DNA of 64,000 nucleotides from contig NC_008571.1 of NCBI RefSeq assembly GCF_000060345.1, forward strand, positions 558,001 to 622,000, given 5' to 3'. This document shows, piece after piece, positions 1 to 64,000 of this stretch; position 1 is the stretch's first letter; the number at the start of each line of letters is the position of its first letter. Origin of the DNA: Christiangramia forsetii KT0803. GTDB lineage: Bacteria > Bacteroidota > Bacteroidia > Flavobacteriales > Flavobacteriaceae. The notes beneath the pieces were generated by a model. It worked only from the letters and a program-made list of their open reading frames with translations. It did no database searches and was not told the origin of the DNA. The position numbers and the translations under genes are program-made.

Positions 1-1
1 G

Positions 2-82
2 GAAAATTATCAGGCAGATTGTAACATTAAGGTTGAAGTTTATTCTGATTTCTATAATATAATTCTACTTCTCAAAAAATAA
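2..82 (+). CDS. Possible 3' end of a gene entering from the left
   Basis: An open frame runs from the window edge to a TAA at 80-82 and would encode a tail ending in LLLKK. There is too little sequence to name a family, and frame 3 is also open over most of the stretch, so this may be chance. A 17-codon ATG frame at 89-142 follows but runs into the convergent gene and is probably not real. Confidence 0.2.
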   Translation, partial: ENYQADCNIKVEVYSDFYNIILLLKK

Positions 83-136
83 ATAAAAATGAAATTAAAA
101 AAGGTATTTAGAAAACTATTTGGAATTAGAAACCAA

Positions 137-535
137 TTATAAGGTTAACCTCCAGACTTGTTGAAGCTTTCTGAACTTTTTAATTTCTCTTCTAAGAAGC
201 CCCACAAACTCACGGCCATTACTATTGGTGAACTCGAGTTTTTCGCAATTCATGGATAGTCTGTCGGTTAGGCGTCCTACCGCTATGATATATTGAGTTC
301 TGGCTTCCTGAAAAAATTCATTTTCCGCTTTCGTGATATTCGGAATAAGGGAATTGGAATAGCGTATAATATCTCCTGTAAAATAAACAGATTTGTCTTC
401 GTTTCCATTCTCATTCAATACAGCCAGATCAGGAACTAAATAATCCGAAATATGTTTAGAAATCTGCATGATCTCGCGAGCCTTTGTATATAAGGCTTGT
501 CGAGGATGCTCTGCACTTTCAGAAAAATATTTCAT
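137..535 (-). CDS. Uncharacterised helical protein, 132 aa
   Basis: I do not recognise a named family. The product has no signal peptide or membrane segment. It looks mostly alpha-helical, with long amphipathic runs around residues 15-35 and 65-125 and a basic C-terminus rich in Arg and Lys (RREIKKFRKLQQVWR). Its size and pattern recall the small four-helix-bundle proteins common in Bacteroidota, but no diagnostic motif is visible. It is transcribed divergently from the Lrp-type regulator at 653 across a very A+T-rich spacer with a long inverted repeat, which suggests control by that regulator. The start at 535 is the first ATG after the spacer. Confidence 0.6.
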   Translation of the reverse strand: MKYFSESAEHPRQALYTKAREIMQISKHISDYLVPDLAVLNENGNEDKSVYFTGDIIRYSNSLIPNITKAENEFFQEARTQYIIAVGRLTDRLSMNCEKLEFTNSNGREFVGLLRREIKKFRKLQQVWRLTL

Positions 536-581
536 AGCTGTTTAAATTCACCTCTAAATTAATATCAAATACGAGTTAATA

Positions 582-629
582 TATTTAATATTTAAAGTAA
601 AAAATATAATTATCTTTAAATATTAAATA
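582..629. promoter_or_regulatory. 16-bp perfect inverted repeat between divergent genes (candidate Lrp-type operator)
   Basis: TATTTAATATTTAAAG at 582-597 is matched by its exact reverse complement at 614-629, with 16 bp between. Lrp/AsnC proteins bind A+T-rich imperfect palindromes and often autoregulate, so an operator for the regulator at 653 is plausible. The extreme A+T content makes chance palindromes more likely, so confidence is moderate. Confidence 0.5.
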
Positions 630-652
630 AGAATTTATAATATACTTTAATA

Positions 653-1105
653 ATGTCTATAGATAAATTAAACTGGAAGATCCTCGAAGAACTTCAGAAA
701 AATGCAAGAATCTCCTTTTCAGAAATAGGAAGAAAAGTTGGTCTTACTTCTCCGGCAGTTGCAGAAAGAGTCAAGAAAATGGAAGATTCCGGCATAATCA
801 ATTCCTATAAAGTAAATATTTCTCCTCAGAAGACGGGGTATCAATTAAGAGCAGTGATTACACTCAGGGCTTTTACGGGAAGATTAAAAGCATTTCTTGA
901 AACAGTTAAGACATTTAAAGAGGTCATTAATTGCTATCGTATTACTGGAAATGAAAATATAATTATGGAGGTGATACTTCATGACCAGATGCATCTTGAA
1001 AAACTTATTGACCGACTAATTACTTACGGAGAGACAAGAACGCATATTATACTTTCTAATGTAATAGAAGATGCTCCAATTAAACAGCGTATAGGTGATT
1101 TCTAA
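653..1105 (+). CDS. Lrp/AsnC family transcriptional regulator
   Basis: The 150-residue product has the usual Lrp/AsnC size and two-domain layout. An N-terminal winged helix-turn-helix (about residues 3-62, with the typical SEIGRKVGLTSPAVAERVKKM pattern in the recognition region) is followed by a ligand-binding RAM/AsnC domain (about 65-145, containing CYRITGNENIIMEV). These proteins form octamers and respond to amino acids or related metabolites. The ligand cannot be read from the sequence. The gene stands alone, facing the gene at 137-535 across the inverted repeat at 582-629, an arrangement typical of autoregulation and control of a divergent target. Confidence 0.9.
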   Translation: MSIDKLNWKILEELQKNARISFSEIGRKVGLTSPAVAERVKKMEDSGIINSYKVNISPQKTGYQLRAVITLRAFTGRLKAFLETVKTFKEVINCYRITGNENIIMEVILHDQMHLEKLIDRLITYGETRTHIILSNVIEDAPIKQRIGDF

Positions 1106-1281
1106 AGCTTGATCTTATAAGGTGCTTTCCTTTGATTTTTGAAACATCAAATTTGCTGGATTAGATGTTAAAATCGGCAATTTTTCATCCTGATATTAAC
1201 ACCTAATTACCAACTAATTTTTTTTTAGTTAAAATCAAATTAATTGTAATTTTCTTATGAATAACACGTCTAATCTGTACT

Positions 1282-1289
1282 TAAATTTG
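1282..1289 (+). promoter_or_regulatory. Candidate Bacteroidota -7 promoter element
   Basis: TAAATTTG matches the Bacteroidota -7 consensus TAnnTTTG and lies 23 bp before the ATG of the small membrane protein at 1313. I see no convincing -33 TTTG at the proper distance, so this is a half-supported promoter. Confidence 0.45.
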
Positions 1290-1312
1290 TATCAAAGAAA
1301 GTTAAAGAAATC

Positions 1313-1510
1313 ATGAAAAAGAAAACCTTATTATTTTTAGTTTTAGCATTGGTTACAGGAGTTGTTGGATTCACCGGATTGTCTTTTGACGGTATTGAGG
1401 TGATTCGAGTAATGTTCTTGATTTTTGCGGACTTACTGGTAATTTCTTTAATGGCTAAATTGTTCTTCCCTGATAAGCCAGGAATGAAATATCAGCCAGT
1501 AAAAAAATAA
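1313..1510 (+). CDS. Small two-span membrane protein, 65 aa
   Basis: The product starts with a Lys-rich N-terminus followed by a hydrophobic helix (residues about 5-23). A short polar stretch and a second hydrophobic helix (about 31-50) come next, and the tail is basic (FFPDKPGMKYQPVKK). It is probably an inner-membrane hairpin protein with both ends in the cytoplasm. No family or function is recognised. It has its own promoter-like -7 box 23 bp upstream and a strong terminator directly downstream, so it appears to be a monocistronic gene. Confidence 0.65.
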   Translation: MKKKTLLFLVLALVTGVVGFTGLSFDGIEVIRVMFLIFADLLVISLMAKLFFPDKPGMKYQPVKK

Positions 1511-1538
1511 TAAACCTATTATAATATAATTGGTAATG

Positions 1539-1567
1539 AACCCGGAGTTTTGACTTCGGGTTTTTTT
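1539..1567 (+). terminator. Rho-independent terminator
   Basis: The stem AACCCGGAG / CTTCGGGTT with loop TTTTGA is followed by a run of seven T. It lies 29 bp after the stop of the 65-aa gene. Confidence 0.85.
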
Positions 1568-1617
1568 ATGGAATAATTTATGATGCAATTCCTATATTTA
1601 AGCTTATTATTTAAATT

Positions 1618-3042
1618 ATGAAAAGACTTCTACTAGCAGTTTTCACCATCTTAATTTGTACTAATTTATCCTCACAGGAGTTTAGAGTTGTAAAGGGGGG
1701 AGTCACAGATTCGTTACCTATAGCAGCTGGAATTTCTGATACCTATGCGCTTTATACCCCATCAGATTATTCTCCCGAGAAAAAATGGCCTGTTATTTTT
1801 GTTTTTGATCCAAAGGGTAGGGGAGCAACCACTGCAAATTTATTTAGAGCAGCTGCAGAAGACCAAAAATATCTTATAGCCTCTTCAAATATTAATCTTA
1901 AATCTAAACCTATAGATACAATCATTAGTACTGCAAGATCCATGATGAATGAAGTTTTAAATTCATTTCCCATAGATCCGGCAATGGTTTATACAGCAGG
2001 GATGGGTGAAGGTGCACAGGTTGGCTCTGCTTTACCGTTATTATATAAGCAGATGGCGGGAGTTATGGCTATTGGAAATTCATTTGTGAATCCAGATTAT
2101 CTTGATAAAAAGAACCCCTATATGTTTATTGGTATAGTAGGGAATAAAGACTATATGGTTTATGAAATGGAATCTTATTTGAGGTTTTACGACGATATTA
2201 ATTTTACTACAGATATTTATTATTTTGACGGAAAAGAAGATGAGTGGCCCGGTTCTTCAGTCATATCTAATGCGATCTCCGGCTTTACCATTGAAGCTAT
2301 TAAAAAAGGGCTTCGCACAAAGGATCAGGATTTTATTCAAAAGCTTTATGAGAATGAAGTTGCTTATACCGAGACTCTGCGTAGAACTCGTAATTATTTT
2401 ACTGCTTCACAGAAGTTGGATAGGATGGAAGAGAAATATGAAGATTTTGGTTTTGAAGATGATATTAAAGAACGTGTAAAAGCTATAAAAAAAACAGACG
2501 GTTTCAAATCTCAAAGAAGGGATTTCAGAGAAGCTACTTCTTTTGAAAAGGAACAGCAGGCCGAATATGAATATTTATTGATTAATGATATTATGACCGT
2601 CAATTTTCAGAATATAGGCTGGTGGGCTTATCAGGTTGATGAGCTCCAAAAGCTAAAAGATAGTTCTAATGATGTCAAAGCAAATACGGCCTATCGTCTT
2701 CATGGATATCTCGATTTTGTATCCAAGCGTGAGTTTGATAATATTCTAAAAGCCGATGTTCCTATTGATACTAAAATTTTTATTAGTGTGCTTAGAACAG
2801 CTATTAATAAGAATGATCCTGAAGCATATTTCAAAATAATTTCTCTAGCGGGTAGTGATGGTGATTATGAATCTGCTTTACTTTATTTGGAAGATCTACT
2901 CAAAACGGGATATTCAGATATGGAATCTCTTTACAGTATAGATGGGGCCTTAGATCTACAGTTTTCATCGGAATATAATCAGATTGTAAAGAAATACCTT
3001 GGAGAATCTAAATTCTACAGTGATAATGTTGAGGAGAATTAA
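1618..3042 (+). CDS. Secreted alpha/beta-hydrolase-like protein with C-terminal helical repeats; nucleophile Ser apparently missing
   Basis: A signal peptide (about residues 1-19, cleaved near SSQE) precedes an alpha/beta-hydrolase-like half resembling PHB-depolymerase/esterase proteins (WPVIFVFDPKGRG near residues 58-70). The second half (about 240-474) looks like helical TPR-type repeats. The expected nucleophile elbow G-x-S-x-G reads AGMGEGAQVG, with Gly where the catalytic Ser should be. The domain may therefore be non-catalytic, perhaps a binding module in the periplasm or outer membrane. The gene is monocistronic and its stop overlaps that of the convergent MFS gene by 4 bp. The fold assignment is from pattern only. 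Confidence 0.65.
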   Translation: MKRLLLAVFTILICTNLSSQEFRVVKGGVTDSLPIAAGISDTYALYTPSDYSPEKKWPVIFVFDPKGRGATTANLFRAAAEDQKYLIASSNINLKSKPIDTIISTARSMMNEVLNSFPIDPAMVYTAGMGEGAQVGSALPLLYKQMAGVMAIGNSFVNPDYLDKKNPYMFIGIVGNKDYMVYEMESYLRFYDDINFTTDIYYFDGKEDEWPGSSVISNAISGFTIEAIKKGLRTKDQDFIQKLYENEVAYTETLRRTRNYFTASQKLDRMEEKYEDFGFEDDIKERVKAIKKTDGFKSQRRDFREATSFEKEQQAEYEYLLINDIMTVNFQNIGWWAYQVDELQKLKDSSNDVKANTAYRLHGYLDFVSKREFDNILKADVPIDTKIFISVLRTAINKNDPEAYFKIISLAGSDGDYESALLYLEDLLKTGYSDMESLYSIDGALDLQFSSEYNQIVKKYLGESKFYSDNVEEN

Positions 3043-4244
3043 ACCGATTCTTTTTTCAGCAAGCTTTTTAAAATAAAAAGTAGCGTGCAGGCAACCAGTG
3101 CCAGGGCCAACATAGTGTACCACGTGAATTTAAAACCGAAATTATCTATAAGTTGCATCCCTGAGTTATGGCCAAAAATATGGCTTACAGAAAAAGCTAT
3201 ACTGTAAAGTGCCATATAAGAACCTCTTTTCTTTCCGTCAGATCTGTTTAACGCAAAGCTATTAGAAAATGGAAACCCAATCATTTCTCCAATGGTAACT
3301 AAAAGCATCCCAACTACGAGAACTCCAACCCAGTCGGTTAAATTGATGACCAGAAAACTTAATCCGGAAAGCAGCGTTCCAAGGATCACATAACTAATTG
3401 CAGTAAACCTCTTATTTTCCATAAACTTTATAAGGGGCATTTCGAGCAGAAAAATGGTTAACCCATTCAACCCTAGCAAAAGTCCAATTTCCAATTCATC
3501 AAGATTATGATGATTAGCGTAGATTAGCGGCATTGTAGAGAAATACTGAATAAAAATGAATCCAAAGATCATCATAGCTACGATGAATAGTAGATATAAT
3601 TTATCGCTCATTGCCGTTTTAGCCTGTACTATGATATCATCGTGTTCTTCTTTGGCTCGCTTAGGATGTAAAAGTCTGAGTAAGAGTATTCCTGCTGCAA
3701 GACAGGTTAAACCGTCAATCCAGAAAAGTCCATTGTAACCAGCGGTTGCAATAATAAAGCCCCCGGCCACGGGTCCTGCAGAAAATCCGAGATTTATAGC
3801 AAGTCGTATTAGCGTGACAGATCTGGTTCGGTTTTCAGGCTTGCTATAAGCACTAATCGCCACGAAAACTGCAGGTCTAAAAATATCTGCAGCGCTCATA
3901 ACCAGGTAAATTCCTATACAGATAGACCAGAAAGTAGAAGGGAATTGCAGGAGTACAAATAATACAGAAGATAGAATGAGGCTTAAGGCCATTGTTCTAT
4001 AATGACCTATCTTATCGGTAAGTTTACCTCCAAGCCAGGATCCGGTGACAGATCCCAGGCCAAAAAATGTAAGTATCTATGCAACTTCATTCAGGCTAAA
4101 TCCTTTACTTTTTGTGAGATAGAGGGATAGAAATGGGATAACCATAGTTCCTGCCCTGTTAATAAGGGTTATAAGGGATAATAGCCAGATCTCTTTTCTT
4201 AAACCTCCAAAGGATTCTAAATATGACTTAAATAATTTCTGCAC
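3039..4244 (-). pseudogene. MFS transporter interrupted by an amber codon
   Basis: The gene reads as one frame from a GTG at 4244 to 3039, about 401 codons and normal for a 12-span major facilitator, except for an in-frame TAG at 4079-4077 (about codon 56). Before the stop it encodes the first membrane span; after it the frame continues with the second span and the loop motif GGKLTDKIGHYR (MFS motif A). The intact part from ATG 3992 is 317 residues. A single substitution from a Tyr codon would explain the stop (context NEVA-stop-ILTFFG). Either the gene is a recent pseudogene, the base is a sequencing error, or a shortened protein restarts downstream. The substrate is unknown; the family includes multidrug exporters. 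Confidence 0.8.
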
Positions 4245-4324
4245 GTCTTGTATTGAGCTCTCAAAATTAAATTAAATTTTGCCTGTTTTAATTATTAATT
4301 TTGATGGTCTGATAAAATGAACTC

Positions 4325-4945
4325 ATGTATAGAATCAAATTTTCATGTTTTTGCCTTTTTATTTTTTTATTCAGTTTAAATATAACTGAAGCTCAGGAAA
4401 TTGATCTTACTGCCAGTTCAAAGGAATTTCAAAAAGAACTGAATGAGGAGTATGCAAATTCTGAAGAATCTCCACTAGAAGAAAAAGATTTAAAAAATTT
4501 CAGCGGACTTGAGTTTTTTGAAATTAACCCGGAATATATTGTAATGGCAGAATTTGTGAGGACACCGGCTGAATCCCCTTTTGCAATGAGGACGAGTACC
4601 GACAGGATGCCGATCTATGTAAAATACGGGGAGCTATATTTCACGTTAAAAGAGAGGGGTTTTAAGCTGAATTTATATCAGAACCAGGAGTTAACCCAGG
4701 ATCCGGAATATTTTGATTACCTGTTTTTGCCTATTACAGATCTTACCAATGGAATAAGCACTTATGGAGGTGGTAGATATATCGATTTTAGAATTCCTGA
4801 ATCTAAAGAGGTGATTTTAGATTTTAATAAGGCCTATAATCCTTATTGTGCTTATAACGGCAAATATTCCTGTCCTATCCCACCGAAGGAAAACGATTTG
4901 GATATAGAAATACTTGCCGGTGTAAAGTCTTTTAAAAATAATTGA
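4325..4945 (+). CDS. DUF1684 family exported protein, 206 aa
   Basis: A signal peptide ends near residue 23 (TEAQE). The rest matches the DUF1684 pattern: a domain containing PIYVKYGELYFTL, then LFLPITDLTNGISTYGGGRYIDF, DFNKAYNPYCAYNGKYSCPIPP and a final acidic stretch. The paired Cys in the NPYCAYNGKYSCPIPP block and the GGGRY motif are typical. The biochemical function of the family is not established. The protein is probably periplasmic or surface-exposed. It stands alone and is convergent with the porin gene, whose stop codon begins one base after its own. Confidence 0.8.
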   Translation: MYRIKFSCFCLFIFLFSLNITEAQEIDLTASSKEFQKELNEEYANSEESPLEEKDLKNFSGLEFFEINPEYIVMAEFVRTPAESPFAMRTSTDRMPIYVKYGELYFTLKERGFKLNLYQNQELTQDPEYFDYLFLPITDLTNGISTYGGGRYIDFRIPESKEVILDFNKAYNPYCAYNGKYSCPIPPKENDLDIEILAGVKSFKNN

Positions 4946-6037
4946 TTAGAATGCGTAAATAGCTGCAAGAACAAACGATGATAAATTATCTGTAGATTGC
5001 AGATCCTGATCTAAAAATACGTCTTCAGAAATACTATCAAGTCGTAGTTCTGGTTTTAAGATCAAACCGCCTATAATATAACTTCCTGTTAATGTAAAAT
5101 CCAGAGATCTTACATCTGCACCATAGACAGGGCCACCATCTTCCAGTTCCTTAAAGTATTCTGCTCTAAGACCCAAATCAAAACTTTCAGATAAGGCTAT
5201 TTGCGGATAGATTGCTGCACCATAGAATCCAACTCCGTCTGTATCCTGATAGGTTCCATTAAATCCTAAGTAGAAAGTTTCGGTAAGATCCCATCCGGTA
5301 GTAAGATCAATTTGAAATAATGCGTCGTCAGAAAGAGACTGTTCTCCATAAATCAGGTTCAGATAAGCACTTCCGGAGGCATTTGCGTATCCTAACTGAG
5401 CTCCAAAAGAATATTTTCCAATAGGATTAAATTCCGTATAATCTGTAGGGTTCATCACAGCCAGCATACCCGTCCAGTTATTGTCAAAACTAAAATCAGC
5501 TTTTAATCCTGTATGGGAAAAAGGTCCATAAGAGAACATATAAGAGGTAGAATAATTGAAATTTGCAACTGGAGAGATTACCTCATATCCTAAAAATGTA
5601 TTCCAGTTACCTAGCGTAAATTTTAAATTGTCGTTCACCTTGTAATAAGCATAAAGTTGATTTACAATATTTGTGGATGGCTGCGAAAGAAATACCACAT
5701 CCTCTCCTCTTGGGCCAAATACCAGATCGGCTAAAAAGCCAACTTTATCATCCTCATATCCCAGAATAACATTAGCCATACCGATGGCAAATCCCGGGTC
5801 ATTGGCAAATGATGAGGCAGGGGCTGCGGGTGTAAAAGACACTTCATCCCCTCCCACAATTTCTTCAGACTTATTTAGCCCGTTGAAATTGGTTCTGAAA
5901 TAGGCATCAACGCTACCGCTTATTGTGAAATTAGGGGTTCCTTCCTCTTCTTCCTGAGCAATAAGTGTAGAAGTTGTGAGGGTGACCGTTAGTAAAATGA
6001 TAAATTTCACTAATTTTGATGATGTAATTACTTTCAT
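4946..6037 (-). CDS. Outer-membrane beta-barrel porin (OmpL/BBP2-like)
   Basis: The 363-residue product has a signal peptide (about 1-27, ending STLIAQE), a short acidic linker, then alternating amphipathic beta strands with many aromatic residues and a C-terminal Phe (VLAAIYAF), the usual outer-membrane insertion signal. The pattern (GSVDAYFRTNF near the start, GLRAEYF later) fits the putative beta-barrel porin-2 family. It lies downstream of the PII-ammonium channel pair on the same strand, separated by a 140-bp gap with a strong stem-loop. A role in outer-membrane passage of small nitrogen compounds is a guess from that position. The start was chosen by the signal peptide. Confidence 0.8.
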   Translation of the reverse strand: MKVITSSKLVKFIILLTVTLTTSTLIAQEEEEGTPNFTISGSVDAYFRTNFNGLNKSEEIVGGDEVSFTPAAPASSFANDPGFAIGMANVILGYEDDKVGFLADLVFGPRGEDVVFLSQPSTNIVNQLYAYYKVNDNLKFTLGNWNTFLGYEVISPVANFNYSTSYMFSYGPFSHTGLKADFSFDNNWTGMLAVMNPTDYTEFNPIGKYSFGAQLGYANASGSAYLNLIYGEQSLSDDALFQIDLTTGWDLTETFYLGFNGTYQDTDGVGFYGAAIYPQIALSESFDLGLRAEYFKELEDGGPVYGADVRSLDFTLTGSYIIGGLILKPELRLDSISEDVFLDQDLQSTDNLSSFVLAAIYAF

Positions 6038-6128
6038 AATAAAATTGATTAATAATTTGATTTAGCTAATAGTTTAGTGACTCGGTTGATCTCTTATTGA
6101 TCCTGAATTATAAAGTGATTATGTTATA

Positions 6129-6158
6129 CGGAGCGTTTGGAGGAACGCTCCGTTTTTT
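6129..6158. terminator. Stem-loop between ammonium channel and porin genes
   Basis: CGGAGCGTT and AACGCTCCG form a perfect 9-bp stem with a 6-nt loop, followed on the + strand by six T. On the minus strand, where both flanking genes are transcribed, the hairpin has a preceding A run but no U tract. It may be a partial terminator or an mRNA stability element that lowers porin expression relative to amtB. Confidence 0.55.
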
Positions 6159-6177
6159 GTTTAACCAAACTTAATTT

Positions 6178-7404
6178 TTAATGTTGATTTAGACCGAAAT
6201 CAGGATAAGCATCCATACCATGTTCATGCATATCGAGACCTTCAGTTTCTTCTTTGGCTGACACCCTTATACCTATGGTTATTTTCAGTAAATAGAAAAT
6301 AATAAAGGATCCAACTATGCATATGGCTGCGTAACAGGCAACTCCTATAAGCTGATTGATAAATTGATCAAAACCGGCAAGTTTTCCGAAGAGACCAACG
6401 GCTAAGGTTCCCCAAATTCCGCATATCAAATGAACCGCAACGGCCCCAACAGGATCGTCCAGTCTTATTTTATCTATAAGCGCTACCCCAAAAACAATAA
6501 TTGCTCCTGCGATTGCTCCAATAAGAATGGCATCTGTTGGAGACATCTGGTCTGCTCCTGCGGTGATACCAACAAGTCCACCTAAAATTCCGTTTAGAAA
6601 CATGGTGATATCGTAGTTTTTATACATTATTGTAGAGACAAGAAAAGAAGATACTCCACCGGAAGCAGCTGCAAGACAGGTTGTAACAAGCGTTAGGGAG
6701 GTTAATTCGGGATCTGCAGAAAGTACAGAGCCACCATTAAATCCAAACCATCCTAACCATAGGATTATTACACCCGCAGTTGCAAAAGGCATATTATGAC
6801 CTGGAAAAGCTCCAATCTTTCCATCTTTAAATTTCCCGATCCTGGCACCTAATAGCCATATAGCAACCAGTGCTGCCCATCCGCCAACAGAATGTACCAG
6901 GGTAGAGCCAGCAAAATCATAGAATCCCATTTCGTCAAGAAATCCGCCTCCCCATTTCCAGGAACCGGCAATTGGGTATACAATTCCAACATATAAGATT
7001 ACGAAAATCATAAAGCTGTTAAGCTTCATTCTTTCAGCGACAGCACCAGATACAATGGTGGCTGCAGTTGCCGCAAACATGCCCTGGAATAAAAAATCTG
7101 TCCAGTAAGTATATCCTTCATTGTAAGCGAGATCAAGGCTTCCGTCTACAAGTGGACTACTTAATCCGAAACCTGCAAAACCTATAAAACCATTAAATTC
7201 TCCCGGGTACATAAGATTAAAACCTAAGAGGCAATAAAGAAGAAGCCCCATGGTAATAATGAAGAGGTTTTTGAATAATATATTAATTGTATTTTTTTGT
7301 CTTGTTAAACCTATTTCCAATAATGCGAAACCGAGGTGCATAAAAAACACCAGGCCGGTACAGATCATCATCCATACGTTATTTATAGTTAGTAGTCCTT
7401 CCAT
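6178..7404 (-). CDS. amtB: Ammonium transporter (Amt family)
   Basis: A 408-residue inner-membrane ammonium channel with the eleven hydrophobic spans expected. The two pore histidines are visible in TLVHSVGGWAAL (about residue 171) and VAVHLICGIWGTLAVG (about 325). The start FFMHLGFALLEIGLTR is also typical of the family. The C-terminal tail (from about 385) is short and cytoplasmic, the PII contact region in the family. It lies 32 bp after the PII gene on the same strand, the classic glnK-amtB arrangement in which PII blocks the channel when nitrogen is plentiful. It has no cleavable signal peptide, unlike the proteobacterial AmtB. Confidence 0.95.
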   Translation of the reverse strand: MEGLLTINNVWMMICTGLVFFMHLGFALLEIGLTRQKNTINILFKNLFIITMGLLLYCLLGFNLMYPGEFNGFIGFAGFGLSSPLVDGSLDLAYNEGYTYWTDFLFQGMFAATAATIVSGAVAERMKLNSFMIFVILYVGIVYPIAGSWKWGGGFLDEMGFYDFAGSTLVHSVGGWAALVAIWLLGARIGKFKDGKIGAFPGHNMPFATAGVIILWLGWFGFNGGSVLSADPELTSLTLVTTCLAAASGGVSSFLVSTIMYKNYDITMFLNGILGGLVGITAGADQMSPTDAILIGAIAGAIIVFGVALIDKIRLDDPVGAVAVHLICGIWGTLAVGLFGKLAGFDQFINQLIGVACYAAICIVGSFIIFYLLKITIGIRVSAKEETEGLDMHEHGMDAYPDFGLNQH

Positions 7405-7436
7405 AATTTTTTAATCGTTAATTATTCTTTATTAAG

Positions 7437-7775
7437 TTATTCAAGGGATTCCCCGCCTTTTTCTTTGGTTCTAATACGGTAAGCTTCTTCTACGGGCAGA
7501 ATAAAGATCTTTCCATCACCAACTTTACCTGTGTGGGCAGCTTTGAGAAGAGTCTCTACCGTCTTTTCTACAAATGAATCGGTGACAACAATAGACAGAT
7601 ACCTTCTTTGAATATCGGCAGTGCTATAGCTTACGCCGCGATATACATGACCTACTTTCTCATTGCCAACACCTGTAACATCCCAGTAACTAAAAAAAGT
7701 GACCCCTATACTATGAAGGGCTTCTTTGGTTTCATCGAATTCAGATTTTCGAATGATTGCTTCAATTTTTTTCAT
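7437..7775 (-). CDS. glnK: Nitrogen regulatory protein PII
   Basis: A 112-residue PII trimer subunit that senses 2-oxoglutarate and ATP/ADP and regulates the neighbouring ammonium channel. It starts with the family signature MKKIEAIIRKSEFDE. The T-loop contains VYRGVSYSTADIQRRY, with a Tyr at the place of the uridylylated Tyr51 of E. coli. The C-terminal signature is TGKVGDGKIFILPVEEAYRIRT. It is the first gene of the minus-strand cluster. A GlnB/GlnK distinction is not certain; the link to amtB favours glnK. A stem-loop lies 46 bp upstream of the start codon. Confidence 0.92.
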   Translation of the reverse strand: MKKIEAIIRKSEFDETKEALHSIGVTFFSYWDVTGVGNEKVGHVYRGVSYSTADIQRRYLSIVVTDSFVEKTVETLLKAAHTGKVGDGKIFILPVEEAYRIRTKEKGGESLE

Positions 7776-7820
7776 AATTATCTATTAAGAATTAGTTAAA
7801 TGTATATTATTAATGAAACA

Positions 7821-7842
7821 TACCCCTTAATTTAAAGGGGTA
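7821..7842. promoter_or_regulatory. Stem-loop in the leader/promoter region of the PII-amtB genes
   Basis: TACCCCTT and AAGGGGTA form an 8-bp stem around a 6-nt A+T loop, about 46 bp before the PII start. No T run follows closely, so it may be an operator or a leader structure rather than a terminator. Its stem is similar to the crcB terminator stem 30 bp away. Confidence 0.4.
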
Positions 7843-7869
7843 TTATTCAATTTTTATGATATAAAAAAT

Positions 7870-7897
7870 AAACACCCCTAAAAATTTAGGGGTGTTT
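7870..7897. terminator. Terminator downstream of crcB
   Basis: AAACACCCCTA and TAGGGGTGTTT form an 11-bp perfect stem; on the minus strand it is followed by a T-rich stretch. It lies about 45 bp after the crcB stop and separates that unit from the PII-amtB genes. Confidence 0.8.
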
Positions 7898-7943
7898 ATT
7901 TAAAAATAACAATAGTTATGAATTTTGTATTAGATGATTTAGG

Positions 7944-8318
7944 CTAAAAGAACTTTGAGATGAAAATTCCGGCTAAGACCGCCAGAATTCCTAAAATTAT
8001 ACTCCCAAAGAAATAAACTGAAAAACTTAAAAAATCTCCGGTCTTTATTAAGGAGTAATTTTCAAAGGAAAATGTAGAGAATGTAGTGAAGCCTCCACAA
8101 AAGCCTACGCCCAGCATTAAGTTAATGGGGCTATTTAGGCTGTTAGATTTCATTGCCCACCCCAAAATCAAGCCCAATAATAAACTTCCAAGAATATTTA
8201 CCAGAAAGGTTCCGTAAGGAATCAGGGAGGAGACATTTAGATATTTACTAATAATAAACCTAAAGCTACTACCCAGTCCACCTCCAATAAACACAAGAAG
8301 AAGGTTTTTAATCATCAC
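7944..8318 (-). CDS. crcB: Fluoride efflux channel CrcB/FluC
   Basis: A 124-residue, four-span inner-membrane protein matching the dimeric fluoride channel. It begins with GGGLGSSFRFIISKYL, has the central GTFLVNILGSLLLGLILGW with the conserved Asn, and the diagnostic GFCGGFTTFSTFSFE segment (about residues 74-88), which supplies the Phe box and the sodium site. The length is normal. Its start overlaps the end of the upstream gene at 8308 by 11 bp, so the two are cotranscribed. No fluoride riboswitch can sit immediately upstream because of that overlap. Confidence 0.93.
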   Translation of the reverse strand: MMIKNLLLVFIGGGLGSSFRFIISKYLNVSSLIPYGTFLVNILGSLLLGLILGWAMKSNSLNSPINLMLGVGFCGGFTTFSTFSFENYSLIKTGDFLSFSVYFFGSIILGILAVLAGIFISKFF

Positions 8319-9363
8319 TATCAGCTATTACCTGCTCAAGGGGGATATAAATATTAGTGATCCATTCTGCAGGATTAGCGTTGTCATTAGGACCAGTTAA
8401 ATACACTTCAAATACTTTGGCGTTCTCATCTGCTCTTAAGCCGTTTTTCTCCAGATATGAATATGAAGAATCCCATGCTTCTTTAAGGTTCTCGTAATCT
8501 CCTTTTAAGGTAGTCTTTAAAGTACGCTGGTTAGGCATGAATCCATTTAACACACTACTCTCGGCGGTAGTTATAACTTCACTAGGTGTGAAATAGGCAG
8601 CAGAATAAATAGCGGAACCCTGACTTTCATTCCATTCATTATAGAGTACAAAAGGTTTTCCAACTTTCTCGATATTGTTGGTTGACATAAAATTACCAAC
8701 CTCACTAATCATTTTTTGCATTCTCTCACTAATCTGGCTTATTTTACTGGCTGTGGTTATATACATATAGTAGCCGCCTCCATGGTTAGTTATACCATCA
8801 ATATTAATTGAATAACTATTCATTTTCACGGTAATCTCTTCCTGAAGATTATCTAAGCCAGTAGCGAACATGGGTTGCATCATTTCAGCCAGGCTTTCAT
8901 CCTGGAATATAAAAGCCGCTTTTTCCATAAAGCTTTGTTCTCCGATCATTCCCCAGGTTACAAGAGTACTATCGCCCTGAGGTTCAAATTCCCAGTAGAC
9001 CTCGCTTGTGGATTCACCAAAAGGAGTTACAAAGGTTATTTCTTGTTCTAGACTGTTATGTGGGTTGGCTTTTGTTGTTGTCATATTTCCTTCTCCCAAT
9101 TCGTCACTCTGCCAGGAGTACGAGGCACCTTCTCCGCTGGTTTTTTCGCCATATTCAACGATCATGTCATCAGTTTTCTGAGACCATGGTTCCCAGTTTT
9201 TCCAGGTAGTGAAATCGTTTACTTCATTAAATATAACCTCCTGAGGGGCTTCCATCATTAGCTTTTGCTCCACCTGGAATTTGCCGTCTTTTGTCGCGAT
9301 ATATATGGATGCTCCTATTATAAAAATCAGGATTAAGAATAAGAGGTATTTAAATATTTTCAT
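8308..9363 (-). CDS. Membrane-anchored SRPBCC domain plus GyrI-like ligand-binding domain protein
   Basis: The 351-residue product has an N-terminal membrane anchor (about 3-23) and then a START/SRPBCC-like domain (about 30-175, with EVIFNEVNDFTTWKNWEPW typical of the polyketide cyclase/AHSA1-like group). The C-terminal half (about 190-350) resembles the GyrI/AraC effector-binding fold and ends in a typical VYLTGPNDNANPAEWITNIYIPL stretch. Proteins of this architecture are common in Bacteroidota and are thought to bind small hydrophobic ligands. No catalytic activity can be assigned. It is the first gene of a two-gene unit with crcB, with an 11-bp overlap. Confidence 0.75.
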   Translation of the reverse strand: MKIFKYLLFLILIFIIGASIYIATKDGKFQVEQKLMMEAPQEVIFNEVNDFTTWKNWEPWSQKTDDMIVEYGEKTSGEGASYSWQSDELGEGNMTTTKANPHNSLEQEITFVTPFGESTSEVYWEFEPQGDSTLVTWGMIGEQSFMEKAAFIFQDESLAEMMQPMFATGLDNLQEEITVKMNSYSINIDGITNHGGGYYMYITTASKISQISERMQKMISEVGNFMSTNNIEKVGKPFVLYNEWNESQGSAIYSAAYFTPSEVITTAESSVLNGFMPNQRTLKTTLKGDYENLKEAWDSSYSYLEKNGLRADENAKVFEVYLTGPNDNANPAEWITNIYIPLEQVIADSDD

Positions 9364-9433
9364 GTTTGGTTGCGATTAGGTTGTGCTAATATAATTAAAT
9401 TAAGAAATCAGGCATAAGTTAATCCCTATGGAA

Positions 9434-9622
9434 CTAATGATTAAGCTTGGTTTTAATAAAAAATAAGAGCACTATAAAAAGTATAAATCCAATTAAGACG
9501 AACAAACTTCCTTTGTAATATTTTTTATGGAGTTTGGTGTCTTTTCTATAACTAAAGATTATTATAATTATAAAGGAAATAAGAAATAGTCCTGCGAAGA
9601 TTAGTTGTCCTGTAGAAAACAT
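9434..9622 (-). CDS. Small two-span membrane protein, 62 aa
   Basis: The product is almost entirely two hydrophobic helices (about residues 5-24 and 38-57) joined by a basic loop (YRKDTKLHKKYYKGS) and ending in KTKLNH. No family is recognised. A TAACTTTG box 17-24 bp upstream of the start on the minus strand supports real expression. It lies 70 bp from the SRPBCC gene on the same strand and faces away from the pyrophosphohydrolase gene at 9669. Confidence 0.6.
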   Translation of the reverse strand: MFSTGQLIFAGLFLISFIIIIIFSYRKDTKLHKKYYKGSLFVLIGFILFIVLLFFIKTKLNH

Positions 9623-9638
9623 TTTAATTATTTTTATG

Positions 9639-9646
9639 CAAAGTTA
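9639..9646 (-). promoter_or_regulatory. Candidate -7 element for the 62-aa membrane protein
   Basis: Read on the minus strand the bases are TAACTTTG, a match to TAnnTTTG, placed 16 bp before the start codon region. No clear -33 partner was seen. Confidence 0.4.
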
Positions 9647-9668
9647 ACTTTTTAAAGCTTGAATTAAT

Positions 9669-10055
9669 ATGAAGAAAAGAATTGCTGCTGTAAAAGAATT
9701 TCATTCGGCATTTGGATTAGGTATACAGGAAAAACCAGTTGCCAATCTTGGAGAAGCTAAGAATATGCTGAGATTTAATTTGATGAAAGAAGAAAATGAA
9801 GAATATCTCGAAGCTGCCAATAATAGTGATCTTACTGAAGTGGCAGATGCTCTTGGAGATATGCTGTATATCCTCTGCGGAACTATTATAGAACATGGAA
9901 TGCAATACAAAATAGAAGAGGTATTTGATGAAATACAATCTAGTAATATGAGTAAACTAGGCGCAGATGGAAAACCTATCTATCGTGAAGACGGAAAGGT
10001 GCTAAAGGGACCGAATTATTTTAAACCGGAGATTAAGAAAATACTTGAAGAGTAG
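9669..10055 (+). CDS. MazG/HisE-like all-alpha nucleoside triphosphate pyrophosphohydrolase
   Basis: A 128-residue all-alpha NTP pyrophosphohydrolase-type protein. The metal-binding pattern is visible as EENEEYLEAA (about residues 37-46) followed by EVADALGDMLYIL (about 56-68), the E-x-x-E ... E-x-x-D arrangement of the superfamily. The C-terminus has SNMSKLGADGKPIYREDGKVLKGPNYFKP, typical of the phosphoribosyl-ATP-pyrophosphatase-like group outside the his operon. It would hydrolyse a nucleotide or nucleotide-like triphosphate to monophosphate and PPi, possibly in nucleotide pool cleaning. The real substrate is unknown. A shared bidirectional terminator separates it from ilvE. Confidence 0.85.
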   Translation: MKKRIAAVKEFHSAFGLGIQEKPVANLGEAKNMLRFNLMKEENEEYLEAANNSDLTEVADALGDMLYILCGTIIEHGMQYKIEEVFDEIQSSNMSKLGADGKPIYREDGKVLKGPNYFKPEIKKILEE

Positions 10056-10120
10056 ATTAGAAGAATGCGTGGATTTGGAATATTTGGTTGAAATATAATT
10101 TCATTTGGATAGTATCTAAA

Positions 10121-10154
10121 ACAAACAACCCCGGTTTTGGCCGGGGTTGTTTGT
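10121..10154. terminator. Bidirectional terminator between convergent genes
   Basis: A perfect 14-bp stem, ACAAACAACCCCGG with its reverse complement, encloses a 6-nt loop and is flanked by T-rich sequence to the right. It serves the pyrophosphohydrolase gene and ilvE. Confidence 0.9.
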
Positions 10155-10170
10155 GTTTTTGTAATATGAA

Positions 10171-11220
10171 TTATTTCACTTCGTATCTCCAGCCAAATTT
10201 ATCTTCAGCCTGGTTATATTGAATTTTCATCAGTTTATCTTTAAAAAACTTAGCATAAGAATCTTCAATTTTTGGCAATTCAAATTTCTCATTTTTATAA
10301 CCAAAACCAGCAATTGGGTTAATTACCGTTGCAGTTCCAGAACCAAACATTTCCTTAAGTTCTCCATTTTCGGCAGCTTCCAGGATTTCCTGAACGCTTA
10401 CTCTTCTCACTTCCGTTTCAATATTAAATTCTTCGGCAAGTGTTAATACACATCTTCTTGTTACTCCATCCAGAATTCTGTCATTCGTGGGGGCAGTAAC
10501 CAGTTTGTCACCAATTCTAAAGAAAACATTCATGGTTCCTGCTTCTTCCAGGTAATCATGGGTGTTAGCATCAGTCCAGATTATTTGTTGAAAACCTTCT
10601 TCTTTGGCAAGGTTTGTTGGATAAAACTGAGCACCGTAGTTACCGGCTGCTTTAGCAAAACCAACCCCTCCGTCTGCTGCACGACTATACTTTTCAGAAA
10701 ACTTAACCCTCACTTCTCCACTATAATAAGATTGTGCTGGAGAACAAATGATCATAAACTTATATTCCTTGGCAGCCGAAGCTGATACACCTGCTTCTGT
10801 AGCAATCACAAAAGGTCTTAGATAAAGACTATTTCCAAATCCTTTTTTGATCCAGTCTTTATCAATTTTGAGTAATTCTTCTAAAGCCTTGAAAAAGTAT
10901 TCTTTTGGAAACTCAGGGATTGCCAAGCGTTCACTGGATTTGTTTATTCTTTCAAAATTTTTATCTGGTCTAAAAAGCCAGATTTTATCATCTTCGTCTT
11001 TATAAGCTTTCATCCCTTCAAATACGGCCTGCCCGTAATGAAAAACACGAGCTGAAGGCTCTAAAGAAAGTGGGCCATAAGGCTTAATGACAGGTTTTTG
11101 CCATTCCCCATTCTTATAATCGCACTCCATCATATGATCTGAAAAGACCTGCCCGAAAACCAGATTATCAAAATTAGTTTCACTTATTTTAGATTTGGGA
11201 GCTCTTTGTATATCTATCAT
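10171..11220 (-). CDS. ilvE: Branched-chain amino acid aminotransferase
   Basis: A 349-residue class IV PLP-dependent aminotransferase that interconverts Leu, Ile and Val with their 2-oxo acids using 2-oxoglutarate. Family features include PSARVFHYGQAVFEGMKAY (about residues 55-73), RPDKNFERINKS and the PLP lysine in GFAKAAGNYGAQ (about 187). Also present are the EEAGTMNVFF segment and the C-terminal FGSGTATVINPI. Its length matches the long eukaryote-like BCAT subgroup. The gene stands alone, outside an ilv operon, with its own TAAATTTG promoter box and a strong terminator. Confidence 0.95.
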   Translation of the reverse strand: MIDIQRAPKSKISETNFDNLVFGQVFSDHMMECDYKNGEWQKPVIKPYGPLSLEPSARVFHYGQAVFEGMKAYKDEDDKIWLFRPDKNFERINKSSERLAIPEFPKEYFFKALEELLKIDKDWIKKGFGNSLYLRPFVIATEAGVSASAAKEYKFMIICSPAQSYYSGEVRVKFSEKYSRAADGGVGFAKAAGNYGAQFYPTNLAKEEGFQQIIWTDANTHDYLEEAGTMNVFFRIGDKLVTAPTNDRILDGVTRRCVLTLAEEFNIETEVRRVSVQEILEAAENGELKEMFGSGTATVINPIAGFGYKNEKFELPKIEDSYAKFFKDKLMKIQYNQAEDKFGWRYEVK

Positions 11221-11255
11221 TGATGTTAGATTTTTTAGGTTAAAGTATAAGTTTA

Positions 11256-11263
11256 CAAATTTA
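11256..11263 (-). promoter_or_regulatory. Candidate -7 element of ilvE
   Basis: TAAATTTG on the minus strand, 36 bp before the ilvE start. A second identical box at 11300 faces the opposite way, so the gap between ilvE and the DUF4920 gene appears to be a divergent promoter region. Confidence 0.5.
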
Positions 11264-11299
11264 CCTAATTAAAAGCAGAATCAAAATCTAAAGTTTTGG

Positions 11300-11307
11300 T
11301 AAATTTG
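11300..11307 (+). promoter_or_regulatory. Candidate -7 element of the DUF4920-mnmD unit
   Basis: TAAATTTG on the + strand, 31 bp before the chosen start at 11338. Transcription would begin near 11313. This favours ATG 11338 over an upstream in-frame start at 11296, which would lie before the promoter. Confidence 0.5.
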
Positions 11308-11337
11308 AGGTCTAACGCGTTTTTTAGATTCGTAATT

Positions 11338-11844
11338 ATGAAAAAGATAATATTCCTTTTCGTCCTTTTTTGTGGGATTTCCTGTAATCAAAGCAAGGAA
11401 AATAATAAGAAGGGGTTTGTGAAGGAAGGGCAGGAACAAAGCGAATATGAATCTTTTGGAGCAGAAATAAGTCCCCGGGGTAGTTTTTCATCCTCGATCA
11501 TGCTAGAGAAATTTGAAAGCTTGCGAAGTGGTGATACTATAAATGAGAAATTTAGTACTACGATTAATAGCGTTTGTCAGGCTAAAGGCTGCTGGATGGT
11601 TTTAGAGCTGCCGGGAGTAGACGATGTTAGGGTGAAATTTAAAGATTACGGATTTTTTGTTCCGAAGGATATTATAGGGAAAGAAGTTATTGTGCGTGGA
11701 AGAGCTTTTGTTGAAATGACTTCAGTAGAAGATCAAAAGCATTTCGCTGAAGATGCAGGGAAATCTATAGATGAAATAGTTGCTATTCGTGAGCCTGAGA
11801 AAAGTTTTGGGTTTATAGCCGATGGTGTCTTAATTAAAAAATAA
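11338..11844 (+). CDS. DUF4920 lipoprotein
   Basis: The start at 11338 gives a clean lipoprotein signal (MKKIIFLFVLFCGISCNQ, lipid Cys at residue 16). A low-complexity polar linker is followed by a DUF4920 domain (about 45-165) recognisable by INSVCQAKGCWMVLELPG, VRVKFKDYGFFVP and GKEVIVRGRAF. The family is widespread in Bacteroidota and its function is not known. The CxxxGCWM motif hints at metal or disulphide chemistry. The mnmD start codon follows its stop directly, so the two genes are translationally linked. Confidence 0.85.
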   Translation: MKKIIFLFVLFCGISCNQSKENNKKGFVKEGQEQSEYESFGAEISPRGSFSSSIMLEKFESLRSGDTINEKFSTTINSVCQAKGCWMVLELPGVDDVRVKFKDYGFFVPKDIIGKEVIVRGRAFVEMTSVEDQKHFAEDAGKSIDEIVAIREPEKSFGFIADGVLIKK

Positions 11845-12519
11845 TTGGAACGAAAAATTATAAAAACCGACGATGGTTCGGTTACGATTCACTTACCAGA
11901 GTGGGATGAACAATATCATTCCAAACATGGAGCAGTTCAGGAAGCTCGGCATGTATTTCTGAAAATGGGGCTGCATCATTTTCTTGAGATCAATAATACC
12001 AGTGAACTTGCAATCCTGGAGATTGGTTTTGGTACGGGTCTTAATGCTTTCCTGACTGCATTAGAAGCTGAAAAATTAAACTTAAAGATCAATTATACCG
12101 GAGTGGAAGCCTATCCGGTTCCAGCCGAAGAAATTAAATTATTGAACTATCCTGAAGCTTCCCAGGCTCAAGAAAAAGCAGACCTTTTTATAAAACTTCA
12201 TAAAACTGAATGGGAAAAGTCATTTTCAATTTCAAATAATTTTTCTTTAACGAAAGTGAAGAAAAAATTTCATGAGATTGCTGATGATGAACTTTATAAT
12301 CTCATTTATTTTGATGCGTTTGGAGCAAGAGTTCAGCCTGAACTATGGACAGAAGAAATTTTTAATCTTATGTATAGAGCATTGAATAAAAATGGGGTCT
12401 TAGTTACCTATGCTGCAAAAGGAAGTGTAAGAAGAGCAATGATCGCATCTGGCTTTGAAGTTCAGAAACTTCCGGGGCCTCCGGGAAAACGAGAGATGTT
12501 AAGAGCTGTTAAAAATTAA
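11845..12519 (+). CDS. mnmD: tRNA mnm5s2U34 methyltransferase, MnmD-like
   Basis: A 224-residue SAM-dependent methyltransferase of the MnmD/DUF752 type, which makes the final methylation of 5-methylaminomethyl-2-thiouridine at the tRNA wobble position. Motifs include GSVTIHLPEWDEQYHSKHGA near the start, the SAM site LEIGFGTGLNAFLTA (about residues 51-65), the acidic NLIYFDAFGARVQPELWT block (about 152-169) and the closing PGPPGKREMLRA. It lacks the FAD oxidase half (MnmC C-domain), as expected for stand-alone MnmD. It uses a TTG start immediately after the TAA of the DUF4920 gene, with no spacer. Confidence 0.9.
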   Translation: MERKIIKTDDGSVTIHLPEWDEQYHSKHGAVQEARHVFLKMGLHHFLEINNTSELAILEIGFGTGLNAFLTALEAEKLNLKINYTGVEAYPVPAEEIKLLNYPEASQAQEKADLFIKLHKTEWEKSFSISNNFSLTKVKKKFHEIADDELYNLIYFDAFGARVQPELWTEEIFNLMYRALNKNGVLVTYAAKGSVRRAMIASGFEVQKLPGPPGKREMLRAVKN

Positions 12520-12591
12520 CCGGAACGTCGTTAAACCTCTTATAAAAAAAGGCGCACTCGCTTCGTCTTATGTATCTTAATAAGAAAAAAT

Positions 12592-13494
12592 ATGCGGGTA
12601 TTAATAACAGGTGCTACAGGATTGATTGGCTCTAAACTTAGTAGTTTATGCCGTGAAGAAGGAATAAAAGTTAATTACCTTACCACTAGTAAATCAAAGA
12701 TTGAAAATAAAGAAGATTATCAGGGATTTTACTGGGATCCAAAAAATGATGAAATAGAAAAAGATTGTATAAAGGATGTTCATGTTATAGTACATCTCGC
12801 TGGAGCCAGCATTGCCGAACCCTGGTCTAATTCTTATAAAAAGACTATTATTAAAAGCAGAACGGATACAGCTGCTTTACTTCATAAAACATTAAGTGAA
12901 AACTCTCATCAGGTAGAGAATTTCATATCTGCCAGTGCAATCGGAGTTTATCCAAGTTCTCTTGAAAAACTATATTTTGAAGATGATAATGTTGTAGCAG
13001 ATAATTTCGTAGGTGAAGTGGTAGAAAAATGGGAGGCCGCTGCAGATAAATTTGAAAGCCTAGGGCTGGATGTGGCTAAAATACGAGTGGGACTTGTACT
13101 GGCTGAAAATGGCGGCATGTTAGAAAAAATCAAAAAGCCTATCTCAATTAATATGGGAGCGGCCCTGGGCAGTGGGAAGCAATGGCAATCCTGGATTCAC
13201 CTAGACGATCTTGCAGGAATATTTCTTTTTGCAATTCAAAATGACTTAACTGGGATATATAACGCAGTAGCTCCAAACCCGGCTACCAATAAAGAACTCA
13301 CAAAAGATCTGGCTAAAAAGATGGGTAAATCGGTTTGGTTGCCCAATGTACCTCCCCTCGCCTTAAAGGCTTTGCTTGGAGAAATGTCACAAATTGTATT
13401 ATCAAGTCAGTTAGTCAGTAGTAAAAAGATTGAAAGTGCCGGTTATAATTTTAGTTATACTAATTTGTCCAGAGCCTTAGGTGATCTCACTTAA
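12592..13494 (+). CDS. TIGR01777-type NAD(P)-dependent epimerase/dehydratase-like protein
   Basis: A 300-residue atypical SDR of the YfcH/TIGR01777 group. The nucleotide-binding Rossmann start is VLITGATGLIGSKL (residues 3-16). The family marks FYWDPKNDEI, HLAGASIAEPWSNSYKKTIIKSR and SAIGVYP are present, followed by IRVGLVLAENGGML and the WIHLDDLAGIFLFA block. Its physiological substrate is unknown; homologues are often listed as epimerases or cell-division-inhibitor-like proteins without proof. The gene is 72 bp after mnmD and shares a terminator with convergent yceI. Confidence 0.88.
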   Translation: MRVLITGATGLIGSKLSSLCREEGIKVNYLTTSKSKIENKEDYQGFYWDPKNDEIEKDCIKDVHVIVHLAGASIAEPWSNSYKKTIIKSRTDTAALLHKTLSENSHQVENFISASAIGVYPSSLEKLYFEDDNVVADNFVGEVVEKWEAAADKFESLGLDVAKIRVGLVLAENGGMLEKIKKPISINMGAALGSGKQWQSWIHLDDLAGIFLFAIQNDLTGIYNAVAPNPATNKELTKDLAKKMGKSVWLPNVPPLALKALLGEMSQIVLSSQLVSSKKIESAGYNFSYTNLSRALGDLT

Positions 13495-13498
13495 AAAT

Positions 13499-13530
13499 AA
13501 AAAAGGCCGCCAAAACTGGCAGCCTTTTTT
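13499..13530. terminator. Bidirectional terminator between convergent genes
   Basis: AAAAAAGGC-C-GCCA pairs with TGGC-A-GCCTTTTTT around a short loop, with one internal mismatch. A/T runs on both sides allow termination in both directions. Confidence 0.85.
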
Positions 13531-13548
13531 ATTATATAATACAAGTAA

Positions 13549-14217
13549 CTAAGCTTTCTTAGCTTTCAGGTTTATTTTTAAAGTGATTTCATCATTGATG
13601 AATTTATCACCAAGGCCATCAAATACAGATTTAGAACCATAGTTCACATTCCATTTTGTACGGTCTATAGAAAATTCTTCACTGGTAATTTCAATACTCT
13701 CACCATCTCTGGAAATACTTACCGGGAAAGCGATATTTTTAGTTTCTTCTTTCATAGTAAGATTACCTTGCAGCATAGACTGGCCTTCTTCCTCAGTAAT
13801 TCCAGTAACTTCAAAGGTAGCTTCAGGGAATTCGGTAACATTAAAGAAGTCACCTTCTTTACCTTCAACAGTTCCTTTTAAGTGAGCTTCAAGGTTAGAT
13901 TTCTCTTCACCTTCAAGATCTGTAACTTCGATAGACTTCATGTTGATTACAAAAGTTCCACTTTCAACAACACTATCGTTAGCCATAAAAGAACCGTTAG
14001 CTACTTTAATAGTACCAGTATGAGTTCCGGTTGGTTTTTCACCTTTCCACTCGATTACAGAAGATGCAGTATCTACCGTGAATTTCATTGCTTCAGCTTC
14101 AGCAGTTGCAGCTTCTTTAGCATCTGTAGTATTAGCTTCTTTATTATCGTTTTTACATCCAGTAACGGCTAGTCCAAGACCTGCAATTACGAATGCATTT
14201 AAAAAAAATCTTTTCAT
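13549..14217 (-). CDS. YceI family lipoprotein
   Basis: The start at 14217 gives a lipoprotein signal (MKRFFLNAFVIAGLGLAVTGC, lipid Cys at 21), then an Ala/Glu/Thr-rich linker and a YceI-like domain (about 50-222). The domain is recognisable by FTVDTASSVIEWKGEKPTGTH, the middle FFNVTEFPEATFEV and the end FSIDRTKWNVNYGS. YceI proteins are lipocalin-like barrels that bind isoprenoid or other hydrophobic ligands. In Bacteroidota many are lipoproteins facing the periplasm. An upstream in-frame ATG at 14262 is less likely, because it precedes the promoter box at 14242-14249. Confidence 0.88.
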   Translation of the reverse strand: MKRFFLNAFVIAGLGLAVTGCKNDNKEANTTDAKEAATAEAEAMKFTVDTASSVIEWKGEKPTGTHTGTIKVANGSFMANDSVVESGTFVINMKSIEVTDLEGEEKSNLEAHLKGTVEGKEGDFFNVTEFPEATFEVTGITEEEGQSMLQGNLTMKEETKNIAFPVSISRDGESIEITSEEFSIDRTKWNVNYGSKSVFDGLGDKFINDEITLKINLKAKKA

Positions 14218-14241
14218 TATAATGATTTTTAAAGTTCGGCG

Positions 14242-14249
14242 CAAAAGTA
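14242..14249 (-). promoter_or_regulatory. Candidate -7 element of the YceI gene
   Basis: TACTTTTG on the minus strand fits TAnnTTTG and lies 25 bp before the chosen ATG at 14217. It supports that start over the upstream one. Confidence 0.5.
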
Positions 14250-14367
14250 AAAGGAAATACATTCAGCGGTTCATAAAATTTTATTAAAAATATCTTGTGA
14301 CATTTTGACATTTTATGGGAATTGGCAACGAATTTGACTTGAAGTGCATGAAAGAAAAATTAAAATA

Positions 14368-14961
14368 ATGAGCCGAAAAGAAGATAAAAGTAAAGACGAT
14401 CATAAAGAGGTGAAAGACCAGGTTGAAGAGGCGATGGATAAAGCCATAGATGAAGTAGACGGGAATGATGAGAATGATGATGAACAACCGGAAGTAAATG
14501 TAGATGAGCTTACTGAAGAAGAACGTTTGATGGAAGATGTTCAAAAAGAGAAGGATAAATTTCTTCGACTTTTTGCTGAATTTGAGAATTATAAGAGACG
14601 TACTTCGAAAGAAAGACTGGAATTGTTTAAAACTGCCAATCAGGAAGTCATGTCTGCCATGTTACCTATACTGGATGATTTTGACAGAGCCATGAATGAA
14701 TTGAGAAAATCTGGTGATGAAAACCTTTTGGTAGGGATAGAATTAATTCATAATAAATTAAAGGAAACCCTCAAAGCTAAAGGGCTCGAGCGTATAGAAG
14801 TGGAGCAGGGATCAGACTTTGATTCTGAAATTCACGAAGCTATTACCCAAATACCTGCGCCTTCAGATAAACTTAAAGGCAAGATTGTTGATGTCGTAGA
14901 GCCTGGATATAAATTGGGGGAAAGAATTATAAGATACCCTAAAGTTGTTACAGGAAAATAA
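14368..14961 (+). CDS. grpE: Nucleotide exchange factor GrpE
   Basis: A 197-residue GrpE, the DnaK nucleotide exchange factor. The first about 50 residues are highly acidic and Lys-rich (disordered). A long coiled coil follows (about 50-95, EKDKFLRLFAEFENYKRRTSKER), then the four-helix dimer region and the C-terminal beta wing that contacts DnaK (HEAITQIPAP ... GYKLGERIIRYPKVVT). I chose ATG 14368; an in-frame GTG at 14344 would add eight residues. dnaJ follows 33 bp downstream, so the pair is an operon without dnaK. Confidence 0.95.
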   Translation: MSRKEDKSKDDHKEVKDQVEEAMDKAIDEVDGNDENDDEQPEVNVDELTEEERLMEDVQKEKDKFLRLFAEFENYKRRTSKERLELFKTANQEVMSAMLPILDDFDRAMNELRKSGDENLLVGIELIHNKLKETLKAKGLERIEVEQGSDFDSEIHEAITQIPAPSDKLKGKIVDVVEPGYKLGERIIRYPKVVTGK

Positions 14962-14994
14962 GAATCGCTTTTACAAAATTTGTAAAAACCCAAC

Positions 14995-16113
14995 ATGAAA
15001 GAAGATTATTACGAAATATTAGGCTTAAGTAAGGACGCTTCGGCTACTGAAATTAAGAAAGCATATAGGAAAAAAGCTTTAAAGTATCATCCGGATAAGA
15101 ATCCGGGGGATTCTGGAGCAGAGGATATGTTTAAAAAATCAGCGGAAGCATATGAAGTTTTAGGAAATCAGGAAAAAAGAGCTAAATACGATCGTTTTGG
15201 TCACCAGGCATTTGATGGTGGTGGCTTTGGCGGCGGAGGTGGTATGAATATGGATGACATATTCAGCCAATTCGGTGATATTTTTGGCGGCGGTTTCGGC
15301 GGAGGTGGATTCTCTGGGTTTGGAGGATTTGGTGGCGGTCAGCGTCGTGCTAAAGGAAGTAATCTTAGAATACGCGTAAGTCTCACATTAGAAGAGATTG
15401 CTAATGGTTGTGAGAAAAAGATCAAAGTTAAACGTAAAATTCAGGCAGCAGGTACATCTTATAAAACCTGTTCAACCTGTAATGGTACCGGCCAGGTAAC
15501 TCGCGTGACAAATACAATCCTTGGTAGAATGCAAACTGCTTCACCATGTACTACGTGCGGTGGAAGCGGGCAAATGATCGATAAAAAACCTGATGGCGCA
15601 GATGCTCAGGGATTGGAAATGAAAGAAGAAACCGTTTCAATTAAAATACCACCGGGTGTTGAAGATGGAATGCAGTTAAAGGTTTCTGGAAAAGGTAACG
15701 ATGCTCCGGGAAATGGAATTCCGGGAGATCTTCTGGTAGCGATCGAGGAAAAAGAACATGCAAGTTTACAAAGAGAAGGTGATAATCTGCATTACGATCT
15801 TTATATAAGTTACTCTGAAGCAGCACTGGGGACTTCAAAAGAAGTTGATACAGTTACGGGTAAAGTGCGTATCAAGATCGAAGAAGGAGTGCAGTCTGGT
15901 AAAATATTGAGACTTAGAGGAAAAGGAATTAGTAGTATAAATGGTTACGGAAAAGGAGATCTTTTGGTTCACGTGAATGTCTGGACTCCAAAAACCCTCT
16001 CTAGAGAACAAAAAGAATTTTTTGAAAGAATGGCTGATGACGAGAACTTTCAGCCAAATCCTGAAAAGAGCGACAAATCCTTCTTTGAAAAAGTTAAAGA
16101 TATGTTTTCTTAA
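14995..16113 (+). CDS. dnaJ: Chaperone DnaJ with a reduced zinc-finger region
   Basis: A 372-residue DnaJ (Hsp40). The J domain (1-70) has HPD in YHPDKNPGD. A Gly/Phe-rich linker (about 73-118) and two substrate-binding beta domains (to about 335) follow. The Cys-rich region contains only two CxxCxGxG repeats, CSTCNGTG (about 158) and CTTCGGSG (about 183), where the usual number is four. Only one of the two zinc sites could therefore be built, or the pair forms a single site. I believe related flavobacterial DnaJ proteins share this reduction. It is the second gene of the grpE-dnaJ unit. Confidence 0.95.
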   Translation: MKEDYYEILGLSKDASATEIKKAYRKKALKYHPDKNPGDSGAEDMFKKSAEAYEVLGNQEKRAKYDRFGHQAFDGGGFGGGGGMNMDDIFSQFGDIFGGGFGGGGFSGFGGFGGGQRRAKGSNLRIRVSLTLEEIANGCEKKIKVKRKIQAAGTSYKTCSTCNGTGQVTRVTNTILGRMQTASPCTTCGGSGQMIDKKPDGADAQGLEMKEETVSIKIPPGVEDGMQLKVSGKGNDAPGNGIPGDLLVAIEEKEHASLQREGDNLHYDLYISYSEAALGTSKEVDTVTGKVRIKIEEGVQSGKILRLRGKGISSINGYGKGDLLVHVNVWTPKTLSREQKEFFERMADDENFQPNPEKSDKSFFEKVKDMFS

Positions 16114-16148
16114 AAAGCCAATTTTAAGAAAAAATTTATATATTTGAG

Positions 16149-16177
16149 AATCACTAAATCTTTTAGTGATAATTTTT
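16149..16177 (+). terminator. First terminator after dnaJ
   Basis: ATCACTAAA and TTTAGTGAT form a 9-bp stem followed by a T-rich run. It lies about 35 bp after the dnaJ stop. Confidence 0.75.
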
Positions 16178-16198
16178 CTTTTTCATAGCAATTTTTTT

Positions 16199-16232
16199 CC
16201 CATCCTTAATTTATTAAGGGTGGGTTTTGTTT
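16199..16232 (+). terminator. Second terminator after dnaJ
   Basis: CCCATCCTTAA pairs with TTAAGGGTGGG (one G-T pair) and is followed by TTTTGTTTTT. Two terminators in series insulate the chaperone operon from the ABC transporter genes. Confidence 0.75.
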
Positions 16233-16322
16233 TTATAGCGATTTTATGAATTATAAAATCCTCTTAATAGACTTCTACTCTCTTTCTATTTCTATATCTT
16301 TAACACTTCTACAATAGACTAT

Positions 16323-17252
16323 ATGGAAAATCTTTTGGTGGCGGAAAATATCTACAAGCGCTTCGGAAATTTTACTGCACTAAACAATGTTTCAATAAAT
16401 ATTCCCAGAGAGAGTATCTTTGGTCTTTTGGGGCCTAATGGAGCAGGAAAAACTACGTTACTTCGTATTATAAATCAAATCACCATGCCCGATGAGGGTA
16501 AGGTCTATCTGGATGGGAAACCCTTGCACCCAGACGATATTGCGCATATTGGATATCTTCCGGAAGAACGGGGACTTTACAAATCTATGAAAGTTGGGGA
16601 ACAGGCACTCTATCTTGCCAGGCTTAAAGGTTTGTCTAAAGCTGAGGCGAAGGAAAGACTTCAATACTGGTTTAAAAGATTGGAAATTGAAGGCTGGTGG
16701 GATAAAAAAATCCAGGAGCTTTCTAAAGGAATGGCTCAAAAGGTACAATTTGTCATTACTGTTCTACACAGTCCTAAATTGCTAATTTTTGACGAACCCT
16801 TTAGTGGTTTTGATCCTGTAAATGCCAACCTCATAAAAGATGAGATCTTGAAACTTAGGGATGATGGGGCCACGATATTATTTTCGACCCACAGAATGGA
16901 AAGTGTGGAAGAATTGTGTGATTATATCGCTCTAATTCATAAATCTAATAAACTGCTTGACGGGAAGGTTTCAGAAATTAAAAAGGAATATAAAGCAAAT
17001 ACTTTTGAAGTTGGTTTGGATGCCCTGGATGAATCAAAATTAAGACTGGAACTGGAAGATCGCTTTCAGGTTGGACCCGCCCGGTTTAAGAGTATTCAGA
17101 ATGATCTAAAGCTTAGTATTAAACTAAAAGAAAATGAGTCGTCGAACGATCTTATCCAGTTCTTGCTTACCAGAGCCAGGATTAATCATTTTGTAGAAGT
17201 AATACCTTCTGTGAACGATATCTTTATTAAAACAGTGACACAAAATGCGTAA
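16323..17252 (+). CDS. ABC transporter ATP-binding subunit (NatA/YhaQ-like)
   Basis: A 309-residue ABC ATPase. Walker A is GPNGAGKTT (about residues 38-46), the Q-loop is near NQITMPDEG, the signature is LSKGMAQKVQ (about 133-142) and Walker B is LLIFDEPFSGFDP (about 152-164), with the switch His in STHRMESVEELC. The C-terminal about 90 residues form the extra domain typical of DUF4162-type export ATPases. The permease gene overlaps its end by 8 bp. The pair resembles NatAB/YhaQP exporters of sodium or small toxic molecules. The substrate cannot be read from sequence. Confidence 0.92.
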   Translation: MENLLVAENIYKRFGNFTALNNVSINIPRESIFGLLGPNGAGKTTLLRIINQITMPDEGKVYLDGKPLHPDDIAHIGYLPEERGLYKSMKVGEQALYLARLKGLSKAEAKERLQYWFKRLEIEGWWDKKIQELSKGMAQKVQFVITVLHSPKLLIFDEPFSGFDPVNANLIKDEILKLRDDGATILFSTHRMESVEELCDYIALIHKSNKLLDGKVSEIKKEYKANTFEVGLDALDESKLRLELEDRFQVGPARFKSIQNDLKLSIKLKENESSNDLIQFLLTRARINHFVEVIPSVNDIFIKTVTQNA

Positions 17253-18543
17253 TCTTAGACTTATCATAAATCGGGAATACCTGGCGCGAGTTAAAAATAA
17301 AACCTTCATTATCATGACTTTTTTAAGTCCGTTGATATTTGTAGGTATGATTTTGCTGATCGCTTATCTAAGCATGCTTAATAGTACTGATCAAAAAATC
17401 ATTGCGATTCATGATGAAAGTGGGATGTTTTCAGCAGAATTTAAAGATGGAAAACAGGTTCAGTATTTAGATTACTCCAAAAAAAGCCTAAAAGAAGCAA
17501 GACAGGAAGTACTGGATAATGAATATTTCGGATTGATCCATATTTCAGATATAGAATCGGTTACTGGCAAACCTGCGGATATCGAGTTTTTTGGAAAAGA
17601 TGCGCCGGGTTTCGCTACTATTGAAAATATTGAAAAGACGATTTCAGATAAATTAACCAGGGAACAATTAATATCAAGAGGAATTGATGTTTCAGAAATT
17701 GATAAGGCCCGTGCCGAGGTAAACGTTGAAATACAGAATTTTGCAGGGGAACGAAGCTCGAAAATGTCAAATTATATCAAAATGTTCTTCGGTGGGGCGG
17801 CAGGATATCTCTTGATGATGTTTATTATCATTTATGGAAATATGGTAATGCGTAGTGTAATTGAAGAAAAAACTAACCGCATTATAGAGATTATAGTCTC
17901 TTCAGTAAAGCCATTTCAGCTATTACTTGGTAAAGTGCTTGGGACGTCACTGGCGGGTATCACGCAATTTACCGTTTGGGTAATCCTGGGAACAGTATTA
18001 TTGTTAGGTGTTTCGTCATTTATGGGGATTGATCCCACTGCAGTTCAGTCACCGGCATCGGTAGCTATAGAAAATGCAGCCAGGCCTGAGATAAATCAGC
18101 TTGTGGTTGATATACTTAAACTTCCTTATGCCAGTCTGCTTGCTTTCTTTGTAATTTATTTTATTGGCGGGTATTTCTTATATAGTGCTATTTACGCAGC
18201 TATTGGTGCGGCGGTAGATAGTGAAACCGATACTCAGCAATTCATGTTTCCTATAATTTTACCTTTAATTCTGGGGATTTATGTTGGATTCTTTTCTGTG
18301 GTTGAAAATCCGCATGGCACAGTATCAACTATATTCTCTATGGTCCCGCTTACCTCACCAATTGTAATGTTAATGAGAATACCTTTTGGAGTGCCCTGGT
18401 GGGAACTTGTAATATCAATAAGCATATTAATTGCTACAAACTTTGGTGTTCTCTGGCTTTCTGCTAAAATTTACAGGGTGGGAATACTTATGTATGGTAA
18501 AAAACCTACCTATAAAGAACTGTATAAATGGCTTAAATATTAA
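17245..18543 (+). CDS. ABC-2 type transporter permease (NatB/YhaP-like)
   Basis: A 432-residue permease. One N-terminal span (about 22-45) is followed by a large extracytoplasmic domain (about 50-170). A cluster of five or six spans comes after (about 175-420), with SVIEEKTNRIIEIIVSSVKP typical of the ABC-2 family between the second and third. The start overlaps the ATPase gene by 8 bp, and the MscS gene begins 2 bp after its stop, so the transport genes form one operon. It should pair with the ATPase at 16323 to make a two-component exporter. Confidence 0.9.
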   Translation: MRNLRLIINREYLARVKNKTFIIMTFLSPLIFVGMILLIAYLSMLNSTDQKIIAIHDESGMFSAEFKDGKQVQYLDYSKKSLKEARQEVLDNEYFGLIHISDIESVTGKPADIEFFGKDAPGFATIENIEKTISDKLTREQLISRGIDVSEIDKARAEVNVEIQNFAGERSSKMSNYIKMFFGGAAGYLLMMFIIIYGNMVMRSVIEEKTNRIIEIIVSSVKPFQLLLGKVLGTSLAGITQFTVWVILGTVLLLGVSSFMGIDPTAVQSPASVAIENAARPEINQLVVDILKLPYASLLAFFVIYFIGGYFLYSAIYAAIGAAVDSETDTQQFMFPIILPLILGIYVGFFSVVENPHGTVSTIFSMVPLTSPIVMLMRIPFGVPWWELVISISILIATNFGVLWLSAKIYRVGILMYGKKPTYKELYKWLKY

Positions 18544-18545
18544 GT

Positions 18546-19472
18546 ATGCAGGATCAAACAACAAAGGAGAAAGTTACTGAGGTAATCGAGCAGGATATCT
18601 GGGGATTGATAAAAGAGATCTGGAATGCTGGATTTAGCTACAATATAGGAAGCGAGGATCTTAAGATCACGGTAGGCCTTATTGTTATAATTGTACTAAC
18701 ATTTTTAGTAACAAGTGTTGTTTTAAGACTTATTAGATCGTTTATCACTTCCAAATTACTGGAGGAGGATAAAATGAAGTTTATAAGTGTATTTAAGTTT
18801 ATTAAATACTTTGTTTACCTAACGGTGATATTAATAACCTTGAGTTCCACCGGGGTAGATGTTACTATTCTTTTAACTGCTTCTGCAGCGCTTTTTGTTG
18901 GACTAGGTCTTGCCTTACAGGAATTATTTCAGGATGTTATTGGAGGGATCTTTATTATTCTTGATAAATCTCTGCTGGTAGGCGATGTTATAGAGATGGA
19001 CGGACGTGTGGCCAGGGTTTTTGAGATCAAACTAAGAACAACCCGGGCTTTGACCAGGGATGATAAAGTAATGATTATCCCAAATCATAAATTCATAAGT
19101 GACACCGTTTATAATTATACTCAAAACCATAAAACAACTCGGGAGGTTGTAAGAATTGGGGTTGCTTACGGGAGTGATGTAGAGAAGGTGCGGGAAGTCC
19201 TTTTAGAGTGCGCGAGAGAACAAAAAGGAATTTTAAAAAAACCTGAGCCATTTGTGCTTTTTGAGGATTTTGGGGATTCTGCATTGCTTTTCGGGCTGCA
19301 TTTCTATGTGTCAGATAGTTTTGTAGATCCTAAAGTAAAAAGTGAGTTGAGATTTAAGATCAATAATAGATTTAGATTGAACAATATAACCATTCCATTC
19401 CCACAAAGGGATGTACATATGTTCTATCCAAAAGAAATTCAGAACCCCGAAGAATCTAACGAAGATGCGTAA
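18546..19472 (+). CDS. Small-conductance mechanosensitive channel (MscS family)
   Basis: A 308-residue MscS-type channel opening under membrane tension. After a short cytoplasmic start, spans occur at about 38-60 and 82-105. The pore-lining third helix is near 110-130 (SAALFVGLGLALQELFQD). The beta domain follows (LLVGDVIEMDGRVARVFEIKLRTT) with the typical VMIIPNHKFISDTVYNYT, and then the alpha/beta C-terminal domain. It sits in an apparent operon between the ABC exporter and the DUF6268 outer-membrane protein, which it overlaps by 8 bp. Confidence 0.92.
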   Translation: MQDQTTKEKVTEVIEQDIWGLIKEIWNAGFSYNIGSEDLKITVGLIVIIVLTFLVTSVVLRLIRSFITSKLLEEDKMKFISVFKFIKYFVYLTVILITLSSTGVDVTILLTASAALFVGLGLALQELFQDVIGGIFIILDKSLLVGDVIEMDGRVARVFEIKLRTTRALTRDDKVMIIPNHKFISDTVYNYTQNHKTTREVVRIGVAYGSDVEKVREVLLECAREQKGILKKPEPFVLFEDFGDSALLFGLHFYVSDSFVDPKVKSELRFKINNRFRLNNITIPFPQRDVHMFYPKEIQNPEESNEDA

Positions 19473-20358
19473 AAGCCTGTATTTAATAATTTTATTATTT
19501 TTTAGTCTGAGTGCTTTTTGCCAGTCGACAGATCTGGCCAGGTTAGAGTATACCTATTTTCCGCAGAAAAATTCAGATAACTCTTTTAGAAGAATACGGG
19601 CACAGGTTGCATATCCAATAGCACTGAAGAAAGAAGGTTCCTATTTGATTCCGGGACTAGAATATAGAAATGTGCAATTTAAATATGATGATCCCGTACC
19701 TTTCGCTACCAGCGACCTGGATAGATTTCAAAGTTTTACAGCATCTCTAGGTTACACCTTTAAAATGAATGATATATGGAGATTCGGTGCTCAGGGAGGT
19801 CTTAAGATCGCCTCTAATTTTTCCCAAAATGATATATTTAGTGATGACCTTATTTATACAGGAGCCTTATACTTTATTAAGATAAAAGAAGACGATAGGT
19901 ATTACGAGCCCTGGAGGCTAATTCTTGGACTCCAGTATTCTACCACTACCGGTTTCCCGTTTCCTCTGCCTATTGTGAACTATTATAAAAGATGGGATGA
20001 GAACTGGTCTTTTATGGCGGGTATTCCTAAATCCAATTTAAAGTATTATTTTAATGACAAACATGAAGTACAGTTGTTTGCTACTTTAGATGGATTTTTC
20101 TCCAATATTCAGAAGAACTTTGATGCGACTCCTGAAGTTCAAAATAATCCGGTAGCTGAAAGCATGTCTATGACTATTCTTTTAAGTGGTTTGGGATATG
20201 AATTCAAGCTTACAGATCATTTGAAATTTTATTTATATGGAGGACACACCATCATAAATGATATTAGGTTTAGAGATGCAGATAAAAATGATGTTTATAC
20301 TATAAACGATACAAATACATTCTACGCTAGAAGCGGACTAAAATTTACAATACTATAA
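19465..20358 (+). CDS. DUF6268-like outer-membrane protein
   Basis: With the start at 19465 the product is 297 residues with a clear signal peptide (MRKSLYLIILLFFSLSAFCQ). The rest has alternating beta strands, many aromatic residues and a short C-terminus ending YARSGLKFTIL, as expected of a small outer-membrane barrel; the pattern fits DUF6268. No transport role is known. It overlaps the MscS gene by 8 bp and its TAA shares a base with the ATG of the response regulator, so all three are likely cotranscribed. An in-frame start further upstream would bury the signal peptide. Confidence 0.78.
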   Translation: MRKSLYLIILLFFSLSAFCQSTDLARLEYTYFPQKNSDNSFRRIRAQVAYPIALKKEGSYLIPGLEYRNVQFKYDDPVPFATSDLDRFQSFTASLGYTFKMNDIWRFGAQGGLKIASNFSQNDIFSDDLIYTGALYFIKIKEDDRYYEPWRLILGLQYSTTTGFPFPLPIVNYYKRWDENWSFMAGIPKSNLKYYFNDKHEVQLFATLDGFFSNIQKNFDATPEVQNNPVAESMSMTILLSGLGYEFKLTDHLKFYLYGGHTIINDIRFRDADKNDVYTINDTNTFYARSGLKFTIL

Positions 20359-21524
20359 TGGCAAAAATTTTATTAATAGAAGACGAAGCATCCATTAGAA
20401 GGGTACTTAACAAAATTCTTACAGAAGAAAGCAAGAACTATGAAGTTACAGATGCCGAAGATGGACTCCAAGGAATGGAATTGGTAAAAAATGAAGATTT
20501 TGACCTTATCCTTTGTGATATAAAAATGCCAAAGATGGATGGTGTTGAGGTATTGGAGGCAGTTAAAAAGATAAAACCTGAAATTCCCGTGGTAATGATA
20601 TCGGGTCATGGTGATCTTGATACAGCTGTAAACACTATGAAAATAGGAGCATTTGATTATATTTCAAAACCGCCGGATCTAAACCGTCTTTTAAATACAG
20701 TAAGAAATGCTCTAGATCGAAAAGAGCTTGTAGTTGAAAATACAAGATTAAAGAAAAAAGTAAGCAAGAATTATCAAATGATAGGGGAATCTCAAGAGAT
20801 TCATACCATCAAGGATATGATTGAAAAAGTTGCACATACCGATGCCCGTGTTCTTATTACCGGACCAAATGGTACCGGAAAAGAACTGGTGGCGCACTGG
20901 CTACATCAAAAAAGTGACCGTTCTAAAGGGCCGATGGTAGAAGTGAATTGTGCTGCTATTCCATCAGAACTTATTGAAAGCGAATTATTTGGTCATGTGA
21001 AAGGTGCTTTTACATCAGCTAATAAAGACAGGGCCGGGAAATTTGAAGCTGCAAATAAGGGAACCATATTTCTAGATGAAATTGGTGATATGAGTCTTTC
21101 AGCCCAGGCAAAGGTTTTAAGAGCACTACAAGAGAATAGGATTTCAAGAGTTGGTAGCGATAAAGATATTAAAGTGGATGTTAGAGTTGTAGCTGCTACC
21201 AATAAAGATCTAAAAAAAGAAATTGAAGAGAATAATTTCAGGGAGGATCTGTACCATAGACTGGCAGTAATTCTTATTGAGGTACCGGCGTTAAAAGACA
21301 GAAAAGATGACATTCCTCTACTTGTAGATTATTTCAGCGAAAAGATCGCCAGCGAACAGGGTACTAATAAAAAAGAATTTACCAAAGATGCTATAGCACT
21401 GCTACAGGACAGTGAGTGGCGTGGAAATGTAAGGGAACTACGAAATGTTGTGGAACGCTTAATTATTCTTGGAGGTAAGCAGATCACAGATGAAGATGTA
21501 AAACTTTTTGGAAGCAGGTTTTAA
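20358..21524 (+). CDS. Sigma-54-type response regulator (receiver + AAA+) lacking a DNA-binding tail
   Basis: A 388-residue NtrC-like protein. The receiver domain (1-120) has acidic residues EDE, the phosphorylation Asp in LILCDIKMPKMDG (about 54) and Lys in YISKPP. The AAA+ domain (about 145-375) has Walker A GPNGTGKE, Walker B GTIFLDEIGDMS and the arginine-finger segment. Two oddities stand out. The sigma-54 contact loop reads GAFTSA, not GAFTGA. The protein also ends at KLFGSRF, with no room for the C-terminal Fis-type helix-turn-helix. It may act from solution or regulate by protein contact. No histidine kinase gene is adjacent. Confidence 0.9.
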   Translation: MAKILLIEDEASIRRVLNKILTEESKNYEVTDAEDGLQGMELVKNEDFDLILCDIKMPKMDGVEVLEAVKKIKPEIPVVMISGHGDLDTAVNTMKIGAFDYISKPPDLNRLLNTVRNALDRKELVVENTRLKKKVSKNYQMIGESQEIHTIKDMIEKVAHTDARVLITGPNGTGKELVAHWLHQKSDRSKGPMVEVNCAAIPSELIESELFGHVKGAFTSANKDRAGKFEAANKGTIFLDEIGDMSLSAQAKVLRALQENRISRVGSDKDIKVDVRVVAATNKDLKKEIEENNFREDLYHRLAVILIEVPALKDRKDDIPLLVDYFSEKIASEQGTNKKEFTKDAIALLQDSEWRGNVRELRNVVERLIILGGKQITDEDVKLFGSRF

Positions 21525-22126
21525 GGTCTTTTATTTCTCGGATTTTTAGGATCATATTTCAAAAAATACATGGTGTCTCCACTAGGGTGATCCCATTCAT
21601 GGAAAAGTTCAAAACCAACCCGTTGATAAACAATTGCATTCGTTCTTCCTCGGGTTTCTGCATATAGTTCCAGTTCGTTATCATGAGCAGTTCTAAAGAA
21701 AACATCCTTCATTTCTTTCCCTACCTGGGTATCTGCACCACGAAAATCTTTAAGAATTCCCCAAAACCAGCAATATAAGTACTCTCCTTCCTGCGGACGC
21801 TGATTCTTAATATATTTTTGAGTTTTTAAGATATTCAACGCATTTTTAATTCCCGTAACATTAGCAACGAGTTTTAGTTCAGGCCAGAGATCTTTCCAGA
21901 AGCTTTCTTCCTTTTTACTGGTTTTAAAAAGGATTGCGATTCCCTGCTTGTTTTCAGAAACAATAAGCGCGTCTTTTTGAATGGCCTTATCTACCATATG
22001 GGTAGCAAGATATCTAAACCTTGCGTCACGATTGCCTCCTTCTTTTACTACATCCATAGAAGAAGGAATTTCTTTTAGAAGTGTCGTAACCTTCTCAATG
22101 ATATCTTTTCTCTCTAGTTTATCCAA
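21521..22126 (-). CDS. GNAT-like N-acetyltransferase family protein
   Basis: A 201-residue protein whose C-terminal half carries the last part of a GNAT fold: ELELYAETRGRTNAIVYQRVGFELFHEW, resembling motif B with the usual Y-x-x-x-GF end. The N-terminal half is less typical, and the acetyl-CoA loop (motif A, around VGKEMKDVFFRTA) is weak. The substrate is unknown. The gene is convergent with the response regulator, overlapping it by 4 bp, and is monocistronic. Confidence 0.65.
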   Translation of the reverse strand: MDKLERKDIIEKVTTLLKEIPSSMDVVKEGGNRDARFRYLATHMVDKAIQKDALIVSENKQGIAILFKTSKKEESFWKDLWPELKLVANVTGIKNALNILKTQKYIKNQRPQEGEYLYCWFWGILKDFRGADTQVGKEMKDVFFRTAHDNELELYAETRGRTNAIVYQRVGFELFHEWDHPSGDTMYFLKYDPKNPRNKRP

Positions 22127-22206
22127 GCTGAAAAATTATTTGCTGCGAAGATAAAAAAATTAACTCTCATAAAGATTGTATATTTAGTCAGAGATATATA
22201 GACTTT

Positions 22207-23091
22207 ATGAAGAAAATAGACCATTCAGAATTTAAAGTTTCTGAAAAGATTCAACTAAAGAATATCAAAACCAAATTTGACCTGAATGCATCTGAAGATA
22301 AGATCAAGGATGAAATGAAAGAGATAAGAAAAGATCTCGGAGACTGGCAGGATACTTTATATGCCCATGGTAAATATTCAGTGCTTATATGTTTGCAGGG
22401 AACCGATACTGCGGGAAAAGATAGTCTTATCAGGGAAGTGTTCAAAGATTTTAATAGTCGGGGAGTGGTAGTTCATAGTTTTAAAACACCTTCAGAAAAA
22501 GAACTGAAACATGATTATCTATGGCGACATTATATAGCTTTACCAGAACGCGGAAAATTTGGTGTTTTCAATAGAACGCATTACGAAAATGTTTTGGTAA
22601 CCAGAGTGCATCCGGAATATATTCTAAATGAAAACATTCCAGGTATTAACACTACTTCAGATATTACAGAGGATTTCTGGGAAAAAAGATTCGAGCAAAT
22701 TCGCGATTTTGAGCAGCATATCGCCGAAAATGGGACCATCATATTTAAGTTTTTTCTGCATCTTTCTAAAGAAGAGCAAAGGCAGCGTCTTTTAAGAAGA
22801 TTAGATAAACCCAATAAAAACTGGAAGTTCTCCCCCGGCGATCTTAAGGAACGAAAATTATGGGACGAATATCAAAAATATTATCAGGAAGCGATAAATA
22901 AAACTTCGACTCATGATGCACCCTGGTATATTATTCCTGCAGATGATAAGGATACGGCCAGATATCTGGTAGCTAAAACTTTATTTTCAGAACTTATTAA
23001 ATACAAAGATGTAAAGGAACCTGAACTGGATCCCAAAATCAAAAAAAATATTGATGAATATAGAGAGCAGCTAAAGAGCGAAAAGAATTAA
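22207..23091 (+). CDS. ppk2: Polyphosphate kinase 2 family protein
   Basis: A 294-residue PPK2-family enzyme that moves phosphate between polyphosphate and nucleotides. Motifs are Walker A LQGTDTAGKDSLIREVF (about residues 62-78), the lid-type KTPSEKELKHDYLWRHY (about 95-111), GVFNRTHYENVLV (about 119-131) and the Arg-rich LSKEEQRQRLLRRLDKPNKNWKFSPGD. The size fits single-domain PPK2. Whether it makes GTP/ATP from polyP or phosphorylates NMP cannot be told here. It is a cytoplasmic, monocistronic gene. Confidence 0.9.
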   Translation: MKKIDHSEFKVSEKIQLKNIKTKFDLNASEDKIKDEMKEIRKDLGDWQDTLYAHGKYSVLICLQGTDTAGKDSLIREVFKDFNSRGVVVHSFKTPSEKELKHDYLWRHYIALPERGKFGVFNRTHYENVLVTRVHPEYILNENIPGINTTSDITEDFWEKRFEQIRDFEQHIAENGTIIFKFFLHLSKEEQRQRLLRRLDKPNKNWKFSPGDLKERKLWDEYQKYYQEAINKTSTHDAPWYIIPADDKDTARYLVAKTLFSELIKYKDVKEPELDPKIKKNIDEYREQLKSEKN

Positions 23092-23148
23092 ACTTAAGCT
23101 TCGCAGAACTAAAAAAAATGCCGTTATTTTGCGACAAACAATCTTTTT

Positions 23149-24570
23149 ATGAAGTCTTTTTATCTCTCTTTAATTTTGATCTTCTCTGGAATTATAGTCT
23201 CCGGACAAACTAATTTTACAAAAGATTCTCTGGAAATGAGAAAGATCTATGACATGTCTCTTCTCAACGGGAAAAGCTATGATTGGTTAGATCATTTATC
23301 AAACGAGATAGGAGGGCGATTATCTGGTTCCTATAGTGCGCAACAGGCCGTAGAATATACTAAAGCAGAACTTGAAAAACTGGGTCTTGATAAGGTTTGG
23401 TTGCAACCGGTTATGGTACCAAAATGGACAAGGGGAGAAAGAGAATTCGCATACGTGCAAACAGGGCCGGGAGAAACAAGAAATGTGAATATTACGGCGC
23501 TTGGAGGTTCAATTGCAACTCCCGCGGGAGGAACCAAAGCAAACGTGATTGAAGTACAGGGAATAGAGCAGTTGAAGGAATATGGCCGGGAAAATATTGA
23601 AGGTAAGATTGTATTCTATAACAGGCCCATGCGAGCAGATCATATTCAGACTTTTGAAGCTTATGGTGGTTGTGTAGATCAACGTTATTCCGGAGCTGAA
23701 GAAGCTGTAAAATATGGTGCGGTGGGCGTTATTGTAAGGTCTATGAATCTAAGAATGGACGATTTTCCTCACACAGGTTCTATGAGTTACGGTGATACTC
23801 CTAATAATAAGCGAATCCCCGCAGCAGCAATTTCAACCAATGATGCGCAATATTTAAGCGGAATTTTGAAAGTTCAGAAAGATCTGGAATTTTATTTAAA
23901 GATGAATTGTGAGCTGCATGAAGATGTTCAATCTTATAATGTAATTGGAGAAATTACAGGTACACAAAACCCGGAACAGATCATGGTAGTTGGTGGACAC
24001 TTAGATTCCTGGGATCTAGGAGACGGTTCTCATGATGATGGTGCCGGGGTGGTACAGTCTATGGAGGTCTTGAGATTGTTTAAAGAAACAGGTTATAAGC
24101 CGAAGAAAACCTTGCGTGTGGTACTTTTTATGAACGAGGAAAACGGTCTTCGCGGAGGGAACAAATATGCTGAAGTTGCTAAATCTAAAAATGAAGAGCA
24201 CGTTTTCGCTTTAGAGAGTGATGCCGGAGGATTTACTCCCAGAGGATTTTCTTTTGCCGCAAACGATGCTCAATTCAATAAAGTGCTTTCCTGGAAGAAA
24301 CTGTTCAAACCTTATTTGATCCATTATTTTGAACAAGGAGGGAGTGGTGCAGATATAGGTCCGCTGGAAGGAGGTAACACTGTACTTGCCGGACTTAGAC
24401 CGGATTCTCAACGTTATTTCGATTATCACCATGCCGCTAGCGATACTTTTGATAAAGTAAATAAAAGGGAACTGGAATTAGGAGCAGCTACGATGGCTTC
24501 ATTAGTGTATCTTGTAGATACTTATGGTTTTAATAATATTAATAAGGAGACCGTAGAAATAGCAGATTAA
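23149..24570 (+). CDS. Secreted M28 family zinc aminopeptidase/carboxypeptidase
   Basis: A 473-residue exported peptidase. The signal peptide covers about 1-21 (GIIVSGQTN). A protease-associated (PA) insert (about 120-240) precedes the M28 catalytic domain (about 260-465). Zinc-site residues are visible in GGHLDSWDLGDGSHDDGAG (about 284-302), the catalytic Glu pair in FMNEENGLRGG (about 330), the Asp of LESDAGGF and the His of YDYHHAASDTFD. The architecture is like glutamate carboxypeptidase/PepY-type enzymes that trim amino acids from peptides in the periplasm. The gene is monocistronic. Confidence 0.9.
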   Translation: MKSFYLSLILIFSGIIVSGQTNFTKDSLEMRKIYDMSLLNGKSYDWLDHLSNEIGGRLSGSYSAQQAVEYTKAELEKLGLDKVWLQPVMVPKWTRGEREFAYVQTGPGETRNVNITALGGSIATPAGGTKANVIEVQGIEQLKEYGRENIEGKIVFYNRPMRADHIQTFEAYGGCVDQRYSGAEEAVKYGAVGVIVRSMNLRMDDFPHTGSMSYGDTPNNKRIPAAAISTNDAQYLSGILKVQKDLEFYLKMNCELHEDVQSYNVIGEITGTQNPEQIMVVGGHLDSWDLGDGSHDDGAGVVQSMEVLRLFKETGYKPKKTLRVVLFMNEENGLRGGNKYAEVAKSKNEEHVFALESDAGGFTPRGFSFAANDAQFNKVLSWKKLFKPYLIHYFEQGGSGADIGPLEGGNTVLAGLRPDSQRYFDYHHAASDTFDKVNKRELELGAATMASLVYLVDTYGFNNINKETVEIAD

Positions 24571-24628
24571 CAACTTTCAGAAGTAAAGAATTTATTTAAT
24601 TATCGCTTTAAAAGAAACTTAAAGCATC

Positions 24629-24636
24629 TACCTTTG
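24629..24636 (+). promoter_or_regulatory. Candidate -7 element of the MATE gene
   Basis: TACCTTTG fits TAnnTTTG and lies 19 bp before the TTG start at 24655, giving a very short leader. Confidence 0.45.
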
Positions 24637-24654
24637 CAGACTTAAAATTTAGTT

Positions 24655-26016
24655 TTGCAGCTTTCAGCTTACACAAAAGAATTCAGTAAGAACCTTCATA
24701 TCGCATATCCCGTTATGCTTGGCCAGTTGGGTCACGTAATGGTAGGTTTGGTAGATAATTTAATGATTGGACAATTAGGGGCTGCTCCATTAGCGGCAGT
24801 TTCTCTTGGAAATGCACTGGTTTTTATAGCAATGTCTATGGGAATTGGCTTTTCGTTTGCTATTACTCCCTTAATTGCTGAAGCTGATGGAGCTGATGAT
24901 CTTGAGGGTGGAAGAAGTTATTTTCATCATGGGCTTATTCTTAGTAGCATTAATGGTTTACTACTTTTTATACTGCTGTTAATTGCAAAGCCGATTCTAT
25001 ATTATTTAGATCAGCCACAAGAAGTGGTAGATCTGGCAATTCCATATCTTAATATCGTAGCTTTTTCAATGGTACCGTTGATGGCTTTCCAGGCTTTTAA
25101 ACAGTTCGCAGACGGACTTTCCCAAACGAGATACGCTATGTATGCCACGATTCTTGCTAATGTGGTAAACGTAGTCTTTAACTATTTATTGATTTACGGG
25201 ATCTGGTTCTTTCCAAGACTGGAGCTGGAAGGAGCTGCCTGGGGAACATTGATTTCACGGTTCTTTATGCTCTGGTTCGTCTGGGAAATATTACGCCGGA
25301 AATCTAAATTTATCGAGTATTTCAAATGGTCTAAAAGAGAAATGATCAAGTGGTCAATTTTCAAAAGAATACTCTCACTTGGTTTTCCTACCGCGCTACA
25401 GATGCTTTTTGAAGTTGCTATTTTTACCGGAACTATTTTCCTGGCCGGAAATCTGGGAACTAATCCGCAGGCAGCAAATCAGATAGCACTGAACCTGGCT
25501 TCGATGACCTTTATGATTGCAGTAGGGCTCGGGGTAACCGCAACAATACGTGTCGGGAATCAGGTTGGATTAAGGAAATATAAAGAATTAAGAAGGATTG
25601 GGTATTCCATCTTTTTGCTGGTCTTTTTAATTGAAGCTGTGTTTGCGATCCTTTTTATTCTGTTGAAAGATATTTTACCTGTTTTCTATATAGATAATAT
25701 GGAAGTGATCTCACTAGCCGCACAGTTGCTGGTGATCGCTGCTCTTTTTCAGCTAAGTGATGGCATACAGGTTGTGATTCTTGGAGCGTTGCGAGGACTT
25801 CAGGATGTGAAAATACCTACCGTAATCTGCTTTATCTCTTATTGGATCATCGGTTTTCCGGTAAGTTTCTATTTTGGTCAGGCAGATCAACTGGGGAGTA
25901 TGGGAATCTGGCTTGGATTACTTGCAGGCTTGACATCCTCTGCAATATTGTTATATTTCCGCTTTAATTATTTAAGCCGAAAATTAATTAGAACTAAAGA
26001 AACTTTAATAGCATAA
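24655..26016 (+). CDS. MATE family multidrug efflux transporter
   Basis: A 453-residue, twelve-span MATE transporter exporting drugs or metabolites with sodium or proton antiport. Typical stretches are GQLGHVMVGLVDNLMIGQLG in the first two helices, ADGLSQTRYAMYATILANVVNVVFNYLLIYG, and ALRGLQDVKIPTVICFISYW in the second half. It begins with TTG, supported by the promoter box at 24629 and by the absence of a closer ATG. The gene heads an apparent unit with the small acidic protein and PAP2 gene downstream. Confidence 0.92.
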   Translation: MQLSAYTKEFSKNLHIAYPVMLGQLGHVMVGLVDNLMIGQLGAAPLAAVSLGNALVFIAMSMGIGFSFAITPLIAEADGADDLEGGRSYFHHGLILSSINGLLLFILLLIAKPILYYLDQPQEVVDLAIPYLNIVAFSMVPLMAFQAFKQFADGLSQTRYAMYATILANVVNVVFNYLLIYGIWFFPRLELEGAAWGTLISRFFMLWFVWEILRRKSKFIEYFKWSKREMIKWSIFKRILSLGFPTALQMLFEVAIFTGTIFLAGNLGTNPQAANQIALNLASMTFMIAVGLGVTATIRVGNQVGLRKYKELRRIGYSIFLLVFLIEAVFAILFILLKDILPVFYIDNMEVISLAAQLLVIAALFQLSDGIQVVILGALRGLQDVKIPTVICFISYWIIGFPVSFYFGQADQLGSMGIWLGLLAGLTSSAILLYFRFNYLSRKLIRTKETLIA

Positions 26017-26026
26017 AAAGATAGAT

Positions 26027-26257
26027 ATGGAGCTTCCAAAATTTATATTAGGTGATAATACTGATTTGCCAGAATCAATTTTTGTGATTCATACAGAATT
26101 CCCTCGCTTTATTATTGATCTGAAAGATGATGAGGTAGAGTGGTTAGAAGATTTTGATAAAGATGATGAAAAAGAACTTTCCAGTGAGGCAGAATCTCTG
26201 ATCACCCAGGCAAATGAATTTTACGACCGTGAGGTAAATCGATACGAAGACAATTAA
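26027..26257 (+). CDS. Small acidic conserved-looking protein, 76 aa
   Basis: The product is strongly acidic (clusters DDEVEWLEDFDKDDEKELSSE around residues 35-55), has no signal peptide or membrane segment, and is not a family I can name. Its 10-bp distance from the MATE gene and the direct junction with the PAP2 ATG (stop immediately before the next start) indicate cotranscription and tight translation. A soluble cytoplasmic role is likely; nothing more specific is visible. Confidence 0.65.
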   Translation: MELPKFILGDNTDLPESIFVIHTEFPRFIIDLKDDEVEWLEDFDKDDEKELSSEAESLITQANEFYDREVNRYEDN

Positions 26258-26824
26258 ATGGAGAAATTAGCCGAATTAGACAGAGAACTTTTTTTATTTC
26301 TGAATAATCTTGGTTCAGAACAATGGGACTGGATGTGGATCGCGATTAGTGATAAATGGATGGCGATCCCGCTTTATGCAATTTTACTATATCTGATTTT
26401 TCGAAAATTTGGTTGGAAACCCACTTTAATCACCATGGTGGTGGTTACTTTACTGATAACCACAACAGATCAGCTAGCCAATCTTTTCAAACATGGATTT
26501 GAAAGACCAAGACCTTGCAGGCAGGAAGGAGTTATGGAATATGCCCGTTATGTTGCTGAAAGATGCGGCAGATTTGGTTACTTCTCTGCCCATGCTGCGA
26601 ATTCTACCGGAGTGGCAGTTTTCCTGAGTTTGTTGTTTAAAAAACATTATCCTAAACTATTTGTATTTCTGCTTATTTGGGCAGTAGTTGTTTCTTATAG
26701 TCGAATTTATCTTGGAGTGCATTACCCGGGAGATGTGATAACAGGAATGCTGATAGGTGCCATATTTGGAGTTTTATTCCATTTTCTAAGAAAATTTCTT
26801 ACTGAAAGATTAAAACTTTCCTAA
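26258..26824 (+). CDS. PAP2 family membrane phosphatase
   Basis: A 188-residue integral membrane phosphatase of the PAP2/undecaprenyl pyrophosphatase type with five or six spans. The three catalytic motifs are visible: KHGFERPRP (K-x6-RP, about residue 72), the central YFSAHAANS (SxH type, about 107) and SRIYLGVHYPGD (about 147), containing the essential Arg and His. The likely substrate is a lipid phosphate such as undecaprenyl pyrophosphate or phosphatidic acid. It starts right after the 76-aa gene and is followed 15 bp later by structured repeat copy A. Confidence 0.9.
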   Translation: MEKLAELDRELFLFLNNLGSEQWDWMWIAISDKWMAIPLYAILLYLIFRKFGWKPTLITMVVVTLLITTTDQLANLFKHGFERPRPCRQEGVMEYARYVAERCGRFGYFSAHAANSTGVAVFLSLLFKKHYPKLFVFLLIWAVVVSYSRIYLGVHYPGDVITGMLIGAIFGVLFHFLRKFLTERLKLS

Positions 26825-26838
26825 ACAAATATTCTTTA

Positions 26839-27036
26839 TTACTTTTTTCCATTGATGAAAAAAGTAACCAAAAAAATCTAGGCTTACGAAACTTTATTTA
26901 AATTTATCGTTTACCACCTAAATTTTAGGAACTCGCTACATTTGATTCTGTATGTAGATAAATTCGTTTTGCTCACACAACCTAAAATTTGACGGTTGTT
27001 TCACTTCAAATTTCACAATAAATTTTCGGTAGGCCG
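26839..27036 (+). repeat. Structured dispersed element, copy A
   Basis: A roughly 200-bp element with nested complementary segments. A 5' hairpin TTACTTTTTT / AAAAAAGTAA occupies 26839-26867. An outer stem pairs GGCTTACGAAA (26881) with TTTTCGGTAGGCC near 27024. A middle stem pairs AAATTTATCGT with ACAATAAATTT, and a perfect inner stem pairs AAATTTTAGG (26920-26929) with CCTAAAATTT (26981-26990) around a 51-nt loop. Related copies lie at 35681, 40981 and 42884, all in the same orientation. It fills most of the 390-bp gap between PAP2 and meaB. The remaining 27037-27217 shows nothing I can name. Confidence 0.75.
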
Positions 27037-27217
27037 TTTTAAACAAACCTCAATTATTTAATTTTTAGCAAATATAGGCAAGCTTTAAAAAGTACTAATT
27101 AACCAGAAAGTATAACCTTTTTAAGCCCTTGTTCACGGTTTTTGCCTTATACCAAATACATAAAAAGGCGTTTTATTGTTTTATTGGAAACGGTGTAGTG
27201 TAGAGAAACAAAAAGAT

Positions 27218-28294
27218 CTAAGCCAGGCTTAATAAATGCTTTGCTGCGGCAAAGGCAGTGGTTTTATTATTTTCAATAAGCTGTAATTGTTCTTTTAAGG
27301 CTGTCTTTATTTCAGGAGCATCATAAAACCTGCTTTTGAGGTAATCATTGATAGTTTGGTATAACCAGAATTTATTTTGTTCCAGTCTATTATGCTGAAA
27401 ATGACCATTTTCATCAACCTTAGATTTAAAATCGTTGATCATTTTCCAGATGTCTGATACTCCTTCGTTATAAAGCGCACTACATAATTTCACTTCCGGT
27501 TTCCACTCGCTTTCTTTGGCTGGATAAAGCTGAAGCGCCCTGTTAAATTCAAGCTTGGCTTCCCGGGCTGGGTTTTGATTTTCCCCATCGGCTTTATTGA
27601 TCACAATAGCATCTGCCATCTCCACAATTCCGCGTTTTATTCCCTGCAATTCATCACCGGCTCCGGCAAGTTTTAATAAGAGAAAGAAATCTGTCATGCT
27701 ATGTACGGTGGTTTCACTTTGCCCAACACCAACGGTTTCAATTAGGATTACATCAAATCCGGCAGCTTCGCAGAGAATAATACTTTCCCTGGTTTTTCGG
27801 GCCACACCTCCAAGCGAATCGCCGCTGGGAGAAGGTCTTATAAAAGCTTCTTCTTTGGTTACAAGATTCTCCATCCTGGTTTTGTCTCCAAGAATACTTC
27901 CGTGAGATACAGAACTGCTAGGATCTACAGCAAGAACTGCAACTTTCTTTCCCTGGTCTATAAGATAAGAACCAAAACTTTCAATAAAGGTGCTTTTCCC
28001 TACACCGGGTACGCCTGTAATTCCTATTCTAATTGATTTTTGAGCATGTGGCAATGCACCTTCAATAAGAAATTCAGCTTGTTTTTGATGGGTTTTCTGA
28101 TTACTCTCGATAAGAGTGATCCCTCTTCCCAAGGCCGTTTTATTTCCTTTTAGCAAATCTTGAAGGAGATCTTCTTCAGAAAATTTATTCTTTCTAAAAT
28201 TTCTAATCTTTTTAGCAGATTCGGCGCTAACATTGCCAGAAGCAGGTTTACTTCCAGACTCGCTTAAGGCTGATTTTTGCTGTTCTTTACTCAA
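27218..28294 (-). CDS. meaB: Methylmalonyl-CoA mutase-associated GTPase MeaB
   Basis: A 358-residue G3E P-loop GTPase (MeaB/ArgK) that protects and loads adenosylcobalamin-dependent methylmalonyl-CoA mutase. Motifs are Walker A GITGVPGVGKST (about residues 91-102), AVDPSSSVSHGSILGDKTRM, RPSPSGDSLGGVARKT, VIVETVGVGQSE-like ILIETVGVGQSE, and the base-recognition NKADGEN. The N-terminal about 50 residues are charged and disordered. A cobalamin adenosyltransferase gene lies at 40161, which fits a B12-dependent mutase elsewhere in the genome. No mutase gene is in this window. Confidence 0.93.
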   Translation of the reverse strand: MSKEQQKSALSESGSKPASGNVSAESAKKIRNFRKNKFSEEDLLQDLLKGNKTALGRGITLIESNQKTHQKQAEFLIEGALPHAQKSIRIGITGVPGVGKSTFIESFGSYLIDQGKKVAVLAVDPSSSVSHGSILGDKTRMENLVTKEEAFIRPSPSGDSLGGVARKTRESIILCEAAGFDVILIETVGVGQSETTVHSMTDFFLLLKLAGAGDELQGIKRGIVEMADAIVINKADGENQNPAREAKLEFNRALQLYPAKESEWKPEVKLCSALYNEGVSDIWKMINDFKSKVDENGHFQHNRLEQNKFWLYQTINDYLKSRFYDAPEIKTALKEQLQLIENNKTTAFAAAKHLLSLA

Positions 28295-28315
28295 AATAGG
28301 GCTGAATTTTTATGA

Positions 28316-28323
28316 CAAATTTA
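28316..28323 (-). promoter_or_regulatory. Candidate -7 element of meaB
   Basis: TAAATTTG on the minus strand, 22 bp before the meaB start. It lies in the gap shared with the divergent ohr gene. Confidence 0.5.
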
Positions 28324-28397
28324 TGAATTCGTGTTTCAGGCATCATCAAATGCTTGGTATATTGAAGCAAACTAAATTACTTAAATTATTTTACGCA

Positions 28398-28823
28398 ATG
28401 AAGAATTTATATAAAACTAAAGTAACTACACATGGAGGCCGTAACGGTCACACGCGTAGTGAAGACGGTATTCTAGATATGGAACTCAAAAAACCAGAAG
28501 GTCTTGGAGGTCCGGGTGGAGATTATTCTAACCCCGAGCAATTATTTGCTGCTGGATATTCGGCATGTTATGGAAGTGCTTTAGAAGTGGTCGCTGAAAA
28601 ACACAAAGTAGATCTTGGCGATTATAGTGTAACCGCTACTGTTAAACTTGGAAAAACCGATTCGGGAAACCTTCAGCTTTCAGCAACTCTGGATTCTTAT
28701 ATTCCGGGAGTTGATGTTGAAACCGGTGAAAAGCTGGTAAACGAAGCACACGAGATTTGCCCTTATTCAAGAGCAACTAGGGATAATATAGATGTGACTC
28801 TTAACCTGCTTCTAGACGAATAA
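28398..28823 (+). CDS. ohr: Organic hydroperoxide resistance protein (Ohr/OsmC family)
   Basis: A 141-residue Ohr-type thiol peroxidase reducing organic hydroperoxides. The start ATG 28398 gives the standard N-terminus MKNLYKTKVTTHGGRNGHTR. The two catalytic cysteines are in YSACYGSALE (about residue 59) and HEICPYSRATR (about 121), the Ohr arrangement, and the catalytic Arg is in the first segment (GRNGHTR). An in-frame extension upstream to 28233 overlaps meaB and is not needed. A terminator lies just after it, inside the convergent DUF2911 gene. Confidence 0.92.
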   Translation: MKNLYKTKVTTHGGRNGHTRSEDGILDMELKKPEGLGGPGGDYSNPEQLFAAGYSACYGSALEVVAEKHKVDLGDYSVTATVKLGKTDSGNLQLSATLDSYIPGVDVETGEKLVNEAHEICPYSRATRDNIDVTLNLLLDE

Positions 28824-28835
28824 AAAAGTTTGAAA

Positions 28836-29423
28836 TTATTGAATATAAGAGGTGCCCGCGGGTGCCTCTTTTTGTTTTAAAGGAGTACTTACGCTGGTAT
28901 TATCCCAGGCTAAAACCAGATTCACAAATTCACCATTCTGTTCAAAAAGAATAGTAAATTGTTCCAACCTGGTATCAATTTCTTCTACTGGCCTTTCTAG
29001 AACCAGAGTATCAAATTTAGGATCTCTATATGCCTCTTTATCCAGGTTTATTCCCCATGGATACATTTTAGAATTGAAAATGACTTTCCATGAGTTTTCC
29101 ATAGGGATAGTCCATAAAGAATATTTTCCTGCATTCAGAATACTTCCGTCTACTAGAATATCCTTATTTGTTTCAAAAGTGGTAGCTTCATTTGCTCCTG
29201 TTCTCCAGACTTTATTATAGGGAACAAGTTTTCCGAAGATCGCTCTATCCTTTTTATAAGGTCTGTTATAAAATACTTCTAACTTGAGCCCATCCTGTTC
29301 ATAGGTCACTGTATCTTCAGGACTGTGTGCTTTTGTAGTATATCGAATAATAAAAAATATTATCAACGAAAGAAAAACTATCGCACCGCCAATCTTTAGT
29401 ATAAGGCCAGTATTTCTACTCAT
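28836..29423 (-). CDS. DUF2911 membrane-anchored protein
   Basis: A 195-residue protein with an N-terminal membrane anchor (about residues 7-27) and an extracytoplasmic DUF2911 domain. The domain is recognisable by LEVFYNRPYKKDRAIFGKLVPYNKVWRTGANEATTFE and by YSLWTIPMENSWKVIFN, followed by a beta-rich end. The family's role is unknown. The codons for the C-terminal KEAPAGTS overlap the ohr terminator hairpin, so the two features share DNA. Confidence 0.85.
   Translation of the reverse strand: MSRNTGLILKIGGAIVFLSLIIFFIIRYTTKAHSPEDTVTYEQDGLKLEVFYNRPYKKDRAIFGKLVPYNKVWRTGANEATTFETNKDILVDGSILNAGKYSLWTIPMENSWKVIFNSKMYPWGINLDKEAYRDPKFDTLVLERPVEEIDTRLEQFTILFEQNGEFVNLVLAWDNTSVSTPLKQKEAPAGTSYIQ
28847..28868 (+). 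terminator. ohr terminator inside the DUF2911 coding end
   Basis: AAGAGG and CCTCTT form an outer stem and CCC/GGG an inner stem with small internal loops, followed by TTTTTGTTTT. It lies about 25 bp after the ohr stop and within the last codons of the convergent gene. Confidence 0.65.
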
Positions 29424-29534
29424 GGGTTTTTAAAATAAGCTTTTCAAAAGTTTATCAATAACTAGTTAGTATGCTAATTATTGCTATTAAATGTATGAAT
29501 ATCAAATGAATTTGAAATTTTTTTCGGAATTTTT

Positions 29535-29559
29535 GCAACACGTGACTTTTAGTCTCGTC
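29535..29559 (+). promoter_or_regulatory. Candidate ECF sigma-factor promoter
   Basis: GCAAC at 29535-29539 and CGTC at 29556-29559 are separated by 16 nt and lie 36 bp before the sigma gene start at 29595. ECF promoters commonly have an -35 with AAC and an -10 with CGTC. The layout resembles the stronger pair at 34504-34587, with one base less spacing. It suggests autoregulation. Confidence 0.45.
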
Positions 29560-29594
29560 TTTAAAATGAACTAACCTATTAAAAACCAATTAAA

Positions 29595-30140
29595 TTGATA
29601 CAGCATAAGTTAATAGATGCGTGTAAGCAGAATAGCCGCAGGGCTCAGTTGCAGCTGTACAACAAGTATTGTGACGGGATGTATTATGTGGCATTACGAT
29701 TTATGAGAGATACGATGGAGGCTGAAGATGCCATGCAGGAAGCTTTTATAAAAGCTTTTGAAAAATTACATCAGTTTAACGGAGAGGTCACTTTTGGAGC
29801 CTGGCTTAAACGAATCGTTATTAATAAATGTCTGGACAAGCTGAAGGCAAAAAAGCTGGAACTCGTCGCCATTAACGAGCAAATGTTGGGAACAGTTGAA
29901 GATGAAGAAAACTGGCAGATTGAAGATGGAGTGAGCGTAGAGGAGGTAAAGAAGAAAATAGAAAATCTCCCTGAAAAATATAAATATCCTTTAATGCTAT
30001 ATCTGGTAGAAGGTTATGATCATGAAGAAATTAGTGAAATTTTGAATATCACCCAGGTAGCTTCCAGAACACTGGTGCATAGAGGAAAAAAGAAATTACA
30101 GGACGAACTTAAAACATTGAGCAATGGGACAGGATATTAG
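29595..30140 (+). CDS. ECF-type RNA polymerase sigma factor
   Basis: A 181-residue sigma-70 family ECF factor. Region 2 (about residues 22-90) contains YNKYCDGMYYVALRFMRDTMEAEDAMQEAFIKAFEKL. Region 4 (about 110-170) contains LPEKYKYPLMLYLVEGYDHEEISEILNITQVASRTLVHRGKKKL. It begins with TTG; no better start is seen. The end overlaps the next gene by 17 bp. This is the first gene of a three-gene unit with a membrane-anchored presumed anti-sigma and an exported DUF4097-like protein, a layout frequent in Bacteroidota stress operons. Confidence 0.92.
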   Translation: MIQHKLIDACKQNSRRAQLQLYNKYCDGMYYVALRFMRDTMEAEDAMQEAFIKAFEKLHQFNGEVTFGAWLKRIVINKCLDKLKAKKLELVAINEQMLGTVEDEENWQIEDGVSVEEVKKKIENLPEKYKYPLMLYLVEGYDHEEISEILNITQVASRTLVHRGKKKLQDELKTLSNGTGY

Positions 30141-30735
30141 AGAGATGTTTCGAAACGAGGAGCAGTTGGAGAATGAAAAGCTTAGAAAAGGCCATCAAAA
30201 CAGGTTTGAGGCCAGGCTTGAAAAAGAGCTTCCGGTTAAGAAAAAGAATAGTTACAGACATTTCTTTCAGATTGCAGCCATGTTGGTGGTAGCTTTAGGG
30301 ATAGGTGCTTTTTTCTTTTTCAATAATGGAAAGGATCCTATACAGAATGATAATCAGATTGTCGAAACTCCGGCTGAAGAGCCTGTAAATGATGAAAAAG
30401 TTGAAAACACCAACTACAGGTTAAGTGATGTTTCTCCTGAATTTAAAAAGATAGAAGATTATTATATGGCGAGTGTACATATTCAGCTGGCCAAACTGGA
30501 TATGACTCCGGATAACAAAGAACTTATAGATGCATTTATGAAGAAGCTGGAAACCCTGAGTGAAGAATATATAGCATTAAATGCTGAAATTCAGGAAACC
30601 GGTTTAAATGAGGAAACCGTTGAGGCGATGATCGCGAACTTACAGCTAAGACTGGATCTCCTTAAAAAATTAAAAACAAAGTTGAACGAAATCAAACAAT
30701 CAAAAGACAACAGATATGAGAACTATCAAGCTTAA
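30124..30735 (+). CDS. Presumed anti-sigma factor, single membrane span
   Basis: A 203-residue protein with a charged cytoplasmic N-terminus (about 1-48), one membrane span (about 50-72, IAAMLVVALGIGAFFFF) and an extracytoplasmic helical domain (about 100-203). It lacks a visible zinc-binding HxxxCxxC motif. The role is inferred from position: it overlaps the sigma gene by 17 bp and the next gene by 20 bp, so the three are translationally coupled. The size and topology fit a membrane-held anti-sigma that releases its partner on an envelope signal. Confidence 0.7.
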   Translation: MGQDIREMFRNEEQLENEKLRKGHQNRFEARLEKELPVKKKNSYRHFFQIAAMLVVALGIGAFFFFNNGKDPIQNDNQIVETPAEEPVNDEKVENTNYRLSDVSPEFKKIEDYYMASVHIQLAKLDMTPDNKELIDAFMKKLETLSEEYIALNAEIQETGLNEETVEAMIANLQLRLDLLKKLKTKLNEIKQSKDNRYENYQA

Positions 30736-32119
30736 ATACGTGATACTGTCACTGCTTTTTATCACTGTGGGAAGTTTTGCTCAAACAAAAAAACTGAGCA
30801 AAAACTATAAGACTTCTCAAGATGTTAATGTAGAACTTGACTCCCGTCACACCAATATCATCATCGAAAACTGGGACAGGAACGAGGTGCAAATTGAAGC
30901 CTATCTTGAAGGAGATACCGGTGACAGGGAAATGACTGAAAAATTGCTGAATTCCTGGAAACTGGAAACTTCTGACTCTAATGGAAGAGTGAAGATCAAA
31001 TCTGGCGGCGGTTCCAATTGGACTATGGATATGGGAGAGATAGATTTAGCGATGTCTCATTTACAACCCGCATTAGAAGAATTACCGGATATGCTTGGTC
31101 CTTTAATGGAAAATCTGGTGGGTCCTATCCTGACTAATATTGCTGAAAATCCGCTTCCCCCCGGATTTGCTGAAGATATGAAAGGAATGAAATTCGATTA
31201 TGACGCTTACAAAAAGGATGGTGATAAATACCTGGAGAAATGGGAAGCAGATTTCGAGAAGAAATTCGGGAAGGAATATGAAGTCAAAATGGAAAAGTGG
31301 GCTAAAGAGGTGGAAAAGAATTCTGAAAAATGGGAAAAGGAGTATGAAGTTAAAATGGAAGCCTGGGGCAAGGATTTTGAAAAAGATATGGAAGCCTGGG
31401 GTGAAGACTTCGGAAAGAAGATGGAAGCCTGGGGAGAACAATTCGGGAAACAATTTGAAGCCCAGATGGAAAATGGAGGAAATCGGGTCTTTATCATGGA
31501 AGATGGAAAAGGAGTGAAATCCAAAAGGACCATTAAACTTAAAATTCCAAAGGATGCGAAACTGGAACTTAACGTTCGTCACGGAGAACTGAAACTTGGA
31601 AGTACTATAAAAAACCTGAAGGCCGATCTGTCACACAGTCGGCTTTCAGCTAATCGAATTTCAGGAAAGAATACCAATGTGAAAGCATCGTACACCCCGG
31701 TAAAGGTCGCCTACTGGGACTACGGGGTACTTTCTACCGAATTTGTAAAGAATTGCAGCATAGACAAGGCCGTGAGCATCAAGTTAAATTCCAATTCCAG
31801 TGATGTGGTGATCAATGAACTTCAGAAAACCGGGGTTTTAACCGGTTCTTTTGGGAAATTGGATATTAATAAGCTGGGTTCTGAATTTGAAACCTTAAAT
31901 ATCAGCCTGGAAAATAGCGATCTTGAATTGAATATTCCAGATGCAGCCTTTAATTTTTCTTTCAACGGGATGCAAAGTTCTATTAAACATCCTTCAGGCT
32001 TAAAGTTGAAATCAACAAAATCTTATGATAATGAGATCTTAAACGGTTTTAATAAATCAAGAGATGGGAATTCCAACATTACGATTAAAGCAAATTTTAG
32101 CGATGTATTGATAAATTAA
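30716..32119 (+). CDS. Exported DUF4097-like protein with a Trp/charged repeat insert
   Basis: A signal peptide (about 1-21, ending GSFAQ) is followed by a beta-helical adhesin-like domain of the DUF4097 type in two parts (about 22-90 and 260-467, rich in Asn, Ser and Gly strands). Between them (about 160-250) lies a highly charged helical insert with an imperfect repeat around EKWEKEYEVKMEAWGKDFEKD, about 11 residues per unit, with Trp recurring. The insert may be a long amphipathic helix or coiled coil in the periplasm. It is the last gene of the sigma unit and a likely stress output or sensor of the envelope state. Confidence 0.75.
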   Translation: MRTIKLKYVILSLLFITVGSFAQTKKLSKNYKTSQDVNVELDSRHTNIIIENWDRNEVQIEAYLEGDTGDREMTEKLLNSWKLETSDSNGRVKIKSGGGSNWTMDMGEIDLAMSHLQPALEELPDMLGPLMENLVGPILTNIAENPLPPGFAEDMKGMKFDYDAYKKDGDKYLEKWEADFEKKFGKEYEVKMEKWAKEVEKNSEKWEKEYEVKMEAWGKDFEKDMEAWGEDFGKKMEAWGEQFGKQFEAQMENGGNRVFIMEDGKGVKSKRTIKLKIPKDAKLELNVRHGELKLGSTIKNLKADLSHSRLSANRISGKNTNVKASYTPVKVAYWDYGVLSTEFVKNCSIDKAVSIKLNSNSSDVVINELQKTGVLTGSFGKLDINKLGSEFETLNISLENSDLELNIPDAAFNFSFNGMQSSIKHPSGLKLKSTKSYDNEILNGFNKSRDGNSNITIKANFSDVLIN

Positions 32120-32130
32120 AACCTAGCCAT

Positions 32131-32138
32131 TACATTTG
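32131..32138 (+). promoter_or_regulatory. Candidate -7 element of the M23 peptidase gene
   Basis: TACATTTG fits TAnnTTTG and lies 21 bp before the ATG at 32159, just after the stop of the DUF4097-like gene. Confidence 0.45.
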
Positions 32139-32158
32139 GCTTCCCAAAGCCGAATGAT

Positions 32159-32836
32159 ATGCAAAGTTTTTCTGATTTTTTAAATGAATTGACCTCTGGT
32201 TTTACTCCGGTTATAGGAGGGGAGTATAAACAAGAGGATTTCGCATATATAGATCTTTCTGAAAATAATCGGGATCTTCTAAAATTAGAGGTGGCTTCTT
32301 CGGAAGCATTTTCCATTTTTATTTCTGAATTCCTTAAGAACCGGGATAAGAAAGCCGCTTATGGCGGTTATAATGAACTAAGAACTTTATATAACCGAAG
32401 TCAGCTTTTCAATAATACCGAAGCCAACCGCAATATCCATATTGGTCTTGACGTCTGGGTCCCAGCTTTTTCTGATATTGTGAGTCCGTTAGATGGGAAA
32501 ATCCATAGTTTTAAAGACAATGATAATTTTGGAGATTATGGCCCGACTATTATTCTGGAGCATGTGATAGATCAAAGAAAATTCTATACACTTTACGGTC
32601 ATCTTTCCCGAAAATCACTGGATAATCTACAAGTAGGGGCAGAGATAAAGGCCGGAGACAAGATCGCTGAATTAGGTGATTTTGATGAAAATGGGGATTA
32701 TGCACCACATTTACATTTTCAGATAATGGAAAATATGCAGGACAAAATTGGTGATTACCCGGGGGTAGTTAAAAAAGAGGATCTGGACATGTTTCTAAAA
32801 AACTGCCCGGACCCTAGTTTGTTGTTGAAAATATAG
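32159..32836 (+). CDS. M23/LytM family metallopeptidase
   Basis: A 225-residue peptidase of the LytM type that cleaves peptidoglycan cross-bridges. Zinc-site residues are visible in the HxxxD motif NIHIGLDVWV (about residue 98) and the HxH motif APHLHFQIM (about 182), with the catalytic-core TLYGHLS between them (about 143). There is no obvious signal peptide, which is unusual for a wall enzyme. It may be exported in another way, or act on a cytoplasmic substrate. Downstream starts the repeat-rich segment 32845-33469. Confidence 0.85.
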   Translation: MQSFSDFLNELTSGFTPVIGGEYKQEDFAYIDLSENNRDLLKLEVASSEAFSIFISEFLKNRDKKAAYGGYNELRTLYNRSQLFNNTEANRNIHIGLDVWVPAFSDIVSPLDGKIHSFKDNDNFGDYGPTIILEHVIDQRKFYTLYGHLSRKSLDNLQVGAEIKAGDKIAELGDFDENGDYAPHLHFQIMENMQDKIGDYPGVVKKEDLDMFLKNCPDPSLLLKI

Positions 32837-32844
32837 GAGCTTCT

Positions 32845-32935
32845 ATGAGATTTCTCCCTTTGGTCGAAATGACCTTTTAATTCTGAATTTAATTTGTGCG
32901 TCATTTCGATACGCAGCGTAGCGAAGTGAGAAATC
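32845..32935. repeat. Palindromic dispersed repeat R1
   Basis: About 91 bp. The left arm AGATTTCTCCC...CGAAATGAC and right arm GTCATTTCGA...GAGAAATCTC are largely complementary and flank a T-rich centre. Near-identical copies occur at 32987 and 33380, with rearranged or shorter relatives at 41306, 41433 and 46517. It begins 8 bp after the M23 gene. Confidence 0.85.
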
Positions 32936-32986
32936 TCAACAGTATGGTATTTAGTCGAAGGTTTTCGAATTTAAACTTTTGGAATT

Positions 32987-33077
32987 AGATTTCTCCCTAT
33001 GATCGAAATGACCTTTTTGATTCTCAATTTTATTTGTGCGTCATTTCGATACGCAGCGTAGCGAAGTGAGAAATCTC
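32987..33077. repeat. Palindromic dispersed repeat R2 (borders the GIY-YIG gene on its 3' side)
   Basis: Same unit as R1 with a few substitutions (T-rich centre slightly different). Its right end, AGAAATCTC, is only 2 bp from the stop codon of the GIY-YIG gene on the minus strand. Confidence 0.85.
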
Positions 33078-33079
33078 TT

Positions 33080-33376
33080 TCATAAAATATCATTCTCTAA
33101 AAACTGCCAATTGGAGTTGAATTCTTGAATTAGTTTGTTCTTTTTCTCCCTTCTCCACTTTTTAATAACTTTTTCTCGAAGTATCGCGTCATTCGGATCA
33201 TTATACTTTTCGAAATAGACCAAATGATAACAATTGTATTTGCCAGCGAATGATTCTTTCTTCATTTTACTATCCTGGTAATGCTGGTTTAATCTTATTC
33301 CAAGATCATTGGTTACTCCAACATAGAGAACGGTCTTCTTGTGATTTGTAGTTATATAAACAAAATACTCTTTCAT
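33080..33376 (-). CDS. GIY-YIG domain endonuclease, 98 aa, between two palindromic repeats
   Basis: The start at 33376 gives MKEYFVYITTNHKKTVLYVGVTNDL, a GIY-YIG nuclease core with YVYI/YIG-type residues (YFVYIT, VLYVGVT), the catalytic Arg in LGIRLNQH (about 33) and the Glu in DPNDAILREKVIKKWRREKK (about 68). It belongs to the small single-domain group (URI/UPF0213-like). The gene fits almost exactly between repeats R2 and R3, leaving 2-3 bp on each side. Its AGGGAG ribosome-binding sequence comes from R3. An in-frame extension to 33436 would be coded by the repeat. It could be a repeat-mobilising enzyme, but function is inference. Confidence 0.85.
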   Translation of the reverse strand: MKEYFVYITTNHKKTVLYVGVTNDLGIRLNQHYQDSKMKKESFAGKYNCYHLVYFEKYNDPNDAILREKVIKKWRREKKNKLIQEFNSNWQFLENDIL

Positions 33377-33379
33377 TAC

Positions 33380-33469
33380 AGATTTCTCCCTATGGTCGAA
33401 ATGACCTTTTAATTCTGAATTTAATTTGTGCGTCATTTCGATACGTAGCGTAGCGAAGTGAGAAATCTC
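33380..33469. repeat. Palindromic dispersed repeat R3 (borders the GIY-YIG gene on its 5' side)
   Basis: Same orientation and nearly the same sequence as R1. Three bp separate it from the GIY-YIG start codon, so the promoter and ribosome-binding site of that gene must lie in the repeat. Confidence 0.85.
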
Positions 33470-33512
33470 TTCCGGAAACTTATAAAGATTTTCTAGAACT
33501 CACTATGAGAAT

Positions 33513-33989
33513 CTACTTCATCTTCACAAAAAACGCCACAATAGCAGAAGTAACTACCCCAACCACCAGTGCAAAGAAGAACGACTGAATAATATAAGAA
33601 GTAAGGTTGAAATATTCTTCGGCAGCAGCTTTGGTCATGGCACCGCTTTCTACTGAATATGCAATGATGTTATCAAAATAATCCGGAGTAATAAACTCAT
33701 GTGTGATGTACTGGGCTAATGGAGAGAATATTGCTACAACGATGCTTATTACTATTCCTGAAATAAATCCCTGGCTCCACGTCATTTTACCCTGATAGAA
33801 ATTTTTTCGTTTATCAAGTAAGGCAACTACATACAGAGCGATGGCTACAATAGCAAAGAGGTTGGTATAGATCGCATGTTGCGCGATATTTTCATCATGC
33901 CATCCCAGGCCTTTTTCCAGGAACATCCAAACTAAGGAAATTATTGTAAAGAGAATTCCCCACTTAATTTCGATTGAGAATTTTTTCAT
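33513..33989 (-). CDS. DUF4199 family membrane protein
   Basis: A 158-residue protein with four hydrophobic spans (about 9-27, 37-57, 72-94 and 130-153), matching the DUF4199 pattern (WGILFTIISLVWMFLEKGLGWHD near the start and MTWSQGFISGIVISIVVA in the middle). The function is unknown. It follows the 116-aa membrane protein on the minus strand but is separated from it by a strong terminator, so it has its own promoter. Confidence 0.8.
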   Translation of the reverse strand: MKKFSIEIKWGILFTIISLVWMFLEKGLGWHDENIAQHAIYTNLFAIVAIALYVVALLDKRKNFYQGKMTWSQGFISGIVISIVVAIFSPLAQYITHEFITPDYFDNIIAYSVESGAMTKAAAEEYFNLTSYIIQSFFFALVVGVVTSAIVAFFVKMK

Positions 33990-34053
33990 TGTTTTGATTG
34001 ATTGGTTAGCAATATTAAAATTAGTGAAATTCCTTTATTAATTTCTTCAAACA

Positions 34054-34086
34054 AAAAAAGCTGTCTAAATTAACTTTTAGACAGCC
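34054..34086 (-). terminator. Terminator after the 116-aa membrane protein
   Basis: On the minus strand GCTGTCTAAA pairs with TTTAGACAGC around a 6-nt loop, followed by seven T. It lies about 23 bp after the gene stop. Confidence 0.9.
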
Positions 34087-34108
34087 TTGTGATGAAATGT
34101 GATAAAAC

Positions 34109-34459
34109 CTAAGCGTTTTTATTCAGTTTTTTAGTAGCAAAGAAGCCAGCAAATAATCCAATTCCTGCTAATAAGAAAATAGTTCCGGGGTAGGCGACAT
34201 CTTCATCAATTCCCATGTTAATAGTTAGCATGTTCGCGATAAAAATACCGATTCCAATTCCTGCAAGCAGTAGGGCAAGATTCAAAACAATCACTTTCCA
34301 TACGGGCGTAACATGTTTCTTTTTGCTATAAAAAATGCTTGCATCTGCGCCTTTATCAATAAGAGCTAGGCGTTCCCGGTTTCTGGCGGAAATGTATAAA
34401 TAAAATATACCGAAAACTGTTCCGAAGATAACAGGTAAAACAATGACTTCTGATCCCAT
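34109..34459 (-). CDS. DUF6249-like small membrane protein, 116 aa
   Basis: Three hydrophobic spans (about residues 4-23, 55-77 and 88-107) with a basic loop between the first two (SARNRERLALIDKGADASIF), a pattern seen in DUF6249-type proteins next to ECF sigma genes. The function is unknown. It is divergent from the sigma factor at 34598, and a promoter with the same -35/-10 as the sigma gene points toward it, so it is a likely target of that sigma. Confidence 0.75.
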   Translation of the reverse strand: MGSEVIVLPVIFGTVFGIFYLYISARNRERLALIDKGADASIFYSKKKHVTPVWKVIVLNLALLLAGIGIGIFIANMLTINMGIDEDVAYPGTIFLLAGIGLFAGFFATKKLNKNA

Positions 34460-34503
34460 GATTTTTGATTTTTAATGTGAAAATAATGTTCGTTTGCTAT
34501 TAT

Positions 34504-34529
34504 GACGCTGGGAAATCCAAACCGGTTAC
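34504..34529 (-). promoter_or_regulatory. ECF-type promoter facing the 116-aa membrane protein
   Basis: On the minus strand GTAACC and CGTC are separated by exactly 16 nt and end 45 bp before the gene start at 34459. It mirrors the promoter at 34562-34587; the two -35 boxes form a 12-bp perfect inverted repeat (CGGTTACAAAAA at 34523-34534 and its complement at 34557-34568). Confidence 0.7.
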
Positions 34530-34561
34530 AAAAAAATGTAAATTTATTTCAGAAACTTTTT

Positions 34562-34587
34562 GTAACCGATCCCTAAAAGTGGTCGTC
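34562..34587 (+). promoter_or_regulatory. ECF-type promoter facing the sigma factor gene (autoregulation)
   Basis: GTAACC at 34562-34567 and CGTC at 34584-34587 are separated by 16 nt and end 10 bp before the sigma ATG at 34598. The resulting transcript would have almost no leader. The match in box and spacing to the divergent promoter makes recognition by this same sigma likely. Confidence 0.7.
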
Positions 34588-34597
34588 TTAAGTAATA

Positions 34598-35185
34598 ATG
34601 ATCAAAAACACCGACCAGTATTTAATTGAAAAGGTCCTTAATGGCGATACCAATGCCTTTGGGGAGTTGGTAGATCGTTATCAAAATTTTGTCTTTACGA
34701 TTGCGATTAGAATTTTAAAGGTTACTGAAGAAGCGGAAGAAGTTGCCCAGGATAGTTTTATTAAAGCTTATGATTCGTTATCCAGTTTTCGTGGAGATTC
34801 GAAATTCTCCACCTGGTTATACAGGATCGTTTATCACAAGAGCCTGGATAGAATTAAGATGAATAAAAGACATAGGACTTATGAAATTAACGAAGAGGTT
34901 ACTGAGGATACTCTAAATCATATTGAAAACGGACTGGAATTCATGTTAAGTGCCGAAAGAACCCAGATTATTAAAAACTGTATTTCTCAATTACCAGAAA
35001 CCGAAGCGGCGATTATAAGTTTATATTATTTAGAAGAACAATCGGTAAAAGAGATCGTTAAAGTGACAGATCTTACAGAAGACAATATTAAAATTAAATT
35101 GTATCGTAGCCGGAAAAAATTATTTTCATTGTTAGAAGGATACATTAAACCAGAAATATCTAATAGAAATGGAAAAGCAATTTGA
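34598..35185 (+). CDS. ECF-type RNA polymerase sigma factor (RpoE-like)
   Basis: A 195-residue ECF sigma factor. Region 2 (about 20-90) has ELVDRYQNFVFTIAIRILKVTEEAEEVAQDSFIKAYDSL and STWLYRIVYHKSLD. Region 4 (about 128-180) has LPETEAAIISLYYLEEQSVKEIVKVTDLTEDNIKIKLYRSRKKL. The gene overlaps the next one by 17 bp. Two mirror-image promoters of the GTAACC-N16-CGTC type precede it, one directed at this gene and one at the divergent membrane protein, a strong sign of autoregulation. Confidence 0.93.
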   Translation: MIKNTDQYLIEKVLNGDTNAFGELVDRYQNFVFTIAIRILKVTEEAEEVAQDSFIKAYDSLSSFRGDSKFSTWLYRIVYHKSLDRIKMNKRHRTYEINEEVTEDTLNHIENGLEFMLSAERTQIIKNCISQLPETEAAIISLYYLEEQSVKEIVKVTDLTEDNIKIKLYRSRKKLFSLLEGYIKPEISNRNGKAI

Positions 35186-35549
35186 CAGAGAAGACGAGCT
35201 GATGAAGAAGTTGCTGAACGAAGCAGTAACTGATAAGCCTTCAGCAGGTTTTAAGAGTAGAATTATGAAAACGGTGGAGGCAAGGAATGCTGAGATCAAA
35301 CCTTACGAGCCACTAATTTCAAAAACAGGATGGACGAGTATTACGGCTATATTTCTCCTTTCTATGATCGGGCTATCTTATTTGTACGCTGACATATCAC
35401 TTTTTAATGATCTCAGCTTTGAGTTTCCTCACTTAGTAAATATGCCTGAAATCAATCTTTCAAGAAGTATGCAGTATGCCATTGCGTTTGTAGCGCTGTT
35501 CTTCTTGCAGGTTCCTTTTCTGAAAAGGTTTTTGGATAAGGAGTATTAG
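35169..35549 (+). CDS. Presumed anti-sigma membrane protein, 126 aa
   Basis: Charged N-terminus of about 55 residues, then two hydrophobic spans (about 56-74 and 98-115) joined by an outside loop, ending in basic FLKRFLDKEY. No zinc motif is visible. Its role is inferred from the 17-bp overlap with the sigma gene and from the topology, which is common for anti-sigma factors of Bacteroidota ECF genes. Confidence 0.65.
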   Translation: MEKQFDREDELMKKLLNEAVTDKPSAGFKSRIMKTVEARNAEIKPYEPLISKTGWTSITAIFLLSMIGLSYLYADISLFNDLSFEFPHLVNMPEINLSRSMQYAIAFVALFFLQVPFLKRFLDKEY

Positions 35550-35569
35550 TTGTAGATTTTAAAATAGCG

Positions 35570-35630
35570 TCACCCTGAACTTGTTTCAGGGTCTGCTTTC
35601 AAGAGATGCTGAAACAAGTTCAACATGACA
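35570..35630. repeat. REP-like palindrome, CCCTGAAC...GTTTCAGGG type
   Basis: CACCCTGAACTTGTTTCAGG is followed by a spacer and ATGCTGAAACAAGTTCAACATGACA, parts of which pair with each other. Related shorter copies occur at 35995-36042 and 44027-44050. It is located 20 bp after the anti-sigma gene and may act as a terminator or stability hairpin. Confidence 0.6.
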
Positions 35631-35680
35631 AAGGGGAATTTTTTTGGCGACCGTCGTCACCCTGAGATCTGTGTTAAAAA

Positions 35681-36004
35681 ATTATCTAGCGTAGAGAATT
35701 GACGTATTTTTTAAGATGCTTGTTCATTTTTTCCATTGATGAAAAAACGAACCAAAAAAATCTAGGCTTACGAAAGTTTATCTAAATTTATTGTTTAGCA
35801 CCTAAATTTTAGGAACTCGCTATAAAGATTCATCTTTACTGAAGAATTTATTTCGCTCAAACAGCCTAAAATTTCACAGTGCTTTTCACTTCAAATTCTA
35901 CGATAAATTTTCGATAGGTCATAAAAAGAGACTGTTGAAATTAAATATTTCGCTTCATAATTACCAAATTTAAAAAATATGAGAATGGTAATTTATTTCA
36001 GGGT
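35681..36004 (+). repeat. Structured dispersed element, copy B (with flanks shared with copy C)
   Basis: The core (35722-35920) has the same nested pairing as copy A: 5' hairpin with GTTC...GAAC, outer arms GGCTTACGAAA / TTTTCGATAGGTC, and inner stem AAATTTTAGG (35804-35813) / CCTAAAATTT (35865-35874) around a 51-nt loop. Homology to copy C continues on both sides (35681-35721 and 35921-36004), about 320 bp in all, ending in a REP-like TTTCAGGGTCT. It fills most of the 655-bp gap before secA. Confidence 0.75.
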
Positions 36005-36070
36005 CTCCGGTAAAGATGCTGAAACGAGTTCAGCATGACAGGTTACTAGAGAAATAAATTGACTAAATAA

Positions 36071-36104
36071 AAAAGATCCTGAAGCGATTCACTTCAGGAT
36101 TTTT
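36071..36104. terminator. Bidirectional terminator downstream of secA
   Basis: ATCCTGAAG and CTTCAGGAT form a perfect 9-bp stem around CGATTCA, with A run before and T run after. It is about 100 bp after the secA stop; the heptamer array at 36114 lies between. Confidence 0.85.
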
Positions 36105-36113
36105 AATTTTATC

Positions 36114-36197
36114 TACCGACTACCGACTACCGACTACCGACTACCGACTACCGACTACCGACTACCGACTACCGACTACCGTTTACCGTCTACCGTC
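36114..36197. repeat. Tandem heptanucleotide array, unit TACCGAC
   Basis: Nine exact copies of TACCGAC plus four further bases (36114-36180), then degenerate copies to 36197. The array ends 6 bp from the secA stop codon. On the secA coding strand the unit reads GTCGGTA. Confidence 0.95.
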
Positions 36198-36203
36198 GAA
36201 TGT

Positions 36204-39200
36204 CTATTCCTCAACTAGCACCCAATCTCCTTTGTCCAGAAGCGGAATTGCCTGTTTGAATTTCATTGTTTTACTCTCACCACTCATCACATTTTTCACA
36301 GTGACTTTATCATTTCTTCCGATTTTTGGTCGATCTCTAACGATAGTTTCGGTAACTTCAGGTTGTTGACGCTGAGTATTTCCAGCAGCCCTGCTTTGTG
36401 CAGCTCTTTCATCCATATTCGGAATTTCTTCCTTCCTGGTTTCTACCTTTTCTTTTGACTTCGTCTGGCGTGCTTCATGTATGCTTGGAGCGCCAGTCGA
36501 TGGAATTTCTCCTTTGAAAAGGAAAGACATCACATCTCTATTCACATTTTCAAGCATTACTTTAAAAAGTTCAAAAGCCTCAAATTTATAGATCAATAAT
36601 GGATCTTTTTGCTCATGCACCGCCAGCTGAACACTTTGCTTTAACTCATCCATTTTTCTCAGGTGAGTTTTCCAGGCGTCATCAATAATGGCCAGGGTAA
36701 TATTCTTTTCGAAATCTTTGATTAGTTGTTTACCTTCAGTTTCATAAGCTTTTTCAAGATTGGTAACTACACTAAGCGTTTTGGTTCCATCTGTAAATGG
36801 CACTGAAATTCTTTCGAAATTATTTCTTTCATCCTCATGAACCTGCTTGATTACAGGGAAAGCACGTTCAGCATTATGAGACATCTTTTCATCATAGTGC
36901 TTGTAAGCCGACTTATATACTTCACCGGCTAGCTTCTGAGCATTCATTTTCTTGAACTCTTCTTCTGAAACCGGAGAACTCATAGAGAAATTCCTGATCA
37001 GTTCAAATTCAAAATTCTTGAAATCTTCCGCCGCTTTATTAGTTTCAGTAATAGATTCTGAAATATCAAAGATCATATTCGCAAGATCCACTCTAAGTCT
37101 TTCTCCGAATAAGGCATGGTAACGACGCTTGTAAATCACTTCCCTTTGCGCATTCATTACATCATCATACTCCAGCAATCTTTTACGAACCCCAAAGTTA
37201 TTTTCCTCTACTTTTTTCTGGGCTCTCTCGATTGATTTTGAAATCATAGAATGCTGAATCACTTCACCTTCTTCAAGACCCATACGGTCCATAAGCTTGG
37301 CGATCCTTTCAGAGCCGAATAAACGCATCAGGTTATCTTCCAGGGAAACATAGAACTGCGAGCTTCCCGGATCACCCTGCCGACCGGCACGACCTCTTAA
37401 CTGACGGTCTACACGTCTGGAATCATGACGCTCGGTACCTACAATGGCCAAACCACCAGCTTCCTTCACTTCTTTACTTAACTTAATATCGGTACCACGA
37501 CCTGCCATGTTGGTAGCAATGGTTACAATTCCTGAGTTACCCGCTTCAGCAACAATATCTGCCTCCTGTTTGTGACGTTTCGCGTTCAAAACATTGTGAG
37601 GGACATTTCTAAGCTTCAGCATCCGGCTTAAAAGCTCAGAAATCTCAACAGAAGTTGTACCAATAAGCACCGGTCTTCCTGCATTGGAAAGATCGGTCAC
37701 ATGATCTATTACAGCGTTATACTTTTCTCTTTTGGTCTTATAAACCAAATCTTCTTTGTCATTTCTTGCGATTGGCCTATTGGTAGGAATTTCAACCACA
37801 TCCAGCTTATAGATCTCCCATAATTCACCTGCTTCAGTTACCGCTGTACCCGTCATACCAGACAGTTTGCCGTACATTCTAAAGTAATTCTGAAGGGTTA
37901 CGGTTGCGAAGGTTTGGGTAGCATCCTCGATCTTTACATTTTCCTTCGCCTCGATTGCCTGGTGTAAACCGTCACTGTAACGACGACCTTCCATGATACG
38001 ACCTGTCTGCTCATCAACAATTTTTACTTTATTATCGATCACTACATATTCCGTATCCTTTTCGAAGAGGGTATAAGATTTTAATAACTGGCGAAGCGTA
38101 TGAATACGCTCACTCTTAACACTATAATCCCTGAAAAGCTCTTCTTTTTTCTCTGCTTCTTCTTCTGCAGGAAAACCTTCTTTTTCGATCTTGGCGATCT
38201 CCATACCAATTTCCGGCATCACGAAGAAATCCGGTTCATCTTTACCGGAAAGAAACTCAATTCCCTTATCGGTAAGATCTATCTGGTTGCTTTTTTCTTC
38301 AATAGTAAAGTATAATTCAGCATCAACCTTAGGCATTTCACGGTTGTTATCCTGCATGTAATGATTCTCAGTCTTCTGCAGTAACTGTTTAATACCTTCT
38401 TCACTAAGGAACTTAATTAATGCTTTATTTTTAGGCAAACCACGGTAGACTCTCAGTAATTGAAATCCACCTTCTTTGGTATCACCTTCTTTTATAAGTT
38501 TTTTGGCTTCGGAAAGTACCTTTACCAAATGTTTACGCTGAACTTCTACAATATTGGCAATTGCAGGTTTCAGCTCCATAAATTCGTGGGTATCTCCTTT
38601 TGGAACAGGTCCGGAAATAATCAATGGAGTACGGGCATCATCTACTAATACCGAATCCACCTCATCCACGATTGCATAATTATGGGGTCTTTGCACAAGA
38701 TCATCCGGAGCGTGAGACATATTATCCCTCAAATAGTCAAAACCAAATTCATTATTGGTTCCGTAGGTGATATCAGCATTATAGGCTTTTCTACGTGCTG
38801 CGGAATTGGGACGGTGATAATCCACACAATCTACACTCATTCCATGAAACTGGAAAATAGGAGCCATCCATGCACTATCTCGTTTAGCCAGGTAATCATT
38901 AACCGTTACCAGGTGAACACCATTTCCAGTAAGCGCATTTAAATACATTGGAAGGGTTGCCACAAGGGTTTTACCTTCACCGGTTTGCATCTCAGCGATC
39001 TTACCCTGGTGCATGGCCACACCACCAATAAGCTGGACATCATAATGTACCATATCCCAGGTTACCGGTTTACCGGCAGCATCCCAGGAGTTGCTCCAAA
39101 TGGCATGGTCGTCTTCTAAAGTAACATAGTCTTTCTCTGCAGAGATCTCTCTATCAAAGGAAGAAGCTTTTACTTTTAGTTGAGTGTTATTTACAAAACG

Positions 39201-39563
39201 TTTCGCGGTTTCCTTTACGGTCGCGAAAGCTTCTGGCAAGATATCGTTAAGAACAGCCTCAGAAATTTCATAAGACTTCTCTTTTAGTGCATCAACTTCA
39301 GCATAGATATCTTCCTTTCGGGTGATATCGTCAATTTCATCTGCTTCCTTATTTAAGGCAACAATCTTATCTTCAACTTCTTTAGTCGCTTCAGCGATCT
39401 TCGCTTTGAATTCGGAAGTCTTAGCTCTGAGTTCATCAAGGCTGAGAGCCTCAAATTCAGACTCAAGAGCCTTTATTTTGTTAACTATGGGTTGTATTTC
39501 TTTTACGTCTTTTTTCGACTTATCGCCTACGAACGCTTTTAATACAGAATCTAAAAAACTCAT
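36204..39563 (-). CDS. secA: Preprotein translocase ATPase SecA
   Basis: An 1119-residue SecA, about 220 longer than in E. coli, as usual in Bacteroidota. It drives protein export through SecYEG. Walker A is [15 protein letters not shown] (about 190), Walker [14 protein letters not shown] (about 300), and motifs [24 protein letters not shown] and [18 protein letters not shown] follow (about 690-735). Extra residues occur in the N-terminal third (about 30-80) and around 330-480. The C-terminus lacks the Cys/His zinc motif that binds SecB and ends in a distinct basic/acidic tail. The gene is monocistronic. Confidence 0.97.
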
Positions 39564-39637
39564 ATTGGTTTTTTTATTTTTTCAATTATAGTCTTAATAA
39601 TGATATGCAGATATATTTGTTGTTTTTAACCAAATCC

Positions 39638-39664
39638 ACCCTTCGACAGGCTCAGGATGTCAGA
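39638..39664. repeat. REP-like palindrome, CCTTCGACAGGCTCAGG type
   Basis: A short copy of a family also seen at 41525, 41980, 42956, 44150 and 46302, each built on CCTTCGAC and GCTCAG. It lies between secA and the DUF2795 gene. Confidence 0.55.
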
Positions 39665-39732
39665 TATCTTTTAAAACTTAAATATTATAATTAAAGTTCC
39701 AAATCATATTTATTAAGGGGTTCAAATTTAAG

Positions 39733-39759
39733 CAAAAAAAAAGCCTCATGAATGAGACT
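39733..39759 (-). terminator. Terminator of the DUF2795 gene
   Basis: On the minus strand AGTCTCAT pairs with ATGAGGCT (one G-U) around a 2-nt loop and is followed by nine T. It lies about 28 bp after the gene stop. Confidence 0.8.
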
Positions 39760-39786
39760 TTTCCCTAATTTTTGCGTGTTGTCAAT

Positions 39787-40008
39787 TTAATATTCATCCT
39801 CATTCCAAAGGTAATCTTCATCGGTTGGATAATCCGGCCAGATCTCCTCAATAGAATCATAAGAGTCTCCCTCATCCTCAATAGCCTGCAAATTTTCAAC
39901 TACCTCTAATGGAGCTCCGGTTCTAATTGCGTAGTCTATTAACTCATCTTTTGTTGCCGGCCATGGGGCATCACTTAAATAGGATGCTAATTCTAAAGTC
40001 CAATACAT
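39787..40008 (-). CDS. DUF2795 domain protein, 73 aa
   Basis: A small acidic protein made almost entirely of one DUF2795-type helical domain: LELASYLSDAPWPATKDELIDYAIRTGAP followed by an Asp/Glu-rich tail (DSIEEIWPDYPTDEDYLWNEDEY). The family looks like a mini-DNA-binding or degradation-regulating fold but has no proven function. It is monocistronic, with its own terminator downstream. Confidence 0.85.
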   Translation of the reverse strand: MYWTLELASYLSDAPWPATKDELIDYAIRTGAPLEVVENLQAIEDEGDSYDSIEEIWPDYPTDEDYLWNEDEY

Positions 40009-40160
40009 TGATTAATCGGGTTTTAAATTTTGGCAAAAATAATTTTTTTGCCTTAATAGCCAAGAAAAAAATCTATTATTTATACAATAATGATAAGAAC
40101 ATAATGATTTCCACTAATATTTGCAATATTCGCAAAGGATTTTTGTGAAATTAGAAGTAA

Positions 40161-40733
40161 TTAGGATTTCTTAGGAATCCATTGAATTTCTTCAGCTTGC
40201 AATTGTTTAGACAACTTCCGTGCCAGCACAAAAAGGTAGTCTGAAAGTCGGTTTAAGTAGATAAGAACTTTTTCGTCAAAGGTTTCAATGTCATATAAAG
40301 CACTGGAAAGTCTTTCAGCACGACGGCACACACAGCGTGCTATGTGACAGAATGACACGCTTTGGTGACCACCAGGGAGAATGAAGTGCGTCATTTCCGG
40401 TAGTTCTTCATTCATTTTATCAATCCCTTTTTCCAGTTTTTCAATATCCTCGTCTGAAACTTTAGGGATATTCAAACGTTCTTTTCCATTTTTCAAGGTA
40501 GCTTTTTCAGGATCGGTAGCTAGAATAGCACCAATGGTGAATAGTCTATCCTGAATTTCAGTAAGAAATTCTTTAGTTTGTTTATCTGTATCCTGATCTC
40601 TTAGAAGACCAATATGTGAATTTAGCTCATCTACGGTTCCGTAGCTTTCTATTCTTATATGATGTTTAGGGACGCGTGTACCTCCGAATAACGAAGTTGT
40701 TCCTTTGTCACCTGTTTTCGTGTATATTTTCAT
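40161..40733 (-). CDS. Cob(I)yrinic acid a,c-diamide adenosyltransferase (PduO type)
   Basis: A 190-residue PduO/MMAB-type ATP:corrinoid adenosyltransferase that makes adenosylcobalamin. Signature parts are KTGDKGTTSLFGGTRVPKHHIRIESYGTVDELNSHIG (1-43), the ATP-contact FILPGGHQ (about 118-125) and RCVCRRAERLSSAL (about 133-146). It supplies the coenzyme for B12 mutases and fits with MeaB at 27218. The gene is alone on the minus strand; the region upstream is occupied by repeats. Confidence 0.92.
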   Translation of the reverse strand: MKIYTKTGDKGTTSLFGGTRVPKHHIRIESYGTVDELNSHIGLLRDQDTDKQTKEFLTEIQDRLFTIGAILATDPEKATLKNGKERLNIPKVSDEDIEKLEKGIDKMNEELPEMTHFILPGGHQSVSFCHIARCVCRRAERLSSALYDIETFDEKVLIYLNRLSDYLFVLARKLSKQLQAEEIQWIPKKS

Positions 40734-40980
40734 GTGTGTGTTTCCTTTTCAGATTCCTATAATATGGATGTTACCAAATGTAACGAAGATTCAGCAAATA
40801 GCCATTGGTGGATTGTTTGAAAATAATGATGAGATTTCTCCTTTTGCTGTATTACGCATTGAAATGACAGTGAGAGGTGTTCGTTGTGGTTTACCTTTTG
40901 AGATGCTGAAATATCCCGATAGCCATCGGGACAGCATGACGATTAATAATGAACGTGACCCTGAAACCTATGATTAAAAG

Positions 40981-41288
40981 TTTTATCTAACGTAGGAATT
41001 GACGTTTTTTCTAGATACTTGTTCATTTTTTCCATTGATGAAAAAACGAACCAAAAAAATCTAGGCTTACGAAACTTTATCTAAATTTATCGTTCAGCAC
41101 CTAAATTTAAGAAACTCGCCATTGTGGATTCAATTTTGCAGAAGAATTTGATTAGCTCAAACAGTCTTAAATTTCACGTTGCTATCACTTCAAATTTTAC
41201 AGTAAACTTTCGATAGGCCATAAAAAGGGACTATTGAATTTAAATATTTCGCCTTTATAATTACCATTTTTAATTTATTTCAGGGTCT
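40981..41288 (+). repeat. Structured dispersed element, copy C
   Basis: About 305 bp homologous to copy B. Core 41021-41219. The inner stem AAATTTAAGA (41103-41112) / TCTTAAATTT (41165-41174) differs from copies A and B at two positions, and both changes are matched by compensating changes in the other arm. The outer arms are GGCTTACGAAA / TTTCGATAGGCC. It lies in the 830-bp gap between the adenosyltransferase and the 55-aa gene. Between 40740 and 40980 only degenerate repeat fragments (about 40829-40875 and 40905-40942) are visible. Confidence 0.75.
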
Positions 41289-41305
41289 TTACTTTTCGTA
41301 CTTGA

Positions 41306-41391
41306 GTCATTTCGACCAAAGGGAGAAATCTATTTCAAGTAAGTAAAAATAGTGAGATTTCTCACTTCGCTACGCTACGTATCGAAATGAC
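41306..41391. repeat. Palindromic dispersed repeat R4 (arms in opposite order)
   Basis: It carries both arms of the R1 family in inverted orientation and swapped order: GTCATTTCGACC...GAGAAATCT first, then GAGATTTCTCACTTCGC...TCGAAATGAC. It is what one would see from the space between two consecutive R units. A degenerate arm follows at 41433-41487. Confidence 0.75.
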
Positions 41392-41432
41392 AGGTAAAAG
41401 GGGGATTTTGTGTCCTGGATTGTAGGAGTATG

Positions 41433-41487
41433 TTTGGAAATAATGATGAGGTTTTTCATTTCGCTGTGCTGCGTGTCGAAATGACTT
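41433..41487. repeat. Degenerate copy of the R1-family arm (R5)
   Basis: ATGAGGTTTTTCATTTCGC followed by GTGTCGAAATGAC is a single, altered arm of the GTCATTTCGA repeat family. Confidence 0.5.
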
Positions 41488-41524
41488 GAAACTAAAGAGG
41501 ATCTTCAAATTTAGAAGATTTAAG

Positions 41525-41556
41525 GCGCTTCGATCCTTCGTCAGGCTCAGGGTTCA
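41525..41556. repeat. REP-like palindrome, CCTTCG...GCTCAGGG type
   Basis: CGCTTCGATCCTTCGTCAGG followed by CTCAGGGTTCAG; a member of the small palindrome family also at 39638, 41980, 42956, 44150 and 46302. It lies just beyond the 3' end of the 55-aa gene. Confidence 0.5.
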
Positions 41557-41566
41557 GCGGGGCAGG

Positions 41567-41734
41567 TTATTGGCTATCGCTCTCCTGCTTTCTTTCTAAA
41601 TACCTTCTCCTAAAGTTTCTATTTTTTCGCTCTTTTTTAATCTTTTTACTACGGCGTGAATTCCAAAGAAAGTAAGCTAAAAAAACGGCTATAATACTAA
41701 GATAAATCCAGGTTTCCTGGTCTAAATCAATCAT
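41567..41734 (-). CDS. Small single-span basic membrane protein, 55 aa
   Basis: An ATG frame on the minus strand (41734 to 41567) encodes MIDLDQETWIYLSIIAVFLA and on through a hydrophobic helix (about 9-24). The tail is strongly basic (RRSKKIKKERKNRNFRRRY, about 27-45). The layout is a typical one-span membrane protein with a cytoplasmic Arg/Lys tail. It lies in a gap otherwise full of repeats, and no family is recognised. The open frame, membrane pattern and absence of repeat sequence inside it argue that it is a real gene. Confidence 0.6.
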   Translation of the reverse strand: MIDLDQETWIYLSIIAVFLAYFLWNSRRSKKIKKERKNRNFRRRYLERKQESDSQ

Positions 41735-41979
41735 TGTGAATGTCTTAATAAATACAAGGTAAGAAAGATTTTTTTGAAGTTCAAAAGAAGTTTGGGGATT
41801 GGCAGTTAATAGTCGGGAATTAGATATTTAAAGTGAAATTTCAAACTTATCGTTACTGCGTTCGCAGGGTAGTGGAGTATGATAGTTTCTCGAAGTTCTA
41901 ATCTTGAGGTTGCTGCGCTTTGTTCCACTTTGCTCACAAAGAGGAATAAATAAGGATTATTATAAAGTTTTTATTGACT

Positions 41980-42008
41980 GGCCTTCGACTGCGCTCAGTC
42001 TGACAGTA
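41980..42008. repeat. REP-like palindrome, CCTTCGACTGCGCTCAG type
   Basis: GGCCTTCGACTGCGCTCAGT followed by CTGACAGT. The rest of the 41735-42070 gap shows only further short hairpins (for example CTGCG-TT-CGCAG near 41857) and no gene. Confidence 0.5.
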
Positions 42009-42070
42009 TTTATAGGTATATTAATAAATATTCCAAATTAAATATGGAAACCCGAATGTTATTTCAATTT

Positions 42071-42126
42071 TGCTCACTGCTCACTGCTCACTGCTCACTG
42101 CTCACTGCTCACTGAGTACTGAGTAC
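42071..42126. repeat. Tandem heptanucleotide array, units TGCTCAC and TGAGTAC
   Basis: Six TGCTCAC units followed by two TGAGTAC units. The array overlaps the 3' end of the ABC ATPase gene: its stop codon and last residues (S-T-Q) are encoded by repeat units. Confidence 0.95.
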
Positions 42127-42810
42127 TGTTTTTCTTTCGTCACTTTCCACCATTCCATCTTTAAGCCGTATGATCCTGTGCGCATGTTCCGCAATCTCCT
42201 CTTCGTGGGTTACCAGGATCACCGTATTTCCGTCTGCATGAATTTGATCAAAAAGCTTCATGATCTCCACAGAAGTTTTAGAATCAAGGTTTCCGGTTGG
42301 CTCATCTGCAAGAATGATAGAGGGTTTATTAACCAAAGCCCTTCCAACAGCTACACGCTGTCTTTGACCACCAGAAAGCTGATTAGGTTTGTGATCCATT
42401 CTATCTCCAAGGCCTACACTTCTTAATACATCTTCAGCCCTTTCAACTCGTTCAGATTTTGAAGCTCCGGCATAGATCATAGGTAAGGCTACATTATCCA
42501 GAGCAGTAGTTCTGGGAAGCAGGTTAAAAGTTTGAAAAACAAAGCCGATCTCTTTATTTCTAATTTCGGCAAGTTCATCGTCACTCATCTGGCTGGCATC
42601 TTTTCCGTTCAATATATAGGAACCGGAAGTTGGAGTGTCTAAACAACCTAAAAGATTCATCAAAGTAGACTTTCCAGATCCTGAAGGTCCCATAATGGCC
42701 ACATATTCTCCGCGATCTATGTCCAGGTCTATCCCTTTTAAAACTTTAACTACTTCCTGTCCCAGAGGGAAATCCCTCGTGATCGTACGAATTTCTATTA
42801 CTTTGCTCAT
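42109..42810 (-). CDS. ABC transporter ATP-binding protein (LolD/MacB-like)
   Basis: A 233-residue ABC ATPase of the LolD/MacB group, usually working in lipoprotein release or MacB-type efflux. Walker A is GPSGSGKST (about 40-48), signature [16 protein letters not shown] (about 143-158), Walker [12 protein letters not shown] (about 165-175), and H-switch [13 protein letters not shown] (about 200-212). No permease gene is adjacent, which is unusual. The C-terminal end ([10 protein letters not shown]) is coded partly by the heptamer array, so the true ancestral end may have been replaced by repeat-coded residues. Confidence 0.9.
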
Positions 42811-42883
42811 TCAGACTTATTTTTCAATGGTAAGACGTGAAATTAGGATTTTTGTTACAAAAATTTGGTAATTGAGTGGTTCA

Positions 42884-43097
42884 GTTCATTTTTTCCATTG
42901 ATGGAAATTACATTCCTCTCCCTTCGGTCGTCGGACGTAATCAAAATCTAGGCTTACCCTTCGACTGCGCTCAGGGCAGGCTATATTTTATCTAAATTTA
43001 TCGTTTAGCACTTAAATTTCAGGAACTCGCTTTGCTCAAACAGCCTGAAATTTTACGGAGCATTCACTTCAAATTCTATGCTAAATTTTCGAATGCC
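42884..43097 (+). repeat. Structured dispersed element, copy D (shortened, with an inserted REP-like palindrome)
   Basis: The 5' TTCATTTTTTCCATTGATGG segment, middle arm AAATTTATCGT, and inner stem AAATTTCAGG (43014-43023) / CCTGAAATTT (43044-43053) match the family. The inner stem carries a base pair (C-G) different from copies A-C. The loop is only 20 nt. The outer 5' arm is interrupted by a CCTTCGACTGCGCTCAGGG palindrome (42956-42982). It fills most of the gap upstream of the ABC ATPase gene. Confidence 0.7.
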
Positions 43098-43166
43098 ACC
43101 AATTATCGGCATTAAATGGAATTCAAAGTTTAATACTTGAAATAATAAACTCTATTATCAGTTCTT

Positions 43167-44009
43167 TTATACTCTGATTGCAAAATCCTGCTTTACCTGT
43201 TGCTTCCTGAAAAACACCAATCCCCATTGAAAGGTGTCTATACTTACGGTCACTTCTGGATGAGCTTTAATTTCTTCCCAGGCTTCTTCCATTTCCTGGG
43301 ACCAGTGGATATCATCAAAAATAAAGACTGAATTATTGTGAGTGGTTGGAAGTAAATTTTCGAAATAATCTAGAGTAGCTGCTTTTTGATGATTTCCGTC
43401 AAAATAAATAAGATCGAATTTTCTGGCAGTTTGGAATTCGGAGTTCGGAGCTAGAAGTTGTCTGTTTTCTGTTTTCTGTTGTCTGTTGTTGAGATCGGAG
43501 TTTAGCTGGGAAAGGGCGTTTTCAAATTGAGCATTTATCAGCTGTATATTATTTAGCTGATATTTTGCAAATTGTTCTTTAGCGACCTTTGCAGTTTCCT
43601 TACAACCTTCGATGCTAATCAGCTTTGTTTTTTTGTTCGCAGCTATTGCGGAAGAGGCGATTCCCAGGGAAGTACCTAATTCTAACGCACTGCTTATGCC
43701 TAAATAATTAGTGATACGATAAAGTAGTTTTGCCCGATGTAACGTAATCCCCGCATTTTTGGCCACCGAAAATACCGGTCTCTGGTTCGATTTGAATACC
43801 CGGCTTCCAGCACCAAAATCGGTTACTTCAATTATATTTTTATTCCTTAAAAGGTCACTGCGAAAGTTTTTGATGAGCTGATATTCTTTGTGATCTTTCT
43901 TATCATAAAAGCAGTTAGTCACCAAGTCATACACGAAAGGGGAGTGGAGCCCATGTTCGTTTTGACTTTTGAGTAAGAATTTTAAATAGGAGGTTATTTG
44001 AAAGTACAT
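43167..44009 (-). CDS. Class I SAM-dependent methyltransferase with a repeat-coded insert
   Basis: A 280-residue methyltransferase resembling O-methyltransferases. The SAM site is ALELGTSLGIASSAIA (about 108-123), the acidic loop after it ISIEGCKETAKVA, and a later motif FDLIYFDGNHQKAATLDYFENLL (about 197-219) then FIFDDIHWSQEM. Residues about 172-193 (NNRQQKTENRQLLAPNSEFQ) are coded by four heptamers TCTGTTT/TCTGTTG (43461-43488) and two TTCGGAG (43437-43450). This appears to be a repeat insertion between two core strands that kept the frame. The substrate is unknown. Confidence 0.8.
   Translation of the reverse strand: MYFQITSYLKFLLKSQNEHGLHSPFVYDLVTNCFYDKKDHKEYQLIKNFRSDLLRNKNIIEVTDFGAGSRVFKSNQRPVFSVAKNAGITLHRAKLLYRITNYLGISSALELGTSLGIASSAIAANKKTKLISIEGCKETAKVAKEQFAKYQLNNIQLINAQFENALSQLNSDLNNRQQKTENRQLLAPNSEFQTARKFDLIYFDGNHQKAATLDYFENLLPTTHNNSVFIFDDIHWSQEMEEAWEEIKAHPEVTVSIDTFQWGLVFFRKQQVKQDFAIRV
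43437..43488. repeat. Heptamer repeats inside the methyltransferase reading frame
   Basis: Two TTCGGAG units (43437-43450) and four TCTGTTT/TCTGTTG units (43461-43488) lie in frame and encode a polar insert. The TCTGTTT unit is the complement type of the ACAGACA array at 46604. Confidence 0.8.
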
Positions 44010-44026
44010 TTTATTCTAAAATAAGA

Positions 44027-44177
44027 TGCTGAAACTAGTTCAGCATTACGAAATCTTAAGAAAATAGGCTGTGATTTGAATTATTGGTTTGTATTTCTGA
44101 AGAATTCATACTTTGTCTGCGCTTAGATTGATACTAGTTTTAATTTATCAGCCTTCGACAGGCTCAGTCTGACAGAT
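44027..44177. repeat. REP-like palindromes in the gap before the ABC-F gene
   Basis: ATGCTGAAACTAGTTCAGCAT (44027-44050 region) is of the GCTGAAAC type. GCCTTCGACAGGCTCAGT followed by CTGACAGATA (about 44150-44177) is of the CCTTCGAC type. Nothing else was seen in this roughly 310-bp gap apart from the heptamer array. Confidence 0.55.
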
Positions 44178-44232
44178 AGTCCCAATATTTTTTTGATCTT
44201 GAGTAGTATGCGAATAATTTTTTCAAACTTAT

Positions 44233-44316
44233 TTCACTCTTCACTCTTCACTCTTCACTCTTCACTCTTCACTCTTCACTCTTCACTCTTCACTTTTCAC
44301 TTTTCACTTTTCACTC
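44233..44316. repeat. Tandem heptanucleotide array, unit TTCACTC/TTCACTT
   Basis: Twelve heptamers: eight TTCACTC, three TTCACTT and a final TTCACTC. The array ends 4 bp from the stop of the ABC-F gene. On that gene's coding strand the unit reads GAGTGAA. Confidence 0.95.
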
Positions 44317-44320
44317 ACAA

Positions 44321-46195
44321 CTACGACTCTAACTTTTCAAGAAGCTCAAACCATCTTTCCGTTTTAGTTTCGATATTGTTTTCAATTTCCTTAAGTTTCA
44401 TGGAATTTTCAGCAATTTCATCAGCTTCTAATTCTTTTAAAAATTTCTGCTGCACTTCTTCTTTCTTTTTTTCCAGCTTAGCGATTTCCTTTTCCAGTTT
44501 ACTAAATTCCTTTTTTTCGTTATAACTTAAAGAAGGACCGGAACTATCAGCTTTGTATTCCTTTTTTTCTTTCTTGGAATTGGAATCGTTTAAAGCAGTT
44601 TTTTCTGCTTTTGGCTTAGAAGCTTCGTATTCCCTGTAATCGGTATAATTTCCTGGAAAATCGGTGATTTCTCCTTTTCCTTCAAAAATAAATAGGTGAT
44701 CGGTGATCTTATCCATAAAATAACGGTCGTGAGAAACCACAATGATACAGCCTGGAAAATCCATCAGAAAGTTTTCCAGAACATTAAGCGTTAATACATC
44801 AAGATCGTTTGTGGGTTCATCCAGAATTAGAAAATTGGGATTCTGAATAAGAACAGTACAGAGGTAAAGTCGTTTTTTCTCACCACCGCTCAGTTTTTCC
44901 ACAAAGTCATATTGTTTTTTTCTGCTGAAAAGAAATCGTTCCAGGAGTTGTTCAGCCGAAATTTGCCGTCCTTTTTTAAGCGGAATATAATCACCAAATT
45001 CTTTAATGACTTCCACTACTTTTTGTCCAGGCTTTATTTTTATACCTTTTTGAGTATAGTAGCCAAATTTGACAGTTTCGCCTATTACTATTTTCCCGGT
45101 ATCCGATTTCATATTCCCGGTAAGCATATTCAGAAAGGTAGACTTTCCGGTTCCGTTCTTTCCGATGATCCCCAGCCGTTCGCCCTTCTGAAAAGTATAG
45201 CTGAAATGATTTATCAACTCCTTTCCACCTAATTCTTTTGAAATATTATGAACTTCTACGATTTTACTTCCCAGCCGCTCCATATTAAGTTCCAGCTGAA
45301 CTTTATGATCCTGTCGTCTCTGACTCGCCCTGTGTTTTATCTCATGAAAATCCTCGATTCGGGATTTGGATTTTGTGGTACGAGCCTTGGGCTGACGGCG
45401 CATCCAATCCAGTTCTTTCTTATATAACTGCTGAGCTTTATCGGTATTGGTCGCTTCGAGCTGATGTCTTTCTTCTTTTTTATCGAGGTAGTAGGAATAG
45501 TTACCCTTATAAGTATAAAGTTTTCCATCTTCCAGTTCTATAATCTCATTACAAACGCGTTCCAGGAAATACCGGTCGTGAGTAACCATAAAAATGGTGA
45601 AATCCTGTTTTTTGAAATAGTCTTCCAGCCATTCTATCATATCCAGGTCAAGATGGTTGGTAGGCTCATCCAGAATAATAAAATCTGGTTTCTTTAATAA
45701 CATTCTGGCTAAGGCAAGACGTTTTTTCTGACCTCCGGAAAGGTTCTTTACTACGGCCTGCAAATCTTCCAGATTCAGTTTAAAGAGAATTTGTTTGAAT
45801 TCTGTTTCGAAATCCCAGGCATTATTAACTTCCATCGCATCCATAGCTTTTTGAAGGGCATCGCCATCTTCAGGATTCAAAAGCGCTTTCTCATATTGCT
45901 CAACTACCTTAAGAGTAGGGTTCTCACTGGTAAAAATGCTTTGCTCTATAGTTAGTTCAGGATCCAGATCTGGCTCCTGCGACAGAAAAGCAACTCGAAT
46001 ATCGTTACGATAGATCACCTGACCTTCATCGGGAGAATCGGTGCCGGCGAGAATATTTAAGAGGCTGGTTTTCCCGGTACCGTTCTTGGCTACGAATCCA
46101 ACTTTTTGATCTTTATTGATTCCGAAGCTTATATTTTCAAAAAGTCCGCGTTCGCCGTAAGATTTGGCTATATTTTCTACTGAAAGGTAATTCAT
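44321..46195 (-). CDS. ABC-F family ATPase (Uup/EttA-like)
   Basis: A 624-residue protein with two ABC domains in tandem and no membrane spans, as in ribosome-associated ABC-F factors. Domain 1 has Walker A KNGTGKTSLL (about 38) and signature LSGGQKKRLALARML (about 152). Domain 2 has Walker A GKNGTGKSTFL (about 345) and signature LSGGEKKRLYL (about 437). The linker between them is about 80 residues. A C-terminal coiled coil (about 540-624, LEKEIAKLEKKKEEVQQKFLKE) is of the Uup type. It probably acts in ribosome rescue or DNA transactions. The promoter is not evident in the repeat-rich upstream gap. Confidence 0.92.
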   Translation of the reverse strand: MNYLSVENIAKSYGERGLFENISFGINKDQKVGFVAKNGTGKTSLLNILAGTDSPDEGQVIYRNDIRVAFLSQEPDLDPELTIEQSIFTSENPTLKVVEQYEKALLNPEDGDALQKAMDAMEVNNAWDFETEFKQILFKLNLEDLQAVVKNLSGGQKKRLALARMLLKKPDFIILDEPTNHLDLDMIEWLEDYFKKQDFTIFMVTHDRYFLERVCNEIIELEDGKLYTYKGNYSYYLDKKEERHQLEATNTDKAQQLYKKELDWMRRQPKARTTKSKSRIEDFHEIKHRASQRRQDHKVQLELNMERLGSKIVEVHNISKELGGKELINHFSYTFQKGERLGIIGKNGTGKSTFLNMLTGNMKSDTGKIVIGETVKFGYYTQKGIKIKPGQKVVEVIKEFGDYIPLKKGRQISAEQLLERFLFSRKKQYDFVEKLSGGEKKRLYLCTVLIQNPNFLILDEPTNDLDVLTLNVLENFLMDFPGCIIVVSHDRYFMDKITDHLFIFEGKGEITDFPGNYTDYREYEASKPKAEKTALNDSNSKKEKKEYKADSSGPSLSYNEKKEFSKLEKEIAKLEKKKEEVQQKFLKELEADEIAENSMKLKEIENNIETKTERWFELLEKLES

Positions 46196-46301
46196 GTTTG
46201 TGGTCTCGGTTGTATATTTTCCGTTCTGGGTTCAAAAGTACGAACTTGAAATTACCAATTGATAATTGAAAATAGATAATTGAAAATCGTTGTTTCTTTT
46301 T

Positions 46302-46326
46302 TGCCATACTGAGCCTGTCGAAGTAT
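46302..46326. repeat. REP-like palindrome, ACTGAGCCTGTCGAAGT type
   Basis: The inverted form of the CCTTCGACAGGCTCAGT family. The surrounding 46196-46510 also contains a direct repeat of GATAATTGAAAAT (about 46260-46290) but no gene. Confidence 0.5.
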
Positions 46327-46516
46327 GAGCAATAGACAATGATCAATTAACAGTTGTAGGTAATGTGTTCTCAGTTGTTTGTTATGAGTTCTGATTCTCT
46401 CTGTGGAGTCTATGTATGAATGTTAGTTGTAACTCTGAGTAAAACGAAGAGTCTCTTAAGGGGTTAGGTTCATTTTGATTTTATGTTTTCTGTTTGAGCC
46501 GGTTCGGGTATTATTA

Positions 46517-46553
46517 GAGATTTCTCACTTCGCTATGCTCTTTCGAAATGACA
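46517..46553. repeat. R1-family arm (R6)
   Basis: AGAGATTTCTCACTTCGCTA followed by TTTCGAAATGACA is a single arm of the GTCATTTCGA / GAGAAATCTC repeat family. Confidence 0.65.
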
Positions 46554-46603
46554 ATAACAAAATTGAATTACAAAATAGAATTTACGAAATTTTCATAAAC
46601 TTT

Positions 46604-46680
46604 ACAGACAACAGACAACAGACAACAGACAACAGACAACAGACAACAGACAACAGACAACAACCAACAACCCACAAAAT
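46604..46680. repeat. Tandem heptanucleotide array, unit ACAGACA
   Basis: Eight exact ACAGACA units (46604-46659), then degenerate ACAACCA/ACAACCC units to about 46680. It lies about 55 bp before the promoter of the capsule gene cluster. Confidence 0.95.
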
Positions 46681-46735
46681 ACTACCCACCTTCAATCCCA
46701 ACCCGACCCCTCCAAACTTAATTCCATCCTAAAGT

Positions 46736-46765
46736 TTTGATATTTGCCCGTAAAAACTATATTTG
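46736..46765 (+). promoter_or_regulatory. Promoter of the polysaccharide cluster (-33 TTTG, -7 TATATTTG)
   Basis: TTTG at 46736-46739 and TATATTTG at 46758-46765 with 18 nt between fit the Bacteroidota TTTG/TAnnTTTG promoter. Transcription would begin near 46771, so the wza start is more likely ATG 46788 than GTG 46776. Confidence 0.65.
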
Positions 46766-46787
46766 TTAAAACAATGTGAAGCCCTCT

Positions 46788-47576
46788 ATGCGATTTAAAT
46801 CCTTTTTGTTTTTATTCGCTGCAATATTAGCCTTAACCTCATGTGTATCTACAAAGCAGATGTCCTATCTTCAGGAATATGAAGAAGAGGTAGATAGCAT
46901 CATCCAGGTTCAGCGTTTGCGCAAACCCTACCGTATACAAACAGGTGATCTTTTAAGCATAAGAGTTAAAGCTCTCGATCAAGAGTTAGTAGGTATGTTT
47001 AATCCGGTGGGAGAAACAAACCCTAATGCCACAACAGAGGAAGCGGTTTATTTTGATGGATTTACCGTAGATGATCATGGAAATATTCGTGTGCCTACTA
47101 TGGGAGAGATTAATGTATTAGGCTTTACCGAAAAAGAGGTGCGTGAAAAAATAGAAGAAAAATTACTCGAAGAATATTTCAGGGAAGAGGCCAATATATT
47201 TGTGACTGTAAAACTTGCCGGAATACGTTATACGACTCTAGGAGAAATAGGTCAGGGTAGCCAGGTCATTTATAAAGAACAGGTGACGATTATGGAAGCC
47301 ATCGCAAATGCCGGAGGAATTACGGAATATGGAGATCGAGAACAGGTGCAAATAATCAGACAATATCCACAAGGAGAAGAAGTGCATACTATTGATGTTA
47401 CCAATATCAATGCTTTAAGCAGTCCTTATTATTATATTCAGCCCAATGATATGATCGTGGTAAATCCTTTACCGCAAAAAGCTCTAGGAGTAGGCACCAC
47501 CGGTTTGGGTGTCTTCACTACCGTTTTTTCAGTAATCTCAGTAATCACTTCTGTAATTCTTTTAGCTACGAGATAA
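46788..47576 (+). CDS. wza: Wza-like polysaccharide export outer-membrane lipoprotein
   Basis: A 262-residue polysaccharide export protein. The lipoprotein signal MRFKSFLFLFAAILALTSC has the lipid Cys at residue 19. A poly-export domain (about 45-145, with YRIQTGDLLSIRVKALDQ) precedes an SLBB domain (about 150-225). A C-terminal hydrophobic helix (about 238-260) may span the outer membrane. It forms the outer-membrane channel for the polymer together with the tyrosine kinase encoded next. The wzc gene overlaps by one base, so translation is coupled. Confidence 0.88.
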   Translation: MRFKSFLFLFAAILALTSCVSTKQMSYLQEYEEEVDSIIQVQRLRKPYRIQTGDLLSIRVKALDQELVGMFNPVGETNPNATTEEAVYFDGFTVDDHGNIRVPTMGEINVLGFTEKEVREKIEEKLLEEYFREEANIFVTVKLAGIRYTTLGEIGQGSQVIYKEQVTIMEAIANAGGITEYGDREQVQIIRQYPQGEEVHTIDVTNINALSSPYYYIQPNDMIVVNPLPQKALGVGTTGLGVFTTVFSVISVITSVILLATR

Positions 47577-50044
47577 TGGCACATGAAGATGATCACATAT
47601 CAGATGTAGGTTCCACCTTTGATTTTAAGGGTTTTATACTGAAAGTTATAAGTTATTGGAAGCTAATTCTGCTTTCTGTTGGAATCAGTTTAGCGGTAGC
47701 GTATTATAATAATGTACGTAAACTCCCTGTTTATCAACTAGGTAATACCATCTCCATTAAAGATGATCAGAATCCATTTTTCACTTCTAATACCAGCTTA
47801 ACCTTTAACTGGGGGGGGACTTCAGATAAAGTGAATACCGCGATGACCATTTTGAGGTCGAGATCGCATAATGAAGCTGTGGTCCAAGAATTACAATTCT
47901 ATATAAACTATTTAGAAGATGGGGAATATCAGCGGGTAGATGCTTATGGTAAAACGCCTTTTAGGATTATTGCTGACAGTGCTTCTTTTCAGGCGAATAA
48001 TGTGACCCTGCAAATAAAAATGATAGATGAGCTCAGATTTAATTTGAAAACTCAAATTCCTGCTAATTTATCAAGAACAAATTACCTAACCCAGGAAACT
48101 GACAACAGAACTGTAGAGGCCAGGGAGTTTGACAGAAACTTTAAAATAGGGGAATATTTAAGTCTGCCATTTTTTACCGGATATTTAGAAAGGACTGCTA
48201 ATTCATTACAGCCCGGAAAAGTGTATTATATAAGTTTTTTAAATTTTGATGGAGCAGTAGGGAGGTATCGCGGGGTTAATATCCAGCCTCAGTCTAATGG
48301 ATCTTCAGTATTAAATTTGAGTCAGGTTGGGCTAAACAAGTCCAGGTTGGTAGATTACCTAAATGGTTCAGTCGCCGTATTGAGTAAAAATATGCTGGAG
48401 CGTAAGAATCTATTTGCTACCAAAACAATTCGCTTTATAGATAGTAGTCTGGCGGTGCAGGCGGAGCAATTGAAAGAGGTTCAGGATGAGCTTAATAATT
48501 TTCGAAATAGCAATACGATATTAGATATATCTGCGGAAAGTTCAGAGTTGACAGGGAAATTGTCCAACCTCGATGCCCGTAAGGAAACTATTAGAAGGCA
48601 ATTGGCTTATTATGATAATTTAGAAGAATATCTTCAAACAAGAGAAGATTATTCCAATGTTCCAGCTCCTTCAGTAGCTGGAATTTCAGAAGGAAGCATA
48701 GCCTCTGGTGTATCTAAAATCATTCAACTTGCAGAAGAGCGCAGTAATTATCAATATACCCTAAAAGAAAACTCTCCGGTATTCGATGATATAGATCGTC
48801 AAATTAATTCGATAAAATCTATCCTTTTAGAGAATATTAGTTCTTCTAAAGGTCTTATAAGGTCAGAATTACGAGATGTGAATTCCCAGATCTCCAGATT
48901 TGAAGAAGAGGTACGAAAACTACCCCAAGAAGAACAGGATTTGCTCAAAATTCAAAGAAAATACGCCATTAATGAGCGCACCTATAATATGTTTCTTGAA
49001 AAACGCAGCGAAGCTGGCCTGATAAAAGCAGCGAATGTAAGCGATGTTTTAGTGATTGATAAAGCTAAGGATACCGGAGGCGGAAGAATTGGGCCTGATA
49101 CTCAACTTAATTATGTTATGGCGGTGATGGTGGGAGGCTTGATACCACTTACTTTTGTTTTTCTTTTAGTATTTCTCAATACCAATGTGCATAATGCCCA
49201 GGAAATAACACGATTATCGCCAATTCCTATTTTAGGACTTATTGGAAAAAACAAAACGGATGGTAATCTGGCTGTTTTTACTTCTCCAAAGTCGTCTATT
49301 GCTGAAAGTTTTCGAGGATTACGCTCCAGCCTGCAATTTATGTACAAAAGGCAGGGGGTTACAGGCTCCAAAACAGTTATGATCACTTCTTCTGTATCAG
49401 GTGAGGGTAAAACTTTTTGTGCCATGAACCTGGCCACGGTTTTCGCGCTTAGTGAAAAGAAAACTGTGCTGGTAGGAGTAGATCTTAGAAAACCGAAAAT
49501 TTTTGACGATTTTGAGTTAAACAATGATTTAGGGATAGTAAATTATCTGATAGATCAGGCTACACCCGAAGAAATAATTCAACAGAGCAAAATCCCTTAT
49601 TTAGATGTGATTACTTCAGGCCCGGTTCCTCCCAATCCATCTGAATTGTTACTTACAAAGAAGATGGATGATTTGATCCTGGACTTAAAAAAAGAATATG
49701 ATTATATAATTTTAGATACCCCGCCCATCGGGATGGTCGCAGATGCTTTAAACCTTGTAAAACATGCCGATGCAACACTATATATGATTAGACAGGATTA
49801 CACGAAAAGAGGAATGTTAGAGACTATCAATCAGAAATATGCCAAAGGTGAAATTAAAAATATCAGCTTTGTATTAAACCACTTTGTACACAGTGCTAAA
49901 TATGGTTATGGTTATGGTTATGGCTATGGCTACGGTTATGGTTATGGATACAATAAATACGCAAAAGGATATTATGGAGCGGCACCTAGTAGAATATCTC
50001 AAATTAGAGCTTCCTGGAAAAAGTTTATGAGGAATTTTGAATGA
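47576..50044 (+). CDS. wzc: Wzc-like polysaccharide co-polymerase and bacterial tyrosine autokinase
   Basis: An 822-residue protein with an N-terminal Wzz domain and first membrane span (about 24-42), a long periplasmic coiled-coil region (about 260-500), a second span (about 508-530) and a cytoplasmic BY-kinase (about 590-790). The kinase has Walker A SSVSGEGKTFCAMN (about 603-616), Walker A' VGVDLRKPKIF and Walker B YIILDTPPIG. The C-terminal tail has the run YGYGYGYGYG, a Tyr cluster for autophosphorylation, followed by further Tyr. It controls chain length and export. The tail is encoded by a hexanucleotide repeat that could slip. Confidence 0.93.
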   Translation: MAHEDDHISDVGSTFDFKGFILKVISYWKLILLSVGISLAVAYYNNVRKLPVYQLGNTISIKDDQNPFFTSNTSLTFNWGGTSDKVNTAMTILRSRSHNEAVVQELQFYINYLEDGEYQRVDAYGKTPFRIIADSASFQANNVTLQIKMIDELRFNLKTQIPANLSRTNYLTQETDNRTVEAREFDRNFKIGEYLSLPFFTGYLERTANSLQPGKVYYISFLNFDGAVGRYRGVNIQPQSNGSSVLNLSQVGLNKSRLVDYLNGSVAVLSKNMLERKNLFATKTIRFIDSSLAVQAEQLKEVQDELNNFRNSNTILDISAESSELTGKLSNLDARKETIRRQLAYYDNLEEYLQTREDYSNVPAPSVAGISEGSIASGVSKIIQLAEERSNYQYTLKENSPVFDDIDRQINSIKSILLENISSSKGLIRSELRDVNSQISRFEEEVRKLPQEEQDLLKIQRKYAINERTYNMFLEKRSEAGLIKAANVSDVLVIDKAKDTGGGRIGPDTQLNYVMAVMVGGLIPLTFVFLLVFLNTNVHNAQEITRLSPIPILGLIGKNKTDGNLAVFTSPKSSIAESFRGLRSSLQFMYKRQGVTGSKTVMITSSVSGEGKTFCAMNLATVFALSEKKTVLVGVDLRKPKIFDDFELNNDLGIVNYLIDQATPEEIIQQSKIPYLDVITSGPVPPNPSELLLTKKMDDLILDLKKEYDYIILDTPPIGMVADALNLVKHADATLYMIRQDYTKRGMLETINQKYAKGEIKNISFVLNHFVHSAKYGYGYGYGYGYGYGYGYNKYAKGYYGAAPSRISQIRASWKKFMRNFE
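49901..49948 (+). repeat. Hexanucleotide repeat encoding (Tyr-Gly)n in Wzc
   Basis: About eight copies of TATGGT/TATGGC-type units (one TACGGT). A change in copy number would lengthen or shorten the Tyr cluster without shifting the frame. Confidence 0.85.
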
Positions 50045-50047
50045 TTC

Positions 50048-50112
50048 TAGTGGAGAGTGAAGAGTGAAGAGTGAGGGGTGAGGAGTTAAGGGTGAAGTGT
50101 TAAGGGTGAAGA
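50048..50112. repeat. Heptamer array, unit AGAGTGA (degenerate)
   Basis: Begins 4 bp after the wzc stop and ends about 20 bp before the four-helix-bundle gene. Units AGAGTGA, AGAGTGA, GGGGTGA, GGAGTTA and AGGGTGA are spaced at 7 bp. Confidence 0.85.
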
Positions 50113-50131
50113 AAAAATGGAAATAGAATAA

Positions 50132-50479
50132 ATGAATCATAAAGATCTGGATGTTTGGAAAAGAAGTATGGATTTGGTGGAAGAGATTTATAAAATCACT
50201 TCCAATTTTCCTTCCTCAGAAATATATGGTTTGACAAACCAGCTTAGGAGAGCATCAGTGTCTATTCCTTCAAATATAGCCGAGGGAGCTTCCCGAAAAG
50301 GTGATAAAGAACTGCTTTATTTTGTAAATGTGGCAATCGGCTCCATTGCCGAAATTGAAACTCAATTATTAATTTCAATAAGGTTAAAATATATTAATGA
50401 AGAAAATGACATCTTTGAATCAGTTATAGAAGTTCGTAAGTTATTACTTGGTTTCAGAAATTATTTAAATAAGAAGTAA
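50132..50479 (+). CDS. Four-helix bundle protein (S23/IVS-like)
   Basis: A 115-residue four-helix bundle protein of the TIGR02436/S23 type. Its hallmark segments are MNHKDLDVWKRSMDLVEEIY, YGLTNQLRRASVSIPSNIAEGASR and FVNVAIGSIAEIETQLLIS. Members occur in 23S rRNA intervening sequences, next to diversity-generating retroelements, and as stand-alone genes. The function is unresolved. It sits inside the polysaccharide cluster between wzc and wzm and is bracketed by heptamer arrays in opposite orientation (AGAGTGA before, TCACTTC after), which together could pair. It looks like an insertion in the operon. Confidence 0.88.
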   Translation: MNHKDLDVWKRSMDLVEEIYKITSNFPSSEIYGLTNQLRRASVSIPSNIAEGASRKGDKELLYFVNVAIGSIAEIETQLLISIRLKYINEENDIFESVIEVRKLLLGFRNYLNKK

Positions 50480-50496
50480 TGCATATGATTTTTAGC

Positions 50497-50527
50497 TCAC
50501 TTCACCCTTCACTCCTCACTCTTCACT
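50497..50527. repeat. Heptamer array in opposite orientation (TCACTTC/TCACTCC type)
   Basis: TCACTTCACCCTTCACTCCT followed by CACTCTTCACT; the complement of the array at 50048. It ends 10 bp before the wzm start and lies 18 bp after the four-helix gene. Confidence 0.8.
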
Positions 50528-50537
50528 ATATATTGTA

Positions 50538-51401
50538 ATGAGCGAAGCGAAAGAATCTGACTGGCTATATGAGATAACTCCTAAGCGCAAGCTGATAGAG
50601 CTCAATTTTAAAGAGATCTGGCGATATCGTGATTTGCTAATTCTTTTTGTAAAGCGTAATATAGTTACCGTTTATAAGCAGACCATTCTTGGACCTTTAT
50701 GGTATTTTATACAACCCATGTTTACGGCAATAACATTTACGCTGGTTTTTAATAATATTGCAAATATTCCAACGGGGGATGTCCCTCCATTTCTTTTTAA
50801 CCTGGCAGGAATTACTGCGTGGAATTATTTTAGCCAGTGCTTTACGGGTACCTCCGATACTTTTAGGGCAAATGCAGGTATTTTTGGAAAAGTCTATTTC
50901 CCGAGAGTTATTATGCCGTTATCTAACGTGATCACCAACCTTTTTAAGTTCGGAATTCAGATGGGGGTATTAATTGTAGTCTATTTATATGTGATCTGGA
51001 GTGGGACAGATATAAGCCCTAACTCAAATCTGTTCTTGTTTCCGGTATATGTACTAATGATGGCTTTATTAGGATTGGGACTAGGGATGACTATTTCTGC
51101 CCTTACTACTAAATACCGGGATTTATCTGTTTTAGTAGGATTTGCCACTTCTTTACTGGTGTATTTTTCTGCGGTGCCTTACCCATTAAGTGAAGTTTCC
51201 GAGAAAATGCCAGAATGGGACTGGGTGGTAAAATATAATCCTTTAACCCAGATCATTGAAGGCTTTCGATATATGATCCTGGATACCGGGATATTTACCT
51301 GGTCGGGTTTCTTTTATACGCTCACCTTATCAATTGTTTTATTTCTTTTTGGTCTGGTGATATTTAATAGGACTGAAAAGAATTTTATAGACACGGTTTA
51401 A
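50538..51401 (+). CDS. wzm: ABC-2 type polysaccharide exporter permease (Wzm-like)
   Basis: A 287-residue permease with six spans (about 55-75, 85-110, 130-155, 165-190, 200-220 and 255-275). Conserved segments are LFVKRNIVTVYKQTILGPLWYFIQP near the start and KYNPLTQIIEGFRYMIL near the end, typical of O-antigen/capsule exporters. It should partner the ATPase at 54243, though several modification genes lie between the two. A heptamer array begins at its stop codon. Confidence 0.92.
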   Translation: MSEAKESDWLYEITPKRKLIELNFKEIWRYRDLLILFVKRNIVTVYKQTILGPLWYFIQPMFTAITFTLVFNNIANIPTGDVPPFLFNLAGITAWNYFSQCFTGTSDTFRANAGIFGKVYFPRVIMPLSNVITNLFKFGIQMGVLIVVYLYVIWSGTDISPNSNLFLFPVYVLMMALLGLGLGMTISALTTKYRDLSVLVGFATSLLVYFSAVPYPLSEVSEKMPEWDWVVKYNPLTQIIEGFRYMILDTGIFTWSGFFYTLTLSIVLFLFGLVIFNRTEKNFIDTV

Positions 51402-51469
51402 GAGTGAAGAGTGAAGAGTGAGGAGTGAGGAGTGAGGAGTGAAAGAGTGAGGAGTGAAGGGTGAAGAGT
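51401..51469. repeat. Heptamer array, units AGAGTGA and GGAGTGA
   Basis: About ten degenerate units directly after the wzm stop, in the sense orientation. The 51470-51548 spacer that follows contains further degenerate ACTAACA/ACTGATA-like words and no gene start that I would trust. Confidence 0.9.
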
Positions 51470-51548
51470 CGGAATTCTTGAGAAATTGAATTTATTATTT
51501 AGACCACTAACAACATACTGTAAACCACGAATAACTGATAATAGACAA

Positions 51549-52382
51549 ATGCCCGGAACAAAAAAAATACCTCTTTTCTGGTGGAGTGAAACCCGTTTAA
51601 TGGGTAAAAAAAGGGAGAATTATGGAGATTTGTTATCTAAATATATTGTCGAAAAAATATCGGAAAGGGAGGCTAATTGGGTTCATCCAAAAAAACAAGC
51701 CTGGTACAAACTCAACAAATCCCATTATCTTGCCATAGGAAGTATTCTGGCCCAGGCGACCAGCGATAGTATAGTGTGGGGTAGTGGTATTGTGGATCGA
51801 AAGCATAAAATTGCAAATTCAAGGTTTTATGCGGTCAGAGGACCGGAAACCAGAAAATATTTAATAGAACAGGGGTTGGACTGCCCGGAGGTATATGGAG
51901 ATCCCGCAATTTTGTTGCCAGATCTTTACTCTCCCAGGATTGAAAAAGAGTATAAATTAGGTATCATCCCACATTATGTGGATTTTGAAAAAATCTCAGC
52001 AAAATATCAAAATGTGGAAGGAGTTAGAGTAATTAATATGATGACGCTGGATGTTGAAAATACAACCGATGAAATTCTGACCTGTAGTAAGATCATTTCA
52101 TCTTCACTACATGGAGTCATTGTGCCTCATGCTTTTGGAATTCCTGCTTTATGGATGCAGTTCTCTGATGCTGTTTTTGGTGATAATATTAAATATAAAG
52201 ACTATTTTAGGTCTGTAGGTATAGAAGATTATGATATACCATATGATCACGACGGGATAAGTATAGAAAAAATGTTAGGCTTTTTTATAAAAAATAGAAC
52301 TTTACCGGCTAACAATCGAATAAAAGAATTGCAAAAGGGACTTTTGGAGCATTGTCCATTCAAGAAAGGCGAATTAGTGTAG
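51549..52382 (+). CDS. Polysaccharide pyruvyl transferase family protein
   Basis: With ATG 51549 the product is 277 residues and begins MPGTKKIPLFWWSETRL, then GDLLSKYIVEKISER. Typical family segments are HYLAIGSILAQATSDSIVWGSG (about 55-76), FYAVRGPETRKYL (about 88), YGDPAILLPDLY and SSLHGVIVPHAFGIPALWM (about 197-215). It would transfer pyruvate from PEP to a sugar of the glycan as a ketal. An upstream in-frame start at 51486 reads through degenerate heptamer words and is unlikely. The next gene starts 5 bp downstream. Confidence 0.85.
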   Translation: MPGTKKIPLFWWSETRLMGKKRENYGDLLSKYIVEKISEREANWVHPKKQAWYKLNKSHYLAIGSILAQATSDSIVWGSGIVDRKHKIANSRFYAVRGPETRKYLIEQGLDCPEVYGDPAILLPDLYSPRIEKEYKLGIIPHYVDFEKISAKYQNVEGVRVINMMTLDVENTTDEILTCSKIISSSLHGVIVPHAFGIPALWMQFSDAVFGDNIKYKDYFRSVGIEDYDIPYDHDGISIEKMLGFFIKNRTLPANNRIKELQKGLLEHCPFKKGELV

Positions 52383-52387
52383 AACCT

Positions 52388-53239
52388 ATGGACGAGATCT
52401 CAGAAAAAAATAAAGAAAAGAACCGGCAGCATTATAATAAACTCTATGCCGATTATTCTATTCGGAATATTTTGATCTGGTTAAAAGACCTGGATGGATT
52501 TCTGAAAGGAGCATCTTCCACAGAAACCAGCTGGCATGCTCTTTATCAAGATGGTTTCAAAGATAGACTTGAGGGTAAGATGGTAATGGAAATGGGATGT
52601 GGTGATTGTGTAAATGCGGCTATTATGGCAGGACTTGGGGCAAAGGTATATGCCAATGATATTGCGGAGGCAAGTGGAGAGATTATCCAAAAACTGAACA
52701 ATTCCTGGAACTTTAAATATCCAATAAAATTTATAGCCGGAGATTTTCTTAATAATGAGCTTGAGTCCGAAAATTTTGATTTTGTGATAGGAAAAGCTTT
52801 TCTACACCATTTAACTCTCCCAGAAGAAAAGGATTTTTTGAGAGAAACTACCCGGCTTTTAAAGGAAAATGGAGAGGCGAGATTTTTCGAACCTGCCGTA
52901 AATTCCAGGATACTTGATGAAATTAGATGGCATATTCCGGTTAAGGGTAGGCCTTCAAAATTTCACGGAAAGGAATTTGCGGAATGGAAAGAAAATGATC
53001 CACATCCAGATAGAAGTTTTAGTTCCTCGCATTTTAGAAAGGCAGGAGCAGTTTTTTTTGAACAAATAAATATAATTCCTGTAGGGACACTTGAAAGATT
53101 TAATCGGTTAATACCCCGGGGAAATCGTAACATAAAATTTCGGAAATGGGCTTTAAAGGCCGAAAAAAAACTTCCATTCTTTTTAAATGAATATTTAACC
53201 AGAAGTCAGTTGATCGTTTATAAAAAACCGATTCGGTAA
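52388..53239 (+). CDS. Class I SAM-dependent methyltransferase
   Basis: The product (283 residues from ATG 52388) has a SAM-binding motif MVMEMGCGDCVNAAIMAGLGA (about 64-84), acidic YANDIAE and motif FDFVIGKAFLHHLTLPEE (about 130-147). A C-terminal basic region follows. It probably methylates a sugar or lipid-linked intermediate of the surface polysaccharide, since it lies between the pyruvyl transferase and FkbM-like genes. An in-frame TTG at 52352 overlaps the upstream gene and is less likely. Confidence 0.85.
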   Translation: MDEISEKNKEKNRQHYNKLYADYSIRNILIWLKDLDGFLKGASSTETSWHALYQDGFKDRLEGKMVMEMGCGDCVNAAIMAGLGAKVYANDIAEASGEIIQKLNNSWNFKYPIKFIAGDFLNNELESENFDFVIGKAFLHHLTLPEEKDFLRETTRLLKENGEARFFEPAVNSRILDEIRWHIPVKGRPSKFHGKEFAEWKENDPHPDRSFSSSHFRKAGAVFFEQINIIPVGTLERFNRLIPRGNRNIKFRKWALKAEKKLPFFLNEYLTRSQLIVYKKPIR

Positions 53240-53271
53240 AACTTTTGAAAGTTTCGAAATAAATAAACTGA

Positions 53272-54063
53272 ATGAACTATAAGAAATTCATTAAAAAGTC
53301 TAAAAACTTTCTTTTAACCCGTATCTGCCCAAAACCCTCTAAAGAACAGATCGAAGCTTTTGTTAGGTCTTTAAGACCGGTAGAGACAGATAAGCCTCTA
53401 ATGAGGTTAGGAGGGGTCAGGGATGGCGGTTATCTTATTCCAGACGATGTTTCTAATATTAAAGCATGTTTTTCACCCGGCGTAGGTAGAACTAGCAACT
53501 TTGAGTTGGCTTGTGCCAATCTGGGTATGGAAATTTATATGGCAGACGCCTCTGTTAATTCTCCAGTAATAGATGATGATCGTTTCAACTTTTTGAAAAA
53601 ATTTATAGGAGCAAAAAATAGACGAAATTTTATAACACTAGAAAACTGGCTACGCTCCACTGATATTCCTGAAGAATCTGACCTTCTACTTCAGATGGAT
53701 GTGGAAGGCTATGAATATGAAATTTTGAAAAATATCAATGCTGAGATTTTGGGGCGATTTAGAATTATTGTCATTGAGTTTCATAGATTAACCTCTATAG
53801 AGTATCCATATCATTTCCATTATATAAAAAGTGCTTTTGATAAGTTACTTAAAGATCATAAATGTGTTCACATCCATCCCAATAATTGTTGCGAGTTTAG
53901 AAATATTGAAGGGGTAGAGGTGCCCGGAGCGGCTGAATTTACCTTTTTGCGAAAGGATAGAATAAATAATGAAGGAGCAGTAACCTCGTTGCCTCACCCA
54001 TTAGACAGAGATAATGTTAAGGCTTTTAAAAGTATTAATCTGCCTGAATTCTGGTACAAATGA
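53272..54063 (+). CDS. FkbM family methyltransferase
   Basis: A 263-residue methyltransferase. The SAM-related segment is around KACFSPGVGRTSNFELACA (about 63-82), and the FkbM acidic motif is LLLQMDVEGYEYEILKNI (about 139-156), followed by IIVIEFHRLTS. FkbM proteins O-methylate sugars or polyketides. Its place in the cluster suggests glycan methylation. It is followed by a 179-bp gap in which I find no gene; the gap is A+T-rich and might hold a secondary promoter. Confidence 0.8.
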   Translation: MNYKKFIKKSKNFLLTRICPKPSKEQIEAFVRSLRPVETDKPLMRLGGVRDGGYLIPDDVSNIKACFSPGVGRTSNFELACANLGMEIYMADASVNSPVIDDDRFNFLKKFIGAKNRRNFITLENWLRSTDIPEESDLLLQMDVEGYEYEILKNINAEILGRFRIIVIEFHRLTSIEYPYHFHYIKSAFDKLLKDHKCVHIHPNNCCEFRNIEGVEVPGAAEFTFLRKDRINNEGAVTSLPHPLDRDNVKAFKSINLPEFWYK

Positions 54064-54242
54064 ATCTTTTTAAAAGCTAATTGTCCTTTAGCTTGTTACC
54101 GGCAAAATGCTTTTAAATAGATTCATTATTTTTAACACCTAAACCCTATTTTTATCGATATATTGAAATTATTTCAAAAATATAAATGTCTTGAGAAATA
54201 AGGTTCCACCACAATATAGAAGATTATTACACTATTGATATT

Positions 54243-55529
54243 ATGAATATAATTTTAAAGGCTGAAAATATTTCCAAGCAATATCGCCTTGGTACTGTAG
54301 GTACCGGAACCCTGGGAGACGATCTTAAGAGATGGTGGTATGGTGTGAGGGGTAAAGAAGATCCTTTTTTAAAGGTTGGGGCGATTAATGAGCGCAGCAG
54401 CATGGCATCTGAAGATTATGTCTGGGCACTCCGGGACATTAATTTTGAAGTAAATCAGGGAGAAGTACTGGGGATCATTGGTAAAAACGGCGCTGGAAAA
54501 TCTACCTTGCTTAAACTCCTTTCCAGGGTGACCTCACCCACTACAGGAAGTATAAGAACGAAAGGCCGTATTGCTTCTCTTTTAGAGATAGGAACAGGTT
54601 TTCATCCAGAACTTACCGGTAGAGAGAATATATTTATGAATGGAGCAGTGTTGGGAATGAGTAGGATGGAGATCAAAAATAAACTGGAAGAGATCATCGC
54701 TTTCTCCGGTTGCGAAAAATATATAGATACCCCGGTGAAACGTTATAGTAGCGGGATGACCGTAAGACTGGGTTTTGCCGTAGCAGCCCATTTAGAACCG
54801 GAAATTTTAGTGGTAGATGAGGTGCTGGCGGTAGGAGATGCCGAATTCCAGAAAAAAGCAATTGGCAAGATGCAGGACCTTTCTACAGGTGAAGGCAGGA
54901 CGGTGTTGTTTGTAAGCCATAATATGGCTAGTATCAGTAGCTTGTGTAATAGATTACTTGTGTTGAATAAAGGAGAAATATCTTATAATGGGGATCCTTA
55001 CGAGGGAATCAATAATTACCTAAATGCCTATAATCCTAATAAAGAAATATCATTAAGAGAAACTGATAGAAGAAAAGGAAAGGGAGAGGTGAAAATAGTA
55101 GATATTCATTTTCTTGATAAAAAAGATAATAAGATAAGTATACTAAGAACAGGACAGCAAGTTACATTCAGAATCTTTTTTGAAAATCCTCAGAAACTTT
55201 CTTTTCAAAAGTGCAGATTAAGTTTAGCAATTGTAAAAGATGGCAAAACCTTTATCCTACTTTCAACTGAAGTGGGAACTAATCAATATTTTAAAATAAT
55301 TGGAGATGGTTATATCAATTTTAAAATTAATAAATTTCCTTTAACGAAATCTAATTACAAATTGGATTTATATCTTGAGACTGACGGAGAAATACAAGAT
55401 TGGATAGAAGAGGGTTCTGAAATTATTGTTGAAGATGATTCTTTTTACGCCAATGGAATAAATTATCCTAGAGGCTGGCATGGTAAAACTGTTCTAATCA
55501 ATTATTCTTCATCTATTAATACAATATAA
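54243..55529 (+). CDS. wzt: Polysaccharide ABC exporter ATPase (Wzt-like)
   Basis: A 428-residue ATPase with an extra C-terminal carbohydrate-binding domain. Walker A is GKNGAGKSTLLKLLS (about 80-94), the Q-loop region SLLEIGTGFHPELTGRENI is characteristic of Wzt/TagH, the signature is YSSGMTVRLGFAVA (about 167-180) and Walker B LVVDEVLAVGDAEFQ (about 190-204). The C-terminal half (about 275-428) is beta-rich and resembles the domain that reads the capped chain end. It should pair with Wzm at 50538. Confidence 0.93.
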   Translation: MNIILKAENISKQYRLGTVGTGTLGDDLKRWWYGVRGKEDPFLKVGAINERSSMASEDYVWALRDINFEVNQGEVLGIIGKNGAGKSTLLKLLSRVTSPTTGSIRTKGRIASLLEIGTGFHPELTGRENIFMNGAVLGMSRMEIKNKLEEIIAFSGCEKYIDTPVKRYSSGMTVRLGFAVAAHLEPEILVVDEVLAVGDAEFQKKAIGKMQDLSTGEGRTVLFVSHNMASISSLCNRLLVLNKGEISYNGDPYEGINNYLNAYNPNKEISLRETDRRKGKGEVKIVDIHFLDKKDNKISILRTGQQVTFRIFFENPQKLSFQKCRLSLAIVKDGKTFILLSTEVGTNQYFKIIGDGYINFKINKFPLTKSNYKLDLYLETDGEIQDWIEEGSEIIVEDDSFYANGINYPRGWHGKTVLINYSSSINTI

Positions 55530-55533
55530 TTTA

Positions 55534-56370
55534 ATGTTGGAAACATTGGTAAAAAAAATTACATGTCGGCTATTTACAAATAATAAACGGAAAGATAAAT
55601 TTTTGAGATTTTTATTTCGAAGTCTTGATAGAGATCCTTTGACTTTTGCGTATAATAATATTGGTATTTTAAACTATCAAAACGATATTATTAGTGGAGA
55701 AAGGAACTTAATTCATAATATACTGCCTGAATATTTTTCTAAAAAAGAGACTAATATTCTATTTGACGTTGGTGCAAATTCAGGGAGTTACAGCCAAAAT
55801 TTAGCTCAAGCATTTCCGAATTCTACTATTTATTCTTTCGAGCCAAACAAAAATTCTTATAAAAAATTAAAACATAACATTGCTAATTATAGACAGATTA
55901 AATGTTTTCAAATTGGTTTTGGTAATGAAAAAGTAACTAAGACACTCTATACTTATTCAGATGAATTGGATAGTGAGCATGCAAGTATTTATAAAGATGT
56001 TTTCAAAGATATTCATACAACTAATAAACTCAAATCTATTCTAATAGAACTGATTTGTTTGGATGACTTTTGTCGGGATCATAACATAAATTTTATTGAT
56101 TTTTTGAAAATAGACACTGAAGGCAATGAGATTGAAGTACTAAAAGGGGGGCAAAATATGATTAAAGAAGGTAAAATTAAAATTATCCAATTTGAATTTA
56201 ATGAGATGAATATTATTTCCCGAGTATTTCTTAAAGATTTTTATAATTTACTTAGCGAATATAAAATTTATAGATTAATGGAAAATCATATTGATCCAAT
56301 AATTAATTACAATTCTGTAAATGAAATTTTTAAATTTCAAAATCTGTTAGCAATTCATAAAAATGTTTGA
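55534..56370 (+). CDS. FkbM family methyltransferase
   Basis: A 278-residue protein. SAM motif NILFDVGANSGSYSQNLAQAF (about 71-91), acidic YSFEPNKNS, then FkbM motif FLKIDTEGNEIEVLKGGQ (about 190-207) and IIQFEFNEMN. It starts 4 bp after the Wzt stop and overlaps the next gene by 8 bp. The gene and its neighbours to about 58.2 kb are very A+T-rich compared with the rest of the window, suggesting recent transfer. Confidence 0.85.
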   Translation: MLETLVKKITCRLFTNNKRKDKFLRFLFRSLDRDPLTFAYNNIGILNYQNDIISGERNLIHNILPEYFSKKETNILFDVGANSGSYSQNLAQAFPNSTIYSFEPNKNSYKKLKHNIANYRQIKCFQIGFGNEKVTKTLYTYSDELDSEHASIYKDVFKDIHTTNKLKSILIELICLDDFCRDHNINFIDFLKIDTEGNEIEVLKGGQNMIKEGKIKIIQFEFNEMNIISRVFLKDFYNLLSEYKIYRLMENHIDPIINYNSVNEIFKFQNLLAIHKNV

Positions 56371-57304
56371 AACTCCAATTTTATTTATTGTTTTTAATCG
56401 TCCTGATGTTACAGTTAGAGTTTTCAAAGAGATTAAAAAACAAAAACCAAAATTTTTGTTTATTGCAGCTGATGGGCCACGAGTAGGTTTTGAAGATGAT
56501 ATTGATAAATGCAGAAAAGTGAGAGAGATAGTTTTGAATAGTGTAGATTGGGATTGTGAGATAAAAACTTTATTCAGGAACAAGAATTTAGGATGCGGTA
56601 AAGCTGTTTCTGGAGCAATAGACTGGTTTTTTGAGAATGTCGAGATGGGTATCATCTTGGAAGATGATTGCTTACCAAATCATAGTTTTTTTGGTTTTTG
56701 TAAAATATTATTGGAGAGGTATAAGCATGAAGATCAAGTCTATGCCATTAGTGGTAATAATTTTCAAGATGGTATTCAAAGAGGAGAGGCGTCTTATTAC
56801 TTTTCAAATTATGGATTTATATGGGGTTGGGCTACCTGGCGAAGAGCTTGGAATAGATATGACTATAAATTGAAGGATTTAGATAAATTTAAAAAGCAAA
56901 AATTAATCAAGAGGATAGATAAGAGAAGAAATTTTCAATCTTATTGGTATCAAATTTTTGATGAAGTTTATCAAAATAAAATTGATACTTGGGATTATCA
57001 ATGGTTATTTGCAATCTGGTATAATAAGGGAATGGTAGCTTTGCCAAATGTGAATCTAGTTTCCAATATTGGATTCGGTGAAGAAGCGACCCACACTATT
57101 GATTATACTCCTCTTTCAAAAGTTCCCACAAAGAATGTTGGATTAATAAGGCATCCTAAAAACATTGAGGTAAATAAAAAAGCTGATAAATATCTTACAG
57201 AAAAAGTATACGGAATTATAGAACAAAACAATATTCTTATTAGAAGATTTATACCAGATATCATTAAAAAGTTGATAGCAAAATTATTAAAAATTACGAG
57301 ATAA
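56363..57304 (+). CDS. GT-A fold glycosyltransferase (GT2/HlpA-like)
   Basis: A 313-residue glycosyltransferase starting TPILFIVFNRPDVTVRVFK, typical of a nucleotide-diphospho-sugar transferase with the GT-A fold. The metal-binding acidic cluster is MGIILEDDCLPNHSFF (about 92-107), and the acceptor side contains WGWATWRRAWNRYD (about 152-165). The sugar donor cannot be told. The overlap with the FkbM gene and the shared A+T bias place it in the same transferred block. Confidence 0.85.
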   Translation: MFETPILFIVFNRPDVTVRVFKEIKKQKPKFLFIAADGPRVGFEDDIDKCRKVREIVLNSVDWDCEIKTLFRNKNLGCGKAVSGAIDWFFENVEMGIILEDDCLPNHSFFGFCKILLERYKHEDQVYAISGNNFQDGIQRGEASYYFSNYGFIWGWATWRRAWNRYDYKLKDLDKFKKQKLIKRIDKRRNFQSYWYQIFDEVYQNKIDTWDYQWLFAIWYNKGMVALPNVNLVSNIGFGEEATHTIDYTPLSKVPTKNVGLIRHPKNIEVNKKADKYLTEKVYGIIEQNNILIRRFIPDIIKKLIAKLLKITR

Positions 57305-57326
57305 TTTTTTCAAATTTATATGTATC

Positions 57327-58259
57327 ATGATGCTTAAAAAATTTAAAAAAGCTTTTCAGAACCTTGTTTTTAGTAATATACAGATAGTTGATTCTAATTG
57401 TAGCCAAACTAAAATTTTGCTTTCTAATAGTTTAATCCAAAACGGTAAAATTTGGTCATCATTATTAAAAGAAAAAAATATAAAAACCTTGAGCGATGCT
57501 GAGTTTAAGGTTTTTTCTCAGTGGGGAGACGATGGAATCATTCAATATCTTATTAACTATCTTTCAATTGAAAATAAAACATTTGTAGAGTTTGGGGTTG
57601 AGGATTATCAGGAAGCTAATACAAGGTTTTTATTAATTAATGATAATTGGTCTGGTTTAGTTATGGACGGTAGCCAACAAAATATTTCTAAAATCAGGCA
57701 GGATGAAATATTTTGGAAACATGATTTGAGGATCAAAGCTGGCTTTATAACCGCTGAGAATATCAATGAATTAATCAAAGAGGAAGGTATCCAAGGTGAA
57801 ATTGGGTTATTGCATATTGATATTGATGGGAATGATTACTGGATCTGGAAAGCTTTAGAGGTTGTAGATCCTATTATAATGATTGTTGAATATAACAGTG
57901 TATTTGGTAGTGAGAGAGCTATTACTGTTCCTTATTCAGATGATTTTTATAGATTTAAAGCACATTATAGTGGTTTATATGCAGGTGCTTCTTTAAAAGC
58001 TTTATGCGATCTAGGACAAATGAAAGGATATGATTTTATTGGTAGTAATAGTGCCGGTAACAATGCATATTTTGTAAAAAAAGGATTTTGTAAGGATTTA
58101 AAAATTTTGAATTCTGAAACTGGATATATAGAATCTAGATTTCGAGAGTCTAGAGATGCAAACGGGAATTTAAATTATAAAAGAGCAGGAGACAGAATTG
58201 AGGTAATAAGGGATTTGCCCATTTATAATACAGAAACTAACCAGATAGAAAAAATATAA
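57327..58259 (+). CDS. FkbM-like methyltransferase-domain protein
   Basis: A 310-residue protein with FSQWGDDGIIQYLINYL (about 54-70) and FVEFGVEDYQEANTRFLLIN (about 80-99). IGLLHIDIDGNDYWIWKAL (about 163-181) is placed where FkbM enzymes have D-x-EG; here it reads D-I-D-G. The change in the acidic motif means activity is uncertain. The next gene starts within its stop codon (one-base overlap). It is the third FkbM-like gene in the cluster. Confidence 0.7.
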   Translation: MMLKKFKKAFQNLVFSNIQIVDSNCSQTKILLSNSLIQNGKIWSSLLKEKNIKTLSDAEFKVFSQWGDDGIIQYLINYLSIENKTFVEFGVEDYQEANTRFLLINDNWSGLVMDGSQQNISKIRQDEIFWKHDLRIKAGFITAENINELIKEEGIQGEIGLLHIDIDGNDYWIWKALEVVDPIIMIVEYNSVFGSERAITVPYSDDFYRFKAHYSGLYAGASLKALCDLGQMKGYDFIGSNSAGNNAYFVKKGFCKDLKILNSETGYIESRFRESRDANGNLNYKRAGDRIEVIRDLPIYNTETNQIEKI

Positions 58260-59353
58260 TGGGAGAATTAAAATACCCGGTTTACCAGCCCAGTTTAAAT
58301 GGTAATGAGAAAAAATATGTGAATGAATGTTTAGATTCTACCTGGATCTCGGGTAAAGGTAAGTTTATTGACAAATTTGAAAAGGATTTTGCAAAATACA
58401 TAGGTTCTAATCATGCAACCGGAGTTTGCAATGGCACAGTAGCCTTGCATCTTGCTCTTGAAGCACTGGGCATAGGAGAAGGGGATGAAGTAATTGTGCC
58501 TACGCTTACTTATGTCGCCTCAGTAAATGCTATAACCTACACCGGTGCAAAACCTGTTTTTGTTGATTCTTTAGAAACAACCTGGCAAATTGATCCTGAA
58601 GATGTTATAGCTAAAATCACCTCTAAAACCAAAGCTGTTTTATGCGTTCACTTATATGGTCACCCCTGTGAGATGGAGAGACTTGTAAAGGTATGTAATG
58701 AGTACAGCTTGTTCCTAATTGAAGATTGTGCAGAAGCTATAGGCTCGAAATATAAAGGTAAGCATGTTGGGGTTTTTGGAGATGTTGCAACATTTAGCTT
58801 TTATGGAAATAAAACTATTACAACAGGCGAAGGGGGAATGGTGGTTACCAATGACAAAACTTTATACGATAGACTTGTTCATTTAAAAGGTCAGGGTCTT
58901 GCTAAATATAGGGAATACTGGCATGATGCCATTGGTTATAATTATCGGATGACGAATATTTGTGCTGCTATCGGTTTGGCGCAATTGGAACAAATTGATA
59001 ATATCCTGAAAAAAAAGAAACAAATTGCTGGCTGGTATAAATACGGTTTTGAGGATTCTGGGTTTATTCTACAGGAAAAAGCTGAGGAATGCGAGAATTC
59101 TTTTTGGATGTGTACTATCTTAATACCCCACGGATTGGACCGAGAAGCGTTAAAGGAATTTTTAATTAATCATGGAGTTGAGACACGTCCAATGTTTTAT
59201 CCGGTACATACCATGCCAATTTATTCTCAAAAATATGAAAAACACCAGATTGCTGAAAATTTAGCAAGAAGAGGAATTAATTTACCAAGTTACCCTGGTT
59301 TGAGTAAAGAAAATGTAAAGGAAATTATTGATCTTCTTAAGATTTTTAAATGA
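58259..59353 (+). CDS. DegT/DnrJ/EryC1/StrS aminotransferase (GDP-perosamine synthase-like)
   Basis: A 364-residue PLP enzyme of the sugar aminotransferase family. The PLP lysine lies in FSFYGNKTITTGEGGMV (about residue 183), the catalytic Asp in LIEDCAEAIGSKYKGKHVGVFGD, and the N-terminus has GSNHATGVCNGTVALHLALEALG. The pattern fits GDP-4-keto-6-deoxymannose 4-aminotransferase (perosamine synthase). With Gmd at 61362 making the 4-keto substrate and a formyltransferase next to it, a GDP-N-formylperosamine route is the simplest reading. Confidence 0.88.
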   Translation: MGELKYPVYQPSLNGNEKKYVNECLDSTWISGKGKFIDKFEKDFAKYIGSNHATGVCNGTVALHLALEALGIGEGDEVIVPTLTYVASVNAITYTGAKPVFVDSLETTWQIDPEDVIAKITSKTKAVLCVHLYGHPCEMERLVKVCNEYSLFLIEDCAEAIGSKYKGKHVGVFGDVATFSFYGNKTITTGEGGMVVTNDKTLYDRLVHLKGQGLAKYREYWHDAIGYNYRMTNICAAIGLAQLEQIDNILKKKKQIAGWYKYGFEDSGFILQEKAEECENSFWMCTILIPHGLDREALKEFLINHGVETRPMFYPVHTMPIYSQKYEKHQIAENLARRGINLPSYPGLSKENVKEIIDLLKIFK

Positions 59354-59354
59354 T

Positions 59355-60086
59355 ATGAGGGTAGTATTATGTGGATATAATTGGATTGGGTGTAAAGTAT
59401 TAAAAGAGCTACTGAACTTAAATTATGAGGTTTTTGTATATACTCATGAGAATCCCCCACACATTAATAGTCTTCTTCAATTATGCGAAAAATTAAATAT
59501 AAATTGTACTACAGAAAAAATAGCACTTACCAATTTACCGTTTAAACCTAATTTAATTTGCAGCATTTATTATAGATATATCATTGAAGAAAATGTAATT
59601 GCGGCTGTAGATGGAAAAATTTTTAACTTACATCCATCACTACTCCCAAAATATAGAGGTTGTAGTAGTATTACCTGGGCGATGATTAATAATGAAAAAA
59701 AAGTTGGTTTTACTTTTCATTATATAGATAGTGGTATTGATAGTGGAAATATTATTCTTCAAAAAGAAATACTAATTGAAGAATGGGATACTCAAATCAC
59801 ACTTTATCACAGAATAATGTTCAGAGCTGCAGAATATTTTAAAGAAGTAATTAATGCAGTTTTAGACGGCGATAAAGGTATTTCTCAAAATAATTCGTTG
59901 GAATATTATAAAAGAGGATGTCCTTTTGACGGAGAAATTAATCCCGAATGGTCAGAGGATAAAATTGAAAGATTTATTAGAGCCATGAATTACCCTCCTT
60001 TACCTTATGCAACATTTAAAGGTTATATCATAAAATCAATTAATGACTACAAATTGATTATCGAAAATTTAAAAAGAGATAGATAG
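59355..60086 (+). CDS. Sugar N-formyltransferase (methionyl-tRNA formyltransferase-like)
   Basis: A 243-residue formyltransferase. With ATG 59355 it starts MRVVLCGYNWIGCKVLKELL. The N10-formyl-THF catalytic triad is visible as Asn and His in KIFNLHPSLLPKYRGCSSI (about 92-110) and the Asp in HYIDSGIDSGNIILQKEI (about 124-141). The size and position next to a perosamine-synthase-like gene fit enzymes that formylate the 4-amino group of perosamine or a similar sugar (VioF/WbkC type). No OB-fold tRNA-binding domain is present, which argues against Fmt. Confidence 0.85.
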   Translation: MRVVLCGYNWIGCKVLKELLNLNYEVFVYTHENPPHINSLLQLCEKLNINCTTEKIALTNLPFKPNLICSIYYRYIIEENVIAAVDGKIFNLHPSLLPKYRGCSSITWAMINNEKKVGFTFHYIDSGIDSGNIILQKEILIEEWDTQITLYHRIMFRAAEYFKEVINAVLDGDKGISQNNSLEYYKRGCPFDGEINPEWSEDKIERFIRAMNYPPLPYATFKGYIIKSINDYKLIIENLKRDR

Positions 60087-60174
60087 TGGAAATTATACGT
60101 CTCATTTTTCAATCGTATTAATATTTATATTAAAAATTTCCGATAAAAAATTAATCTTTTAGTATAATGATAAA

Positions 60175-61359
60175 ATGAGTAACATATTAATAAACATTCC
60201 ACAAATAGATAAGGCATATGGCGGTGTTTATCAATATTCTATAGCCTTGATAAAAATTCTAGCGGAAAGTAATTTGTCCCATGAGTTTTTTATTTTTTGT
60301 CATAATCCTGATCCAATCATTATTGAAATAATTAATAAATATCCTAATTTCCATCATCCCAAACCTCCAAATTTATTATACTTACGTGGAGAAACATTTT
60401 TCCAAATATTTTTAAATAAACTTTTTCGACGGTTTAAAATCAAAAGGAAATTTTATAAGGAAGATATATATGATTGGTTGGTAAAAACTTTCGATATTGA
60501 CATCATACATAGTCCCTTCCAGATTAATGTAAAGAAAGATAGTGTAAAAAGTATTACCACATTACACGATGTACAGGAATTACACTTTCCTGAATTCTTT
60601 ACTTCTGCACAAAGAGCCCAGCGTGCTGTTAATTACAAAAAAGCAATTGACGAAGCAGATGCTGTAATTGTAAGTTATAATCATGTAAAAAAGGACATTC
60701 TTAAATATTTTAATAAACAAGAAGACAAGGTGCATACAATATTACTGGATATGCAAAAATTATGGTTTGAAAAAATTGAGAATATAGATTTTGTTAAACT
60801 TCAAGAGAAGTACAAGCTTCCTTCAAAGTTTATATTATACCCTGCTTCAACTTGGAAACATAAAAATCATTTAAAATTGCTAGAAGCTATAAAGTATCTT
60901 AATGATCCTGAAATCCAATTAATTTGCACGGGTAATTTGATAGAAAATTTTAATATTAACATTTTGCCTATGATTAAAGAAAATCATCTTTCAAATCAGG
61001 TAAGATTTTTGGGTATTGTTTCAGATGAAGAATTGTTGAAATTATATAAGACTTGTCGTGCTGTTATAGTTCCAACTTTATATGAAGCCGGAAGCTTCCC
61101 GCTTATGGAAAGCATATTATTGAACGTACCAGTGATTTGTTCTAACGTAACTTCGTTACCAGAAACTATCAAAGATGATAAGTTCACATTTGACCCTCTG
61201 GATGTAAAGGATATGGCTCGAAAAATAAATAAAATTTGGGGTGATGATCATTATAGAGATCTTAATTTAGCTAGAATAAAAATTCAGGCAGAGAAATTAA
61301 GATTTAATAATGCAGGGTTAAAAATTAATAAAGTCTATGAAACTTTATTAAACACTTAA
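60175..61359 (+). CDS. Glycosyltransferase family 4
   Basis: A 394-residue GT-B glycosyltransferase. It starts [22 protein letters not shown], has the linker sequence [21 protein letters not shown] (about 217-237) and the nucleotide-sugar site with E-x7-E in [21 protein letters not shown] (about 300-320). The donor and acceptor sugars are unknown; it probably adds one residue of the repeat unit. It lies 88 bp after the formyltransferase and 2 bp before gmd. Confidence 0.9.
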
Positions 61360-61361
61360 GT

Positions 61362-62492
61362 ATGAATGATTTTAGTAAAATTAAAAAAGCACTGATTACC
61401 GGAATTACAGGTCAGGATGGAGCTTACCTGGCAGAATTTCTTCTGGATAAAGGCTACGAAGTTCATGGTATTAAAAGAAGGAGTTCCTCGTTTAATACAG
61501 ATAGGGTTGACCATCTCTACCAGGACCCTCATGAAAAACATATTAAGTTTAAACTGCATTATGGCGACTTAAGCGATTCTATGAATCTTACACGCATAAT
61601 TCAGGAAGTACAACCTGATGAGATCTATAACCTGGGTGCGATGTCTCATGTAAAAGTGAGTTTTGAAACCCCGGAATATACCGGGAATGTTGATGGATTA
61701 GGAACGCTGAGAATTCTTGAAGCGGTGCGTTTGCTTGGACTTACTGAAAAAACAAAAATCTATCAGGCCTCCACCTCAGAGTTATATGGGAAAGTTCAGG
61801 AAGTGCCGCAGAATGAAAAAACTCCTTTTTATCCACGCAGTCCTTATGGTGTTGCAAAATTATATGGCTACTGGATCACAGTAAATTACCGGGAAGCTTA
61901 TAATATGTTTGCCTGTAACGGCATTCTATTTAATCATGAATCTCCTTTAAGAGGGGAAACCTTTGTAACCAGAAAGATCACGCGTGCAGCAGCTCGAATA
62001 GCTTTAGGGATGCAGAATACCCTTTACTTAGGAAATCTTGATGCCCGCCGGGATTGGGGCCACGCTAAAGATTATATAAAGGCTATGTGGTTAATGTTAC
62101 AACAGGAAAAGCCTGATGATTACGTGATCGCCACAGGAATTACTACTTCGGTGAGAGATTTCGTGAAAATGGCATTTTCTGAATTTGGAATTAGACTTAG
62201 GTTTGAAGGCCTGGGAATCGAGGAAATCGCAATTATAGCCTCCTGTTCCAATCCTGAATTTCAGCTTGAGGAAGGAAAGTGTGTGCTAAAAATAGATCCT
62301 GATTATCACCGGCCAACCGAAGTAGACCTGCTAATAGGGGATGCATCTAAGTGCAGGGAAAAACTAGGCTGGTCTCCAAAATACAGTCTTGCAGACCTCG
62401 TAAAAGAAATGGTGCTAGCCGATCTTAAACTCTTTCAGAAAGAGAAATATCTAAGGGAAGGTGGACATGATACGCTTGATTATAATGAATAG
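61362..62492 (+). CDS. gmd: GDP-mannose 4,6-dehydratase
   Basis: A 376-residue SDR-family dehydratase that turns GDP-mannose into GDP-4-keto-6-deoxymannose. The N-terminal NADP site is [20 protein letters not shown] (about 8-27), followed by [20 protein letters not shown], the catalytic [13 protein letters not shown] (Ser/Glu region, about 138), [10 protein letters not shown] (Tyr-Lys, about 163) and [17 protein letters not shown]. It feeds both the perosamine branch (aminotransferase at 58259) and the fucose branch (Fcl at 63459). The usual fcl partner is about 970 bp downstream, split by a toxin-antitoxin pair. Confidence 0.95.
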
Positions 62493-62556
62493 TGAGGAGT
62501 TAGGAGTGAAGAGTGAAGAGTGAGGAGTGAGGAGTGAGGAGTGAAGAGTGAAATGA
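62489..62556. repeat. Heptamer array, units GGAGTGA and AGAGTGA
   Basis: About nine degenerate units starting at the gmd stop codon, in the sense orientation. The rest of the 390-bp gap to the antitoxin gene (62557-62882) has a GAGCGCAGTCGAAATG palindrome fragment near 62680 and an A/G-rich stretch but no gene. Confidence 0.9.
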
Positions 62557-62882
62557 GTGAAAAGAGGAAAGTGGATAGTAAAGAGACGGGAGAGGGAATA
62601 AAAAAGAATAAGAAGTATTAATTCTATAAAAACTGCGTAAGAAATTAAAACGATGAGTGGGGAGCAAAGAGTTTCGTCACATTGAGCGCAGTCGAAATGT
62701 GCAAGTTAGCGACTGTAGCAGGAGGTTATTAGTGAACATTTGGTTCAGAATTTATGAAGTTGTATATAGGGCTAACAGATTAGAAAGAGGAAAGAGGTTA
62801 GAGTAGAAAGAAAAGAGGAGGCTTACAGTTCAAACGCTATCGGAACAAATTTGTATCTTTACAAGACTTATAAAATACAGTT

Positions 62883-63083
62883 ATGAGCACAACGGAAATA
62901 AAACAGGAGCTTCATAAAATTGTAGATAGTGGGGATGCCAAATTCGTGAAAATGTTTTATGAAATGGCCAAAGCTTATATGGAGCAATTGGAAAAAGATA
63001 AAATGATTTTAGAAGGGGAGGAAGATATTATCGCCGGAAGAACTTATAGTATAAGGGAAGCGAAAAAAATGCTTGGCTCTTGA
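62883..63083 (+). CDS. Antitoxin-like small protein of a RelE/ParE-type pair
   Basis: A 66-residue charged helical protein (TTEIKQELHKIVDSGDAKFVKMFYEMAKAYMEQ ... ILEGEEDIIAGRTYSIREAKKML). The end resembles antitoxins that accompany RelE/ParE toxins in Bacteroidota. The toxin gene begins inside its stop codon region (TTGA, 4-bp overlap), the usual antitoxin-first order. A TATCTTTA box near 62856 may be the promoter. The identification rests mostly on the context. Confidence 0.7.
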   Translation: MSTTEIKQELHKIVDSGDAKFVKMFYEMAKAYMEQLEKDKMILEGEEDIIAGRTYSIREAKKMLGS

Positions 63084-63403
63084 GCAGGTTAATAAAACCG
63101 GTAGAAATAACTTCACGCGCAATAAAAGATTTAGAAAAAGTAAAATCTTTCAATTCAAATTTATACGGGCCTGGCAAAGCACAGGAAATCATTGAGGAAA
63201 TTTTTGAACTTTTGGAAACATTGGAATATTCCGAATACGATTTTACTGAATTGGGAGAAGTAGATAAGGATTTTGCTCATTTAAAATATCCGTATAGAAG
63301 ACTAACAATCCCTCATTGTAAAATCACCTATCGAAAAGGGAAAACAAAAATTTATGTCGTAAGAATTTTTGATACCCGGCAAAATCCAAAAAAAAATAAA
63401 TAG
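63080..63403 (+). CDS. RelE/ParE superfamily toxin
   Basis: A 107-residue toxin of the RelE/ParE fold. It has [21 protein letters not shown] in the first helix, a hydrophobic middle, and a C-terminal strand pair [34 protein letters not shown], with the conserved Arg and the closing R-F-D-T-R-Q-N-P typical of ParE-like toxins. A TTG start overlapping the antitoxin stop couples translation. Whether it cleaves mRNA or blocks gyrase is unknown. The pair separates gmd from fcl. Confidence 0.82.
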
Positions 63404-63458
63404 ACATGAAGTCCGACCATGGCAGTTTTTTTTATTGGCACAAAAGGATTCTAATTTA

Positions 63459-64000
63459 ATGGAGAAGGATTCTAAAATATACGTAGCAGGGCACCGCGGA
63501 ATGGTGGGCTCGGCCTTGGTGCGCAAGCTGGAAGCAGAAGGTTTTACCAATCTGGTTTTAAGGACTTCAAAAGAGCTGAACCTTACTGATCAGCAAGGCG
63601 TGGAAGATTTTTTCCAAAACGAAAAACCGGAATATGTTTTCTTAGCCGCCGCGAAAGTAGGAGGGATTGAAGCTAATAATACCTACAGGGCGCAATTTCT
63701 TTATGAAAACCTAATGATACAAAATAACGTGATTCATCAGAGTTACGTTCATAGAGTAAAAAAACTTTTATTTCTGGCTTCCTCCTGTATCTATCCAAAA
63801 TTAGCTCCACAGCCAATAAAGGAGGAGTACCTGCTTAGTGGAAAGCTGGAACCTACCAACGAGCCTTATGCGATTGCTAAGATAGCCGGGGTGAAAATGT
63901 GTGAAAACTATAACCGGCAGTATGGCTGCAACTTTATTTCGGTAATGCCTACCAATTTATATGGCCCTAATGATAACTACGATCTTAAAGAATCTCATGT
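63459..64000 (+). CDS. fcl: GDP-L-fucose synthase (partial, runs off the window)
   Basis: The first 180 codons of a GDP-4-keto-6-deoxymannose 3,5-epimerase/4-reductase. It starts [20 protein letters not shown] (NADP site), then [22 protein letters not shown], the catalytic Ser in [24 protein letters not shown], and Tyr-Lys in [23 protein letters not shown]. The 3' part lies outside the window. With Gmd it makes GDP-L-fucose. It begins 55 bp after the toxin gene. Confidence 0.93.

Follow-up and report, generated by a model that had tools for sequence, protein, structure and literature searches.

Several kinds of palindromic element described in bacteria invite comparison with a set of repeats in the flavobacterium Christiangramia forsetii KT0803. 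MITEs (miniature inverted-repeat transposable elements) are short, non-coding, multicopy and intergenic, and are present or absent at orthologous sites. Integron attC sites fold around a central loop that varies, and sometimes occur in arrays. REP elements are defined as palindromes of 20-40 bp, one end of which carries GTAG or CGTC (PMC3733652). The genes of TnpA-REP subclass 2.6, for which PMC6006769 gives the motif YIH[QN]NP, are stated there to occur mostly in Bacteroidetes and to be flanked by atypical secondary structures that are copied elsewhere in the genome. The element analyzed here resembles the GTAG/CGTC REPs and the subclass 2.6 structures in being an intergenic palindrome of a type proposed to move as single-stranded DNA, and it shares with MITEs all the features just named; its kind is MITE/REP-like. 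However, its core measures about 170-210 bp, as compared to 20-40 bp for REPs, and does not carry the GTAG or CGTC tag in fixed form. Unlike MITEs, it has a nested, covarying fold, and neither terminal inverted repeats, nor a target duplication, nor a cognate transposase were seen.

The window, which is the whole stretch of 64,000 nucleotides that was analyzed (positions 558,001 to 622,000 of contig NC_008571.1), had been predicted from its sequence to contain four such repeats with defined inner stems and paired changes. All four are present on the forward strand, three of them (A, B and C) in full length. Their type I core consists of a 5' hairpin followed by an A-rich linker, a box and a long interrupted hairpin, of which the variable loop is flanked by AACTCGC and GCTCAAACAG, and the element usually ends in TAGGCC. 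The box reads ATCTAGGC in this genome and ATCAAGGC in other species. The cores of copies A (26836..27036), B (35720..35921) and C (41019..41220) scored 202.8, 209 and 213.9 bits, respectively, with the covariance model R1, for which all three were training sequences. The start coordinates initially proposed for copies B and C, 35681 and 40981, thus take in part of an outer arm. The 5' hairpin spans 26839-26867 in copy A, 35722-35752 in copy B, where the box follows at 35760-35767, and 41021-41051 in copy C; its arms are TTAC/GTAA in copy A and GTTC/GAAC in copies B and C. The inner stem is AAATTTTAGG/CCTAAAATTT in both copy A (26920-26929/26981-26990) and copy B (35804-35813/35865-35874), AAATTTAAGA/TCTTAAATTT in copy C (41103-41112/41165-41174) and AAATTTCAGG/CCTGAAATTT in copy D (43014-43023/43044-43053). 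The fold of copy B has a z score of -5.10, and none of 200 shuffled sequences was equally stable. Copy D (42884..43096) is decayed: R1, in the training of which it was not included, covers only 42971-43096 with 97.6 bits, and 7 of the 32 pairs of its body are mismatched and 1 is G-T. The 5' hairpin that had been assigned to all four copies is found in A, B and C, whereas in D it is broken, with its 3' arm replaced, and the outer arm holds a small palindrome.

Outer arms accompany 9 of the 16 copies in the genome. The long form of copy B extends over about 35654-36039, as judged from match ranges, and comprises a left outer arm at 35654..35719 (long-form matches mostly start at 35654-35656) and a right outer arm region at 35922..36039 (most of these matches stop at about 35990-36039); that of copy C covers about 40954-41273. 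In another genome of the set, G004, the left outer arm occurs without the core and the outer palindrome recurs with other repeats at its centre, showing that the core sits inside another palindrome. Judging from their sequence, the outer repeats, which start with CGTCACCCTGA in several copies, may be CGTC REPs.

The model R1 was derived from an alignment (A1) of 42 copies, including A, B and C and leaving out D, duplicate loci, one of three near-identical G007 copies, partial matches and G009. A second alignment, A2, was drawn from 30 chosen loci and contains all 55 model matches there up to an E value of 0.1, among them weak matches and two duplicates; it is fitted to the model and holds the window copies as well as elements of types II and IV. 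The covariation noted among four copies holds in both the 42 chosen copies of the genus and the 55 matches across genera. RNAalifold detected double changes at 14 of the 32 pairs of the 42 copies. When the 5' hairpin and loop-box pairs were included, 18 of 46 pairs in A1 were doubly changed, as compared to 11.7 after shuffling (1 of 500 shuffles as high). The number of doubly changed cells, in which related copies are not independent, was 110 in A1, as compared to 26.2 +- 5.3, and 297 in A2, as compared to 75.3 +- 7.4, values that were not reached in any of the 500 shuffles in either case. In A2, 37 of 42 pairs carried double changes across genera. Compensatory change in this element family is therefore strong.

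A covariance model search of this genome and its relatives, as suggested with the original prediction, revealed 16 type I copies on the contig of 3,798,465 bases, namely 15 full copies and D. The common orientation of the four window copies does not extend to the genome, where 11 copies are on the forward and 5 on the reverse strand. R1 also identified five weaker elements, three of type II (of which one was read only in part), one of type IV and one at position 3229812. The sequence at 2084968 was read as a type III element. Types II and IV differ in sequence and are still found by R1, with 49-64 bits. No ORF of at least 70 aa overlaps any of the 16 copies (with a tolerance of 25 bases, overlapping ORFs removed and two loci covered by only about 1 kb). 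The closest SecA relative on record comes from a Christiangramia MAG, with 94% identity. Among 39 genomes, 20 contain matches: 19 of the 24 of the same genus, with G002 and G005 represented by short pieces alone, and one genome outside it with a weak match. A survey of 149 Flavobacteriaceae genomes, one per genus with the own genome included and five candidates scored per genome, gave matches at least in part (E <= 0.001) in 80, many of them spanning the 5' module only. In a survey of 118 genomes of the phylum with stricter filters and 20 candidates scored, R1 matched 12 genomes, namely the own, four other Flavobacteriaceae and seven from elsewhere in the phylum, with a top score of 73 bits among these seven. 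No tandem repeat was detected in locus L281. The titles and abstract openings retrieved in a limited literature search contained no description of such an element. The four repeats are members of a non-coding hairpin family that is widespread in flavobacteria and appears to have spread around genomes.

Orthologous sites were compared between genomes. Site A, between the PAP2 and MeaB genes, is occupied in 2 of 16 genomes and empty in 14, with empty gaps of 4-13 bp as extrapolated from protein alignments. At site B, inspected in 15 genomes, a type I element is present only in the own genome; G015 has another type, and the gap of G012, read only at its ends, showed no profile match. Site D was compared in 12 genomes and contains five copies, three remnants, three short empty gaps and one long gap in which the profile found no match. 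At all three sites, a short, non-coding element is hence present in some species and absent from others, as is the case for MITEs. Neither a target duplication nor transposon-like terminal inverted repeats were seen by eye at boundaries blurred by divergence and by extra inserted DNA; at sites A and D, the inserted DNA exceeds the core in length.

The five orthologous D copies provide information on the fate of an inserted element. Conservation is highest in the core in 7 of the 10 pairwise comparisons, and in all 6 comparisons among the four copies outside the window it is more conserved than both flanks. These four copies form 29-31 of 32 Watson-Crick pairs, as compared to 24 in the window copy. 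Of the ten body pairs that vary among the five orthologues, only 139-207 is Watson-Crick in all; among the other nine, the window copy has seven broken pairs and one G-T pair, and the last is broken in the four copies outside the window. The copies of G016 and G022 possess a version of the 5' hairpin and box that differs from that of G010 and G012, with a similar body. The window copy is thus decaying, and its orthologues look modestly constrained or younger. The well-kept core in the four other species may point to a role at some loci. The family as a whole consists of real structured repeats that behave as mobile DNA.

On balance, the element is probably a non-autonomous palindromic mobile DNA element that is likely to be recognized in trans as folded single-stranded DNA. 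It is present in multiple copies that are free of called ORFs and differ in presence between species, with insertions common to related species, compensatory changes and one case of decay. We infer that the fold acts at the level of DNA and that the element is served in trans by a nuclease or transposase. According to this proposal, a non-coding palindrome would move between intergenic sites, a trans-acting enzyme would probably recognize it either as a folded single strand or as a cruciform, and the inserted copy would then be inherited and might decay. Counted against this reading are that no mobilizing gene was found, that no target duplication can be defined and that the inserts are longer than the core, as well as the conservation of the D core in four other species, which fits constraint at that locus. 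A wider proposal, which we put forward tentatively and consider doubtful as a whole, is that of an enzyme-driven class of mobile DNA common in one bacterial family, which would spread via a complex folded single-stranded DNA, carry a swappable 5' hairpin with a loop that pairs with a downstream box, and insert into other palindromes. Should the fold be required for spread as DNA, these elements would provide a test, made by nature and rich in compensatory variants, of folded single-stranded DNA as a substrate for transposition. They match about half of the Flavobacteriaceae genera sampled.

The element could pass for a non-coding RNA, and the strong compensatory change also fits a structured RNA, such as a 3' UTR element or a small RNA, with its fold under selection. 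The position of 8 of the 16 copies between convergent ORFs (7 when a doubtful ORF of 91 aa beside copy C is disregarded) and the conservation of the D core relative to its flanks in four other species are consistent with such a role. So is the 5' hairpin, of which the loop is complementary in several types to the box past the A-rich linker, as in an H-type pseudoknot. This pairing involves 7 contiguous pairs in the CCTTGAT/ATCAAGG types, 5 in type III and 3 in both the type of the window and type II; in A1, 90-94% of cells are paired at the five proposed positions, one of which shows double changes. From these sequences, a loop-box pseudoknot is suggestive only. Against an RNA stand the patchy presence at orthologous sites and the mismatch spectrum. 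RNA selection should favor G-U pairs, and counting G-T against A-C mismatches is a simple test that separates DNA folding from RNA folding. Among the body cells of A1, in which related copies are not independent, 28 were G-T, 24 A-C and 33 other mismatches, corresponding to 16, 15 and 22 distinct types; the corresponding cells of A2 numbered 33, 32 and 136 for the body and 8, 12 and 23 for the 5' hairpin. ARAGORN identified ten distinct tRNAs in the fetched loci; in contrast to the element, their acceptor and T stems had 9 G-T, no A-C and 3 other mismatches (Fisher p 0.009 on cells). This control is small and biased by the preference of ARAGORN for paired stems. The lack of a G-U excess suggests that the fold matters in DNA rather than in RNA. 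No Rfam family reached its gathering threshold in the window, which also counts against an RNA. Two outcomes that would have refuted the original prediction, loss of covariation with more copies and an Rfam match in the window, were accordingly not observed. A permissive scan of four loci gave 38 matches, all below threshold. Two of them coincided with elements, namely snoZ267 (L020; 20.7 bits as compared to a threshold of 43) and RAGATH-19 (a type II element in L023; 25.3 bits as compared to 85.6). Taken together, a structured RNA is unlikely.

A second alternative is that of a REP-like element moved by a REP-associated tyrosine transposase (RAYT), the Bacteroidetes subclass 2.6 included. It draws on the description of this subclass given above, and some RAYT-like genes in six genomes of the genus (G017, G002, G011, G015, G016 and G021) do carry YIH[QN]NP. 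However, these genes are flanked by other palindromes, as judged by eye, the subclass 2.6 structures being compared by description only, and no cognate RAYT flanked by the repeat was found among the genes inspected in this genus. The own genome has a single Y1 gene, of 154 aa (PF01797, threshold used), at the locus of which R1 found no match better than an E value of 0.99, and a Y1 match occurs in 8 of the 24 genomes of the genus. In the fetched Y1 loci, R1 gave one strong match, in G017 at a distance of about 4.4 kb from the gene, and a weak one in G004 (23 bits, E 0.004), which lies about 1.2 kb away from a Y1 gene of 149 aa; a gene mobilizing the element was not found among these Y1 genes. 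Of the 42 aligned copies, 23 have ATAG near the 3' end, 15 GTAG and 4 neither, and their first 45 nt contain no GTAG or CGTC. Movement as a RAYT-dependent REP is accordingly rated as distinctly unlikely.

Template switching within inverted repeats can copy a mutated base of one arm into the opposite arm, and the paired changes might be mainly mutational, with no selection on folding. Paired change is for this reason not the direct proof of a selected fold that it had been taken for; the alternative that folding is needed for spread is favored, since the copies behave as mobile elements and the window copy D is decaying. Template switching would yield double changes without wobble intermediates, in line with G-T not being enriched, but R1 also picks up types II and IV of different sequence, in some types the changes in loop and box go together, and copy D in the window lost pairs instead of being corrected, all of which makes this explanation very unlikely.

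The tandem spacing of copies in G001 had suggested integron-like cassettes, and the resemblance to attC lies in a folded site with a variable central loop and in the arrays; unlike cassette arrays, the G001 array (L056:6282-8560) has no cassette-like genes between its copies, its only ORFs of at least 60 aa being three (65-77 aa) overlapping the repeats, and this reading was dropped. A gene in the loop or a split element in G017 was also considered, but two of the four candidates stopped where their contig ended and the other two proved to be truncated or degraded. Among the matches listed, 9 of 13 other genera had no copy within about 21 kb of Bac_transf, as judged by eye, and no general link to polysaccharide loci is therefore claimed. 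Copies are located near polysaccharide loci in this genus and in G052.

Hairpin element copies are also found beside polysaccharide loci. In one of the compared genomes, G052, a locus encoding NeuB, GT2, Wzy and a sugar transferase (G052:C1:2128000-2164000, covered by the fetched loci L294 and L295) carries tandem element copies on its flanks, all of which are oriented in the direction of the operon. Element copies likewise adjoin the wza/wzc locus in the genus of the window. Direct repeats at polysaccharide loci could aid the exchange of such loci. Elements of types I and II alternate in an array in compared genome G001 (L056:4200-8560), the main part of which contains no cassette-like genes. 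In the window's own genome, a further match to R1, the covariance model built from 42 copies, lies near the type II copies (G000:C1:3229812-3229995; 42.6 bits).

Close to the 3' end of SecA, short tandem repeats of the unit CTACCGACTACCG start at window position 36112. SecA-adjacent tandem repeats of varying length are present in several genomes of the genus, the unit in the relatives being CTAACG. At site B, the intergenic place of window copy B near SecA, the gap in G005 and G021 (L189 and L206) contains a small reading frame, which presumably resembles a GIY-YIG protein.

As judged by eye, each gene resembling a REP-associated tyrosine transposase (RAYT) in L332-L337 is flanked by palindromes of its own kind, namely, the CGCGATTGCATCGCG type in G017 and G002 and the CCTCACAGGTTT..AAACCTGTGAGG type in G011, G015, G016, and G021, all genomes of the same genus.
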